Virus record (IMG/VR): IMGVR_UViG_3300045936_000120
Span: 1 to 34,160 of that record
Strand: one strand, 5' to 3'
DNA from: a virus
DNA: 34,160 bases
A program made the translations under genes and the position numbers. Within the stretch, counting starts at the first letter, position 1, and each line of letters starts with the position of its first letter. The notes beneath the pieces were generated by a model. That model did no database searches, had not been told where the DNA came from, and was given only the letters and a program-made list of their open reading frames with translations. This document shows, piece after piece, positions 1 to 34,160 of the stretch.

Positions 1-731
1 CCGCGGAGATTGACTCGACGAAGCTCAACGCAACGGCGATCGACGTCGGCGGCGGCGGCGGTAAGCCGGGCCGGTTCAACGTGAAAGACGGAAGCGGGAA
101 TCTGGTTGGCCAGATCGGCATTATTGACAGCGCGGGCGCGGGCGTCTATGGCGGCTGGTTCAAATACCTCGCTGTCGGCGGAACGGGTGCGCTCGATGCG
201 AAGTTCAAGGCGGATCTGAGCGGCAACCTGATTATCAATGATGCCAATCTGACGATCACGCACGCGGCGAGCGGCAGCACGCTGACCACTTCACCGACGA
301 CGTTCGACTCTACTTATTCGAGTTTGTATCTGCGCATCGCGACCGGAAGCGATCGCGCCGATTTCGTTTCACGCGGCTTGGTGGTTTATGCGTCCGGCGT
401 CAATTGCGGGGCGCTCGTCAAGGGATCGGGCAACTGGGGAGAATTGACGCTTTCGGCGAGCGGCACTCTGAAGATTCATCTGAACGCGAATACGGGCATT
501 GCGCGTGCTGATGGGGGCTTCCAAGTGGGCGGGGGCATCGTCATCAATTCCACGGGTTCCGTCACCGGCTTCGATGTTGGCGCGACCAACGACGTGCTGG
601 TTACCCGCTTTCTGCGGTTAGGCGGTACGCAAGCAGCAACGGGAGTTGGCGCCGCGGTTATCAACGGAAAGTTTCCTGTTTACAATTTCAACGGCACTTT
701 CCTCGGTTGGGCGTATACGTTCAATGGATGA
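1..731 (+). CDS. Tail-tip/host-specificity protein, C-terminal part (continues from 32334-34160)
   Basis: This frame is open from base 3 and ends with TGA at 729-731. It is the continuation of the gene that starts at 32334: bases 27-152 equal 34035-34160 and the frame is the same, so the whole protein would be about 801 residues. The first residues (EIDSTKLNATAIDVGGGGG) follow an Ala-rich repeat region on the other side of the junction. The remainder is Gly/Ser/Thr/Asn-rich and beta-strand-like, ending in an aromatic stretch (YNFNGTFLGWAYTFNG), as expected for a trimeric tail-tip or fibre-like domain that touches the host surface. A GTG at 81 could be taken for a start but lies inside the open frame. 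No chaperone or enzymatic domain is recognisable. The junction context makes the tail role likely; receptor binding is inferred. Confidence 0.8.
   Translation, partial: AEIDSTKLNATAIDVGGGGGKPGRFNVKDGSGNLVGQIGIIDSAGAGVYGGWFKYLAVGGTGALDAKFKADLSGNLIINDANLTITHAASGSTLTTSPTTFDSTYSSLYLRIATGSDRADFVSRGLVVYASGVNCGALVKGSGNWGELTLSASGTLKIHLNANTGIARADGGFQVGGGIVINSTGSVTGFDVGATNDVLVTRFLRLGGTQAATGVGAAVINGKFPVYNFNGTFLGWAYTFNG
27..152. repeat. Left copy of the 126-bp terminal direct repeat
   Basis: Bases 27-152 are identical to 34035-34160. The repeat lies inside one gene and keeps its frame, so it marks a circular or circularly permuted molecule of about 34,008 bp and not a gene duplication. Bases 1-26 differ from 34009-34034 at seven positions. 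Confidence 0.95.
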
Positions 732-738
732 AAGAAGC

Positions 739-867
739 ACTCAGCGATCAGCTTTCAGCGCTCAGCTGACGACACTTACCGTGGATACTGACTTATCCCA
801 TGGGATAAGAGATGCAACCAGCGGGTCTGGTCAAGAGCTGACTGCTGATAGCTGAAAGCTGACAGCT
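739..867. repeat. Heptamer array, F4 / R4, with palindromic element in its loop
   Basis: Four NNTCAGC units (739-766) and four GCTGANN units plus GCT (837-867) flank a 70-bp loop that holds the 18-bp palindrome at 792-809. The array fills the gap between the tail-tip gene and the gene at 881. Confidence 0.95.
781..835. repeat. Palindromic element, copy 1
   Basis: The core CTTATCCCATGGGATAAG at 792-809 is a perfect 18-bp palindrome. The element, with its flank ending GGGTCTGGTCAA, recurs at 31808-31880 after the tape-measure gene. Read in one frame both copies give a similar peptide (TDLSHG-I/V-R ... GSGQ), so a short translated product cannot be excluded. Function unknown. Confidence 0.75.
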
Positions 868-880
868 TCTTCAAAAAACC

Positions 881-1207
881 ATGCGTTTCGAGCACAAACT
901 ATCGCCTTCCGTCGCCGCCTATGCGCAGCGGGCGCGGCAGCAGCTCGCCGAGGTGCGGCGGGAATACCTCGTCGCCCTCGGTCTCGCGAAAGAGCACGAA
1001 CTGCGCGGCGAGATCCTGCGCCAGGCGCTTTCGCAGCAGTTGGCGCTCGTGCAGGAAAGCGAAGGCCTGCCGCAGCCGGCCGGCCAGTATGAGCTGAGCG
1101 AGGATGGCCGGTCCTTGGTAGGTGAGATACCGGATGAAATGGGAGAGAGCAATCAGCATTCAGCGGTCAGCGATCAGCTAAACCGCAAGCTGAATGCTGA
1201 GCGCTGA
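881..1207 (+). CDS. Small helical protein of the tail-end region, unknown function
   Basis: A 108-residue protein starting ATG at 881, just after an array and without a clear Shine-Dalgarno sequence. Residues 5-75 are Arg/Glu/Gln/Leu-rich and predicted to be a long helix or coiled coil (AYAQRARQQLAEVRREYLVA). Residues from about 90 on are encoded by the heptamer array at 1151-1219: the forward arm gives QHSAVSDQ and the stop TGA is supplied by the reverse arm (NAER then stop). The natural C-terminus was therefore probably near GEIPDEMGES. Lying between tail-tip and fibre-like genes it may be a minor tail or chaperone protein, but nothing in the sequence proves it. Confidence 0.65.
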   Translation: MRFEHKLSPSVAAYAQRARQQLAEVRREYLVALGLAKEHELRGEILRQALSQQLALVQESEGLPQPAGQYELSEDGRSLVGEIPDEMGESNQHSAVSDQLNRKLNAER

Positions 1208-1219
1208 GCGCTGAGAGCT
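1151..1219. repeat. Heptamer array, F4 / R4, partly coding
   Basis: Four forward units 1151-1178, spacer TAAACCGCAA, four reverse units 1189-1216 plus GCT. It encodes the C-terminal tail and stop codon of the preceding gene and ends six bases before the next ATG at 1225. Confidence 0.95.
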
Positions 1220-1224
1220 AAAAC

Positions 1225-2076
1225 ATGGATAGTCCTTTCATGCTCCGTCCGATCGTCCGCGCGGCACCGCCCGGCTTCCCGCCCGACGTCGCGCCGAACC
1301 AGATCATCTACGCGGCGCACATCAACGCGATCCGTGATTCGGTCGCGGTGTGGCCTGGGAATGTGAGCGGGAATGGCAAGACGCTCCATAGCGTTGGATC
1401 AATCGGCATCGGCACCGCGTCGCCGGAAGGACCGCTTCATTTGGCCGGCGTGAATCCCATGATTGTCATTCGGGATCAAGCCAACCGTAAGGGTAGGATC
1501 GACATGAACGGCAATGTGCTGCGTGTCGGAGAGCTGTCTGTCAGCGATATTGTCGGGATCGATTTAGCGACGGCGAATGTCGGCATCGGCACGATGGGTC
1601 CGGGCTCGAAGCTCGATGTCGTATCCGCGGCCAGTATCGACGGCATTTCGATCACTGCGGTCAATCGAACGAGCATCTGGTTCAAGCTGACAAACGGCGT
1701 CAGCCGTAATTGGCTGTTCCAGAATGCGGTCGCGTCGGCAGATGACTTCCAGTTTCTTGCATCCCCGAGCGCGGGCGCCACGCCGACGCTTCCGGTGATG
1801 GTATTGCGGGCAGACGCCAGGGTCGGCATCGGCACGACGAACCCCGAGAGCGCCTTTCATCTAAGGGCGAATAATCCTGTGATTACGCTGGAGGATTTTG
1901 CTTCGAGCACGCGCAAAGGAAAGATCGACCTCTATTCGAATATGATCCGCTTCGGCGAATTGTTTGTGTCCGATCTGATGCAGATCGATCTGGCTGCGCT
2001 CGCCATCCGGCTGTATCTGGGCGGCGGGCTTAAAACGCTGAGCGTCGATGGAAGTGGATTTGTGAAGGCAACCTAA
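1225..2076 (+). CDS. Tail fibre-like protein with repeated VGIGT motifs
   Basis: A 283-residue protein. It carries three copies of the (I/V)GIGT-x-x-P/G-x-(S/G) motif (IGIGTASPEGPLHL, VGIGTMGPGSKLDV, VGIGTTNPESAFHL), which is typical of phage tail fibres and of proteins that end in an S74 intramolecular chaperone. No chaperone domain is present here and the protein simply stops after a beta-rich segment. Residues about 68-118 (PLHLAGVNPMIVIRD ... SDIVGIDL) and about 210-270 (AFHLRANNPVITLED ... SDLMQIDL) are clearly homologous, an internal duplication. The gene follows the tail-tip gene and one small gene, fitting a late structural role. Receptor binding is inferred. The start ATG follows the array closely; no strong ribosome site is seen. 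Confidence 0.75.
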   Translation: MDSPFMLRPIVRAAPPGFPPDVAPNQIIYAAHINAIRDSVAVWPGNVSGNGKTLHSVGSIGIGTASPEGPLHLAGVNPMIVIRDQANRKGRIDMNGNVLRVGELSVSDIVGIDLATANVGIGTMGPGSKLDVVSAASIDGISITAVNRTSIWFKLTNGVSRNWLFQNAVASADDFQFLASPSAGATPTLPVMVLRADARVGIGTTNPESAFHLRANNPVITLEDFASSTRKGKIDLYSNMIRFGELFVSDLMQIDLAALAIRLYLGGGLKTLSVDGSGFVKAT

Positions 2077-2082
2077 AAGAGC

Positions 2083-2157
2083 TTTCAGCTATCAGCGATC
2101 AGCTTTCAGCTAGCCGCAAGACGCAAGCTGAGCGCTGAATGCTGACTGCTGATCGCT
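2083..2157. repeat. Heptamer array, F4 / R4
   Basis: Forward units 2083-2110, spacer of 16 bases, reverse units 2127-2157. The variable dinucleotides of the two arms do not match one another, so the stem would be five-base-pair blocks separated by 2x2 mismatches. Followed by GGGAG and the ATG at 2169. Confidence 0.95.
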
Positions 2158-2168
2158 AGGGAGAACAT

Positions 2169-2456
2169 ATGACATACCAAGAATCTGCAGCACTCATGAA
2201 CGATCTGGAATTCCGCGGGCGCGTGAAAGTCGCCTGCCTCAAATACGCCGATTCGATCATGATCGAGGCGACATCAACGCCGGCGCACAATTCACGGCTC
2301 CGGTGGGCGCAGCAGGCGTTCATGCAGCCGGATCTCGTAGCGCAGCAGGTGCAGCCGCCAACCGTGATGGATCCGGCCGTGCAGTCAGCGGGCGCGGCCG
2401 TGACGGATGCGGCGCTGCAGGGGGCGGTTGAAGCGGTGGTGAATAAAACTATCTAG
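2169..2456 (+). CDS. Small conserved-looking phage protein, unknown function
   Basis: A 95-residue protein with a good ribosome site (GGGAG seven bases before the ATG), unlike many genes here. The N-terminal half (ESAALMNDLEFRGRVKVACL, then a helix ending RLRWAQQAFMQPDL) looks like small helical proteins often found beside tail genes. The C-terminal half is Ala/Val/Gln-rich. No catalytic motif, membrane segment or signal peptide is visible. It is the last rightward gene before the leftward cassette, so it probably ends the late transcript. Confidence 0.65.
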   Translation: MTYQESAALMNDLEFRGRVKVACLKYADSIMIEATSTPAHNSRLRWAQQAFMQPDLVAQQVQPPTVMDPAVQSAGAAVTDAALQGAVEAVVNKTI

Positions 2457-2457
2457 C

Positions 2458-2523
2458 GGTCAGCAGTCAGCTTTCAGCACTCAGCGCGTCTAGCTGATAG
2501 CTGAATGCTAATCGCTGAATGCT
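2458..2523. repeat. Heptamer array, F4 / R4
   Basis: Forward units 2458-2485, spacer GCGTCTA, reverse units 2493-2523, one of which is a GCTAA variant. It lies between convergent genes, where it could act as a bidirectional transcript-end hairpin. Confidence 0.95.
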
Positions 2524-2549
2524 TTCTTGGCGCAGACGGCGGCAGCGGG

Positions 2550-2807
2550 CTATGAGGGTGGCTCGCTGTCGCCTTTTTTGTTTTCGGGCTCGGCGTCTAC
2601 CCATGCCATCGCGCATTCATGGCATTTTTGCCGCGCGGGCGTCTCATCGCTCTCGTGGACGCCAAGAATCCAGACCGACCAATGTCCGCATTCGAGAGTC
2701 AATTGGTTTGAGCAGATATTGTACGGCTCACTCGCCGTAACCGCCCGGTCGAATTCGCCGGCGTCGAGCTTGCGCCGGGCTTCGAGGATGCGTTCGGCGC
2801 GGGTCAT
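2550..2807 (-). CDS. Small Cys/His protein, putative zinc-binding
   Basis: An 85-residue leftward protein. LTLECGHWSVWIL followed by CHECAMAWV gives a C-x-H ... C-x-x-C ligand set, the same pattern as in the proteins at 12398 and 24682 (V-x-x-x-CGH ... C-x-x-C). The N-terminus is a short charged helix (MTRAERILEARRKLDAGEFD) and the C-terminus is Glu/Lys-rich. Its ATG (2805-2807) overlaps the stop of the upstream gene, so the two are translationally coupled. Zinc binding is inferred from cysteine spacing; the function is unknown. Confidence 0.6.
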   Translation of the reverse strand: MTRAERILEARRKLDAGEFDRAVTASEPYNICSNQLTLECGHWSVWILGVHESDETPARQKCHECAMAWVDAEPENKKGDSEPPS

Positions 2808-3085
2808 TTGTGGACCAGGCGTGTAGTGATCCGCTCATTCAGGCGGGTTTCCATGTTCGCCATATCCGTTCGCACGCTGGATATTTCAATCTTCAGGCGG
2901 CTTTCCATGCTCGCCATATCCGTTCGCGCGTTGGATATTTCAATTTTCAGGCGGCTTTCCATACTTTCCAGTTCTGCCTTGAATCGGCGGCCTTCCGTAA
3001 TCAGAGCCCACAATACCGGGCCGGTAATCGTGGTCAGGAATAGCCCGCCAAACGCTAATATCAACTTCCAGGATTCCGCGTTCAT
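2804..3085 (-). CDS. Membrane-anchored coiled-coil protein, holin-like topology
   Basis: A 93-residue protein if started at the ATG that overlaps the upstream stop codon (ATGA); a GTG four codons upstream is also open. Residues 5-30 form one hydrophobic membrane segment (WKLILAFGGLFLTTITGPVL). The rest is a coiled coil made of 18-residue repeats (SMESRLKIEIS-N/S-x-RTDMA) encoded by 54-bp direct repeats at 2840-2947. One membrane helix with a long charged cytoplasmic or periplasmic coil resembles some holins and small phage membrane proteins, and the product at 16018-16263 has the same architecture. No endolysin is recognised nearby, so lysis is only a suggestion. Confidence 0.65.
   Translation of the reverse strand: MNAESWKLILAFGGLFLTTITGPVLWALITEGRRFKAELESMESRLKIEISNARTDMASMESRLKIEISSVRTDMANMETRLNERITTRLVHK
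2840..2962. repeat. 54-bp tandem repeat inside the coiled-coil gene
   Basis: Units 2840-2893 and 2894-2947 are close copies (CAGGCGG-TTTCCATG ... GATATTTCAAT), followed by a third partial unit. 54 bp equals 18 codons, so gains or losses of units lengthen the coil by five helical turns without a frameshift. Confidence 0.9.
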
Positions 3086-3225
3086 TTCTTGCCCCACCGC
3101 TTAGCGGCCGCCTGAGCCGCTATCTCTTTGCGCCGCTCAGGATTCATCTGAGCGAATCCCTTCGGAACTTTCTTTTTCCCGCCGAGCCGGCCTAACGCCA
3201 CTGCAGCCGGATTTTTCTTTGCCAT
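3082..3225 (-). CDS. Short basic protein (AAVALGRLGGKK type)
   Basis: A 47-residue protein. It begins MAKKNPAAVALGRLGGKKK, continues through a helix (MNPERRKEIAAQAAAKRW) and ends GKK. Such small basic proteins with the pattern NPAAVALGR-x-GG-K ... M-(N/T)PE-x-R-x-EIA-x-x-A-x-x-RW are common in phage and environmental genomes; their role is unknown, possibly nucleic-acid binding. A related motif (DPAAVALGKRR ... MTPDEALEFHRAGAKA) occurs in the gene at 10184-10678. This is the first gene of the leftward cassette and its TGA overlaps the ATG of the next gene. Confidence 0.7.
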   Translation of the reverse strand: MAKKNPAAVALGRLGGKKKVPKGFAQMNPERRKEIAAQAAAKRWGKK

Positions 3226-3241
3226 GCCCCAAATATACCAC

Positions 3242-3273
3242 AAGCGCTTATTGACAGCCAGTAGCGCTTATGG
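3242..3273. promoter_or_regulatory. Paired operator-like repeats at the early promoter
   Basis: AGCGCTTATTG at 3243-3253 and AGCGCTTATGG at 3263-3273 match at 10 of 11 positions and are spaced exactly 20 bp apart, about two helical turns. Each contains the palindrome AGCGCT. The first overlaps the -35 box and the second abuts the -10 box, the usual place for repressor operators. The XRE protein at 10883-11182 is a candidate binder (inference). Confidence 0.6.
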
Positions 3274-3279
3274 CATAAT
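3251..3279 (+). promoter_or_regulatory. Strong sigma70-type promoter for the rightward early run
   Basis: TTGACA (3251-3256), a 17-bp spacer and CATAAT (3274-3279). The -35 box is consensus and the -10 box differs at one position. It is upstream of the run beginning at 3334 and divergent from the leftward cassette. Confidence 0.8.
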
Positions 3280-3333
3280 CAGGATGTAGACAGAAACGTC
3301 GCGAGACGAGAAAGCGCAAAGGAAATCAATCAG

Positions 3334-3639
3334 ATGTATCAGGAAGTTGAATGCAACTGCGAATCAGTTGCTGCCGACGTGTGGAGCGCCCATAACTGCG
3401 ATCTGCACGGCGGCCACGTTGAGGAAGAGCGCAGGCCCGAATGCTCGGCCTGCGGCAAGGAAGCCGATTTCGAGTGCACGGGCTGCAATGAGCCGTTCTG
3501 CAACGCGCACCGCATCGCCTACGACGGCGAGGAAGCCTGCCCCGATTGCGCTCTGTTCTGGGCTCAGGATGCCGTGAAAAAGATGCACATGGCGATCGCG
3601 AAGGCGGTTTATACGCGCCTGGATCGGAGGGTTGCGTAA
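3334..3639 (+). CDS. Early zinc-finger protein
   Basis: A 101-residue protein with an AAAGGAAAT ribosome site before the ATG. Residues 36-71 hold an ordered set of ligands: CSACG, CTGC, FCNAH and CPDC. Two or three C-x-x-C knuckles plus a C-x-x-H are compatible with a treble-clef or B-box-like double zinc site. An N-terminal C-x-C and HNCDLHGGH add more possible ligands. The C-terminal 25 residues are a helix. First gene after the early promoter and linked by TAATG to the next, so probably an early regulator or host-takeover protein; the specific role is unknown. Confidence 0.75.
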   Translation: MYQEVECNCESVAADVWSAHNCDLHGGHVEEERRPECSACGKEADFECTGCNEPFCNAHRIAYDGEEACPDCALFWAQDAVKKMHMAIAKAVYTRLDRRVA

Positions 3640-3836
3640 TGAGCGTCCAACAGATAGCACGCGAGCTGCGCGACTACATGCTCGACCGCTACGAGGGCAA
3701 GCTCCTCGCGGTCGAGCTCGCCTGGGAATGGCTGGAAGATAACCCGAAGTACTTCGGGTTTGACGGCTGGACGGAGAATCTGCCGATCGAGCCGCCCGAC
3801 GCGTTCATCGCCGCCTACTACGGAGGTGTCGCCTAA
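3639..3836 (+). CDS. Small early protein, unknown function
   Basis: A 65-residue acidic protein. The start is set by TAATG overlap with the previous stop and by GGAGG ten bases upstream. It starts with a helix (VQQIARELRDYMLDRYEGKL) and is rich in Trp/Tyr further on (AWEWLEDNPKYFGFDGWTEN). No recognised family. Its stop again overlaps the next ATG (TAATG), showing tight translational coupling within the early run. Confidence 0.75.
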   Translation: MSVQQIARELRDYMLDRYEGKLLAVELAWEWLEDNPKYFGFDGWTENLPIEPPDAFIAAYYGGVA

Positions 3837-4381
3837 TGCCCGCACTCAGAATCGTTACCGACAAGCCGGTCGAGTGCCGGCTGCTCTCAACCGACGGCGC
3901 TTCGGCGCCGTCAAACTTCGGCGTCGACCAGATCCGTTACCGGACCGATCTCGGCGATCTGTATGTGTCGCCCGCGGTCGGCGCAATCATCGCCGAGGCG
4001 ATCGCGAAGCACGGCATCGAAGCCGGGCGCGTGATCCGGGTGCTTAAGGCTACGGTGCCCTTGAGCAATGGCCGCAAGGGGATTCGGTGGTCGATTGAGC
4101 CGGTTGGAGCTGTCAGCAGTCAGCAATCAGCGGTCAGCGCATCAGCTCCGGTTGCCGTGCCGGTCGAGATCGACCGGAAACCGCCGCAGCCTGCGCCCGC
4201 AGCTCGCCCGCAGTGGGCCGATGTCCTGCTGGCGCAAACGAACCTGCTGGCGGACGTCTATGCCGCTGCGGTGGCGCATTCTTCGGCCACGCACGGCAAC
4301 GCCGTTCGCCCTGAAGACGTTCGGGCCATTATGACAACCGCTTTTATCAATCTGTCGAAGGGAATCAATCATGCAGCCTAA
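3836..4381 (+). CDS. Early two-domain protein with heptamer-encoded linker, unknown function
   Basis: A 181-residue protein. Residues 1-90 form a compact beta-rich domain (YRTDLGDLYVSPAVGAIIAE), and residues 128-181 form a helical domain (WADVLLAQTNLLADVYAAAV). Between them lies a Ser/Ala/Pro-rich linker, part of which (SSQQSAVSASA) is encoded by forward heptamers at 4111-4146. The forward arm is stop-free in every frame, so the insertion is tolerated. The arrangement, a small folded domain, flexible linker and C-terminal helices, recalls phage DNA-binding accessory proteins encoded beside a RecB/Cas4-like nuclease, but no family is certain. Confidence 0.75.
   Translation: MPALRIVTDKPVECRLLSTDGASAPSNFGVDQIRYRTDLGDLYVSPAVGAIIAEAIAKHGIEAGRVIRVLKATVPLSNGRKGIRWSIEPVGAVSSQQSAVSASAPVAVPVEIDRKPPQPAPAARPQWADVLLAQTNLLADVYAAAVAHSSATHGNAVRPEDVRAIMTTAFINLSKGINHAA
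4111..4146. repeat. Heptamer run, F5, inside a coding sequence
   Basis: Five forward units, the last one eight bases long (GCATCAGC). Only the stop-free orientation is present. Confidence 0.95.
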
Positions 4382-4691
4382 TAACGAACAGAACGGACAA
4401 TCCCCGAAGTCCTGGGGCGATTTTCAGGCGCGGAAGCTCGCCAAAGCCCTGGAAGGCCATCCCGACGCGATTAGCGAGGCGCTGACGCAATCGATTGCGC
4501 TCGTCGAGAAGAAGAAGCCGGGCAGGAAGCCCAAGCCGCCAGTCGAAGCGAAAGAGGCGACGTTGGCCGAGGTGCTCAAGCAGGCCGTTGAAATCGCGAT
4601 GACCAGGCGCGGGCGGATCTTGCAAGAGGATGCCATCCGAGAGCAAACATTGCTCGAGGTACTGGCGAGCGCGATGAAGAGGATGTCATGA
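4371..4691 (+). CDS. Small basic early protein with AT-hook-like motif
   Basis: A 106-residue protein whose ATG overlaps the previous gene by 11 bases. Residues 45-55 (EKKKPGRKPKPP) match the core of an AT-hook (P-G-R-K-P flanked by Lys), which binds the minor groove. Helices lie on both sides (FQARKLAKALEGHPDAISEA; LAEVLKQAVEIAMTRRGRIL). It overlaps the next gene by four bases (ATGA). DNA binding is plausible; the partner and role are not known. Confidence 0.7.
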   Translation: MQPNNEQNGQSPKSWGDFQARKLAKALEGHPDAISEALTQSIALVEKKKPGRKPKPPVEAKEATLAEVLKQAVEIAMTRRGRILQEDAIREQTLLEVLASAMKRMS

Positions 4692-5509
4692 GCGCGGCCG
4701 TTATCACGATCGGCGAAGCGGCGGAAGAGCGGAACATCCGCCCCGCCGCCGCCTCAATCCCTGGCGAGGTTCTATCGCCCAGTCAGGCGAGCGCGTATCT
4801 TTCGTGTGCTGCGCGTTGGTATTTCAAGTACATGGCCGGGCTTCCCGATCCGGCATCCGGCGGCGCGGTCCGCGGCAAGGCGGTGCATTCGATGATCGCC
4901 TACTGGATGGCGGCGAAGATGGACGGCGTAGAGCTTGAATCCGCCGGCATCGCCGACGCCTGGGATCACGCCTGGGACGCCGCGGCCGAGGGCGCGGAGT
5001 TTAACGCGACCGACGATGTTGACGATCTGAAGGGTAGCGGGCTCCGTTTGACTCAGAAGTATCTTGCCGAAGCCGGGCCGGGGATCGCGCCTGCGGCCGT
5101 CGAGGTTCCGGTGACCGGCGTGATCGCGGGCGTTCCGGTGCGCGGCATCGTCGATATCGTTGATACTTCCAGGCGCGTCATTGACATCAAGACGAAGGCG
5201 CGCAAAGCATCCGAGGTCGCGCCGGATCACGCCTTGCAGCTCGCTACTTACACGCAGCTCATGCCGCGGGCATCCGGCGAAGCGCGAATCGATCTGCTTG
5301 TTTCGACCAAAGAGCCGCAATTGATCCAGATCGACCATACGCCAGGCGCGGCGGGCCGCAAGCTCGCCGAGCGGCTGTATCCGATGGTTGCCGAGGGCAT
5401 CGCGGGCGGCCTCTATTTGCCGAATCGCTCGGCGACAACGTGCAGCCGCAGGTGGTGCGCCTACTGGCGCGAGTGCGAGCAGGAATTTGGCGGCCAGGTG
5501 GCCGCTTAA
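4688..5509 (+). CDS. PD-(D/E)XK nuclease of the RecB/Cas4 type with Fe-S cysteines
   Basis: A 273-residue protein. The PSQASAYLSCAARWYFKY box (C40), the GKAVH motif (H67), the GIVDIVD strand (D156), VIDIKTK (D167 and K169 region), QLATYTQ (motif with Gln/Tyr) and the C-terminal triplet C252, C257, C263 (TTCSRRWCAYWREC) are in the order found in AddB, RecB-like and Cas4 exonucleases, where one N-terminal and three C-terminal cysteines hold a 4Fe-4S cluster. It would cut or resect DNA during phage recombination or replication. It ends the overlapping early run and has no CRISPR neighbour. Fold assignment is strong; substrate polarity is unknown. Confidence 0.85.
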   Translation: MSAAVITIGEAAEERNIRPAAASIPGEVLSPSQASAYLSCAARWYFKYMAGLPDPASGGAVRGKAVHSMIAYWMAAKMDGVELESAGIADAWDHAWDAAAEGAEFNATDDVDDLKGSGLRLTQKYLAEAGPGIAPAAVEVPVTGVIAGVPVRGIVDIVDTSRRVIDIKTKARKASEVAPDHALQLATYTQLMPRASGEARIDLLVSTKEPQLIQIDHTPGAAGRKLAERLYPMVAEGIAGGLYLPNRSATTCSRRWCAYWRECEQEFGGQVAA

Positions 5510-5626
5510 TGGAACGCGAGGCGATCGGGCCGCGTCCAAATGATTTGCGGCGGTCATTCCTGGCCGCCGTCAACCCCACCCAAATAAGCCGTATTCGGTA
5601 ATCCTCCAAAACAGAAAAGGTAGTCT

Positions 5627-6106
5627 ATGAACAGCAGCAAAATGATTGCGCTCGCAGTGTGCGGCGCCGTATTCACAACCAGCATGTACGCCGGCGTCGG
5701 CGGCAAAGAGGCCGCTTATCGCGGCGGTTCCATTAACTCGATCAAAGAGGGCCGCGAGGCGAAGATGATCTTCGATGAGAAGGTCGCGCGCTTCGAAGGT
5801 TTGCAGATTCCGTATGAGGGCATCGAATCGATCGAGTACGGCCAGAACGCCGGGCGGCGCATCGGCGCGGCGGCGGCGCTGACCGTATTGGCCGGGCCGA
5901 TCGGGTTGCTCGCGCTCGCGTCGAAGAAAAAGAAGCACATGGTCAGTTTGACGTGGAAGGATCAGGGCGGCGTCGCCCAAGCGGCAGTGTTTGAGTTCGG
6001 CAAGGATTCCTACCGCGCGGCGCTCGCGACGTTTGAATCGAAGTCAGGCAAGCAGGTCGAGTATCAGGATAAGGATGCTTCAAAGCAGATGGGCGGCGGA
6101 AAGTAG
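5627..6106 (+). CDS. Secreted or periplasmic host-type protein (possible moron)
   Basis: A 159-residue protein with AAAAGG seven bases before its ATG. Residues 1-22 are a signal peptide (KMIALAVCGAVFTTSMYAG). The mature part has a beta-rich domain (GREAKMIFDEKVARFEG ... IPYEGIESIEYGQNAGRR), a hydrophobic hairpin around residues 84-105 (AAAALTVLAGPIGLLALASK) that may enter or lie on the membrane, and a C-terminal strand-helix pair ending GKQVEYQDKDA. I recall proteins of this pattern mainly from Acidobacteriota, which points to the host group (memory-based, not searched). It is followed at once by a terminator, so it is its own unit, as is usual for lysogenic-conversion genes. Confidence 0.7.
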   Translation: MNSSKMIALAVCGAVFTTSMYAGVGGKEAAYRGGSINSIKEGREAKMIFDEKVARFEGLQIPYEGIESIEYGQNAGRRIGAAAALTVLAGPIGLLALASKKKKHMVSLTWKDQGGVAQAAVFEFGKDSYRAALATFESKSGKQVEYQDKDASKQMGGGK

Positions 6107-6107
6107 C

Positions 6108-6135
6108 TTTCAGCGGTCAGCTATCAGCTTTCAGC
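6108..6135. repeat. Heptamer run, F4
   Basis: Four forward units between the stop codon of the secreted protein and its terminator hairpin; no reverse arm directly follows. Confidence 0.95.
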
Positions 6136-6146
6136 AAGGCGGCGGC

Positions 6147-6185
6147 GCGGCGGATGTTACGCCGTTCCGCCGCTTTCGTGTTTTT
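6147..6185 (+). terminator. Rho-independent terminator, copy of the ATGTTACGCC hairpin family
   Basis: Stem GCGGCGG (6147-6153) with CCGCCGC (6167-6173), loop ATGTTACGCCGTT, then TTTCGTGTTTTT. The loop and right arm match the hairpins at 6904-6938 and 7207-7240. Confidence 0.75.
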
Positions 6186-6189
6186 GGAG

Positions 6190-6260
6190 CGGTTAGCTAT
6201 CAGCGTTCAGCTTTCAGCTTCGCGTCTCGGCTGACTGCTGATCGCTGATTGCTGATGGCT
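6190..6260. repeat. Heptamer array, F4 / R4, at the 3' end of a leftward gene
   Basis: Forward units 6190-6217 (first is a TTAGC variant), spacer, reverse units 6230-6260. On the minus strand it encodes the C-terminal EPSAISDQQSAETRS of the gene at 6214-6759 and its stop. Confidence 0.95.
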
Positions 6261-6759
6261 CTTTCCTCGCCTCAATCAGTCTTGTCAACCTCGACGCGAG
6301 CTGCTCGCGGGCGCTCGATTCCGGCGCGGTCGTGGCCGTAATGGTCGTGTCGAATGTCTGGATGCGGTGGGCGTCGAGCACATCGCGCATCGCCGCCATG
6401 AGCGCCTGGCCATCGTCGGGCGGAATCTCGCCGGTCGTGATCTGGTGCAGCAGATCGTGCATCGCGGCGCGGATATCGGCGGCCGATCCCGTGCGCGGAA
6501 TGTTCGCCATGATCGCCGCCGCCTTCGGTTTCGGCCAGATGCGGTCGAGGATGATTCGGGCTGCGAGCGTATCGCCCTGGAGCGCGAGTTCAATCAGCTT
6601 GCGGATGATCGGGAGCGCTTCCGATTGGGCTGCGCGTTCGAAGGCCCGGCGCCGGAGATTCGTTGTGCCGCGCGGGCGGCCGTTTCCGCCGTTTGGAGCC
6701 TGCCGTTGTTCGCGGTCGGCGATGATCTCGATCTCCGGGATTAGGCTTTGCTGTTCCAT
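6214..6759 (-). CDS. DUF5681-like protein
   Basis: A 181-residue leftward protein. Residues 24-75 (NGGNGRPRGTTNLRRR ... ALPIIRKLIELALQGDTLAARIILDRIWPKPK) match the DUF5681 pattern: a GRP-x-G basic N-terminus followed by helices ending in LDR-I-x-P-x-(R/K). The family is common in phages and prophages, sometimes near terminase, and its role is unknown. The C-terminal 15 residues come from the heptamer array. The leader between its likely promoter (about 6864-6891) and the ATG contains a whole array (6768-6837), so expression may be affected by that hairpin. Confidence 0.7.
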   Translation of the reverse strand: MEQQSLIPEIEIIADREQRQAPNGGNGRPRGTTNLRRRAFERAAQSEALPIIRKLIELALQGDTLAARIILDRIWPKPKAAAIMANIPRTGSAADIRAAMHDLLHQITTGEIPPDDGQALMAAMRDVLDAHRIQTFDTTITATTAPESSAREQLASRLTRLIEARKEPSAISDQQSAETRS

Positions 6760-6767
6760 GGGGAAGC

Positions 6768-6837
6768 TTTTAGCGATTAGCTTTCAGCGATCAGCCTCGC
6801 ACGTTTAGCTGAATGCTGAGTGCTGACCGCTGATTGC
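6768..6837. repeat. Heptamer array in the leader of the DUF5681-like gene
   Basis: Forward units 6768-6795 (two TTAGC variants), spacer CTCGCACGTTTA, reverse units 6808-6837. It is only about nine bases from the minus-strand ATG at 6759. Confidence 0.9.
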
Positions 6838-6863
6838 CTTTGGGTTTCCACACCCTTTCACCT

Positions 6864-6891
6864 AGTATACGCCCACGCGCAAGCGATTCAA
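6864..6891 (-). promoter_or_regulatory. Putative leftward promoter for the DUF5681-like gene
   Basis: On the minus strand TTGAAT (6891-6886), 16-bp spacer, TATACT (6869-6864). The same sequence recurs in the second copy of the direct repeat. Confidence 0.5.
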
Positions 6892-6903
6892 GCGGCGATA
6901 GGG

Positions 6904-6938
6904 AAGCGGTTGGGCGATGTTACGCCCTTCCGCCGCTT
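6904..6938. terminator. ATGTTA-loop hairpin, copy at 6904
   Basis: Outer stem AAGCGG/CCGCTT, inner stem GGGCG/CGCCC, loop ATGTTA. It lies just beyond the 3' end of the leftward gene at 6955-7176 and could end its transcript, though the T-run is poor. Confidence 0.5.
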
Positions 6939-6954
6939 ATTCGGCGATACTGGG

Positions 6955-7176
6955 CTATCCGGGTTTTTGAGGGCCTCGGAGTTGGATCGCTTTTAGGTAA
7001 TCGAATGAAGCGATCTTATGCGCCTTTTCCATGAAGTCTGCATAAAGGATTCCGGCGCGTTCCGCGAAAACAAAGCCACAGCGGGTGCAATGGGGCGGCT
7101 CATATGGCGGCACAGTCGATCCGCCGGCGAAATCATGCCCACGCAATTTACAGATCAGCTTCGATAGCACTTTCAC
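6955..7176 (-). CDS. Small zinc-knuckle protein, DUF1660-like
   Basis: A protein of up to 73 residues. LICKLRGHDF followed by PPHCTRCGFVF gives C-x-x-x-G-H ... C-x-R-C, the arrangement of DUF1660 siphovirus proteins, so Cys, His, Cys, Cys are likely zinc ligands. The start is uncertain: GTG at 7176 lies almost on the putative -10 box (7184-7179), so translation from the next in-frame GTG at 7170 would be nearly leaderless. It sits alone between two copies of a 90-100 bp direct repeat, as if the gene and its promoter were a portable cassette. Confidence 0.6.
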   Translation of the reverse strand: MKVLSKLICKLRGHDFAGGSTVPPYEPPHCTRCGFVFAERAGILYADFMEKAHKIASFDYLKAIQLRGPQKPG

Positions 7177-7178
7177 CT

Positions 7179-7205
7179 AGTATACGCCTCCGCGCAAGCG
7201 ATCAA
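7179..7205 (-). promoter_or_regulatory. Putative leftward promoter for the zinc-knuckle gene
   Basis: On the minus strand TTGATC (7205-7200), 15-bp spacer, TATACT (7184-7179). The short spacing makes it weak on paper, but it is the duplicate of the promoter at 6864-6891. Confidence 0.4.
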
Positions 7206-7206
7206 G

Positions 7207-7240
7207 GCGGCGGTTGGGCGATGTTACGCCCTTCCGCCGC
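7207..7240. terminator. ATGTTA-loop hairpin, copy at 7207
   Basis: GCGGCGG-TT-GGGCG, loop ATGTTA, CGCCC-TT-CCGCCGC: twelve base pairs with one symmetrical TT/TT bulge. Upstream of the HTH gene at 7265, so it may be a leader structure or a bidirectional terminator. Confidence 0.55.
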
Positions 7241-7264
7241 TTATTCGGGTTAGACTGGTCCGTA

Positions 7265-7801
7265 ATGATGAATTCCGAGCAGTATCTCACGAAAGCGGTT
7301 GCGGCGAAGCAGCTCGATCTGAGCGTGCGGCGCGTGATGGAAATGTCGGCCGCCGGGCGCCTTCCGCGGCACAAGCGGTTCGATCCGGCGACGCAGCGGG
7401 AAGCGGTCATGTTCCGGGCGGCCGACGTGGCGAAGCTCAAAGCCGAAAAGACGCCGCGGCCGGTCGATTTGCCGGCATTGCCCGAACCGGCGGCTAGCGG
7501 GATCTCCACTATGGTGGATCGCATCGAACGATCCGCATCGGCAATTGTGCGGGCGGCTTCCGTTCCGCCGCCTTCTCGGCCCTGGCTCACGCTCGCCGAG
7601 GCCGCCGAGTACTCCGGGCTACCCGAAAGCTTCCTGCATGCGATGATCGACCAAGGCACCTTGCCCGCGCTCGACGTCGGCGTCCGTCCGGGTGGGCGGT
7701 ATCGTGTCCGGCGCTCGGATCTTGATGGAATTGAAGGTACTAAGCGATCAGCAGTCAGCGATCAGCAGTCAGCTACGTTGGTGCGCACCAGCGCAAAATA
7801 A
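7265..7801 (+). CDS. Protein with two excisionase/MerR-like helix-turn-helix domains
   Basis: A 178-residue protein starting at ATG 7265 (a second ATG follows at once); an upstream TTG would place the start inside the duplicated hairpin and is rejected. Domain 1, residues 1-50 (YLTKAVAAKQLDLSVRRVME ... GRLPRHKRFD), and domain 2, residues about 104-158 (WLTLAEAAEYSGLPESFLHA ... GGRYRVRRSDLD), both have the winged HTH pattern of excisionase-family DNA-binding domains. A Pro-rich linker joins them. The natural end is probably near RRSDLDGIEG; the last 20 residues come from forward heptamers (7746-7773). It could be an excisionase-like or small-terminase-like DNA binder; no integrase is present. 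Confidence 0.75.
   Translation: MMNSEQYLTKAVAAKQLDLSVRRVMEMSAAGRLPRHKRFDPATQREAVMFRAADVAKLKAEKTPRPVDLPALPEPAASGISTMVDRIERSASAIVRAASVPPPSRPWLTLAEAAEYSGLPESFLHAMIDQGTLPALDVGVRPGGRYRVRRSDLDGIEGTKRSAVSDQQSATLVRTSAK
7746..7773. repeat. Heptamer run, F4, coding
   Basis: Four forward units in the 3' end of the HTH gene, giving KRSAVSDQQSAT in the protein. Confidence 0.95.
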
Positions 7802-7901
7802 GGGTTCGTGAAAGACTGATAAGTGTTGATATCATGCTTTGACGACGTTAGTTGGGCTGTTTTTAGGCTTTGGGTAGGGCAGGGAAGTGGTTTGTGGAAG
7901 C

Positions 7902-7930
7902 AGTCAGCGATCAGCGGGTCAGCAATCAGC
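7902..7930. repeat. Heptamer run, F4, beside the leftward J-like gene
   Basis: Forward units with one eight-base unit (GGGTCAGC). The end of the leftward gene at 7926 reaches into it. Confidence 0.9.
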
Positions 7931-8294
7931 CTTTGCGATTACCTGTGCCGTTTGTCTGTTGGGTTTGCTGTGCCGCCTGCAATCCGCCGCGCAGTTTTTC
8001 CATGAGCGCATTCAGGCGCTTCATGATGTCCGGGTTGCCGCCTACATCGGGATGGTGTTTCAAGCTGAGCGTTCGATATCCGGCGCGTAACAGTTCGTCG
8101 AGTAATTGGCGCTCATCACAATCTAAGTCGCCAATGAGCGGTGGTACGTCGACATCGGCGAGGTGTTGTTGAAATGCTTGTTCTACGGCAGCCGCCAATG
8201 GGCCATGGAGTTCAAGCGTGCGAAGCCAGCGTAGATATGTGTAGGGTAGATCGAAAACGGGTTGCCCTTTGAACTTCCCGAAGGGCATGATCAT
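7926..8294 (-). CDS. DUF3820-like domain joined to a J-domain-like HPD motif
   Basis: A 122-residue leftward protein if begun at ATG 8294 (ATG 8288 and GTG 8312 are alternatives). MPFGKFKGQPVFDLPYTYLR is the DUF3820 signature, a small domain usually found alone in phages. Residues about 60-105 (LLDELLRAGYRTLSLKHHPD, then VGGNPDIMKRLNALMEKLR) have the helix-HPD-helix pattern of a DnaJ J domain, including the invariant His-Pro-Asp. A J-like domain could recruit host DnaK to a replication complex or act in phage assembly. The C-terminus is Gln/Thr-rich. The start overlaps a 16-bp palindrome, and a TATAAT box lies about 30 bases upstream. Confidence 0.7.
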   Translation of the reverse strand: MIMPFGKFKGQPVFDLPYTYLRWLRTLELHGPLAAAVEQAFQQHLADVDVPPLIGDLDCDERQLLDELLRAGYRTLSLKHHPDVGGNPDIMKRLNALMEKLRGGLQAAQQTQQTNGTGNRKG

Positions 8295-8298
8295 GCCC
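8283..8298. promoter_or_regulatory. Perfect 16-bp palindrome over a start codon
   Basis: GGGCATGATCATGCCC is its own reverse complement and includes both candidate ATG codons of the leftward gene. It may be an operator or an RNA hairpin, or simply a product of the codons. Confidence 0.5.
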
Positions 8299-8323
8299 GT
8301 TCGCCGCTCCACATGTTCTGGCC

Positions 8324-8329
8324 ATTATA
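8324..8329 (-). promoter_or_regulatory. -10 box for the leftward DUF3820/J-like gene
   Basis: A perfect TATAAT on the minus strand in an AT-rich stretch, with no convincing -35 hexamer 16-19 bp upstream. Position fits transcription of the gene at 8294-7926. Confidence 0.4.
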
Positions 8330-8541
8330 TTTTAATCAGATTTGGTGTGTGGAAAACTTTTGGGACGCTGCCCGAACTCGTTGGGGCTTCCAAAAAACGA
8401 AGACGTGTGGTACTGTTCTGGAATCCGCCTCTTCCTGCCGTTGAGACGGAAATTTGAAAACTATGCGCCGCACGTCCATAAAAACGAAAGCCCCGAGGTG
8501 CAAACTCAGGGCTTTCAGAACGTGCTGGCCGAGCATTGCGG
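8330..8541. other. Intergenic region between divergent genes
   Basis: About 210 bases, more AT-rich than its neighbours, with no heptamer array. It contains the hairpin at 8487-8515. It sits between the J-like gene and the replication gene, so it could hold the replication origin, but I see no clear iterons. Confidence 0.4.
8487..8515 (-). terminator. Hairpin with a leftward T-run
   Basis: AAAGCCCCGAG (8487-8497) and CTCAGGGCTTT (8505-8515) pair except for one C/A mismatch, with a seven-base loop. On the minus strand it is followed by CGTTTTTATG, so it would stop leftward transcripts; on the plus strand there is no T-run. Confidence 0.5.
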
Positions 8542-9807
8542 ATGTCTGCAACCAGCACACACAGTTTACCACGCGACCGTTCCAATCAGAGTAGTTTTTC
8601 TGCGAATTTTCAACGCAGCCGCCGTCATCAACATCGCTATGGTCCGCCGCCCGAGCTGGCTGATGCTCCACTGAATCCGCTAATCGGACTGCGTCGGTTT
8701 ATCGACGATACGCCTCTCGTCGATGGACACATGATTCCGGCGAAGATCGGCGCGTATTTGGCCCGGCTTGCGGAACTCGCTCACGGTTACGGCGTCTGTA
8801 CGGTCTCTGTCGAGCATCTTGCCGTCAAGGGCCACAGATGCGAGCGGACGATCAAGCGTCACACGAAGTATTTGCGCGAACGCTACCTGATCACCGTCAA
8901 TCCGCGATTGCGCGAAAACGGAAGCTGCACGACCAATGAAATCCGCATCAGCTGGGATAATCCCTTTTTTGACAAACATCTTCGAAATCGTTGTGTGGCC
9001 GAAACTTCCGCCTCCGGTACAGTGACAAAAGAGTCACCCCCAGACGAGTCTACTGTGGCTATGGATGGGTGTCAGTCTCCTTCGTTGGTGGAAGAGAAAC
9101 TGACCGACCCGAAAACCGAGCCGATCCATGAAACCAAACAACAACCGCCCAATAAGGCGCAATTGTTTGATAACGTATATTCTGAAAATGCCGCCGAAAC
9201 ACCAATAAAAACGCCTGTTTTCGAGCCCGACGTCCAGCACGTCCAAGCCTTCCGGCAAACCCTCGCCAACTGGTTCGGCGTCGCCGTGTCGTTCCAGACA
9301 ACGCTGTGGCTGTTGTGCTTCATGACCGTGCGGCGCTGGAATATCCGCGCATTCCTGTGCGATGTCGACCACAACCACAAGCCGCGCCTGTTCCACTCGC
9401 AGGACGCCGCCTGGCGCTTTATGGCCGCCGATTACCTATCGCGCGGCCCCACGCTCGAATCCTATCCGCCGGCAAAACGCGACACGCAAACGGTTGCGCC
9501 GATGGAGCAGTCAGCGATCAGCGTTCAGCAATCAGCCGAGCATCCGCCGCCGGAATCGCCGCCAGTGAGGCCGAAACGTATGACGCAAATATCATCGGGT
9601 GTTCTGAAATTCGTCGCGCCGCCTGCATCGTCCGAGCGCATCGCCGAACTATGCGCCGAGGCCGGAATTACCGAGGATCAATTGATTCGATGGATGCGGA
9701 AGAGGAGGGATGACGGCTATGCGGGATATCAGCCGCCAATGTGGCCGCCTGGCGAAAAGCAGGTGAGGCAGATGATTCGCGAGTATGGCGATGCGCATCC
9801 GGGCTAA
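8542..9807 (+). CDS. Replication initiator-like protein with winged-helix domain
   Basis: About 421 residues from ATG 8542 (a TTG two codons upstream is also possible). Residues about 60-130 (LVDGHMIPAKIGAYLARLAE, HGYGVCTVSVEHLAVKGHRC, ERTIKRHTKYLRERYLITVN) look like an HTH_36-type winged helix found in plasmid and phage replication proteins. A low-complexity linker (about 155-230) follows, then a second folded part with an AFRQTLANWFGV helix and a Trp-rich core. A forward heptamer run (9509-9536) encodes EQSAISVQQSAEH in another linker. A C-terminal helical domain (RIAELCAEAGITEDQLIRWM) recalls helicase-loader tails. The stop overlaps that of the convergent zinc gene. Role in replication is inferred. 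Confidence 0.65.
   Translation: MSATSTHSLPRDRSNQSSFSANFQRSRRHQHRYGPPPELADAPLNPLIGLRRFIDDTPLVDGHMIPAKIGAYLARLAELAHGYGVCTVSVEHLAVKGHRCERTIKRHTKYLRERYLITVNPRLRENGSCTTNEIRISWDNPFFDKHLRNRCVAETSASGTVTKESPPDESTVAMDGCQSPSLVEEKLTDPKTEPIHETKQQPPNKAQLFDNVYSENAAETPIKTPVFEPDVQHVQAFRQTLANWFGVAVSFQTTLWLLCFMTVRRWNIRAFLCDVDHNHKPRLFHSQDAAWRFMAADYLSRGPTLESYPPAKRDTQTVAPMEQSAISVQQSAEHPPPESPPVRPKRMTQISSGVLKFVAPPASSERIAELCAEAGITEDQLIRWMRKRRDDGYAGYQPPMWPPGEKQVRQMIREYGDAHPG
9509..9536. repeat. Heptamer run, F4, coding
   Basis: Four forward units in frame in the replication gene, in a Pro-rich linker. Confidence 0.95.
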
Positions 9808-10214
9808 GCGGATCGTTCGCGTGGCTCGGAGATGCCGCTCTGCCGCCAGTTGCTCACAAGCGGGAATCGTGGCTGTTCTGGTGGTCGCTGAAGGCGGAAC
9901 AGAAAAATACCGAGCGACATCCAACCTATCGGGCATTGGCAGAATCGTCCATCGGCGCCGCCGGTCCCGTTGCAGTGCGGGCAGGCGAGTCTTTGAATGG
10001 ATTCAAGCGCCACGGCAAAAGGCCCAACTGGTTTCCGTTTTGGCGGCGGCGCATACTCACAAGCGATGCAAAGCCCGCCGAGGTACCGTTGTCCTGCCGG
10101 GATCAAGTTGCCGCATCGGGAGCAATATAGCGCGGCTTGGGATGATCCGCAGTTGATGCAAACGCCGCCGCGATAGGCATGTTTCAGCGAACTGAATTCG
10201 TAACAGAATTCCAC
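9804..10214 (-). CDS. Multi-zinc-ribbon protein
   Basis: A 136-residue leftward protein. Five C-x-x-C or C-x-C knuckles occur in order: CINCG (about residue 19), CSRCG (32), CIAC (49), CPHCNGTG (78) and CQC (92). The CPHCNGTGG box is like the zinc centre of DnaJ-type proteins, which is interesting given the J-like protein nearby. The part from residue 95 on is Pro/Arg-rich. Its stop (9804-9806) overlaps the stop of the convergent replication gene, and its start overlaps the end of the upstream leftward gene by about 31 bases. Function unknown; RNA, DNA or protein binding is possible. Confidence 0.65.
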   Translation of the reverse strand: MEFCYEFSSLKHAYRGGVCINCGSSQAALYCSRCGNLIPAGQRYLGGLCIACEYAPPPKRKPVGPFAVALESIQRLACPHCNGTGGADGRFCQCPIGWMSLGIFLFRLQRPPEQPRFPLVSNWRQSGISEPRERSA

Positions 10215-10678
10215 GGAGCTATCATAGCGGATCGCAGCCGCTCGAGCGCTTCATCGGACGCCGAGTCAAGCAACCGCGCGAGCTCGGATACATCGGGTGG
10301 TGGGGCAGGTGGCTCGCCCGGTGAGCCTGGCGGCTGATCGCTGACCGCTGACGGCTTCTGCCATGCCGGCCGCATGCGCCGCGTCCGCCAGGCGAGCATG
10401 CCGGACATGCGGCGCTCGAGCGGCGAGCGCTTCCGGTTTGAGGCCTGCACGGCCTTCGCGCCGGCGCGATGGAACTCGAGCGCCTCATCCGGCGTCATCT
10501 TCGCGATGCGCCGTTTGCCGAGCGCGACCGCCGCGGGATCCTTGCAGGATCCCGGGCGATCAGCGTTCAGCTTACAGCTTTCAGCTTCGGACGTTGGCTG
10601 ATTGCTGAATGCTGACCGCTGACCGCTCTTTTCCACAGCACGATGATACATGCTCGAAAACTGAATTTCTAGTGTCAT
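10184..10678 (-). CDS. Basic protein with AAVALG motif, interrupted by in-frame arrays
   Basis: About 164 residues from ATG 10678; the frame is open further, to 10774, and the true start could even lie after the array. The folded part is DPAAVALGKRRIAKMTPDEA, then LEFHRAGAKAVQASNRKR, a relative of the 47-residue protein at 3082-3225. Before it lies a whole translated heptamer array (10558-10627), in which the TGA expected in this frame is TGT (Cys). A second run of heptamers (10333-10356) encodes PSAVSDQP in a Pro-rich linker before a C-terminal acidic helix (ELARLLDSASDEALERLRSA). Function unknown. Confidence 0.55.
   Translation of the reverse strand: MTLEIQFSSMYHRAVEKSGQRSAFSNQPTSEAESCKLNADRPGSCKDPAAVALGKRRIAKMTPDEALEFHRAGAKAVQASNRKRSPLERRMSGMLAWRTRRMRPAWQKPSAVSDQPPGSPGEPPAPPPDVSELARLLDSASDEALERLRSAMIAPWNSVTNSVR
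10333..10356. repeat. Heptamer run, R3 on the plus strand, coding on minus
   Basis: Three GCTGANN units plus GCT. For the minus-strand gene this is the stop-free orientation. Confidence 0.9.
10534..10554. repeat. Perfect hairpin beside the array
   Basis: CGGGATCC and GGATCCCG form an eight-base-pair stem with the loop TTGCA, next to the array at 10558 and inside the leftward gene. Confidence 0.6.
10558..10627. repeat. Heptamer array, F4 / R4, translated on the minus strand
   Basis: Plus-strand forward units 10558-10585 include TTACAGC in place of a TCAGC unit; reverse units 10597-10627. Read leftward, that base change turns TGA into TGT in the frame of the gene at 10184-10678. Confidence 0.95.
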
Positions 10679-10882
10679 GTGAAATTTACACTGCGTGAGC
10701 CGCCGCCCGTGTGCAAATCTGATTGACACGCGCTTGAAATCCTGAGCATAATCACAAGCACTTAAGATTTTCATCGGAACTTGTCATTTGTTCCGGCCCG
10801 CGTTGAAGAGGCGGTTATCGCCACCGGCGGCGATTCAGAAAATGCTTAGCTCTTCAGTGCACTGTGATGGGTAGTGTGTCCT
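10679..10882. other. Intergenic region before the XRE gene
   Basis: About 200 bases with a promoter-like sequence (10723-10752) and no array. No protein of reasonable quality is seen here except the possible N-terminal extension of the leftward gene to 10774. Confidence 0.4.
10723..10752 (+). promoter_or_regulatory. Rightward promoter-like sequence
   Basis: TTGACA (10723-10728), 18-bp spacer, CATAAT (10747-10752): the same two boxes as the early promoter at 3251. It faces into the leftward XRE gene, so it would make an antisense leader and could drive the run from 11305. Confidence 0.55.
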
Positions 10883-11182
10883 TCATTTCCGTTGTGAATC
10901 CCTGCTCACGATGACCGCGAGCGCTTCCTCGAACGTGCGGGCGAAGCAGCGAAGCGAAATGCCGAACGCCGGCAGGAATTTATAAATCGTCCAGATCGTG
11001 GGTGCGTGGATTCCTCGTTCGATTCTCCCTACAAATGATCGATCAAGGCCAGCGATGAGCGCTAATTGTTCCTGGGCGAGCCCTTTGTCGCGGCGCAAGT
11101 TGCGAATCGTCAACGCGAACGCCCGGCGCAACTGCGCCCGGTTTACTGCCAATCGTCTCCGCTTTCCAAATGATCGAAGCAA
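10883..11182 (-). CDS. XRE-family helix-turn-helix repressor
   Basis: A 99-residue protein. Residues 18-75 (QLRRAFALTIRNLRRDKGLA, QEQLALIAGLDRSFVGRIER, GIHAPTIWTIYKFLPAFGIS) are a textbook XRE/Cro-CI HTH, with the recognition helix around GLDRSFVGRIERG. There is no in-frame ATG. The start is TTG at 11182, supported by GGGAG seven bases upstream; the nearby ATG is out of frame. The short C-terminus has no cleavage or dimerisation domain, so it is a Cro-like or single-domain regulator. It likely controls the early promoter, but this is inference. TAGCCT/AGGCTA (11199-11214) upstream may be its own operator. Confidence 0.85.
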   Translation of the reverse strand: MLRSFGKRRRLAVNRAQLRRAFALTIRNLRRDKGLAQEQLALIAGLDRSFVGRIERGIHAPTIWTIYKFLPAFGISLRCFARTFEEALAVIVSRDSQRK

Positions 11183-11198
11183 ATCATTCTCCCGTCAA

Positions 11199-11214
11199 TA
11201 GCCTCAAAAGGCTA
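11199..11214. promoter_or_regulatory. Inverted repeat upstream of the XRE gene
   Basis: TAGCCT and AGGCTA separated by CAAA, 17-32 bases upstream of the TTG start; possible operator or leader hairpin. Confidence 0.4.
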
Positions 11215-11304
11215 CGGATTAAATTGCCACGGCTTATTGGGCGGCAGCATCTGAAGGACCATACCCATGACAGGCGGTCAAAATAAACCTCTGGAGCCCG
11301 TGTT

Positions 11305-11706
11305 GTGTCAACCTCCCCCAAAAAGTTGTTACTCGTCTGCGACTCCATGTCGAGTCTCGTCGTCGCCAAAGTCTCGGCGCGCAATGCCGCCCGCATGCTC
11401 GAGCTCGGCCAGGTCCGGCTTGATCAGGAGGGGCATCTGCGCGTAGCAGTGCCCGACCGGGCGCACGAGCATCCTTGCCGCACGCGCATCTCATCGGGCG
11501 GCGTGCTCGCCGCGCTCGGCATGTCGCAGATTTATACGGCGAAGGATGAGCGCGGCAAGGTCGCGGGCTTCAAGCGCATCTACCCCGAAGACCGCGGCTT
11601 CTTCAATCTCGCGACCAATCCCGGCAACTGGATAATAGCGATCAGCTTTCAGCTTATTAGCAGTCAGCTATCAGCGATCAGCTATCAGCTTTGCGTTTTT
11701 GGCTGA
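11305..11706 (+). CDS. Unknown protein with heptamer-encoded C-terminus
   Basis: A 133-residue protein starting GTG at 11305, with GGAG about nine bases upstream; ATG at 11347 is a weaker option. The core (VAKVSARNAARMLELGQVRL ... RISSGGVLAALGMSQIYTAK ... YPEDRGFFNLA) is a mixed alpha/beta domain I do not recognise. After NPGNWIIAIS the protein is encoded by forward heptamers (FQLISSQLSAISYQL) and stops at the first TGA of the reverse arm. It opens the rightward run that leads to terminase, so a small-terminase or regulatory role is conceivable but unsupported. Confidence 0.65.
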   Translation: MSTSPKKLLLVCDSMSSLVVAKVSARNAARMLELGQVRLDQEGHLRVAVPDRAHEHPCRTRISSGGVLAALGMSQIYTAKDERGKVAGFKRIYPEDRGFFNLATNPGNWIIAISFQLISSQLSAISYQLCVFG

Positions 11707-11768
11707 ATGCTGACCGCTGATTGCTGATTGCTGACCGCTGAAATGCTGACCGCTGACTGCTGAAAGCT
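11640..11768. repeat. Large heptamer array, F / R8
   Basis: Six forward units with a TTATTAGC irregular unit, the loop TTTGCGTTTTTG, then about nine reverse units, one of them eight bases long (GCTGAAAT). It ends at the ATG of the next gene (11769). Confidence 0.95.
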
Positions 11769-12026
11769 ATGCCCCGGCAAGGCCGGCTCTTCAAAATGCC
11801 ACGACGCCAATCTGATCCCGACCAACGCCGGCCCGAATCGGTCGAGCGCGACGGCGAACGCGTCACGCGCTATCCCGGCCGGTGCAAAGGCTGCGGGCGC
11901 GAGATCTGGTGGGTCAGGACGTCGACGACGATGAGGCCTGAAGACCCGGACGGGCGCGACCATCGCGAGACGTGCACCGAGCGCGTGCAGTTCCGGCGGG
12001 TGCAGCAGCAGGAGATGTTCAGGTGA
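11769..12026 (+). CDS. Small zinc-ribbon-like protein
   Basis: An 85-residue, Arg-rich protein starting with the ATG directly after the array (AGCT-ATG). YPGRCKGCGREIWWVRT has a C-x-x-C knuckle and HRETC downstream may supply further ligands. The N-terminus is basic and disordered (RLFKMPRRQSDPDQRRPE). The pattern fits small nucleic-acid-binding zinc proteins of phages. Its TGA overlaps the GTG of a possible next gene at 12023. Confidence 0.65.
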   Translation: MPRQGRLFKMPRRQSDPDQRRPESVERDGERVTRYPGRCKGCGREIWWVRTSTTMRPEDPDGRDHRETCTERVQFRRVQQQEMFR

Positions 12027-12154
12027 GCGATCAGCTTTCAGCAATCAGCGATCAGCCATCGTGGAACCTTCCGGTCAACGTCGACCCGTGCTCAGTCACG
12101 CAAATCGGCGTGCGCGTCGACCGGCGCGCGTGGAAACGCGGGGCTGATCGCTGA
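12023..12154 (+). CDS. Possible 43-residue protein inside an array loop
   Basis: GTG at 12023 overlaps the previous stop. The N-terminal 13 residues come from the forward arm (SDQLSAISDQPS), the middle (WNLPVNVDPCSVTQIGVRVD) is unique sequence, and the stop TGA belongs to the reverse arm. The middle looks like normal protein, so a small gene captured within an array, or a fragment of one, is possible. Weakly supported. Confidence 0.35.
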   Translation: MSDQLSAISDQPSWNLPVNVDPCSVTQIGVRVDRRAWKRGADR

Positions 12155-12173
12155 ATGCTGACTGCTGATCGCT
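12029..12173. repeat. Heptamer array, F4 / R4, with an 86-bp loop
   Basis: Forward units 12029-12056 and reverse units 12143-12173. The reverse arm provides both the stop at 12154 and the ATG at 12155. Confidence 0.95.
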
Positions 12174-12373
12174 CCAACGAAATCGACCGCCTGCGCGCCG
12201 AGCAGCGCCGTGCCGCCGCCGATGCGCGGCAAGCGGCAACCGAGCGCGAGTATTGCATGTTGGGCGTGAACGATTATCTGATCGAGGAATTGATTGTGCT
12301 GTACTGGAAAGAAGCAATTAGCAATCAGCTATCAGCGGTCAGCCAGGACGCGAAGCTGAATGCTGAAAGCTGA
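12155..12373 (+). CDS. Small coiled-coil protein with array-derived ends
   Basis: A 72-residue protein whose ATG and first residues (MLTADRS) are encoded by reverse heptamers and whose last residues (ISNQLSAVS ... KLNAES) and stop come from the next array. The genuine core is about 40 residues, a charged helix (NEIDRLRAEQRRAAADARQA) followed by a hydrophobic segment (YLIEELIVLYW). Function unknown. Confidence 0.5.
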   Translation: MLTADRSNEIDRLRAEQRRAAADARQAATEREYCMLGVNDYLIEELIVLYWKEAISNQLSAVSQDAKLNAES

Positions 12374-12385
12374 CCGCTGAATGCT
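12316..12385. repeat. Heptamer array, F4 / R4
   Basis: Forward units 12316-12343 (first TTAGC variant), spacer CAGGACGCGAA, reverse units 12355-12385. Confidence 0.95.
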
Positions 12386-12397
12386 TGTACTGGAGCG

Positions 12398-12625
12398 ATG
12401 CGATACGAAATCGACTGGACGCTGTTTAATCGGCGCAGGGTTGCGAACGTTGCATACGATGACTCACTTGGGATTGCGGGTTTCCGCGTGAAGCTCGAAT
12501 GCGGCCACGAATGCTGGTGCCTCACTGAGCCGCCGTTAGGGCTGTTTTGCGCCGATTGTGTCGGGCGGGCATTGATCGAGATTCGCAGCGTGCAGAAAGA
12601 ACCGATTCGTGCTGGCCATCGATAG
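12398..12625 (+). CDS. Small CGH/CxxC putative zinc protein
   Basis: A 75-residue protein. VKLECGHECWCL and FCADCVGRALIEIRSVQKE match the protein at 24682-24897 (VEMSCGHTIWLA ... RCGACLNALVIQIRELQAE), and even the N-termini align (IDWTLFNRRRV with LDESLMLPRRV). Ligands are probably C, H, C, C. The last codons overlap the GTG start of terminase by 17 bases, so the two are translationally linked. Function unknown. Confidence 0.65.
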   Translation: MRYEIDWTLFNRRRVANVAYDDSLGIAGFRVKLECGHECWCLTEPPLGLFCADCVGRALIEIRSVQKEPIRAGHR

Positions 12626-13886
12626 CCGCCTGACAGCCGCCGACGTCCGCGCCGCGGCGCTCGAGCTTTCCGAAGCCGACGCGCAGGCGCTACTCTACGA
12701 CTGGCGCATGTGGGCGCGTCCGTCGCAGGTGATGCCCGAGGGCGACTGGCGCACGTGGCTTGTGATCGCCGGTCGCGGATTCGGAAAAACCAAAACTGGC
12801 GTCGAAGCGATTCGCGAAGTGGCGCAAGATCCGAATGCGATCATCGCGATTGTCGGGCCGACCGCCGCCGACTGCCGCGATGTGATCGTCGAGGGCAAAT
12901 CCGGGCTCCTCGCCGCGTATCCGCCCGATGAGCGGCCGGACTATAAGCGATCCATGCGCCATGTGAAGTTCCGGAACGGGGCGCAGGCCTTCACGTATTC
13001 CGCCGAAGAGCCGGAACGGTTGCGCGGGCCTCAGCATTCGTTCGCCTACTGCGATGAAATCGCCGTGTGGCCAGAGCCCGAGCTGGTCTGGGACAATCTC
13101 AAATTCGGCCTGCGCGTGGGCGAGAGGCCGCGGATTGTCGCGACCACGACGCCGCGGCCGTCGAAATTCCTGCGGGCGCTGATCGCCGATCCCGGCACCG
13201 TGCTGACGCGCGGGTCCAGTTTCGAGAATGCCGCGAATCTGCCGGAAAGCCAGATCGAAGAATGGAAGCGCGTCTACGGCGGAACGCGCATCGGCCGGCA
13301 GGAGCTTGAAGGCGAATTGCTCGAGGAAGCCGAAGGCGCGCTGTGGTCGCGGGCCCGGATCGAGGAATTGCGCGTCGCGAAAGCTCCGGAACTCGTGCGT
13401 ATCGTGGTACCGATCGATCCGTCGGTCAGCTCAGGCCCGGACGCGGACGAATGCGGGATAGTCGCGTGCGGCCTGGGCGTCGACGGGCACGGCTATGTGC
13501 TTTGCGATCGCTCGGGGCGCATGTCGCCCGACGACTGGATCTCGCGCGCGGTCGCGACGTATGACCAGCTCGAGGCAGACCGGATCATCGGCGAGGCGAA
13601 CAACGGCGGGGATCTGATCGAATCGCTTCTGCGCACGCAGCGGCGCAATATCTCGTACGAGCGCGTGCACGCGGCGCGCGGGAAGTTGACGCGCGCCGAG
13701 CCGGTCGCGGCGCTCTACGAGCAGGGCAAAGTGCATCACGTCGGCGGGCATCCGGCGCTCGAAGACGAAATGACGAATTACGTCGCGGGGATGTCGCAGT
13801 CCCCGAATCGCATGGATGCCTTGGTTTGGGGCTTGAGCTATCTGATGCTGAAGCCGAAGCTCACGGGCAAGGTGTTTAGTTTGTAG
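12609..13886 (+). CDS. terL: Terminase large subunit
   Basis: A 425-residue DNA-packaging motor. The ATPase half has Walker A AGRGFGKT (residues 54-61), Walker B FAYCDE (145-150) and the coupling motif ATTTPRP (about 178-184). The nuclease half has VPIDPSVSSGPDADECGI (catalytic Asp near residue 270), an acidic GEANNGGD strand (about 330) and SPNRMDALVWGLSYL near the C-terminus. It would cut concatemeric DNA and drive it into proheads with an as yet unidentified small subunit. The start is GTG 12609, overlapping the preceding gene; the next ATG is at residue 34, too late for this family. A long array follows the stop. Confidence 0.95.
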   Translation: MLAIDSRLTAADVRAAALELSEADAQALLYDWRMWARPSQVMPEGDWRTWLVIAGRGFGKTKTGVEAIREVAQDPNAIIAIVGPTAADCRDVIVEGKSGLLAAYPPDERPDYKRSMRHVKFRNGAQAFTYSAEEPERLRGPQHSFAYCDEIAVWPEPELVWDNLKFGLRVGERPRIVATTTPRPSKFLRALIADPGTVLTRGSSFENAANLPESQIEEWKRVYGGTRIGRQELEGELLEEAEGALWSRARIEELRVAKAPELVRIVVPIDPSVSSGPDADECGIVACGLGVDGHGYVLCDRSGRMSPDDWISRAVATYDQLEADRIIGEANNGGDLIESLLRTQRRNISYERVHAARGKLTRAEPVAALYEQGKVHHVGGHPALEDEMTNYVAGMSQSPNRMDALVWGLSYLMLKPKLTGKVFSL

Positions 13887-13887
13887 C

Positions 13888-14116
13888 GGTCAGCAGTCAG
13901 CAATCAGCTTTCAGCAGTCAGCTTTCAGCAGTCAGCTTTCAGCTATCAGCTTCGCGTGGGACGTATTGTGAGCGATCCGATTGCTAACCGCAAACCGCAA
14001 GCGAATGCGTTCCGCGTCGGGTCCGCCTCAATGCCGTGCAGACGCTGGCCCACTGACCGGCGTTTGTACGGGGGGCGGGCTGAAAGCTGACCGCTGATCG
14101 CTGAATGCCGATGGCT
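13888..14116. repeat. Longest forward heptamer arm (F9) and distant reverse arm (R5)
   Basis: Nine consecutive forward units at 13888-13950, then about 128 bases, then reverse units at 14079-14116 (one GCCGATG variant). It follows terminase. Confidence 0.95.
13968..14090 (+). CDS. Possible 40-residue protein in an array loop
   Basis: GTG 13968 opens a frame (SDPIANRKPQANAFRVGSAS ... GGRAES) that stops at the TGA of the reverse arm. It is Arg-rich, with no known motif. Kept only because the loop is longer than usual and in the same situation as 12023-12154. Confidence 0.25.
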   Translation: MSDPIANRKPQANAFRVGSASMPCRRWPTDRRLYGGRAES

Positions 14117-14130
14117 GTATCATTGATCCC

Positions 14131-14334
14131 ATGCCGGCAAGGCTTGAGGAAACGCCGCTCGTTTGCAACGCGTGCAAGCACGAATGGATGGAGCCGCTGA
14201 TTTACAACGTGCCGATTGATGTGTGGGTCGCGCACGTGCGCAGTCTTCGCTGTCCTGGATGTGGCGCAGGACCGGATCATCTGGCGATGCGTGGATGGGG
14301 CGTGCCGGTTCCGGAGCTGAAAGCTGACCGCTGA
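14131..14334 (+). CDS. Small zinc-ribbon protein
   Basis: A 67-residue protein. VCNACKHEW near the start and LRCPGCGAGPDHL near residue 47 form two C-x-x-C knuckles about 33 residues apart, a rubredoxin/zinc-ribbon arrangement. The last residues (ELKADR) and stop come from the reverse heptamers at 14316-14346. It may bind nucleic acid or a partner protein. Confidence 0.65.
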   Translation: MPARLEETPLVCNACKHEWMEPLIYNVPIDVWVAHVRSLRCPGCGAGPDHLAMRGWGVPVPELKADR

Positions 14335-14346
14335 CCGCTGACCGCT
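14316..14346. repeat. Heptamer run, R4
   Basis: Reverse units only; no forward arm precedes them. They end the preceding gene and lead to the TTG at 14350. Confidence 0.95.
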
Positions 14347-14349
14347 CTC

Positions 14350-14535
14350 TTGCCCGACGTCATCGTGATCTTCCTGCTCCCCTACGCCGAGCCGGGCGGC
14401 AAGCGCCGCAAACGCGGCGAATACGCCCGCATCCCGGCGGATCTCGCGCAGCCGCTCATCGCGGGCGGCATCGCGCGCCTGCTGCGCGTCGTCAAGGAAT
14501 CCGACGAGGCGACCGAAGATGAGACGCAGAGTTAG
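14350..14535 (+). CDS. Small protein of the packaging region, unknown function
   Basis: A 61-residue protein with a probable TTG start immediately after an array (no ATG is available). A hydrophobic strand (DVIVIFLLPYAEP), a basic loop (GGKRRKRGEYARIPADLAQP) and a helix (LIAGGIARLLRVV) recall small phage proteins with a beta-strand plus (L/I)-x-x-G-x-AR-L end. No function can be assigned. Confidence 0.55.
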   Translation: MPDVIVIFLLPYAEPGGKRRKRGEYARIPADLAQPLIAGGIARLLRVVKESDEATEDETQS

Positions 14536-14549
14536 CTGACCGCTATTTT

Positions 14550-14906
14550 ATGTCGAATTGCTCCAAATGCGGCGCCGCGTTCGTGGCCGAGCGCTGGAAA
14601 ACCGGACATATGACGACGCACTGCGAGCGCTGCCGAGCGGCGCGGAAAAGCAGGGCGCGTGTCCGCGAGATCCGGTGCGCGGCGTGCGGCAGGAGCTTCC
14701 GCCGGCCTGCGAAATCGGGCCCGGTGCCGCGCATGTGCCCGGATTGCAGGGGCGCCGAGCGGCGGCTTGAGAACCGCTTCCGGCTCGATCAGCGGACGCT
14801 CGCTTCCGAGCCGCGGCATCAGACGAGCCCGCTGTTCAACTTGGAGCAGGAAATGCAGCGCGGCTACTCGGGCCGCGCAAGGTACGGCGCCGACTTATGC
14901 GACTAG
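14550..14906 (+). CDS. Double zinc-ribbon protein
   Basis: A 118-residue protein with CSKCG and HCERC in the first 30 residues and CAACG and CPDC at about residues 43-65: two four-cysteine zinc ribbons in tandem, both with Arg-rich loops. The C-terminal third is a basic then acidic helix (QTSPLFNLEQEMQRGY). Its 3' end overlaps the start of the lipoprotein gene at 14897. Possibly nucleic-acid binding. Confidence 0.7.
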   Translation: MSNCSKCGAAFVAERWKTGHMTTHCERCRAARKSRARVREIRCAACGRSFRRPAKSGPVPRMCPDCRGAERRLENRFRLDQRTLASEPRHQTSPLFNLEQEMQRGYSGRARYGADLCD

Positions 14907-15214
14907 TGATCCTGCTCGTACTTGTGCTGGTTGTGGCGGGATGCCGGCCGTTCCGTCATAAAGCGCATCCGGCGCCCACAACCACGATCGTTGCGGATAT
15001 TACCGAGCAGGTCGTCGCCACAAACGGAACCGCGACCTTGACCTATCCGCCGCTTGCGGGCGCGACAAAGCTCTACGTCAACGGCCTGCGCCTGTACGAA
15101 TCCTCGGATTTCACGGTCGCGGGTAAGGTCGTGACATTGCACGCCGGCTTGCAGAAATCGCCTCAGGCGGTGCTGATTGTGGACTACAAGGCCAACATGG
15201 CCAGAAAGAAGTAG
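14897..15214 (+). CDS. Small lipoprotein with a beta-sandwich-like domain
   Basis: A 105-residue protein. Residues 1-16 (MRLVILLVLVLVVAGC) are a lipoprotein signal peptide with a V-A-G-C lipobox. After a Pro/Thr spacer there is a beta-rich domain (TEQVVATNGTATLTYPPLAG, KLYVNGLRLYESSDFTVAGK, then VLIVDYKANMARKK). A phage lipoprotein could be a spanin-like lysis factor or a superinfection-exclusion protein; the domain after the lipobox is larger than usual for an o-spanin. Overlaps the previous gene by ten bases. Confidence 0.7.
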   Translation: MRLVILLVLVLVVAGCRPFRHKAHPAPTTTIVADITEQVVATNGTATLTYPPLAGATKLYVNGLRLYESSDFTVAGKVVTLHAGLQKSPQAVLIVDYKANMARKK

Positions 15215-15215
15215 C

Positions 15216-15302
15216 AATCAGCGGTCAGCAAGTAGCGGTCAGCGGTCAGCAATCAGCTAAAAGCCACGGACGGGTTTAGCTGAATGCTGAAAGCTGAATG
15301 CT
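15216..15302. repeat. Heptamer array, F6 / R3
   Basis: Forward units 15216-15257 with one AAGTAGC variant, spacer of 21 bases, reverse units 15279-15302. Confidence 0.95.
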
Positions 15303-15326
15303 TTCGCGAAAGGAAACCACAAACCC

Positions 15327-15665
15327 ATGTTGGATCCAGCTCCTATCGAAATGAGCGCCGCCTCATTCGCCAAGCTGTACAACGGCGTCGGCGAAACCCG
15401 GCTCCCGCTCGAAGATCTCTACCCGCTGCTCGAAGACCTGAACGCCGCGCTGCTTGCGAATCTCGGGCATCCGGTCTACAATCCGGCGTCGAACACGGTA
15501 AACGATTTCAAGTGGGCGCACGTGCGCTACGGCAATACGGTGCAGCTCTGCGCGGAGTCGAACGTGACGCACGGTGTGCATTCGGGCGATGTGAAGACTA
15601 TTCCGGCGCCCGAGGGGAAGTTCCAGGGCTATATGATCGAGCTGGTGAATCTGTCGAAGATATAA
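15327..15665 (+). CDS. Unknown phage protein
   Basis: A 112-residue acidic protein with a good ribosome site (GAAAGGAAACC). Its N-terminal half is helical (AASFAKLYNGVGETRLPLED, LYPLLEDLNAALLANLG) and the C-terminal half beta-rich (KWAHVRYGNTVQLCAESNVT ... QGYMIELVNLSKI). It does not resemble a known head, lysis or regulatory family to me. The strong ribosome site suggests notable expression. Confidence 0.6.
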   Translation: MLDPAPIEMSAASFAKLYNGVGETRLPLEDLYPLLEDLNAALLANLGHPVYNPASNTVNDFKWAHVRYGNTVQLCAESNVTHGVHSGDVKTIPAPEGKFQGYMIELVNLSKI

Positions 15666-15671
15666 AAAAGC

Positions 15672-15755
15672 TATCAGCTATCAGCGGTCAGCGATCAGCT
15701 AAAACGTGAAGCTGACTGCCGTAAGCTGAAAGCTGAAAGCTGAATGCTGAAAGCT
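15672..15755. repeat. Heptamer array, F4 / R6
   Basis: Forward units 15672-15699, spacer, reverse units 15711-15755 with one GCCGTAA variant. Confidence 0.95.
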
Positions 15756-15764
15756 CAAAACCGT

Positions 15765-15860
15765 ATGCTCGACAAGCCGCTCATTGATCCCGTCCGCATG
15801 GTCGTGCTGATTCTCGCGGTCGCGTTTGCGCTGTTCGCGATGTGGGTGATGTGGCGTTGA
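15765..15860 (+). CDS. 31-residue single-pass membrane peptide
   Basis: MLDKPLIDPVRMVVLILAVA then FALFAMWVMWR: a short polar N-terminus and one membrane helix of about 19 residues. It lies alone between two arrays, as does the similar-sized peptide at 18156-18254, which argues that both are genuine. Possible holin-like, antiholin-like or host membrane-targeting peptide. Confidence 0.55.
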   Translation: MLDKPLIDPVRMVVLILAVAFALFAMWVMWR

Positions 15861-15864
15861 AAGC

Positions 15865-15899
15865 TGTCAGCGGTCAGCTATCAGCGGTCAGCTTTCGGC
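15865..15899. repeat. Heptamer run, F5
   Basis: Forward units, the last TTTCGGC. Provides the stop codon of the leftward reading frame at 15881-16018. Confidence 0.9.
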
Positions 15900-16018
15900 T
15901 CTGGCGGCTGCTCTTCCAGTTCCTTGTTGCGTTCCTCGAAGGCCTTCAGCAAGTCAGATTTCACGCGCTCCAGTTCCTCAGCAAGCCTGCGTTTGTCTTC
16001 GGGCGTAAGGCTTATGAT
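15881..16018 (-). CDS. Probable 45-residue coiled-coil protein with ATC in place of ATG
   Basis: The frame reads ISLTPEDKRRLAEELERVKS, then DLLKAFEERNKELEEQPPEP, a convincing amphipathic helix, and ends with the array-encoded KADR-stop. No ATG, GTG or TTG is available near the start. The upstream gene ends TAATC, whereas several junctions in this phage use TAATG; a single base change would give the normal overlapping start. Either a rare ATC start, a sequence error, or a gene that has lost its start. Confidence 0.4.
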   Translation of the reverse strand: MISLTPEDKRRLAEELERVKSDLLKAFEERNKELEEQPPEPKADR

Positions 16019-16263
16019 TAACGGCGGACCAGCGGCGGCGGCAGGCGTTCCTCGACGCGCGTGAGACGTTCGCCGTGCTCGCTCAGTTTGGCGTCCATCG
16101 ATTCGAGGCGGCGTTCGATGCGGTTGAGCCAGCCAACGATGTCGTCAATGCGCTTTGAGATTTCGTCGAGGCGTCGGTTTTGAATCCAGCTTGCGCCGAA
16201 GATCGCAAGGATCAGCGGCAAAGTGATCTGGATGACGGGCAGCAGTTCGGGCGGGATGGTCAT
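16018..16263 (-). CDS. Membrane-anchored coiled-coil protein, holin-like topology
   Basis: An 81-residue leftward protein. Residues 6-26 form one membrane helix (LLPVIQITLPLILAIFGASW), and residues 30-75 a heptad-repeat coiled coil (LDEISKRIDDIVGWLNRIER, RLESMDAKLSEHGERLTRVE). It has the same plan as the protein at 2804-3085, and both are leftward genes in an otherwise rightward late region. A holin or spanin-like role is possible but there is no endolysin to support it. Confidence 0.65.
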   Translation of the reverse strand: MTIPPELLPVIQITLPLILAIFGASWIQNRRLDEISKRIDDIVGWLNRIERRLESMDAKLSEHGERLTRVEERLPPPLVRR

Positions 16264-16302
16264 ACCCCATTCAGTGTAGCAATCAGGGTGCCGAATGGCA
16301 GC

Positions 16303-16323
16303 TTTCAGCGGTCAGCGGTCAGG
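16303..16323. repeat. Heptamer run, F3
   Basis: Three forward units, the last ending TCAGG. It covers the stop codon of the leftward gene at 16319-16492. Confidence 0.85.
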
Positions 16324-16492
16324 AAAACTTGAAACCTCCCCATGTGCGGTCTACATCGCCGACCATCATTTTGATACGAGCCAGCAATTCGCGCTTGTGT
16401 TCGCTCGGGCATTCCGTGAAAACGGCGAAGGCGTTACCTCTACTGGTATTCCGCCAAGTCTTTGCAGGAGTGGCGGTTTGACCAGTTTGCAT
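16319..16492 (-). CDS. Small leftward protein upstream of portal, unknown function
   Basis: A 57-residue protein: MQTGQTATPAKTWRNTSRGN, then AFAVFTECPSEHKRELLARI and KMMVGDVDRTWGGFKFS. Composition and codon use are typical of protein, and the frame on the plus strand over the same bases is poorer. No known motif. A promoter within 16500-16560 on the minus strand is not obvious. It is divergent from the portal gene. Confidence 0.5.
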   Translation of the reverse strand: MQTGQTATPAKTWRNTSRGNAFAVFTECPSEHKRELLARIKMMVGDVDRTWGGFKFS

Positions 16493-16564
16493 AAAACTGA
16501 ATTAGCCGTCAAGACCCAAATGTATCAACGTGAAAAGTACCGCCTGTCCTAGTCCTCGCTCGCT

Positions 16565-18082
16565 ATGCCTGTTCTAACCCGCGCTCTTAATCTCTTCCGC
16601 CGCAAGCCCGCACCGCCTGCGCCGATAGCGGCACCGCCTCGGTTGCAGCGTGTTCTGCACGATGCTGATGGCATTCCGTATCTCAATGGACCGGCATTGG
16701 CGGCAGAGCGATCTAAGAACGAAATGATGGCAGAGATTCAGGATTACATTCGAGAGCGCATTGGTGCCATTGCTCCAAGGATGATCGGCGAGATGATAGC
16801 CAGCGCTCAGCCCTCGCCATCGAAAGTTGAGACGCTGGCGACGACGAAAGTCTCAATTGCCACCAAGCAATCGGACTCGCCGCCGAGCCTGAACACGCCG
16901 GGCGGCAACCGGCCGAGCGTCACGGTGCGCTATGTCACGCCCGGCGCACCGACGTGGATGAATCGCGATTACGCCTCGTACGCCCGCAACGCGTACGCGA
17001 TGAACTCGGACGTTTATAGCTGCATTAGCTTGATCGCGAGCGCCGCGAAGCAGATCAAGATCGACGACACCGGCAAGGGCAGGGCGTCGGCGGAGCTGCT
17101 CAAGAAGGCCGGCGGGCCCACGTTCATCGAATACTGGATCTCGTATCTGCTGATCTCGGGCAACGCCTATATCGAAATCGGACGCAACGGCTCCGGCCAG
17201 CCGGTGTCGGTCTATTTGCTCTCGCCCGACAGGGTGACGGCGCAAACGAACATAAACACGCCAGGCGCTTCCGATACGTACCGGCCTGAAGTCAGGATGT
17301 GGAAGGTGTTGGATGCGAAAGGCATTCCGCGCTTCCTCGCGCCGAGCGAGATCATTCATTCCAGGCTCTTTAACCCGCTCGATCCGATCTGCGGCATGTC
17401 GCCGATCGAAGCGGCGCTCCTCGATATCGACGCCCAGAACGAATCCGCGGCGCTCATGAAGCGCACGATGCAATCGGGCTTCACGCCCGGATGGATCGAG
17501 GCGGGCGAAGAATCCGACTGGAGCGATACACAGATCGCGCAACTGAAAGAGCGGCTGCGGCGGTCGCGCGAGGGCGGGGAAGCGCTGTTCCTGCAGCAGG
17601 CGAAATGGCACGAGATCGGAGTGAAGCCGGTCGACGCCGAGATCGCGACGCAGCAGACGATGAGTAAGCGCGACATCGCCAGCGTGTTTCACGTCGATCC
17701 GGCGCTGATCGGGGATGTGTCGACCCGGACGTACGCCACGTATCAGGAATCGCGCCGGGCGCTCTACATGGAGGCCGTCAATCCGCTCGTCAAGATGTTC
17801 TCCCACGATTGGAACGCCGCCATTGCCGAGCCGCCGCCGGGCGCGCTCGCGCGGCCCGGGTATAACGGCTCGCCATTGACGGCCGATAAGGATTCCTTCG
17901 ACGCGATCACAGCCGCGCGAGCCGAGGCGACCGACCGCGTGCACAAGCTCTGGACGAGCGGATTGATCACGCAAAACGAGGCCAGACGGGATTTGGAGTA
18001 CGATCCGGTTTCGGGCGGCGACGTGTTCTACGCGCCGGCGAATTTCCTGCCGTTGCAGGGTTCCGAAGCGGAACCGCTATGA
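16565..18082 (+). CDS. Portal protein, HK97 type
   Basis: A 505-residue protein. The core from about residue 135 (YARNAYAMNSDVYSCISLIA) through ISGNAYIEIGRNGSGQPVSV, APSEIIHSRLFNP, ESAALMKRTMQSGFTPG, DIASVFHVDPALIGDVSTRT and TYQESRRALYMEAVNPL follows the phage_portal (HK97 gp3-like) family. It forms the dodecameric ring through which DNA is packaged and to which the connectors attach. The first 130 residues (FRRKPAPPAPIAAPP ... TKVSIATKQSDSPP) are an unusually long, Pro-rich N-terminal extension. Start ATG 16565 is preceded by CGCTCGCT without a clear ribosome site. Confidence 0.95.
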   Translation: MPVLTRALNLFRRKPAPPAPIAAPPRLQRVLHDADGIPYLNGPALAAERSKNEMMAEIQDYIRERIGAIAPRMIGEMIASAQPSPSKVETLATTKVSIATKQSDSPPSLNTPGGNRPSVTVRYVTPGAPTWMNRDYASYARNAYAMNSDVYSCISLIASAAKQIKIDDTGKGRASAELLKKAGGPTFIEYWISYLLISGNAYIEIGRNGSGQPVSVYLLSPDRVTAQTNINTPGASDTYRPEVRMWKVLDAKGIPRFLAPSEIIHSRLFNPLDPICGMSPIEAALLDIDAQNESAALMKRTMQSGFTPGWIEAGEESDWSDTQIAQLKERLRRSREGGEALFLQQAKWHEIGVKPVDAEIATQQTMSKRDIASVFHVDPALIGDVSTRTYATYQESRRALYMEAVNPLVKMFSHDWNAAIAEPPPGALARPGYNGSPLTADKDSFDAITAARAEATDRVHKLWTSGLITQNEARRDLEYDPVSGGDVFYAPANFLPLQGSEAEPL

Positions 18083-18085
18083 AGC

Positions 18086-18154
18086 TGTCAGCTATCAGCG
18101 GTCAGCTAAACCGCACGTCGAAAGCTGAAAGCTGACTGCTGACTGCTGAAAGCT
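18086..18154. repeat. Heptamer array, F3 / R4
   Basis: Forward units 18086-18106, spacer TAAACCGCACGTCGAAA, reverse units 18124-18154, directly before the ATG at 18156. Confidence 0.95.
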
Positions 18155-18155
18155 T

Positions 18156-18254
18156 ATGACTAGTAGCACGCGCATGTTCTGGCTTTACATCGCGACGCTC
18201 GGCGCGATTCTTGCAGCGGCGGTCATTGCGCGGCATTGCGGGATGTATCGATGA
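18156..18254 (+). CDS. 32-residue single-pass membrane peptide
   Basis: MTSSTRMFWLYIATLGAILA then AAVIARHCGMYR: polar N-terminus, one membrane helix, short basic tail. It starts two bases after the array. Same size and plan as the peptide at 15765-15860, so the two may share a role. Confidence 0.55.
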   Translation: MTSSTRMFWLYIATLGAILAAAVIARHCGMYR

Positions 18255-18259
18255 AAAGC

Positions 18260-18343
18260 TGTCAGCGGTCAGCTATCAGCGGTCAGCAATCGGCGATCAG
18301 CCAAACGCAAAAGCTGAGCGCTGAATGCTGACCGCTGAAAGCT
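18260..18343. repeat. Heptamer array, F6 / R4
   Basis: Forward units 18260-18301 with one AATCGGC variant, spacer CCAAACGCAAAA, reverse units 18313-18343. Confidence 0.95.
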
Positions 18344-18347
18344 AAAT

Positions 18348-18686
18348 ATGGCAACCGGAATGCTGTACAAATCCGATATGCCAGTAGTTGAGAATCTCCG
18401 CCTGTTCACCCGCGTCCGCATCAGCGGCCCGCCCGGCGTCTGCGTCGGCAGGATCGAGGATATCCGCGGCATCAACGAATTGCCGCCCGCGCCGGGCTTC
18501 GCGGAAATGAAGATCGTGAACGCGATCATGCGCGACAAAGGCGTGACGCGCCTGGCGCTCGTGAGCTACTTCATGACCGAGCACCAGGAAGTGGCGTTTA
18601 CGGCGGTCGAGATCGCGGGCGAGTGGTTCGATCTGAACGGGCAGGCGTTGACGCTCGAGGTGATCGGGCAGGCGAGGGTGAATTGA
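18348..18686 (+). CDS. Unknown head-region protein
   Basis: A 112-residue protein with a beta-barrel-like pattern (LRLFTRVRISGPPGVCVGRI, then VTRLALVSYFMTEHQEVAFT, then LNGQALTLEVIGQARVN). Lies between portal and the Mu F-like gene and overlaps the latter (TGATG), so it is likely made with the head proteins. No family recognised. Confidence 0.6.
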   Translation: MATGMLYKSDMPVVENLRLFTRVRISGPPGVCVGRIEDIRGINELPPAPGFAEMKIVNAIMRDKGVTRLALVSYFMTEHQEVAFTAVEIAGEWFDLNGQALTLEVIGQARVN

Positions 18687-19564
18687 TGGCTAGCTATCAG
18701 CAATCAGCGATCAGCGATCAGCCAAACGCAGAGCTGAAAGCTGACAAGCTGAAAGCTGATCGCTTCGCTACCCAATTCGCGCGCTTCCTCGAGCGCGAAG
18801 AGTCGCGATGGGTCCGGCCGGCCGCCGTCGTCCTCGCGCGGGAAGGGGCGAGGGCGGCTGAGGCGTACCAGCAGGGCGGCGAGGGCGCGGCGCTTAATTC
18901 CGTCGATGAACGGGAGTGGGAACGCTACCTCGAGCGTGTCTGGCTCTCTGTCGTGCCGCGGGCCGGCGAGTTTACGACGGATCAGATTGGCGGTCAGCAA
19001 TCAGCGATCAGCGGTCAGCTAAACGCAAGGCTGAATGCTGACAAGCTGAAAGCTGATAGCTTCGTCAAAGAGCCGCCCGATCCGTTTCTTCAGGCTGCGA
19101 TCAATTGGCTCAAGTTGAACATGGCCGAGCGGGTGCAGGGCATTACGCAAACCTCGAAAGAGGAAATCGGCAATCAGATCCGCATCGGCGTATCGAAGGG
19201 CGAAGGCATCGCCGACATTGCGGCGCGGATCGTGAAGCACAGGCGGTCGATCACGCCCGAGCGGGCGCAGACGATCGCGAGAACGGAAGTTCACGCGGCG
19301 GCGAACTACGGATCGCTCGTCGCGGCCGAGCTGGTAACGGTTCCGATGGAAAAAATCTGGATCGCGCGTGCGGATGCGCGAGATTCGCATAGGGCGGCGA
19401 GCGGTCAACGGCGGGCGCTCGATAGCTCGTTCATCGTGGGCGGTTACCGGTTGATGCACCCGGGCGATTCGTCGTTCGGGGCGCCGGCGGGGTTGGTTGT
19501 GAATTGCCGCTGCGTGATGTCGTTTGAGGTGAAGCGGAGGGAGCGGCGCAGAAGGGCTGCGTAG
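18686..19564 (+). CDS. Mu F-like minor head protein with two translated heptamer arrays
   Basis: 292 residues, start fixed by TGATG overlap. The C-terminal domain (ITPERAQTIARTEVHAAANY, KIWIARADARDSHRAASGQR, GYRLMHPGDSSFGAPAGLVV, NCRCVM) is the phage head morphogenesis domain of Mu gpF and SPP1 gp7, which enters the prohead with the portal. Two arrays are translated in frame: residues 3-27 (YQQSAISDQ ... LKADKLKADRF) and about 103-126 (QQSAISGQ ... LNADKLKADSF). Each reverse arm has one eight-base unit (GCTGACAA) that shifts phase; without the extra A both would read AGC-TGA. The protein therefore survives two insertions that should truncate it. Confidence 0.9.
   Translation: MASYQQSAISDQPNAELKADKLKADRFATQFARFLEREESRWVRPAAVVLAREGARAAEAYQQGGEGAALNSVDEREWERYLERVWLSVVPRAGEFTTDQIGGQQSAISGQLNARLNADKLKADSFVKEPPDPFLQAAINWLKLNMAERVQGITQTSKEEIGNQIRIGVSKGEGIADIAARIVKHRRSITPERAQTIARTEVHAAANYGSLVAAELVTVPMEKIWIARADARDSHRAASGQRRALDSSFIVGGYRLMHPGDSSFGAPAGLVVNCRCVMSFEVKRRERRRRAA
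18694..18764. repeat. Translated heptamer array, F4 / R4 with +1 unit
   Basis: Forward 18694-18721, spacer CCAAACGCAGA, reverse 18733-18764. The second reverse unit is GCTGACAA. Confidence 0.95.
18992..19061. repeat. Translated heptamer array, F4 / R4 with +1 unit
   Basis: Forward 18992-19019, spacer TAAACGCAAG, reverse 19030-19061. The second reverse unit is again GCTGACAA, followed by the same GCTGAAA. Confidence 0.95.
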
Positions 19565-19565
19565 C

Positions 19566-19648
19566 TATCAGCCTATCAGCTTTCAGCTATCAGCAATCAG
19601 CCGTCTCGGCCCGCAAGGCTGAATGCTGACCGCTGACCGCTGAAAGCT
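19566..19648. repeat. Heptamer array, F5 / R4
   Basis: Forward units 19566-19601 with one extra C, spacer, reverse units 19618-19648; followed by GAGGTAA and the protease start. Confidence 0.95.
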
Positions 19649-19666
19649 TCAATCCGAGGTAAACCC

Positions 19667-20362
19667 ATGGAACCTGAACGCAAAATAATCGCCTGCTCGT
19701 TCGCCTTCTCGAAGGAACTGACCGAAGCCGGGCAATTCGAAGGGCACGCCGCCGTATTCGGCAATATTGATCTGCAGGGCGACAAGATCAAACGCGGCGC
19801 GTTCGCCGAAACCATCGAGGAATCGGCGGGGCGCTGGCCCGTGCTCATGGCGCACAGCCTCGGGCGTGTGGTCGGATTCTCGACCGGCGCCGAGGAAGAT
19901 TCGAAAGGCCTGAAGGTCGCGGGCGAATTTACGCTCGATTCCGATGAAGGGCGCAATGCCTATGCGACGGCGCGGCACGCCGCGAAGCTCGGGCAGAAGT
20001 TCGGCCTGTCGATCGGCTATGCGATTCGCGGCGAAAACGGCGCGAGCTACGACGAATCGACGAACGTCCGGACGCTCAAGAATCTGACGGTCTACGAATT
20101 TTCGCTCGCTGCGGTGCCGGCGAATCCGCGCGCGCGGATCGCGGCGGTGAAAGAGCTTGAAGATATACACGACTGGACAATTCGCGAGTTCGAGAAATAC
20201 CTGAGGGAGTCAGGGTTTTCGAAAGAAGCGGCGCGGGCGATCGCGTCGCGTGGATTCAAGGCTTTCGATCGGAGTGAAGCTGACGAAACGCCGGACGACG
20301 AAGGCGCACGCGCTCTCATGAGTGCCGTTGCGCGGGAATCAATTCTATTGAAAGGACTCTAA
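19667..20362 (+). CDS. Prohead protease, HK97 type
   Basis: A 231-residue serine protease of the S78 (herpesvirus-protease-like) fold. FEGHAAVFGNIDLQGDKIKR is the typical N-terminal strand, MAHS gives the catalytic His (H63) and FGLSIGY the catalytic Ser (S115). The segment FSLAAVPANPRARIAAVK closes the domain. The C-terminal 65 residues are a charged helical tail. It would remove the N-terminal delta domain of the capsid protein during maturation. GAGGTAA precedes the ATG. The capsid gene follows after four bases, preceded by AAAGGA. Confidence 0.92.
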   Translation: MEPERKIIACSFAFSKELTEAGQFEGHAAVFGNIDLQGDKIKRGAFAETIEESAGRWPVLMAHSLGRVVGFSTGAEEDSKGLKVAGEFTLDSDEGRNAYATARHAAKLGQKFGLSIGYAIRGENGASYDESTNVRTLKNLTVYEFSLAAVPANPRARIAAVKELEDIHDWTIREFEKYLRESGFSKEAARAIASRGFKAFDRSEADETPDDEGARALMSAVARESILLKGL

Positions 20363-20366
20363 CATC

Positions 20367-21596
20367 ATGGCTGCTACAGCTCCACTCCTGTCGGAAGAGG
20401 ATCGCGATAAGGTAATCGGCCTCTATACCGAGTTGAAAACGAAATACACGGCGCTTGACGCCGCGATCGCGGCCGGCAAGCCCGCGGGCGAAATCAAGAC
20501 CGCGATCGACAAGATCACGGCGGATCTCGATGCAATCCAGAAAAAGCACACCGAGACGATCGCGCAAGCGCAGCAGCGGCTCGACGCCATCGAGGAAAAG
20601 CAGCGGCAGGCGCCATCGCAGCCCGAGCCGCCGAAATCGATCGGGCAATTGGTGATCGAAGACGCGGGCTTGCTCGCCTTCATCAAACAGGGCGGGCGCG
20701 GCGCTCATACCGTGCAGTTGAAGACCACGATCGCGAGAGCGGCGGCGCTCATCGGTTACAAGGATATCGGCGGTCTCACGGCGCTGCTTCCGCAGCGGCT
20801 TGATCTGGTCGGCGTCGCGGCCCGGCTGCCGATCGGCGTCCGGGCGCTCGTGCCGCAGGGACGCACGACGGCGGGCGCGATTACCTACGTCGAGGAATCC
20901 GCCTTCACGAATAACGCCGCGCCGGTGGCTGAAGGCGGGGCGAAGCCGAAATCGGATAAGACGTTCACGCCGCGGACGCTGCCGGTCGAAGTCATCGCGC
21001 ACTATTTCAAAGCATCGCGCCAGACGCTTGACGATCTGCCCTTCGTGGCTTCACAGATCGAGTCGAACGGGATCTATGGCGTGCAGAAGGCGGAAGACAA
21101 CCAGCTATTGAACGGCACAGGCGCCACGCCGCAATTGAAGGGCTTCAACACGACGGCGACGGTGGCAACCGGGGCGCCGGCCGGCGCATCGCTCGTCGAT
21201 GCGATCGGTGTTGCGGTCTTCGAGCTGGCCGCTGCGGGCTATATGCCCGATGGCACGGTCGTGAATCCCGCCGACTGGGGGACGGTCGCGCTGCTCAAGA
21301 ATTCGCAAGGCAATTACCTGTTTGCGAATCCTGTGGATTATAACGCCGTGCAGCGCATCTGGGGCACGCGGCTTGTGCAATCGACGCATCAGGCGGCCGG
21401 GACTTTCCTCGTCGGCGCCTTCCAGGGCCATTCGCAGATTCTTGATCGCGAAGAGGTCAATGTTCAGATCGCAACCCAAAATGAGGATGACTTTACCAAA
21501 AATTTGGTTACGATCCTCGTGGAGGAACGCCTCGTGCTCGCGATCTACGTGCCTCAAGCCTTCAAGAAAGGCGTCAAGCCCGCGCCGGTGATCTGA
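20367..21596 (+). CDS. Major capsid protein, HK97 fold
   Basis: A 409-residue protein. Residues 1-95 are a charged coiled coil (KTAIDKITADLDAIQKKHTE) equivalent to the HK97 scaffolding delta domain. From about residue 135 the HK97 signature is seen: LLPQRLDLVGVAARLPIGVR, AITYVEESAFTNNAAPVAEG, GAKPKSDKTFTPRTLPVEVI, AHYFKASRQTLDDLPFVASQ, EDNQLLNGTGATPQLKGF, and a C-terminal EEVNVQIATQNEDDFTKNLV. It forms the icosahedral shell. A clear AAAGGA site precedes the ATG, matching the need for high expression. No array separates it from the protease. Confidence 0.95.
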   Translation: MAATAPLLSEEDRDKVIGLYTELKTKYTALDAAIAAGKPAGEIKTAIDKITADLDAIQKKHTETIAQAQQRLDAIEEKQRQAPSQPEPPKSIGQLVIEDAGLLAFIKQGGRGAHTVQLKTTIARAAALIGYKDIGGLTALLPQRLDLVGVAARLPIGVRALVPQGRTTAGAITYVEESAFTNNAAPVAEGGAKPKSDKTFTPRTLPVEVIAHYFKASRQTLDDLPFVASQIESNGIYGVQKAEDNQLLNGTGATPQLKGFNTTATVATGAPAGASLVDAIGVAVFELAAAGYMPDGTVVNPADWGTVALLKNSQGNYLFANPVDYNAVQRIWGTRLVQSTHQAAGTFLVGAFQGHSQILDREEVNVQIATQNEDDFTKNLVTILVEERLVLAIYVPQAFKKGVKPAPVI

Positions 21597-21605
21597 TAGG
21601 AAAGC

Positions 21606-21666
21606 GATCAGCAGTCAGCGGTCAGCAATCAGCTAGCTGAATGCTGAAAGCTGATCGCTGAAAGCT
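21606..21666. repeat. Heptamer array with the shortest loop, F4 / R4
   Basis: Forward 21606-21633, spacer TA, reverse 21636-21666. With the two-base spacer it is the most compact inverted repeat in the window and follows the capsid gene, where a terminator or mRNA-stability hairpin would be useful. Confidence 0.95.
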
Positions 21667-21670
21667 CTCT

Positions 21671-22066
21671 ATGGCAAACGATCTGAACCTATTCGAATCG
21701 GAACTGAGGGCGCTCGAATCAACGGGCGCCCGCATGCCCTTGACGCTCACGCCGCGCGAGGCCTGGGCGCTGTTGATGATCCTGCAAAACGCCGTACTGC
21801 TGCGGCTCACGGATACGCCGGACGATCAGGGCTTCGCCCGTGGGCTCGCCGACGAGATCGAGCAGCGGCTGTGTAAAACGCCGGCGATGAAGGAACGCGC
21901 TGAGGCGGCGTCGAAGAGTCCGCAATGGACGACGCCGAAGGCGCCGGCGCCGGAGGATGTCTGCGGAACCGAGCCGCCGGAAGCGGTGCGCGACGATCTG
22001 CGGATTCGCGAACCGAAGCCCGAGCCGGAAAAGCCGCCGGCAAGGCGCGTAACAAAACGCCGATGA
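21671..22066 (+). CDS. Unknown protein following capsid
   Basis: A 131-residue protein. Helical N-terminal half (NDLNLFESELRALESTGARM, LTPREAWALLMILQNAVLLR), then a Pro/Lys/Glu-rich tail (EPKPEPEKPPARRVTKRR). Position after the capsid would suit a decoration or accessory protein, but the disordered tail is unusual. Overlaps the next gene (ATGA). Confidence 0.6.
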   Translation: MANDLNLFESELRALESTGARMPLTLTPREAWALLMILQNAVLLRLTDTPDDQGFARGLADEIEQRLCKTPAMKERAEAASKSPQWTTPKAPAPEDVCGTEPPEAVRDDLRIREPKPEPEKPPARRVTKRR

Positions 22067-22200
22067 AGCCGAAGAAAAAACGGAAACCCGAGCGGACGCC
22101 GCAGAATAAGGCGATGGAAGCGCCGGAAAACAAAGCTGTCAGCTATCAGCAATCAGCGGTCAGCAAGCCGCCGTTGCGTCCGCCTGTTCGCAAAAGCTGA
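22063..22200 (+). CDS. Short basic protein with array-derived segment
   Basis: A 45-residue protein: MKPKKKRKPERTPQNKAMEA, PENKAVSYQQSAVS, KPPLRPPVRKS. The middle is encoded by forward heptamers (22137-22164) and the stop is the first TGA of the reverse arm. It is coupled to the previous gene by ATGA. Strongly basic, no fold; could be a C-terminal piece of its neighbour split by a frameshift. Confidence 0.45.
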   Translation: MKPKKKRKPERTPQNKAMEAPENKAVSYQQSAVSKPPLRPPVRKS

Positions 22201-22226
22201 AAGCTGATCGCTGAAAGCTGAATGCT
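22137..22226. repeat. Heptamer array, F4 / R4, coding on one side and giving a start on the other
   Basis: Forward units 22137-22164 (coding), 31-base spacer, reverse units 22196-22226. The final GCTGAAT-GCT supplies the ATG at 22222. Confidence 0.95.
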
Positions 22227-23103
22227 TCTGGCTGTCGATCTTTTTTGCGGTTTAGGCGGCTGGGCCGAAGGATTCATCGCCGAAGGCTACGACGTGATCG
22301 GATTCGATATCGAACGCCGCCCGTATCCGGCGCAACTCGTGCTTCAGGATGTGTTGACGCTCCACGGCTCGCAATTCCGCAATGCCGCCTGCATCGTCGC
22401 CTCGCCGCCCTGCCAGGCGTACTCCTACCGCGCCATGCCGTGGAAGAAAGCCAAGGCGCTGCCGCCGCCCGATAACGCGCTGTTCGAGGCGTGCTTCCGC
22501 ATTCAGCGTGAGGCGTCGGAAGCCGCTGGGCGCTACATCCCGATGGTGGTCGAGAACGTCTGCGGCGCCCAGCGGTGGGTGGGTTCGGCCAAGTGGCACT
22601 ACGGCAGCTATTACCTGTGGGGCGATGTGCCGGCGCTGATGCCGTATGCCCACTCGAAGACGATGAAGGCTACTGGACCACAGAATGCCAACGGAGAGCT
22701 GCATCGGCAAAGTATCAACAAGATGAGAGACTGCCTGAAAAACGACTGGCTCAAGGTGAACGGCTTCAACTTCCACGAGCACGAGAAGACCGGCAAGCCG
22801 GGCCGCTCGTTTCAGTCGGCGGCGGTCGAGAATACGGGCGTCAAGGTGGCTGGCCTGAACTGGAGCGGATCGGACAAGCCGGGCTACAAGGCCCAGGCGT
22901 TCAATTCGACGGCGGAAGCGCGGATGCGGGACACCAGCGACGGTCTGAAATTCGGCGGCGGCTGGTGGCACGACGCGACAAACAACCTGATCCGCAAGGC
23001 GTCCTCGCGCTCCAGTGCCCGCAAGCAGGCATCCGCGCTGATCGCCAAGATTCCGTTTCCGCTCGCGGCGCATATCGCCCGCGTTTTCAAAGCTGAATGC
23101 TGA
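22222..23103 (+). CDS. DNA (cytosine-5) methyltransferase-like protein
   Basis: A 293-residue protein. Motif I is AVDLFCGLGGWAEGF (SAM binding), motif IV is ASPPCQAYSY with the catalytic Cys at residue 64, and motif VI is VVENV (Glu 111). Family enzymes transfer a methyl group to C5 of cytosine. It is shorter than most and the QxRxR motif VIII is not evident, so target recognition may be unusual or activity limited. The ATG and the stop (FKAEC, then TGA) both come from heptamers. It sits between capsid and connector genes, so it is likely expressed late, possibly to protect DNA before packaging. Confidence 0.85.
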   Translation: MLLAVDLFCGLGGWAEGFIAEGYDVIGFDIERRPYPAQLVLQDVLTLHGSQFRNAACIVASPPCQAYSYRAMPWKKAKALPPPDNALFEACFRIQREASEAAGRYIPMVVENVCGAQRWVGSAKWHYGSYYLWGDVPALMPYAHSKTMKATGPQNANGELHRQSINKMRDCLKNDWLKVNGFNFHEHEKTGKPGRSFQSAAVENTGVKVAGLNWSGSDKPGYKAQAFNSTAEARMRDTSDGLKFGGGWWHDATNNLIRKASSRSSARKQASALIAKIPFPLAAHIARVFKAEC

Positions 23104-23122
23104 TAGCTGATCGCTGAAAGCT
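23092..23122. repeat. Heptamer run, R4
   Basis: Reverse units only; gives the last codons and TGA of the methyltransferase. Confidence 0.95.
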
Positions 23123-23126
23123 ACTT

Positions 23127-23702
23127 ATGAAGTTCCTTGACGTCCAGGTCATCACGCCGCCCGCGAATCCCGAAGTGGTCACGGTCGAGGAATACATCGA
23201 CCACGCGCGGCTCAACGGGCTGACGGTTGATGTGCAGCCGACTTTGATTGTCCGCCAGCTCGACGCCGCAACGCAGCGCTGCGAGCTGTACCTGCGCCGC
23301 TCGCTTCTCACCCAGGAATTGAAGGCGCTGTTCGTGCCGGACGGCAAAAACTGCGCCTGCGCGAAGGAAATGGCGCTGCCGCGCGGGCCCGTCGAATCGG
23401 TGACCGAGATCGTATCGAACGGGCAACCCGTGACGGGATATACGCTCGCCTGGAACGTCGTCACGCTTCAGGCGCCGTTGACCGCGCCGACTACGGTGCA
23501 GTTCGTCTCGGCAGGATTCGGCGATACGGGCGCGGATGTGCCGGCGCCGATCCGCGAAGGGATTTTGGAATACGCGACGACGCTCTACGAGGATCGGACC
23601 GGCGCGCGCGAGCCGAAGCATGCGGCGGCGGCGACTGGTGGGACCGTGCCGCGCGGGATTCAGGATCTGTGGCGGCCGTTTCAGTTGGAAATGAGCGGTT
23701 AG
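23127..23702 (+). CDS. Head-tail connector, HK97 gp6-like
   Basis: A 191-residue protein. The pattern EVVTVEEYIDHARLNGLTVD, LDAATQRCELYLRRSLLTQE, VESVTEIVSNGQPVTGYTLA, then TTVQFVSAGFGDTGADVPAP and IREGILEYATTLYEDR is that of gp6-like adaptor proteins, which form the ring below the portal. The stop TAG lies in a TTAGC variant of a forward heptamer. No strong ribosome site; the ATG is five bases after the preceding array. Confidence 0.82.
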   Translation: MKFLDVQVITPPANPEVVTVEEYIDHARLNGLTVDVQPTLIVRQLDAATQRCELYLRRSLLTQELKALFVPDGKNCACAKEMALPRGPVESVTEIVSNGQPVTGYTLAWNVVTLQAPLTAPTTVQFVSAGFGDTGADVPAPIREGILEYATTLYEDRTGAREPKHAAAATGGTVPRGIQDLWRPFQLEMSG

Positions 23703-23817
23703 CGATCAGCAATCAGCGCTCAGCTAGACGCGCTGAAAGCTGCAATCAGCAGTCAGCGATCAGCAGTCAGCTAAACCGCGCTGATAGCTGAAAGCTGACC
23801 GCTGACCGCTGATAGCT
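23697..23817. repeat. Double heptamer array, F4 / R1 - F4 / R5
   Basis: Two inverted-repeat units in a row: forward 23697-23724, reverse 23732-23740, forward 23744-23771, reverse 23780-23817. It looks like one array nested or duplicated beside another and ends at the next ATG. Confidence 0.95.
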
Positions 23818-24153
23818 ATGAATGCTTCCGACCTTCGCGAATGGATTGCGCTCTTTCAAATGGAGCTGACCGCCGACGGCCAGGGCGGTGCGCGCGAAGC
23901 CGTGCCCGCGAACCTCGCGCCCGATCTTCCGGCGAACGTGCGCACGCCTTCGCCGCGCCTGGTCATGGCGGGCGATCAGCTCGCCGACCGGGCGGAATAC
24001 ATCGTGACGATCCGCTATCAGCCGGGCATCACGACGGCGTATCGGGTGCTGTGGCGCGATCAATTGCTCGACATTACGGGCGTCAAGAACCTCGACGGGC
24101 GCGATACGTGGTTGGAATTGACGTGCGAGCGGAAGGAAGCGGGGACGCAATAA
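23818..24153 (+). CDS. Head closure/head-tail joining protein, SPP1 gp16-like
   Basis: A 111-residue beta-barrel protein: LREWIALFQMELTADGQGGA, then ADRAEYIVTIRYQPGITTAY, RVLWRDQLLDITGVKNLDGR, DTWLELTCERKEAG. This order (short strand, R-x-(E/Y)-x-x-T-I-R-Y, RVLWR-x-x-x-x-DI-x-x-VxNLD, L-x-L-x-C-x-R) is typical of the phage_H_T_join family that seals the head. Overlaps the next gene by TAATG. Confidence 0.85.
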   Translation: MNASDLREWIALFQMELTADGQGGAREAVPANLAPDLPANVRTPSPRLVMAGDQLADRAEYIVTIRYQPGITTAYRVLWRDQLLDITGVKNLDGRDTWLELTCERKEAGTQ

Positions 24154-24701
24154 TGGTGGGCGTGAATAATGAACTACGTGAGATCCGGCGCAGGCTTGGG
24201 GATTATTCTGCTCGTGATGTTGTGGAGGAGCGGCAAAAACTGATCGAATGTTGGCGCGAGGCGCATCCCGAGGCGGCGAACGAATTGCCGAGTCACGAGC
24301 GGCCCCTGATGCAGTTTGAAGATGGGCAGATTGACGATTCTGAAAAGCCGGAACGCTGGACGAATGATATTTATGTGGTGACCGTCCGGCGCTGGTCCGA
24401 AGATAAGGTATTCGGTACGCGTGGGGGCATGATTCAAGTCGGTATTCATACGCATGATGGTACAGCCCGTCATGACTGGCGCGACTTCCAAGGCATCAAA
24501 AACCAGATTGCAGGCTCCGAATGCGAGGGCTTTGAGCTATATCCTGCGGAATCGCGGCTGATGGACCCGTCGAACTATTACACGCTTTGGTGCTTTCCCG
24601 GTTTGAAGCGCATCAAGGTCGGCCACGAAGAACGAGTAGTGCGAGACGCCAATGAGGCGCTGGCACCGCAGCGGGCGTTTAGTGGCAACCAATCTCGATG
24701 A
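24153..24701 (+). CDS. Protein with DUF7694-like domain
   Basis: A 182-residue protein. The C-terminal part (DWRDFQGIKNQIAGSECEGF, ELYPAESRLMDPSNYYTLWC) resembles a domain seen in many phage genomes (R-D-x-Q-x-IKN-x-x-x-G-x-E-x-E-x-x-ELYP-x-ESR), annotated as DUF7694; function unknown. The N-terminal part is helical and charged. It is inserted between head-closure and tail genes, in a run of non-structural genes that includes a zinc protein and a methyltransferase. Confidence 0.65.
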   Translation: MVGVNNELREIRRRLGDYSARDVVEERQKLIECWREAHPEAANELPSHERPLMQFEDGQIDDSEKPERWTNDIYVVTVRRWSEDKVFGTRGGMIQVGIHTHDGTARHDWRDFQGIKNQIAGSECEGFELYPAESRLMDPSNYYTLWCFPGLKRIKVGHEERVVRDANEALAPQRAFSGNQSR

Positions 24702-24897
24702 AAGTCTCATGCTGCCGCGACGCGTCAAGCGGTCGACGCCGGACGATGCGGGCGTTGGCTTCCTGGTTGAGATGTCGTGCGGGCATACGATCTGGCTCGC
24801 TGTGCAGATGGACGCGGGCGCGAAGATCCGTTGCGGCGCATGCCTGAATGCGTTGGTGATTCAGATTCGTGAATTGCAGGCGGAGCAGAAGATATAG
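24682..24897 (+). CDS. Small CGH/CxxC putative zinc protein
   Basis: A 71-residue protein from GTG 24682; ATG 24709 is an alternative. The GTG start is preferred because residues 4-14 (LDESLMLPRRV) align with the N-terminus of the related protein at 12398 (IDWTLFNRRRV). VEMSCGHTIWLA and RCGACLNALVIQIRELQAE carry the presumed C, H, C, C ligands. It overlaps the previous gene by 20 bases. Function unknown. Confidence 0.6.
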   Translation: MATNLDESLMLPRRVKRSTPDDAGVGFLVEMSCGHTIWLAVQMDAGAKIRCGACLNALVIQIRELQAEQKI

Positions 24898-24898
24898 C

Positions 24899-24926
24899 GG
24901 TCAGCAATCAGCATTCAGCTTTCAGC
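24899..24926. repeat. Heptamer run, F4
   Basis: Forward units only, ending directly before TATG of the next gene. Confidence 0.95.
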
Positions 24927-24927
24927 T

Positions 24928-25635
24928 ATGACGCCGTATTACGAGCACGCGGGCATCACGATCTATCACGCGGATGCGCGTGAAGTCGTTTCCCGCATTC
25001 GAGTCGATGCTGTTATTACAGATCCGGTCTGGCCGAATTGTGAGCACGTATTTCCAGGCATCAATGCGTCCGAGGTTTTCCGCGGGACGGTTGAGCAAAT
25101 CAATGCAGACCGTATCGTTGTTCAACTCGGATGCCATTCTGACCCGCGTTTTTTGGCTGGTGTCCCGGAGCGATGGCCCTACATCCGCACTTGTTATCTG
25201 GAGTACGCCGTGAAGGGCTATCTTGGGCGCGTATTGAAAGACGCCGATGTTGCCTATGTTTTCGGCGATCCGCCGCCAGCTAAGCAAGGGGCTCACGTGC
25301 TGCCGGGATGGGTTATCGCGACAGTAGCCAATGGTGATCGTGGGTGGGGTAAAGCCGGGCGGACGACGGAGCAAGTAGAGGCTGTCGTTTCCAGGCTTGC
25401 GCATCCCGCGTCGCGGAATCTTCAGCATGTGCGATGGCTTGTGAAATGGTTCGGAGGGGACTCCGTGCTCGATCCATTCTTTGGCATTGGGACAACTGCT
25501 GTGGCGTGCAAGATTCTAGGAGTGCGCTGTGTTGGCATCGAAATCGAGGAGCGTTATTGCGAAATCGCCGCCGAGCGGTTGCGGCAAGAGGTTCTGGAAT
25601 TCACGCCGCCCGCGTTGCTGACCGCTGATTGCTGA
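24928..25635 (+). CDS. DNA N4-cytosine/N6-adenine methyltransferase
   Basis: A 235-residue protein with the beta-class motif order. The catalytic motif IV comes first, TDPVWPN (residues 31-37; the usual form is DPPY or DPPW), and the SAM-binding motif I comes late, LDPFFGIGTT (181-190), followed by GVRCVGIEIEERYCEIAAER. A second DPPP (114-117) is probably not catalytic. The Pro-to-Val change in motif IV keeps the D, W and P that matter most. The family methylates exocyclic amino groups in short DNA sites. Last residues (LLTADC) and stop come from reverse heptamers. No restriction partner is present. Confidence 0.85.
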   Translation: MTPYYEHAGITIYHADAREVVSRIRVDAVITDPVWPNCEHVFPGINASEVFRGTVEQINADRIVVQLGCHSDPRFLAGVPERWPYIRTCYLEYAVKGYLGRVLKDADVAYVFGDPPPAKQGAHVLPGWVIATVANGDRGWGKAGRTTEQVEAVVSRLAHPASRNLQHVRWLVKWFGGDSVLDPFFGIGTTAVACKILGVRCVGIEIEERYCEIAAERLRQEVLEFTPPALLTADC

Positions 25636-25647
25636 CCGCTGACAGCT
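25617..25647. repeat. Heptamer run, R4
   Basis: Reverse units only; gives the stop of the methyltransferase at 25633-25635. Confidence 0.95.
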
Positions 25648-25648
25648 T

Positions 25649-26134
25649 ATGCCCAAAGCCTTCAACGTCAAAATAACCGGCGCTGACAAGATCAAAAAGA
25701 ACGTCGCGTACCTGCGCCGTGAATTTCCCGAGTGGCTCTCGGTTGCGAACCTCGAAACGGCGTATGAAGTGCGCGACGAGGCGCAGAAGAACGTGAAGCG
25801 CCTCGACGCCTTCGATACCGGCGACCTCCACGATTCGATCCAGGTGCAGGTATCGCCGAAGGGGCTTGCTGTGCACGTGATCTCCACAGCCAAGCACGCG
25901 CCGTTTATCGAATTCGGCACGCGCCCGCACTTCCCGCCGCTCGAGCCGATCAGGGAATGGTGCCGGTCGCGCGGGATCGACGAATCGGCGGCGTTTCCGA
26001 TCGCGAAGAAGATCGCGGAACACGGCACGCCCGAGCGGCCGTTCCTCTATCCGGCGTATGCCGTTGGGATGCGGCATCACGTCGGGCGGATCAAGAAATA
26101 TCTGGCGCAGGGGATGAGGGGGTTATTGGCATGA
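25649..26134 (+). CDS. HK97 gp10-like tail/connector protein
   Basis: A 161-residue protein. FNVKITGADKIKKNVAYLRR, YEVRDEAQKNVKRLDAFDTG, DLHDSIQVQV, AKHAPFIEFGTRPHFPPLEP and TPERPFLYPAYAVGMR give the HK97-gp10 pattern (DTG-x-L-x-x-SI and EFGT-x-x-x-P-P-x-PF-x-xPA). It links head and tail or caps the tail. Its stop overlaps the ATG of the next gene. Confidence 0.88.
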   Translation: MPKAFNVKITGADKIKKNVAYLRREFPEWLSVANLETAYEVRDEAQKNVKRLDAFDTGDLHDSIQVQVSPKGLAVHVISTAKHAPFIEFGTRPHFPPLEPIREWCRSRGIDESAAFPIAKKIAEHGTPERPFLYPAYAVGMRHHVGRIKKYLAQGMRGLLA

Positions 26135-26328
26135 CGGGAACTCTCGTCTTTCTGACGGAACGCGGTTCAGGCCGGATCGTGTCGCTTGAAACCCAGAAAA
26201 TTCAAAGGCGCGCGTATTGGTTCCGGCGTCTGGTCTGGCACAAGAAGCGGCATCCGCAGGCGCCGAGCGTCAGGCATCTGAAGATTTGGCGGCTGGAAAA
26301 TCGGGAAGAGTTGGGGGCGGCATCATGA
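26131..26328 (+). CDS. Small basic protein, unknown function
   Basis: A 65-residue protein coupled on both sides by ATGA overlaps. It is Arg/Trp/Lys-rich (IQRRAYWFRRLVWHKKRHPQ) with an N-terminal strand pair (GTLVFLTERGSGRIVSLE). Basic charge suggests nucleic-acid contact, perhaps with the HTH protein encoded next. Confidence 0.6.
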   Translation: MTGTLVFLTERGSGRIVSLETQKIQRRAYWFRRLVWHKKRHPQAPSVRHLKIWRLENREELGAAS

Positions 26329-26753
26329 CATCGAAAGAGCTGGTAGAAATCGCAGGCATCACGCCGCGGATGTTGCAATGGTGGATCAGGCAAGGGTTGA
26401 TCAAGCCGCGCCGCCGCCGGCCGCCCTTTGTCGGCAGGCCTGATGCATTCTGGTTCGAGGAAGCCGATGCCTTCAAGGCGCTGATCATTCGCGAGCTTCG
26501 CGTCAAGGGAATCCGGCGCGATCGCATTCGGCGCTGGAAGCTGGCGCCGCCGCAGGGCGACTACCTGCTGATCATGGGAAGCCGCATTGCCTGGACCGGT
26601 CAGCGATCGCTGATTCAAAAGCTTGAGGAGCTGAAAGCGCCTGTGATGCTGGTATCGATCTACGATCTGCGGATGGAGTTCCGGGCGGCGATGGAGCGGC
26701 TGGAGGGCGAGCGGCCCGCCGCTCTGCCGCTTGCCCGTCGGCCTGCTGCTTAG
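26325..26753 (+). CDS. MerR-type helix-turn-helix protein
   Basis: A 142-residue protein. Residues 1-60 (MTSKELVEIAGITPRMLQWW, IRQGLIKPRRRRPPFVGRPD, AFWFEEADAFKALIIRELRV) are a MerR-like winged HTH. The C-terminal half (YLLIMGSRIAWTGQRSLIQK ... APVMLVSIYDLRMEF) may be a small ligand or dimer domain. The stop TAG is at the edge of the reverse arm. An HTH regulator between tail genes is unusual; it might regulate late genes or be a packaging DNA-recognition protein. Confidence 0.7.
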   Translation: MTSKELVEIAGITPRMLQWWIRQGLIKPRRRRPPFVGRPDAFWFEEADAFKALIIRELRVKGIRRDRIRRWKLAPPQGDYLLIMGSRIAWTGQRSLIQKLEELKAPVMLVSIYDLRMEFRAAMERLEGERPAALPLARRPAA

Positions 26754-26783
26754 CTGAAAGCTGATTGCTGATCGCTGAATGCT
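26753..26783. repeat. Heptamer run, R4, supplies a start codon
   Basis: Reverse units only. GCTGAAT-GCT gives the ATG at 26779. Confidence 0.95.
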
Positions 26784-27204
26784 ACCGTTAACGGAAGTCC
26801 AGACCGCGATCTACAACGCGCTCACGCCCGCGCTTGCGCCCGTTCCGGTCATCGATCAGGCCGGGCCGAACCAGGAATACCCGTACTGCACGATCGGCGA
26901 ATTCGTGGGCGGGCATGACGATCTGCTCACCGAGCAGGCGGTCAATCTCGACGTTACGGTGCATTGCTGGTCGCGCCAACCGGGCATGCAGGAATGCCAG
27001 CAGCTCATGACGAAGGCGAAGGACGCGATTGACCGCGCCGTGCTGCCGGTGACCGGCTTTCAATGGGTCACGACGATCTGGACCTACGCGCAGACGCTGC
27101 GCGAGCTGGACGGCGAAACGCGGCACGGCATTTTGCGGTTTAGCGTGATGACGTTTAAGGAAGCTGTCAGCGTTCAGCAGTCAGCGGTCAGCTTAACGCG
27201 CTGA
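26779..27204 (+). CDS. Tail completion protein, DUF3168-like
   Basis: A 141-residue protein. LTEVQTAIYNALTPALAPVP, VIDQAGPNQEYPYCTIGEFV, LLTEQAVNLDVTVHCWSRQP and AKDAIDRAVLPVTGF ... VTTIWTYAQTLRELDGETRH, GILRFSVMTF follow the DUF3168 (lambda gpU/HK97 gp11-like) pattern, a tail terminator. The ATG is inside the preceding array. The C-terminal EAVSVQQSAVSLTR comes from forward heptamers; the natural end is probably at FSVMTFKE. Confidence 0.82.
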   Translation: MLPLTEVQTAIYNALTPALAPVPVIDQAGPNQEYPYCTIGEFVGGHDDLLTEQAVNLDVTVHCWSRQPGMQECQQLMTKAKDAIDRAVLPVTGFQWVTTIWTYAQTLRELDGETRHGILRFSVMTFKEAVSVQQSAVSLTR

Positions 27205-27237
27205 AAGCTGAAAGCTGAAAGCTGATCGCTGAAAGCT
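27165..27237. repeat. Heptamer array, F4 / R5
   Basis: Forward units 27165-27192 (coding), spacer TTAACGC, reverse units 27200-27237. Confidence 0.95.
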
Positions 27238-27262
27238 CAATTCAGAAAGCGAGGGTATCTAT

Positions 27263-27724
27263 ACGGCAAAATACACCGGCAAGGGGGCTCAGTTCCTCTT
27301 GGTCACAGGCACTGCCCCAGGCGCATACACCGCGATCGGGCAGGTGCAGGAAATCGGCGATATCTCGGTCACGGCGGAAGAGGTCGATGTGACGACGCTC
27401 GACGCCGGCGATTACCGCGATTACATCCAGGGATTCAAAGATCCGGGCGAATGCGAGTTGACCGTGATCTTCGATCCCGGGCTCGCGGGGCATGACGAGT
27501 CAACCGATGGTTTGATCGGTTTGTTTACTACCGGCGAGGTGCGCGATTGCGCGATTCGTTGGAACAGCTCGGGAACCGGCGATCAAGCGTTCGGTACATT
27601 CAAGGCGTTCATTCGCGACATGACGTATGGGGCGCTGAATGCCGATGATCCGCAGACCATTACGCCGCTGTTCCGCATCACGACGCCGATAGCGCTGGTT
27701 GATACGCTGCCGACGCCGGCGTAG
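27263..27724 (+). CDS. Major tail tube protein with a probable ACG start
   Basis: A 153-residue protein. IGQVQEIGDISVTAEEVDVT, TLDAGDYRDYIQGFKDPGEC, ELTVIFDP, then AIRWNSSGTGDQAFGTFKAF and DPQTITPLFRITTP form the tail tube pattern (GEIG-x-x-x-x-x-x-x-D-x-T ... Y-x-x-G-x-x-x-x-GE). No ATG, GTG or TTG occurs before residue 13. A ribosome site GAGGG (27251-27255) lies seven bases before ACG-GCA-AAA-TAC, which would be the familiar start ATG-GCA-AAA with T changed to C. TTG 27299 would remove a conserved-looking N-terminus (AKYTGKGAQFLLVTG). Its product is the tube subunit, needed in high amount. Confidence 0.82.
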   Translation, partial: TAKYTGKGAQFLLVTGTAPGAYTAIGQVQEIGDISVTAEEVDVTTLDAGDYRDYIQGFKDPGECELTVIFDPGLAGHDESTDGLIGLFTTGEVRDCAIRWNSSGTGDQAFGTFKAFIRDMTYGALNADDPQTITPLFRITTPIALVDTLPTPA

Positions 27725-27729
27725 GAAGC

Positions 27730-27853
27730 TGTCAGCGATCAGCGGTCAGCGGTCAGCGAGGTAGCGATCAGCAATCAGCGATCAGCTATCAGCTAAAACG
27801 CGCTGAAAGCTGAATGCTGAAAGCTGAATGCTGAAAGCTGAATGCTGAAAGCT
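27730..27853. repeat. Large heptamer array, F8 / R8
   Basis: About eight forward units (two blocks separated by GAGG), spacer TAAAACGC, then reverse units that alternate GCTGAAA and GCTGAAT four times. The alternation is the most regular stretch of the window and suggests recent slippage in 14-bp steps. Confidence 0.95.
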
Positions 27854-28327
27854 ATGAACAATCTCGTCAACGCCGCCGCGACCGTGACGCTCGACGGCCG
27901 TACGCTCACCATCCGCTACCGGGCGCTCGCCTTCATCCGGTACGCGGAAGAGACGGATAGCGATTTGCTGGCCGATATCCGCGAGATCGGCGCGCTCGGC
28001 CAGGGCATTCAATCGGGCGGCGCGGGCGCGGGCAAGCTGTTCGCGAAGGTGCGCGATATTCTCTGGGCGGGCCTACTGCACGAGCAGCCGGAATTCACGC
28101 GGGACGAAACGGCGCGGCTGTTTGGCCTCGACGATATGCCCACGCTCATGCCGGCGATCGTCTCGGCGCTGCGGGGGTCGCTGCCGGAAGCGGCGGATAA
28201 CGGAGCGCGCCCTACGAAGGCGGCGGCGAAGGCGCGCCGCCGCGATGGACGTTCGACCGATGGCTCGGGATCTGGGCCGTCCTCCGCGACGGATGCGGCG
28301 TCAGCGCTTCCGAGTTCTGCAACCTGA
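27854..28327 (+). CDS. Tail assembly chaperone, first frame (gpG-like)
   Basis: 157 residues. VNAAATVTLDGRTLTIRYRA, LAFIRYAEETDSDLLADIRE and the helical region up to LRGSLPEAADNG are protein-like and in the right place, between tail tube and tape measure, for the lambda gpG/HK97 gp13 class. The last 40 residues (KARRRDGRSTDGSGSG ... ALPSSAT) are low complexity and look out of frame. Over the same bases the -1 frame becomes clearly protein-like, so ribosomes probably shift frame at about 28205-28230. Confidence 0.75.
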   Translation: MNNLVNAAATVTLDGRTLTIRYRALAFIRYAEETDSDLLADIREIGALGQGIQSGGAGAGKLFAKVRDILWAGLLHEQPEFTRDETARLFGLDDMPTLMPAIVSALRGSLPEAADNGARPTKAAAKARRRDGRSTDGSGSGPSSATDAASALPSSAT

Positions 28328-28623
28328 CGCTGCGCGAGATCGCCGTATTGATGGAAGCGCGGGATGCACGCGAAACGCGTAACGACTGGTATACCGCGCG
28401 GGTTGTCGCGATGCTCGTAGCGGTTAATTCCAAGCACGGCAAGTATGAGCCGCGAAAGTACATGATGAACGGAAAGCGCCTTCAGGAACGGGCGGAGCGC
28501 GACCGGCGCGAGCGCGAGCCGATGACGGGCGAACAGGTGCTCGCGCGATTTCGGCAGTTGGGTGTGCGGGTGATAGACAAGCGGAAAGGAGCGGTCAGCG
28601 ATCAGCAATCAGCAGTCAGCTAA
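28201..28623 (+). CDS. Tail assembly chaperone, second frame (gpT-like), reached by frameshift
   Basis: The -1 frame is open from after TAA 28198-28200 to TAA 28621-28623. From 28228 it reads APPRWTFDRWLGIWAVLRDG, CGVSASEFCNLTLREIAVLM, EARDARETRNDWYTARVVAM, LVAVNSKHGKYEPRKYMM, a strong protein sequence with the WTFDRW ... LTLREIAVLMEA pattern of gpT-like extensions. Its first start codons (TTG/ATG at 28348-28351) come too late to include that part, so a -1 shift from the upstream frame is the best explanation. No classical X-XXY-YYZ slippery site is visible; the overlap is GGCGGCGGCGAAGG-rich. The last 12 residues come from forward heptamers. Confidence 0.7.
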   Translation, partial: RSAPYEGGGEGAPPRWTFDRWLGIWAVLRDGCGVSASEFCNLTLREIAVLMEARDARETRNDWYTARVVAMLVAVNSKHGKYEPRKYMMNGKRLQERAERDRREREPMTGEQVLARFRQLGVRVIDKRKGAVSDQQSAVS

Positions 28624-28710
28624 ACTGGCGATACGCTTGTCCGGCGCGGTTCGGACTGTGGGTATCCCCAAAACGCAAAGCTGATCGCTGAAAGCTGATA
28701 GCTGAAAGCT
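28593..28710. repeat. Heptamer array, F4 / R4, with a 59-bp loop
   Basis: Forward 28593-28620 (coding), loop without protein of note, reverse 28680-28710, just before the tape-measure ATG at 28715. Confidence 0.95.
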
Positions 28711-28714
28711 ATTT

Positions 28715-31700
28715 ATGGCAGGCTTGCCAGGTGCGGGCGCATCGCTAGGAACGCTCTGGGTCGAGATCGGCGCGAAGGTCGACGAGGCGATCAGCGCGAT
28801 TCAGAAGTTCGGTGATGACGTCGGTGCGATGCTCGACCAGCAGAAAACGAAGTGGGACAAACTTGGCGAAGTCGGCCAGGGCATGACGCAATTGGGCGGC
28901 ACGCTCACGGCGGCGCTCACGGTTCCGATTGCCGGGATCGGCGCGGCATCGATCGCGCTGGCGGAAGATCTGAACCGGGCACACACCAGCTTCACAACGA
29001 TGCTCGGCTCAGCCGATGCCGCGAACCAGATGCTCACGCAGCTTCAGCAGTTTGCCGCTACGACGCCGTTTGCATTTCCTGATCTCGTTGAAGCCGCCCG
29101 GCGCATGATGGCATTAGGTGTTGAATCAAGCCAAGTGCTGCCGTGGTTGACTTCGATCGGCAATACTGCGGCCGCCATGGGAGGCGGTAAAGATGTCATC
29201 GACGGAATTACTACGGCGCTTGCCCAGATGTCCGCAAAGGGTAAGGTATCGGCGGAGGAAATGAATCAACTCGCCGAGCGCGGCGTGCCCGCATGGAGAA
29301 TCCTGGCGGATGCGATCGGCATCGGCGTGCCGGAAGCGATGAAGCTGGCCGAAACCGGCGCGATCAATGCGGCGCAGGCAGTTCCGGCTATTCTCGACGG
29401 GATGAATCAGAGATTTGGCGGCTCGATGGCGGCGCTCTCACAGACGCTCACCGGGCAATGGTCGAACTTCAAGGATCAGATCACGCTCGCATTGATCCCG
29501 ATCGGCCAGGCGCTGATTCCGGCTCTGCAAAACCTCCTGCAAGTCATGCAGCCGGTCTTGCAATCGCTCGCCGATGCGGCGCAATGGTTTGGTAGTTTGC
29601 CGCAGCCGGTGCAGAATGCCGCGCTCGCGTTTGCGGCGCTTGCCGCCGCCATCGGACCGATTGTGCTGATCGCCGGTCAAATGGCGGTTGCGATCAGCGC
29701 GCTGATGCCGGTGCTGACTGCGATCGCGGGTGCTATCGGCGTCTCGGTTGTGGCGCTCGGCGGGTGGGCAATTGCAATCGCGGCCGTGATTGCGGCGCTC
29801 GTGGCGCTCGGCACTTGGGTCTATAGCAACTGGGATCAGATCGTGGCGTTTCTGAGCGGCATTTGGGATAGCGTCGAGCAGAAATGGACGGAGGTCTGGA
29901 CTTCGATTGTCGGCGCCGTTACCGGGATCTGGGAATGGTTCAAGGGGCTTTTTGGAAGTTATTGGGAGCCGATAGTGAACTTCCTGGGCGGAATCTGGTC
30001 AACTCTCACCGGAATCTGGAAGGCCGAATGGGATCTGATCACCGGCGCCGTGGTGGCGGTCTGGAAATGGTTCACGGGTCTTGCCGAGCAGGTGTTCGGA
30101 CCGGCGATCAAATTTCTCGGCGATGTCTGGAGCAAGCTCACGGGCGCCTGGAACGATGCCGGCAAGGCGGCGGAAGAGGCGAAGAAAAAGACCGAGGACT
30201 TGAGTAAGGCGACTACCGACCAGACGGCGGCCGTCAAAACGAATAAAACCGAAGTAAAGAACCTCGGCACCGAACTGGGTATAACCAAGGGCAAAACCAC
30301 ATCCGCCAAGACCGCGATGACGGATCTTGGAAAGGAAGTTGAGACCACCGGCGATAAGCATAAGACCGCGAAGGTATCGGTCCAGAAATTCAACGACGAG
30401 ATCCTGCTGGAGAAATTGCGTCAGGCGCAGACCGAGCACAACAAGCTGGTACGCGAGATCGCCGCCTATGAAATCACGCTTGAGAAGGCGGCAGGCAAAG
30501 CATTTGATTTGAATGCCGAATGGGAGAAGTTGACCGCAACCACCAATCTCGGCGCTGCGGCCATCGGTTCCATCAACGTTAAGCTGCCGGTCATGAACAG
30601 CGACATGGATACCGCGATCGCAAGAACGCAGGCTCTCGATGGCGCGTTCAAAACGCTCGGCGTCACGTCGAGCATCGAATTCGCGAAGGTTGCGGCCGAC
30701 GCCGCGCATGCCCGCGATATCGTGTTGGGATCGGATCAGGCATCCGATTTCGACAAGAAAACGGCAGTCTATAAGGCGCTCAAGGCGCAGATCGATGCGG
30801 CGAAAGCGGCGGGCACCGAGATCCCGGCCGAGCAGGCCGCCATGCTCGAAAAGCTGAAGACGGAACTCGAAACCAAGGTGCCGGAAATGAAAGCGCCGTT
30901 CGAGGGCCTCGCTACCAGCGTCTCAACCGTGATCACCAACTTCGCGCAGGATATCTCGAAATCGCTCTGGGACGGCGAGATGTCCTGGGGCGAGAAGGGC
31001 AAGAGCCTGCTGAAATCGCTGGGCGAAGCCGTGACGTCGAGCTTCATCGAGCCGGCGACGGCGGCGATCGGCAGCTTCATAAAGGGCGCGTTGGCCGATC
31101 TACTCGGCGGCGGTGGTTTTGGCGGGATCTGGGACAGCCTCAAGGGCATGGGTTCGGCGATCGGCGGGATCTTCGGCGGCGGCGGCGCAAAGCCAAGCGT
31201 GCCGAGTGTCCCGACCGGCGGCGGTGGCGCCGGCGGCGGGCTCGGCGGAATCATGGGCGGCGCGGGCGGCTGGATTTCGGGCATCGGCTCGGCGGTCGGC
31301 GGCGCACTGAGCCTGATCGGTTCGATGCGCACCGAGGGCACGCTGAACGCGATCGAAAAAGAGGTCCGCTATTCGCAGATTCACCTGTTCTACATCCTGG
31401 GCGATCTGAATGATTTCTTCCATCGCGATTGGTGGGTGCTCTACGGGCTCGTGCTCGATATCAAATCCGCGATCGTGGATTCGATGGAACCGCAGCTCGC
31501 GCGGGCGGCCGGACATATCGATGTATTGAAGCAGATCGCGGAAAACGATTTGAAGGTCAGTCTGGGCGCGATCGCAAGCTATACGCTCGATATTCTGACC
31601 GATGTCGACCATGCGTCCCGCGTGCTGGATCAGATCCTTCTCCAGGGTGTGGCGGCAAACGAGCGGCTCGATAAAATGATCGCGACGTCCGAGCGCATCG

Positions 31701-31807
31701 CCGCAACTTCTCAGCAATCGGTCAGCATGAACCTCTACGGCACCGATCCCGAAGTCGTGGCCGCCCGCATCGCGCAGCAGCTCCGCTTGCAGGGGGCAAG
31801 CGGATAG
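28715..31807 (+). CDS. Tail tape-measure protein
   Basis: 1030 residues, the longest complete gene. Residues 1-60 are LWVEIGAKVDEAISAIQKFG-type helix; residues 70-230 (ALAEDLNRAHTSFTTMLGSA, LQQFAATTPFAFPDLVEAAR, VIDGITTALAQMSAKGKVSA, EEMNQLAERGVPAWRILADA) are the conserved tape-measure domain. Hydrophobic helices at about 300-375 may insert in the host membrane. Residues 380-490 hold Trp-rich repeats (GIWDSVEQKWTEVWTSIVGA and three relatives), 485-560 a Lys/Thr-rich coil, and 795-875 a Gly-rich segment. The C-terminal 150 residues are helical. It sets tail length; by the usual 0.15 nm per residue the tail would be roughly 150 nm (inference). Confidence 0.93.
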   Translation: MAGLPGAGASLGTLWVEIGAKVDEAISAIQKFGDDVGAMLDQQKTKWDKLGEVGQGMTQLGGTLTAALTVPIAGIGAASIALAEDLNRAHTSFTTMLGSADAANQMLTQLQQFAATTPFAFPDLVEAARRMMALGVESSQVLPWLTSIGNTAAAMGGGKDVIDGITTALAQMSAKGKVSAEEMNQLAERGVPAWRILADAIGIGVPEAMKLAETGAINAAQAVPAILDGMNQRFGGSMAALSQTLTGQWSNFKDQITLALIPIGQALIPALQNLLQVMQPVLQSLADAAQWFGSLPQPVQNAALAFAALAAAIGPIVLIAGQMAVAISALMPVLTAIAGAIGVSVVALGGWAIAIAAVIAALVALGTWVYSNWDQIVAFLSGIWDSVEQKWTEVWTSIVGAVTGIWEWFKGLFGSYWEPIVNFLGGIWSTLTGIWKAEWDLITGAVVAVWKWFTGLAEQVFGPAIKFLGDVWSKLTGAWNDAGKAAEEAKKKTEDLSKATTDQTAAVKTNKTEVKNLGTELGITKGKTTSAKTAMTDLGKEVETTGDKHKTAKVSVQKFNDEILLEKLRQAQTEHNKLVREIAAYEITLEKAAGKAFDLNAEWEKLTATTNLGAAAIGSINVKLPVMNSDMDTAIARTQALDGAFKTLGVTSSIEFAKVAADAAHARDIVLGSDQASDFDKKTAVYKALKAQIDAAKAAGTEIPAEQAAMLEKLKTELETKVPEMKAPFEGLATSVSTVITNFAQDISKSLWDGEMSWGEKGKSLLKSLGEAVTSSFIEPATAAIGSFIKGALADLLGGGGFGGIWDSLKGMGSAIGGIFGGGGAKPSVPSVPTGGGGAGGGLGGIMGGAGGWISGIGSAVGGALSLIGSMRTEGTLNAIEKEVRYSQIHLFYILGDLNDFFHRDWWVLYGLVLDIKSAIVDSMEPQLARAAGHIDVLKQIAENDLKVSLGAIASYTLDILTDVDHASRVLDQILLQGVAANERLDKMIATSERIAATSQQSVSMNLYGTDPEVVAARIAQQLRLQGASG

Positions 31808-31880
31808 CTTTGACCACGCCTGTCATGAATACCGACTTATCCCATGGGGTAAGAAGGGCATCCATCGGGTCTGGTCAAAG
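31808..31880. repeat. Palindromic element, copy 2, with closing stem
   Basis: CTTTGACC (31808-31815) and GGTCAAAG (31873-31880) are perfect inverted repeats 73 bases apart end to end. Between them CTTATCCCATGGGGTAAG (31836-31853) is the palindrome of copy 1 with one change. Position after the tape measure and beside a forward array. Confidence 0.75.
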
Positions 31881-31881
31881 C

Positions 31882-31902
31882 GGTCAGCTATCAGCTTTCA
31901 GC
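31882..31902. repeat. Heptamer run, F3
   Basis: Forward units at the 3' end of a leftward gene; the matching reverse run is on the far side of that gene at 32299-32329. Confidence 0.95.
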
Positions 31903-32268
31903 TTTGCGCCGTGCTTCAATCCGCTCGTGCAGCTCGCGGAAGTGGGCTTCAACCTCTTCGCCCGGAATCAACTTCACTTTGCCGCTTTTGATGTCATCAT
32001 ATCGGCGGTCCAACTCTTCGGCGATCAGATTCTTCAGGCGTAGTCCCGTTCCATCAGTTATAAGGCTGCGGCCGCACTCGCACTTATATACATGGGTCAT
32101 GCCGCCCATTTGCAGTGCGTCTAGAAGTAATTCTGCTGCGTCGTCGCTGAGCGTTGTCACGGCTCGCAGGATTTCCTTGAGGGCATCGTCATCCGTCGCA
32201 TCAGTTCCTTCGTAGATGTTTGCTTGGACCGCTTTTACGATCTCGATCGCATGAATCATGCGCTTCAT
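31891..32268 (-). CDS. Leftward protein inserted between tape measure and tail tip, unknown function
   Basis: A 125-residue acidic protein. The first 55 residues are helical (EIVKAVQANIYEGTDATDDD, ALKEILRAVTTLSDDAAELL), then a CECG knuckle and a charged helical tail (EELDRRYDDIKSGKVKLIPG, EEVEAHFRELHERIEARR). The last residues (KAES) and stop come from the array. It is opposite in direction to the tail operon and bounded by a forward arm on one side and a reverse arm on the other, so it may have entered as a cassette. No function recognised. Confidence 0.6.
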   Translation of the reverse strand: MKRMIHAIEIVKAVQANIYEGTDATDDDALKEILRAVTTLSDDAAELLLDALQMGGMTHVYKCECGRSLITDGTGLRLKNLIAEELDRRYDDIKSGKVKLIPGEEVEAHFRELHERIEARRKAES

Positions 32269-32298
32269 TGTAGCGGTTCCGTTCGTTGCAGGTTTGTA

Positions 32299-32329
32299 GC
32301 TGATCGCTGACCGCTGATTGCTGATCGCT
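32299..32329. repeat. Heptamer run, R4
   Basis: Reverse units, ending five bases before the tail-tip ATG at 32334. Confidence 0.95.
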
Positions 32330-32333
32330 TCCC

Positions 32334-34160
32334 ATGAGAGTCCGCGCCGCCGTCCAGGGCATCGACGTTTCCGACGTCACCTACATCGAATCATTGGCAA
32401 TCCGCCAGGACTCGCGCGAGGCGATTTCGACGTGCGAGATCCAGTTGATTCAACTGATCGGCGGGGCGCGTTATGACGTGGCGCGCTACGACGAGGCCAA
32501 GTATTCGGGCGGCATCGCGGCGCAGGAATGGCAGGAGCTGGTGCTGTGGGATCAGGATACCGGGCAGTTGCTGTTCGGCGGCTTCATTCTCTCGATTCAG
32601 CAGAAAGAGGAAGGCCCGTATATCCGGCATCATATCTCGGCGTCCGACTGGGGAATCCTGTTCGAGCGGGCGGTGATGACGCAGACCTGGCCCGCCGGCA
32701 CGCCCGATTCGACGATCATCTCGGATGCTCTGGCGCAGGTGCCTGATATCGACGCCGGCACGATCGTGACGCAGATCGCGAACGTCGGGGCGCTCGAAGT
32801 GAAAGACCAGCGCATCCGCGATGTGCTCGATCAGGTGTGCGAGTTGACCGGATCCGAGTGGGCCGTTTCCTACGACGGCAAGCTGAATTACTACAAGATC
32901 GGCTCGATCGTCGCGCCCTTCGGTCTGTCCGATGTGCCGAACGGTACGACAACGATGCCCTACCGGCTCGAGGACTATGCCCGTGATTTCTCGGACGCGG
33001 CAAACCGCGTGCTCGTGCTCGGCGGATTGACTGAGGGCGGCGGCGAGATCCGGGCGACGGCCGAGAACGGCGCAAGCCAGGGCGTCTATGGCGTGCTCTC
33101 GATCACTCTGGTCGACCGCCAGATTATGGACTCGACCACGGCGGCGGTGTGGGCTACGACCGAGGTTGCGCAGCGGTCGTTCCCGCGGCCGACCGTGAAG
33201 GCGTCGCTCATCATTCCGGGCCTGGGCCGCGGCATGACGGTCGCGGTTGAGGCGGCAAAGTACGGCCTCGCGGGGTCGCTCGTGCTGCGGTCGCTCGAGA
33301 TCGCGATCGCGGCGCCGGATCGGGCGCGATCGCCTGTACCTGGGCACGTGCTGAAGTATACGGCCACTCTGGGCGCCCGGCCGCCCGATATGGTCTATAC
33401 CTTGCGCCGGATGCAAAGAAAGCCGCCTGAGCGCACCGTATTGCCGCCGGCGGGCGAGATTCCGGATGGCTCGATCGATGCGGACGACTTCGCGGCGGGT
33501 CTGGCGCCGGTCTTCATTGTCAACGGGAAACCGACGGACTGGGCGCAATATCCGGCCGACGCCGTATTCTTCAATACGGCCGACCGAAAGCTCTATCGGC
33601 GTATTGCGGGCAACGACTGGACGGCGGTCGTGCCGACGTCCGATATCGAGGGTCAGATCCAGACGACGCAACTTGCGCCGGGATCGGTGACCGAAACCAT
33701 TCTTGCCGACGGCTCGGTCGTTACTGCCAAGATTCCGGCGGGCGCGATCCAAGAACCGCAGATCGCGGCTTCTGCCGTCACGGCGAACGCGATCGCGGCC
33801 AATGCGATCTATTCCGAGGCGATTCAGGCGAACGCCGTCAAGGCGATCAATATCGCGGCGAATGCCGTCGTGGCCGGTAAGATCGCGGCGCTTGCGGTCG
33901 TGGCCGGGAACCTCGCGGCCGATTCGGTGACGGCCGGTACAATCGCGGCGGCGGCCGTTACGGCGTCGGCGATCGCGGCCAATGCCATCCGGGCGACGCA
34001 TATCCTCGCCGGCGAGATCGATTCGACCAAACTGAACGCAACGGCGATCGACGTCGGCGGCGGCGGCGGTAAGCCGGGCCGGTTCAACGTGAAAGACGGA
34101 AGCGGGAATCTGGTTGGCCAGATCGGCATTATTGACAGCGCGGGCGCGGGCGTCTATGGC
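32334..34160 (+). CDS. Tail-tip/host-specificity protein, N-terminal part (continues at base 153)
   Basis: Open from ATG 32334 to the end of the window, 609 codons, and through the circular junction to 731. Residues 1-330 (VRAAVQGIDVSDVTYIESLA, ISASDWGILFERAVMTQTWP, DVLDQVCELTGSEWAVSYDG, KLNYYKIGS, ANRVLVLGGLTEGGGEI) resemble the gp27-like/phage tail-tip hub fold. Residues about 380-470 are a linker domain. From about 455 to 560 there is a degenerate repeat of A-x-(A/S)-(I/V)-x-A-x-x-I (AASAVTANAIAANAIYSEAI, AANAVVAGKIAALAVVAGNL), as in lambda J-like proteins, probably a trimeric beta-helix or coil stalk. The first base differences between contig ends lie in this gene. Confidence 0.85.
   Translation, partial: MRVRAAVQGIDVSDVTYIESLAIRQDSREAISTCEIQLIQLIGGARYDVARYDEAKYSGGIAAQEWQELVLWDQDTGQLLFGGFILSIQQKEEGPYIRHHISASDWGILFERAVMTQTWPAGTPDSTIISDALAQVPDIDAGTIVTQIANVGALEVKDQRIRDVLDQVCELTGSEWAVSYDGKLNYYKIGSIVAPFGLSDVPNGTTTMPYRLEDYARDFSDAANRVLVLGGLTEGGGEIRATAENGASQGVYGVLSITLVDRQIMDSTTAAVWATTEVAQRSFPRPTVKASLIIPGLGRGMTVAVEAAKYGLAGSLVLRSLEIAIAAPDRARSPVPGHVLKYTATLGARPPDMVYTLRRMQRKPPERTVLPPAGEIPDGSIDADDFAAGLAPVFIVNGKPTDWAQYPADAVFFNTADRKLYRRIAGNDWTAVVPTSDIEGQIQTTQLAPGSVTETILADGSVVTAKIPAGAIQEPQIAASAVTANAIAANAIYSEAIQANAVKAINIAANAVVAGKIAALAVVAGNLAADSVTAGTIAAAAVTASAIAANAIRATHILAGEIDSTKLNATAIDVGGGGGKPGRFNVKDGSGNLVGQIGIIDSAGAGVYG
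34035..34160. repeat. Right copy of the 126-bp terminal direct repeat
   Basis: Identical to bases 27-152; see the left copy. The 26 bases before it (34009-34034) match bases 1-26 at 19 of 26 positions, with the same reading frame. Confidence 0.95.

Follow-up and report, generated by a model that had tools for sequence, protein, structure and literature searches.

We think it likely that the heptad arrays scattered through this phage genome are the recognition arms that terminate small mobile elements centred on a four-helix-bundle (4HB) protein, and that the array pairs seen here are either gene-less, resembling MITEs, or carry other cargo. The 4HB protein belongs to PF05635/TIGR02436; it is the protein known as 'S23' from 23S rRNA intervening sequences (IVS) and is a relative of Avd, the accessory protein of diversity-generating retroelements. 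By the window we mean all 34,160 nucleotides of viral record IMGVR_UViG_3300045936_000120.

The original prediction was of dense arrays of a 7-base unit, NNTCAGC and its inverse GCTGANN, and these arrays are real. The window has 170 copies of TCAGC and 175 of GCTGA, and in 99 and 93 cases another copy follows at a distance of exactly 7 bases; by the same count the other scoring 5-mers reach up to 17, mostly overlapping array units, and unrelated 5-mers about 6. A three-unit heptad run, TCAGCNNTCAGCNNTCAGC, matches 121 times over both strands and not once in 100 dinucleotide-preserving shuffles, which disposes of the suspicion that random sequence would be equally dense. Runs of at least two units number 38 forward and 33 reverse and cover 2,046 bases, 6.0% of the window; those of at least three units number 31 and 28 (59 arms). 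An assembly artefact is unlikely because L309, from a different metagenome, matches the window without mismatch over its whole aligned length, arrays included. The density had been called unusual, and so it is: in Nitrospira, the genome richest in arrays shows 40 four-unit matches over 3.9 Mb, and the phage lies far above every bacterial genome examined.

The layout was also described correctly as a forward arm, a short spacer and a reverse arm. Each arm follows the formula AGC-(NN-TCAGC)n with an inverted arm facing it. The half unit that opens the arm is seen as AGCNN before 28 of 31 forward arms and as NNGCT after 25 of 28 reverse arms, and five AGC units are the usual arm size (43 of 61 arms). 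The core is constant and the NN are free. Close pairs have spacers of 2 to 59 bases, and the gene-less ones among them have the form of MITEs, short non-coding elements with inverted ends; there are also single arms and pairs 400 to 700 bases apart. Among internal NN, in the TCAGC orientation, C never comes first. This alphabet was tried as a marker of the host and rejected, as it recurs in unrelated contigs. The arrays are listed here, with F for a forward arm and R for a reverse arm.

736..867, pair F4 741-766 / R4 837-862, 70-bp insert with the CTTATCCCATGGGATAAG palindrome
1148..1219, gene-less pair F4/R4, spacer 10, overlapping the 3' end of ORF 881-1207
2080..2157, gene-less pair F4/R4, spacer 16, after the ORF ending at 2076 and before the ORF starting at 2169
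2455..2523, pair F4/R2 with a degenerate unit and one further unit
4108..4138, + strand, lone forward arm F4 within ORF 3836-4381, sole copy of the early run
6105..6135, + strand, lone forward arm F4, beginning at the ORF 5627-6106 stop codon
6195..6260, pair F3/R4
6779..6838, pair F2/R4
7743..7773, + strand, lone forward arm F4
7899..7930, + strand, forward arm F2+F2
9506..9536, + strand, lone forward arm F4
10333..10356, - strand, lone reverse arm R3
10555..10627, pair F2+1/R4
11637..11768, compound array F2, F4, R6, R3
12026..12173, pair F4/R4, 86-bp insert; in L051 the orthologous pair encloses 214 bp and its NN have changed
12320..12385, pair F3/R4
13885..14109, pair F9/R4, 128-bp insert, directly after the TerL stop codon
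14316..14346, - strand, lone reverse arm R4
15213..15302, pair F2+F3/R3
15669..15755, pair F4/R4
15862..15892, + strand, lone forward arm F4
18083..18154, pair F3/R4, following the portal gene; forward arm orthologous in L051 and L312
18257..18343, pair F4/R4
18692..18764, pair F4/R2+R2; the same junction in L316 has a 129-bp cargo ORF between the arms
18989..19061, pair F4/R2+R2 within predicted ORF 18686-19564
19563..19648, pair F1+F4/R4; the same junction in L316 has a forward arm and a remnant of the methyltransferase cargo
21603..21666, pair F4/R4, spacer 2, following the major capsid gene
22134..22226, pair F4/R4, immediately preceding a C5-methylase-like gene
23092..23122, - strand, lone reverse arm R4
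23701..23817, two pairs, F3/R1 then F4/R5; at this site the arms of L312 enclose a cargo ORF, and L310 and L311 show no arrays
24896..25647, cargo-bearing element: F4, N4/N6 DNA methyltransferase gene, R4; missing in L312
24928..25635, + strand, the cargo gene, N4/N6 DNA methyltransferase (PF01555, E 1.5e-13)
26753..26783, - strand, lone reverse arm R4
27162..27237, pair F4/R5 at the 3' end of gene 26779-27204; array-free in L310, L311 and L312
27727..27853, compound array F4, F4, R7
28590..28710, pair F4/R4, 59-bp spacer, preceding the tape-measure gene; array-free in L310 and L312
31879..32329, pair F3/R4 around 396 bp with a reverse ORF bearing an addiction-module motif

The claim that arrays sit at almost every gene junction stands in part. 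Pairs are widespread, but there are also single arms, a pair that encloses a gene (24901..25642) and incomplete junctions. Nor is placement confined to junctions, since arrays lie within or overlap predicted genes at 1153, 4113, 7748, 9511, 18697 and 18994.

Evidence that ties these arrays to a protein comes from outside the phage. The proposed search of related phages and bacteria found the same inverted arrays around PF05635/TIGR02436 genes in bacteria from over ten phyla. PF05635 is encoded in 39 of 40 array-bearing genomes and in 0 of 14 controls. For 59 4HB genes, the flank on one side is an inverted copy of that on the other (the median score is 20, and 8 in a control set of 217 ORFs; p 7e-30), and period 7 dominates in these flanks. 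An unselected test, with 4HB genes picked by gene and repeats ignored, gave inverted period-7 arrays around 18 of 20, and of 79 loci most have PF05635 as the gene enclosed by the arms. Cultured, finished plasmids have the same array-4HB-array layout, and on an Azospirillum plasmid a 4HB gene inside 23S rRNA is flanked by inverted heptads. Unit sequence correlates with 4HB phylogeny (Mantel r 0.51, permutation maximum 0.19), and NAGC arrays are confined to one 4HB clade (support 98/95); a 4HB protein of the TCAGC clade is encoded at L257 1155-1514. We believe the arrays belong to the 4HB protein, since they enclose its gene and their unit varies with its phylogeny. The suggestion that the units are sites for a heptad-reading protein thus gains support by inference, with a unit that covaries with the protein, a conserved core and free NN. 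In the literature searched, which did not extend to preprints, no paper linking PF05635 to heptad arrays was found, the Coxiella heptamer note excepted. We know of no catalytic activity for PF05635 proteins, nor is the 4HB known to us as a transposase.

In a class sample of 143 genomes PF05635 was absent from 3 of 7 array-bearing genomes, two of those three having only near-uniform satellites. A DUF559 endonuclease was considered as the owner gene, having been found inside a TCAGC site in two Nitrospira genomes. It was rejected and is read as a nested guest, since several DUF559 genes come with different inverted repeats of their own.

A bacterial parent with a 4HB gene and the same ends as the window arrays exists. 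No PF05635 gene was found in the window, so we call its arrays gene-less derivatives and not complete elements. There is likewise no 4HB gene in the reference phages, and among viral contigs only six were found, with TCGGC arrays. Host searches with TerL returned one 48% relative in 200 genomes from the order of the Hydrogenophilaceae MAG and a match of 24% among 301 genomes of the order Anaerolineales. No gene family is enriched beside the gene-less arrays.

Related phages show how the arrays behave over time. The core changed at 0 of 105 positions and the NN at 13 of 36 (p 3e-9). The proposed comparison of positions among relatives reveals both gain and loss: L308 is rich, with 46 arms of at least two units in 17 kb, L310 is sparse, with 2 in 21 kb, and L315 has 0 in 14.5 kb. 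The methyltransferase element is absent in L312 and is present as an arm-linked deletion remnant at a different junction in L316. Arrays also flank one cargo ORF shared by L312 and L316 at 87.5% identity, at a different junction in each. In Nitrospira, too, the TCAGC arrays are missing from orthologous sites of other species. Gain specific to lineages, the presence of cargo and the tie to 4HB elements favor the early idea of a selfish repeat. Between relatives that have diverged too far for a clear view of it, no duplication of the target site is visible, and no target rule emerged.

The same cargo can be read another way. The arms might be short homology (linker) sites for phage cassette exchange by recombination, whatever their origin, and it is true that arm-flanked cargo varies at one junction among relatives and recurs at others. 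However, this leaves the origin of the arms, their inverted layout, their five units and the 4HB link unexplained, and we regard it as unlikely. Such recombination is compatible with 4HB-built elements, as their by-product.

It is also improbable, in our opinion, that selection has placed the arrays at junctions purely as regulatory sites (DNA or 5'-UTR) to be bound by a heptad reader of host or phage, as proposed for TAACTGA in Beggiatoaceae. Arms frequently start at a stop codon and finish a few bases 5' of a start codon, the core is conserved while the NN drift, and translational control has been argued by MacGregor 2015 (PMC4679880). Several of the 'empty' orthologous sites in Nitrospira carry heptads of other families, which would also fit functional sites with a changing unit type. 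Against this, cargo genes are enclosed and are found elsewhere along with their arms, related phages manage without arrays, and bacterial arrays also adjoin unrelated housekeeping genes. Regulation does not predict 4HB flanking across many phyla.

Satellites that arose through slippage during replication, without a protein, are a very improbable source. Heptads are the commonest long simple repeats of many bacteria (review in PMC4679880), and uniform tracts such as (TCAGCAC)n are found in some genomes that lack PF05635. Slippage, however, predicts identical units, broad lengths and one orientation, whereas the window arrays vary at NN around a constant core, peak at five units and form inverted pairs, and between relatives it is the NN that change. 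The least probable reading is that of terminators or RNA-processing hairpins: close pairs lie between genes and fold well, as the proposed folding check found (z -5 to -8, with a hairpin of 5-bp helices and 2x2 internal loops possible), but the single arms, the widely separated pairs and the array-free relatives all speak against it, and pairing of NN across arms (19.3% of positions versus 26.4% with arms shuffled among loci) is not beyond chance, in keeping with the claim that dinucleotides do not match between arms. In region 12001-31990 none of the terminator-like sites listed falls on an array, and shuffles contain slightly more such sites; no GC-rich stem followed by a T run was found at the arrays. 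No Rfam family matches the window and no rRNA was found in it; two sub-threshold miRNA matches to arrays are at chance level.

Among the closest known systems is the 23S rRNA IVS with its S23p ORF (Leptospira, Coxiella; PF05635), which like the bacterial 4HB elements has a 4HB ORF between inverted terminal sequences. The Coxiella IVS even has tandem heptamers, GACAGAT, just 5' of the ORF (PMC4990558). The window arrays differ in lying outside rRNA, in having no 4HB ORF and in numbering dozens of copies, and IVS have so far been defined by rRNA fragmentation, not as a general heptad-ended class. REP/BIME sequences are inverted short-repeat pairs between genes, and the gene that reads them, RAYT, is flanked by those repeats; here the flanked gene is PF05635 and the arms are tandem heptads, not single palindromes. 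Like MITEs, the window elements are gene-less with inverted ends, were likely moved in trans and have an internal-deletion derivative in L316. Unlike MITEs, their ends are tandem arrays with degenerate NN, and no transposase was found. Intergenic heptad arrays are shared with Xanthomonas GGGAATC (70-75 convergent inverted pairs per genome, PMC4692102), Beggiatoaceae TAACTGA and cyanobacterial STRR, although the window unit is TCAGCNN and the papers on those families name no owner gene. The early comparison with STRR was a useful pointer, as such heptads also surround 4HB genes: units like those of published families flank 4HB genes in L400 (GGGAATA) and L324 (AACTGATAACTGA). Avd has a fold homologous to PF05635 (PMC10053308), but no reverse transcriptase, template or variable repeat is seen at the arrays.

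Five chains make up each of the homologous PDB entries 2gsc and 2rld, and five is the modal number of units per arm, so the two appear to match. A reference cited in PMC10053308 describes the 2GSC protein, whose source is XCC0516, as five four-helix bundles. A complete element consists of a forward arm (AGC-NN-TCAGC-NN-..., usually five AGC units), the 4HB gene and a reverse arm; in the window pairs the gene would have been lost or swapped for cargo, a DNA methyltransferase or small ORFs. TRAP holds repeated triplets around its ring. In a similar way a homopentameric 4HB may read one unit per subunit, with the arm, as ssRNA or ssDNA, passing round the ring. The two arms would then be brought together and the intervening segment copied or moved by an enzyme from the host, for which a reverse transcriptase is one candidate by analogy with Avd. 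The phage elements would be moved in trans by a putative host 4HB protein. Insertions would survive mainly between stop and start codons, and therefore arrays appear to be at every gene junction.

Three puzzles are joined here: the function of PF05635/S23, the nature of 23S rRNA intervening sequences and the reason for intergenic heptad arrays. On balance we favor the broader idea of a bacteria-wide class of mobile elements that lack a transposase and end in five-unit heptads, one unit for each subunit of a homopentameric Avd/S23 protein. It would explain 23S rRNA intervening sequences, many intergenic heptads (Xanthomonas, Beggiatoaceae, cyanobacteria) and phage cassettes, with one phage lineage colonised to 6% of its genome. 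The elements look like a tiny, very widespread and previously undescribed class, of which the 23S rRNA IVS is the sole part already described, and they point to mobility without a known transposase. The correspondence of protein clade to unit amounts to a simple recognition code that is open to a direct binding test. In the phage of the window the elements spread until they filled junctions and carried a methyltransferase and small genes, and an unexplained family of bacterial repeats may now have its owner gene.

The repeat unit is a heptad, TCAGCNN (inverse NNGCTGA), in which the dinucleotide NN varies. The window holds 170 copies of TCAGC and 175 of GCTGA, and 99 and 93 of these, respectively, have another copy exactly 7 bases on. 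Tandem runs (arms) of three or more units number 31 in the forward and 28 in the reverse orientation; arms of at least two units cover 6.0% of the sequence. The original prediction that this density is beyond random sequence is borne out by the three-unit pattern, with 121 matches in the window and 0 in 100 shuffles. Nor are the arrays confined to one assembly: L309, a contig assembled from a different metagenome, shows no difference from the window over its aligned length, arrays included. The half unit AGCNN precedes 28/31 forward arms and NNGCT follows 25/28 reverse arms, so a full arm is AGC-(NN-TCAGC)n; exactly five AGC units are present in 43 of 61 arms. The originally noted mismatch of NN between arms also holds, as 0.193 of NN positions in the window pair against 0.264 with shuffled partners; in 128 bacterial pairs the figures are 0.283 and 0.295. 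Close arm pairs can still fold, into a stem in which internal loops separate 5-bp helices. Between related phages the core shows 0/105 changes and NN 13/36 (Fisher p 3e-9), counted over five orthologous arm comparisons of four distinct window arms. On this alignment evidence the conserved part is the unit core within each arm, a pattern like that of a repeat read by a protein.

We believe it is very probable that the arrays belong to elements of the four-helix-bundle 'S23' protein (4HB, PF05635/TIGR02436), whose complete form is forward arm, 4HB gene, reverse arm. PF05635 is encoded by 39/40 array-bearing genomes and by 0/14 well-known controls, and in the array-bearing genomes its genes sit between inverted heptad arrays. 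The two flanks of 59 4HB genes resemble inverted copies of each other: upstream sequence compared with reverse-complemented downstream sequence gives a median score of 20, while the median of 217 control ORFs is 8 (Mann-Whitney p 7e-30), and 45 of the 59 exceed the controls' 99th percentile. Those genomes were preselected for TCAGC arrays, so the test was repeated on 20 PF05635 genes from a class-wide sample chosen without regard to repeats. Period 7 came out best for 18 of the upstream flanks and for 18 of the downstream ones, and flank similarity exceeded the controls' 95th percentile in 18 of the 20 genes. Finished plasmids of cultured Pseudanabaena, Calothrix brevissima, Nostoc and Azospirillum have 4HB arrays on both sides, and several others have one clear side. 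In Azospirillum the 4HB gene is located within 23S rRNA (Rfam LSU, 1358 bits), and thus the classical 23S intervening sequence (IVS) shares the element's architecture. At five loci on cyanobacterial plasmids the 4HB gene has a clear array upstream only, some of them in a conserved gene neighbourhood; these copies are possibly domesticated. A CRISPR locus on Pseudanabaena galeata plasmid pPg_01 has a 4HB gene between its cas6 and cas4, accompanied by long arrays of AAAGCNN type.

Units vary with the 4HB gene (TCAGCNN, TTAGCNN, TAAGCNN, GAGTACC, GTGACAA, GGTGTTG, GGGAATA and more). Array similarity correlates with 4HB protein identity (Mantel r 0.51; maximum 0.19 in 2000 permutations), and the six WWAGC and ten TCAGC arrays all belong to one 4HB clade (98/95); the array therefore goes with the protein. 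Six viral contigs with 4HB genes have mostly TCGGCNN arrays, a further unit type near the TCAGC clade.

The inverted 4+4 pattern, with half-unit borders as in the window, is present in Nitrospira, Acidobacteria, Planctomycetes, Bacteroidales, cyanobacteria, Gemmatimonadetes, Omnitrophota, Elusimicrobia, deltaproteobacteria, Chloroflexi and others. ORFs adjoining gene-less bacterial arrays are ordinary, with no enriched family in common. A second array-dense virus contig (IMGVR_UViG_3300005541_000016, 34,027 bases) has no detected similarity to window genes in the parts fetched, and its NN dialect (TA, CG, TC, TT) differs from the window's; among phages, dialects seem to be specific to the lineage.

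The window, a virus record of 34,160 bases, has the gene set of a siphophage. It contains no PF05635 gene, and nothing in the phage collection searched closely matches its first 24 kb.

Landmarks of the window
12609-13886, TerL
16565-18082, portal
19667-20362, protease
20367-21596, major capsid
24896-25647, cargo element: forward arm, N4/N6 methyltransferase, reverse arm
28715-31807, tape measure

A C5-methylase-like gene (22222-23103) has reverse arms both before and after it, and an ORF on the reverse strand, carrying an addiction-module motif, lies between arms at 31891-32268. The palindrome CTTATCCCATGGGATAAG, at 792-809 and 31826-31878 of the window and in related phage contigs L316 (1640-1685) and L312 (7989-8055), has surroundings conserved in the phage group and is likely an operator or promoter element.

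Arrays are gained and lost. Related phages with shared late genes differ sharply in load: arms of at least two units number 46 in 17 kb of L308, which is nearly identical to the window, 11 in 9.6 kb of L051, 8 in 6.4 kb of L316, 4 in 18 kb of L312 and 2 in 21 kb of L310, with none in L311 or L315. Cargo accompanies arms at several places. Between the genes corresponding to those flanking the window's methyltransferase, L312 has neither methyltransferase nor arms. L316, at junction 19564/19667, has a forward arm and the first ~30 bases of the methyltransferase gene, then a stretch of its 3' end; by its sequence this remnant is a deletion derivative, at a junction other than the window's 24896-25647. 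A small Cys/Asp-rich ORF lies between arms at the equivalents of 23702/23818 in L312 and near 18686 in L316 (87.5% identical). For one 4HB element and five gene-less pairs of Nitrospira, other species have sites without TCAGC arrays or with remnants, and some TCAGC-less sites are occupied by heptads of other families; two (L359, L371) look truly empty. Three have ACGTCTT, ACCCCTC and ACGCCTC type heptads where another species has TCAGC arrays, as if the junctions were reused or the unit type altered. At six loci a DUF559 (VSR-like endonuclease) gene has inverted repeats of its own on either side, of the CCCCCTT...AAGGGGG type, a second element analogous to the 4HB one; one in Nitrospira is nested within a TCAGC site.

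Parts of this have been described. One paper reports heptamers in the Coxiella IVS and takes a selfish-element view (PMC4990558). Xanthomonas GGGAATC inverted pairs, of role not known (PMC4692102), come from the same species as the 4HB structure 2GSC. The TAACTGA arrays of Beggiatoaceae (PMC4679880) resemble TCAGTNN arrays adjoining two of our loci (L278, L324), and Geobacter metallireducens has paired tandem hepta- and octanucleotide sites (PMC2700814). We found no paper tying heptad arrays to a 4HB gene as a general element, in a search that took in few subscription papers and no preprints. The class failed the tests that define terminators. It failed those for REP/RAYT as well, and MITE status and the IVS definition each fit it in part only. 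For these reasons we call the class categorically new, with the 23S IVS as its one described part.

How the element might work is suggested by its parts. The 4HB homologues 2gsc and 2rld have five chains each, and a title cited in PMC10053308 describes the 2GSC protein as five four-helix bundles. Arms of five units and rings of five subunits suggest that each subunit takes one unit, to which we give an even chance. A 4HB pentamer would then grip an arm in this way and bring both ends together, and a partner enzyme would move or copy the segment between the arms. The kinship of 4HB with Avd, the DGR accessory protein, suggests by analogy a reverse transcriptase as candidate partner. Since the window phage has no 4HB gene, its arrays would have moved in trans, which we consider somewhat probable.

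Follow-up and report, generated by a model that had tools for sequence, protein, structure and literature searches.

Rickettsia palindromic elements (RPEs), approximately 150 bp long, are found in frame within unrelated genes and persist there as translated peptides (Ogata et al. 2000, 2002, reviewed in PMC10969869). The TAACTGA direct heptamer repeats of Beggiatoaceae, Cyanobacteria and Bacteroidetes carry stops in all frames of one strand and leave the other strand open; they occur at gene ends, and inside genes they are encountered almost only in the open orientation (MacGregor 2015, PMC4679880). Enterobacterial RU/ERIC-like small mobile sequences with ORFs are MITE-like and reside inside genes, where the peptide is maintained (PMC2759123). 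Here we describe an array of inverted heptamers in a small phage gene, which, judging from the ortholog comparison and the state of its reading frame, is very probably translated as part of the protein.

The window, i.e., the whole stretch of DNA analysed here, comes from IMG/VR; it is a contig of 34 kb from a tailed phage and carries terminase, portal and capsid genes together with a head morphogenesis gene. It contains 61 arrays of TCAGCNN or GCTGANN, amounting to 254 units, with the core changed in five of them. A typical array has four units, and most arrays are paired into inverted arms. The exact 4+4 form was found 10 times in the window and 0 times in shuffles and is thus not expected by chance, while the density of arms (63 in 34 kb) is far above that of the bacterial genomes checked. 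As follows from codon logic, the TCAGC direction cannot form a stop in any frame, while in the GCTGA direction TGA reaches each frame within three units. Therefore, a gene crossing a complete element must cross a stop unless its GCTGA arm is altered.

Arrays also touch other genes of the window. Eight ORFs, taken from a hand-picked list, terminate at a TGA provided by a GCTGA arm (1207, 6214, 7926, 11706, 23103, 25635, 27204 and 31891), the arrays at their ends being ready-made stop codons; one of the eight codes for a DNA methyltransferase (PHROG match) and another for a tail terminator. Window gene 27842 has its ATG at an array edge. At matching positions of the window and related phages (12143-12168 and 12325-12380 versus L007 552-800), the TCAGC/GCTGA cores are mostly conserved and the two spacer bases vary, as might arise from constraint on the core or from exchange of units. 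Separately, in the minus-strand ORF 2804-3097, a 54-bp tandem repeat (2838-2962) encodes MESRLKIEISxxRTDMA as a recurring segment.

Table 1. Positions of the small leftward gene, its arrays and the head-gene arrays in the window.
Feature	Position	Strand	Remarks
Gene for a small basic helical protein, 155 aa	10184..10651	-	Best-supported start ATG 10651; ortholog in L167/L171
Alternative upstream extension, nine codons, from ATG 10678	10652..10678	-	Start of the sequence-only reading; open frame; no counterpart in the ortholog, where a stop interrupts the frame
In-frame insert, 87 nt / 29 codons, SGQRSAFSNQPTSEAESCKLNADRPGSCK	10541..10627	-	Relative to the array-free ortholog (alignment with L171)
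TCAGCNN arm in gene direction, four units	10597..10622	-	Stop impossible in all frames (codon logic); GCTGA type on the + strand
GCTGANN arm in gene direction, four units	10560..10585	-	TCAGC type on the + strand, third unit ACAGC
GCTGTAA unit	10572..10578	-	Sole unit in which a TGA would come in frame; AGC TGT, Cys at 10576-10574
Second array of the gene, single-arm TCAGC, three units	10333..10351	-	Stop-free orientation (SAVSDQP)
First head-gene array, N-terminal	18697..18759	+	8-nt spacing opens the GCTGA arm
Second head-gene array, internal	18994..19056	+	Missing from three orthologs; 8-nt spacing opens the GCTGA arm

The sequence-only reading placed the array in the reading frame of the leftward gene and took GCTGTAA, giving Cys, for the only in-frame TGA position; both statements proved exact (Table 1). 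On the minus strand, the stop-free arm is translated first (GQRSAFSNQ), followed by EAESCKLNAD, which is coded by the units GCTGAAA, GCTGTAA, GCTGAAC and GCTGATC. A consensus core in the second unit would make codon 25 (counted from ATG 10651) the sole premature in-frame stop, the TGAs of the remaining three units being out of frame. The T of GCTGTAA, a site known from one contig, breaks one hairpin pair, and the other arm has no compensating change. As to the MITE criteria, the arms are inverted, the insert edges share at most AAG, and no transposase is linked. A palindrome, GGATCC-TTGCA-GGATCC (10538-10557), directly follows the array within the insert. The gene product had no match among Pfam or PHROG families; its structure model, from a shallow alignment, shows low pLDDT for residues 1-24 and a conserved helix from residue 39.

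No relatives of the window protein turned up in a direct search, and the one clear full-length ortholog was reached through the terminase neighbourhood. It comes from a related phage (L167/L171) with a terminase 71% identical to that of the window; its 27 kb L167 record contains zero arrays. The ortholog lies in the same place and on the same strand, upstream of the terminase, is 43% identical over most of the protein, and has a similar codon-position GC content. It starts with MAREKNPAAVEMGKRR (also MAREKNPAAVEMGKRRQAKM), and three codons before this start there is an in-frame TAA; a shorter related protein in L036 begins with MVARKRKDPAAVSLG. The window protein reads MYHRAVEK, then 29 array-encoded residues, then DPAAVALGKRR (DPAAVALGKRRIAKM), which sets the insert boundaries relative to the ortholog between MYHRAVEK and DPAAV. 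A search with the L171 protein returned only itself, and a search by the Zn-ribbon neighbour yielded no useful syntenic locus. In the phage database, the core domain matched Caulobacter phages only marginally, and these matches did not fall on an annotated gene of that direction; we rejected them.

Since no clear Shine-Dalgarno sequence precedes 10651, 10678 or 10498, the choice of the start rests on homology; a promoter and terminator scan gave nothing to decide between the starts. The first ATG/GTG/TTG past the array, at 10498 (M of KMTPDE, residue 52), lies within the conserved domain, and translation therefore almost certainly starts upstream of the array. Thus, the view of the sequence-only reading that the gene begins before the array holds, while its choice of 10678 gives way to ATG 10651, for which the array-free ortholog provides the best support; both precede the array. 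Translation from downstream of the array, which that reading had named as the finding that would speak against it, is likewise not what the comparison with L167/L171 points to.

It might still be supposed that translation begins after the array, at ATG 10498, that the array forms a hairpin in an untranslated leader and that TGT arose by chance substitution. We consider this unlikely. The array does form a strong hairpin (-45 kcal/mol, z -4.3), and about 1% of units deviate anyway. Moreover, the head gene of the related phage L047 appears to start inside an array (AATGCTGA), past an intact stop-bearing arm, which makes such a leader conceivable in principle; for the small leftward gene, the ortholog comparison speaks against it. 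A start at 10498 would delete PAAVALGKRR, conserved as PAAVxxGKRR in L171 and L036, together with residues 39-50, predicted to form the domain's first helix, and an arm-frame is open by chance in only about 0.26% of cases. In L047 itself (4960-5000), the upstream ATG of the head gene reads AGG, and the likely start is an ATG within the array (GAATGCTGATT).

The head gene of the window, whose product matches the Mu gpF-like head morphogenesis profile phrog_2468 (E 6.7e-40), offers another solution to the same problem. As the sequence-only reading had remarked, the route differs: a substitution opens the small leftward gene, while both head-gene GCTGA arms (18733-18759 and 19030-19056) are opened by an 8-nt spacing, GCTGACAA. 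The internal array is missing from the head-gene orthologs of L047, L007 and L167, in which the flanks align, so it represents dispensable sequence; the residues encoded by it (102-129) have low pLDDT in a model built from a shallow alignment. A full element also lies in frame (QRTAISSQEFNSLIADKLIAD) in an ORF of the unrelated phage L187 (6604-7122, minus strand), and it too is opened by the 8-nt-spacing route; this ORF has no family match.

Such open arms are rare. Among the 63 GCTGA-direction arms of the window, four are open in some frame. All three that lie inside genes (one in the small leftward gene, two in the head gene) are open exactly in the frame of the gene, and only one of the remaining 60 (7904-7930) is open in any frame. 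Among 451 arms taken from other viral and bacterial loci, three arm-frames are open, and long ORFs contain none of them. Fisher tests of genic versus other arms give p values of 1e-4 (window) and 2e-6 (pooled). These counts use a gene list picked by hand from ORFs, and two of the three genic arms are perhaps not independent, as they belong to one gene and have the same solution; array-independent homology supports the genes, so that little is left of the circularity of considering only open ORFs. All further gene-internal arms in the window are in the stop-free orientation. Of the 84 single substitutions possible in such an arm, eight would open the frame of the small leftward gene, and the background of deviation at other loci is 18/1932 units and 8/1481 spacings.

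We also considered whether stop-killing variants are generally genic. In viral contigs, they mostly are not: arms with one stop removed or with an 8-nt spacing lie mostly outside convincing genes in other viruses. A variant alone is therefore no proof, and it could predate insertion; the weight comes from where it lies, in the single in-frame unit of a gene supported by homology.

Taken together, the observed sequence and frame, the ortholog comparison and the rarity of open arms suggest the following scenario, which we hold to be probable. An inverted heptamer element (four TCAGCNN, a loop, four GCTGANN) would have entered the small phage gene after codon 8, adding a length divisible by three. 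With TGT in place of the lone in-frame TGA, ribosomes starting from ATG 10651 (or 10678) would read through, and the product would bear a 29-residue, probably unstructured N-terminal insert ahead of the conserved helical domain. The altered copy would persist since truncating copies in needed genes get lost, i.e., through a purifying filter. We infer insertion as the direction of change, and TGT may have arisen before or after it. The stop-free orientation of the other genic arms, the eight ORFs ending in arrays and the dispensable, low-confidence segments form the pattern that a filter against truncating insertions would leave.

The idea that the array is expressed as protein thus gains good support from the ortholog start, the in-frame opening and the rarity of open arms. 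The accompanying claim of real selection for read-through stands only in part: read-through reflects at least purifying selection on the gene hosting the array, while we see no sign that the array peptide is favoured, and a useful function of it is unsupported. That the peptide has acquired a role, say as a flexible linker or a segment for binding, and is now under positive or specific purifying selection, seems to us quite improbable; in-frame arrays do persist in two genes and in the ORF of L187, but array-less orthologs exist and the array segments are probably disordered, being of low confidence in the structure models. Least probable of all is that the gene is dead or the ORF spurious, with a coincidentally open frame, for although it has no family match and one full ortholog, L167 keeps it in the same place and frame with the identity and codon-position GC content given above.

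The locus shows how a repeat with a stop in every frame can still enter coding sequence, and one phage gives two different routes to an open frame, substitution and a change in spacing. It also supplies an internal control: open frames coincide with genes that require them and are nearly absent elsewhere, and an otherwise unannotated ORF thereby becomes credible.

The inverted 4+4 element was also found in MAGs of Acidobacteriota, Planctomycetota, Bacteroidales, Nitrospirota, Cyanobacteria and others (genome loci L048-L127 and more); in the 20 genomes checked, array matches numbered roughly 10 to 1250 per genome. Searching the literature by repeat sequence, we found no description of the inverted TCAGCNN family, and searches by repeat class gave only analogues; the wider family of bacterial MAGs and phages thus appears undescribed in the literature searched. 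It is tempting, if doubtful, to go further and suppose that these arrays are a mobile, fast-diversifying family of phages and many bacterial phyla, from which this phage domesticated stop-free copies as protein segments in its head and small basic-protein genes.

How, then, does the array relate to the described systems? From the enterobacterial RU/ERIC-like sequences it differs clearly, since those are 103-168 bp long, unrelated in sequence and not built of heptamers. With RPEs it shares a palindromic element in frame within a gene whose orthologs lack one. However, going by their description, RPEs are set apart by their length of ~150 bp, as opposed to 87 nt of TCAGCNN/GCTGANN heptamers, and they encode an open peptide, whereas the second arm of the phage array has stops in all frames, so that the repeat must change to open the reading frame. 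With TAACTGA repeats the array has in common the seven-base unit and the strand rule on stops (LSVISYQ there, SAISDQ-like here), and the phage arrays likewise occur at the ends of genes and, within them, mostly in the open orientation. Their unit is fixed and direct, whereas in the phage arrays two variable bases follow a TCAGC core, the arms are inverted and comprise about four units each, and three stop-bearing arms would be read through. Overall, the phage array resembles RPEs and TAACTGA repeats in the way it would work, while by sequence and architecture it is a member of neither.

Follow-up and report, generated by a model that had tools for sequence, protein, structure and literature searches.

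How can the gene for a phage head protein stay open through two repeat arrays of a kind that, when intact, stops translation in every reading frame? The window analyzed here is an entire IMG/VR record of an uncultivated phage (IMGVR_UViG_3300045936_000120, 34,160 bases), with genes for a terminase, a portal, a Mu F-like head protein, a prohead protease, a capsid and a tape measure. The original prediction placed two arrays in frame in the Mu F-like gene, and both were found there, with exact limits at 18692–18764 (A1) and 18989–19061 (A2). The answer that we propose, and consider quite probable, is that a palindromic insertion element multiplied in this phage lineage and that its complete copies persist in coding sequence only with a change that opens the frame.

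The repeat element and its frame rule

Both arrays belong to a family built of the unit TCAGCNN, in which NN is variable, arranged in two opposed arms. The typical element of about 72–73 bp reads AGCNN(TCAGCNN)3TCAGC, followed by a loop (e.g., TAAACGCAAA) and the mirror arm GCTGA(NNGCTGA)3NNGCT, the TCAGC (forward) arm thus preceding the GCTGA (reverse) arm. The element thus runs from AGC to GCT, and its outer edge is sharp, AGC being present at 28 of 31 and 25 of 28 arm ends. The pattern TCAGCNNTCAGCNNTCAGC has 121 matches in the window on both strands versus none for the reversed control pattern; the abundance of the repeat is therefore not due to chance. Sixty-one arms in the window contain at least three units, and most arms are intergenic or lie at gene ends. 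Among the 2-nt spacers AA is the commonest (23 of 93) and CA is absent, while three forward arms of the window have 3-nt spacers (GCA, GGG and CTA).

The spacing of the reverse arm determines whether the element can be translated. Three successive GCTGA motifs at 7-base spacing place a TGA in all three frames and, because the element is also palindromic, an intact copy is closed in six frames and is untranslatable on either strand; the forward arms carry no stop. For an arm of four units, the 7-8-7 arrangement alone among the single +/-1 changes of spacing leaves a frame open. Reverse arms with at least four units were perfectly 7-spaced in 407 of 415 cases over all collected loci, a proportion biased upwards since many loci were gathered with a pattern requiring one 7-spaced arm. 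Over all loci, only five complete arrays turned up inside an open frame that reaches 80 codons, and three of them are A1, A2 and a third array of the window, A3 (see below); a further locus, L247, in which a CAA 7-8-7 arm lies near the end of a 173-codon open frame, was left out of this count. A general enrichment of the rescuing form was also considered and rejected: in viral contigs the 7-8-7 arrangement occurs in 11 stretches against 11 for 7-7-8 and 9 for 8-7-7, which indicates no general tendency towards it across these contigs.

Two arrays in the head gene

The gene that holds A1 and A2 (18686–19564, plus strand) lies between the portal and the prohead protease/capsid genes and encodes a Mu F-like head morphogenesis protein of 292 amino acids (PF04233, E 9.4e-12; phrog_2468, head morphogenesis, E 7e-40). 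Both arrays are complete elements on the plus strand. A1 provides an N-terminal extension, residues 3–26 (fold −34.7 kcal/mol, z −5.2), and A2 is an in-frame insert of the linker ahead of the PF04233 domain (fold −37.6 kcal/mol, z −6.7). Each reverse arm contains, as had been predicted, one 8-base unit GCTGACAA (18740–18747 in A1, 19037–19044 in A2), giving a GCTGA spacing of 7-8-7 with the 3-nt spacer CAA in both cases. The open frame through A1 reads MASYQQSAISDQPNAELKADKLKADRF and that through A2 contains QIGGQQSAISGQLNARLNADKLKADSFV, so that the predicted head protein includes the array-derived stretches SAISDQPNAELK and LNADKLK. Deletion of any one base of the ACAA that ends the unit leads to a predicted stop at residue 21 (A1) or 120 (A2), and the frame of the flanks is conserved in relatives, which supports the claim that the added base is what holds this frame open. 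The identity of that base is less certain than was first thought: since AA is the commonest 2-nt spacer and CA is never seen, a C could have been inserted just as well as the proposed A.

The same unit had also been said to be missing between genes. This stands for the CAA unit, which within the window occurs only in A1 and A2, and fails for 8-base units in general, as an intergenic reverse arm at 11702–11763 contains one (GCTGAAAT); together with the three forward arms with 3-nt spacers, this arm shows that units of eight bases are found outside genes as well. Two intergenic elements near the head gene, at 18083–18154 and 18257–18343 (both unstranded), have unrescued reverse arms and serve as comparisons for A1 and A2. 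Other parts of the original prediction need to be revised. Both arrays had been placed inside the head protein, whereas A1 is at its extreme N-terminus and a third complete coding array, A3, is found elsewhere; the description of the head protein as essential was not supported.

An error of assembly or sequencing, with the head gene in reality interrupted, is a very remote prospect. The region is repetitive and known from metagenome assemblies only, but the same base is seen at two sites and again in a second assembly from another metagenome (L009, a 17-kb contig). That contig is 99.96% identical to the window, carries the same bases in both arrays, including the two 8-base units, and differs from the window elsewhere in a single substitution and a 6-bp indel. 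Moreover, the frame downstream of the arrays is conserved with nine relatives.

We compared the head protein with its homologues, as had been suggested. A2 is absent from all nine homologous head sequences (L010, L011 and L272–L278; 41–76% identity in the best segments), and both of its flanks align with them in the same frame. A2 is therefore a lineage-specific in-frame insertion of about 21–23 codons, and the linker that it enlarges, ahead of the PF04233 domain, varies in length. Modelling of the head protein structure gave a poor result (mean pLDDT 55.6), with residues 88–131 below 50, and this low-confidence region would agree, weakly, with the placement of A2 in a linker.

The history of the A1 site is different. 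The N-terminus upstream of QFARFL is not conserved among the homologues; at the A1 site L011 has no array, and in L010 both arms are present, separated by a small gene of about 130 bp, and the head gene has its start codon inside the reverse arm. The lack of conservation and the position of the L010 start would fit a head protein that begins downstream of A1, leaving A1 untranslated. We regard this as improbable, because no in-frame ATG, GTG or TTG is available from 18686 to residue 90, which is well within the conserved part, the only other in-frame candidates being a TTG at 18683 and a GTG at 18623, both upstream. In addition, the ATG at 18686 is preceded by a purine-rich stretch and overlaps the stop codon of the preceding gene.

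Other coding copies and the origin of the open frames

A3 is a complete element opened in another way. It lies at 10555–10627 on the minus strand, directly after the third codon of a conserved gene of unassigned function (10184–10636, minus strand; likely GTG start at 10636) that has 73% identity to its counterpart in the collinear relative G050 and a homologue in a second one, G051. These homologues came to light via the head gene; peptide patterns of the A3 gene revealed no viral homologues, and the gene has no match in Pfam or PHROG. The reverse arm of A3 keeps the 7-base spacing, and its second unit, the sole unit with an in-frame TGA, is changed from GCTGA to GCTGT. The insertion is in frame: the array-free gene of G050 starts with GTG GAA AAG GAA AAG GAC CCT, and the window gene reads GTG GAA AAG, the whole array, and then AAG GAT CCC. 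The two thus have GTG-GAA-AAG and KDPAAVALGKRR in common, with GAA between them in G050 and the complete A3 in the window.

Forward arms alone, which need no rescue, are also found in genes. One at 4113–4146 (plus strand), in frame in the gene 3836–4381, adds the 10-residue insertion AVSSQQSAVS and is absent from G050. Another at 9511–9536 (plus strand), in frame in a replication O-like gene (8536–9807), is shared with G050; its spacer bases differ between the two viruses, which suggests that this half-element is probably older than A2. Furthermore, forward arms provide C-terminal tails in five genes, including 881–1207, 26779–27204 and 28348–28623, which terminate before or within the reverse arm.

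A single mechanism may account for these arrangements. A1 and A2 would be copies of a palindromic insertion element of about 72 bp that multiplied in this phage lineage. Because an intact copy would halt translation in all six frames, copies would remain between genes, at gene ends, where they may furnish new stop codons, or as forward half-elements, which are free of stops. Within a gene, a complete copy would survive only after a further change that opens the reverse arm, putatively one extra base in A1 and A2 (7-8-7) and a TGA to TGT substitution in A3.

The original prediction had left two routes to the open head gene, selection for the frame or the copying of one rescued array to the second place. 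That either A1 or A2 arose once and was copied to the other site by conversion or transposition, CAA being shared by descent, has in our judgment slightly less than an even chance. Among 136 pairs of short-loop elements the A1–A2 pair ranks first in similarity (0.877), and the two have an identical CAA spacer, one of several spacers seen in 7-8-7 arms elsewhere. Yet the next most similar pair is almost equal (0.868), only three of the seven other freely comparable dinucleotide spacers agree between A1 and A2, and their loop is family-wide. Since the A1 site of L010 already bears both arms, A1 at least would have a separate history, and A3 was rescued by another route. The existence of two kinds of opening change favors selection for an open frame over the copying of a single rescued array. 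Selection is thus the route that A3 backs and that explains the pattern, and copying between A1 and A2, to which their similarity points, is possible and unneeded.

Openness alone does not prove selection, as coding arrays are open by way of being found. Selection for open frames is instead supported by sequence comparison, namely by the conserved flanks and by the fact that none of the genes compared has a visibly truncated homologue. Neither a transposase nor a target duplication was identified, the empty sites in relatives being too diverged to define duplications; we therefore infer, rather than observe, that the element moves as a unit, and the same holds for its selfish nature and for the removal of unrescued copies by purifying selection. 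Several array sites are common to the window and its relatives while their spacers differ, and part of the pattern could accordingly reflect turnover of heptamers in place.

Spread of the arms and known systems

The window virus far exceeds its relatives in arms: counting those with three or more units, the window has 61, G050 eight and G051 two, and the more distant G052 has no matches. At one junction (27727–27853, an unstranded intergenic element) the distance is 117 bp in the window versus 8 bp and 14 bp in the two collinear relatives. A clade with 61, 8, 2 and 0 arms in related genomes is a system for the study of repeat multiplication.

This distribution bears on a further explanation, in which the phage keeps the elements as functional hairpins of RNA or DNA, acting in translation control or at transcription ends, with the coding copies as side effects. 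We think this unlikely. The predicted hairpins are stable (z −5.2 to −8.7), and for 12 of 28 reverse arms a listed gene start follows the arm end within 25 nt, compared with 0.7 expected at random; a similar placement near starts has been reported for the TAACTGA heptamers of Beggiatoaceae (PMC4679880). However, short gaps between genes by themselves put arms near starts, the close collinear relatives manage with eight or two arms, and an Rfam search gave no family match. A run of at least four T follows only 5 of the 61 arm ends, and on this count we rejected an identity as intrinsic terminators. We also note that some starts in the window lie inside a reverse arm (e.g., 22222, 26779 and 27842).

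Several genes of the window are located between opposed arms. A DNA methylase gene (24928–25635, PF01555) is framed exactly by a forward and a reverse arm (24901–25642) and, by gap lengths, is absent from the collinear G050 and G051. A gene that matches the PF09720 addiction-module antitoxin family (31891–32268, minus strand) has a forward arm on one side and a reverse arm on the other (31884–32329), and no homologue of it was found in G050 or G051. From capsid to head-tail adaptor (21603–23122), two extra genes have arrays on both sides, one of them with a weak match to cytosine methylases, where the relatives have 246 and 512 bp. The idea that arms are general markers of gene cassettes was unsupported by counts of arm order at long range. 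A 54-bp tandem repeat at 2838–2962, in a minus-strand open reading frame (2804–3097) where it gives the peptide repeat MESRLKIEIS..RTDMA, is unrelated to the heptamers.

Similar arrays occur, among the matches listed, across many bacterial phyla and also in numerous viral contigs. Cyanobacterial genomes G033, G035 and G036 (loci L211, L213 and L214) match the four-unit pattern about 950–1250 times, more than any other of the 49 genomes listed, and G035 also has many matches to the control pattern. Two viral contigs (L245 and L253) contain heptamers of a related yet distinct family (GTCAGCTTGTCAGC...), whose loop is rich in T. A Y1 transposase (PF01797) is present in 43 of 49 array-bearing genomes among the matches listed, yet G033, with 950 array matches, has none, and counts of this transposase do not obviously track those of the arrays. 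The literature searched contained no description of TCAGCNN palindromes. It is conceivable, although we would put it forward only tentatively, that they are undescribed and very widespread mobile elements of bacteria and viruses which burst in phage lineages, can carry genes between their arms and occasionally become coding through minimal frame-opening changes.

Four known systems invite comparison. First, Rickettsia palindromic elements (Ogata 2000, 2002), as outlined in PMC10969869, are small palindromes of about 150 bp that lie in frame in genes and add peptides at tolerated places, with a conserved internal open reading frame and peptide. The elements of the window resemble this outline in being in-frame palindromic insertions, A2 being absent from nine homologues and A3 from G050, and differ from it in their length of 73 bp, their 7-bp units with variable spacers, their phage host and their closure in all frames unless changed. 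Second, the TAACTGA heptamers of Beggiatoaceae and cyanobacteria are mostly intergenic near starts and consist in the main of one fixed 7-mer repeated directly; in work published in 2015, one orientation was noted to stop all three frames and the other to be open (LSVISYQ; for TAGCTGA, SAISYQL) (PMC4679880). Our elements have in common with them the 7-bp period, the all-frame stops in one orientation and the mainly intergenic location, whereas they are palindromic with two arms, combine a fixed 5-mer with a variable dinucleotide and have the closed arm translated once changed. Third, REP/REPIN sequences with RAYT transposases form many short hairpin copies, mostly intergenic and some within genes (PMC3733652). 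This also describes the elements of the window, which differ in showing heptamer periodicity instead of a GTAG or CGTC tag at the foot of the hairpin. Lastly, MITEs are small inverted-repeat insertions able to fuse with the reading frames of genes (PMC10969869); the inverted arms and the capacity for fusion are shared, and unlike MITEs no target duplication or parent transposon was identified here.

For these elements the survival rule of insertions in genes can be written exactly, and three survivors in one phage obey it via two changes; phage structural proteins, moreover, allow the cost of an inserted peptide to be assayed. The frame logic of heptamers, in-frame palindromes and REP sequences in genes were known already. 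The elements of the window resemble Rickettsia palindromic elements and TAACTGA heptamers and fully match the definition of neither, and what is new is the combination in a phage together with two kinds of minimal opening change.
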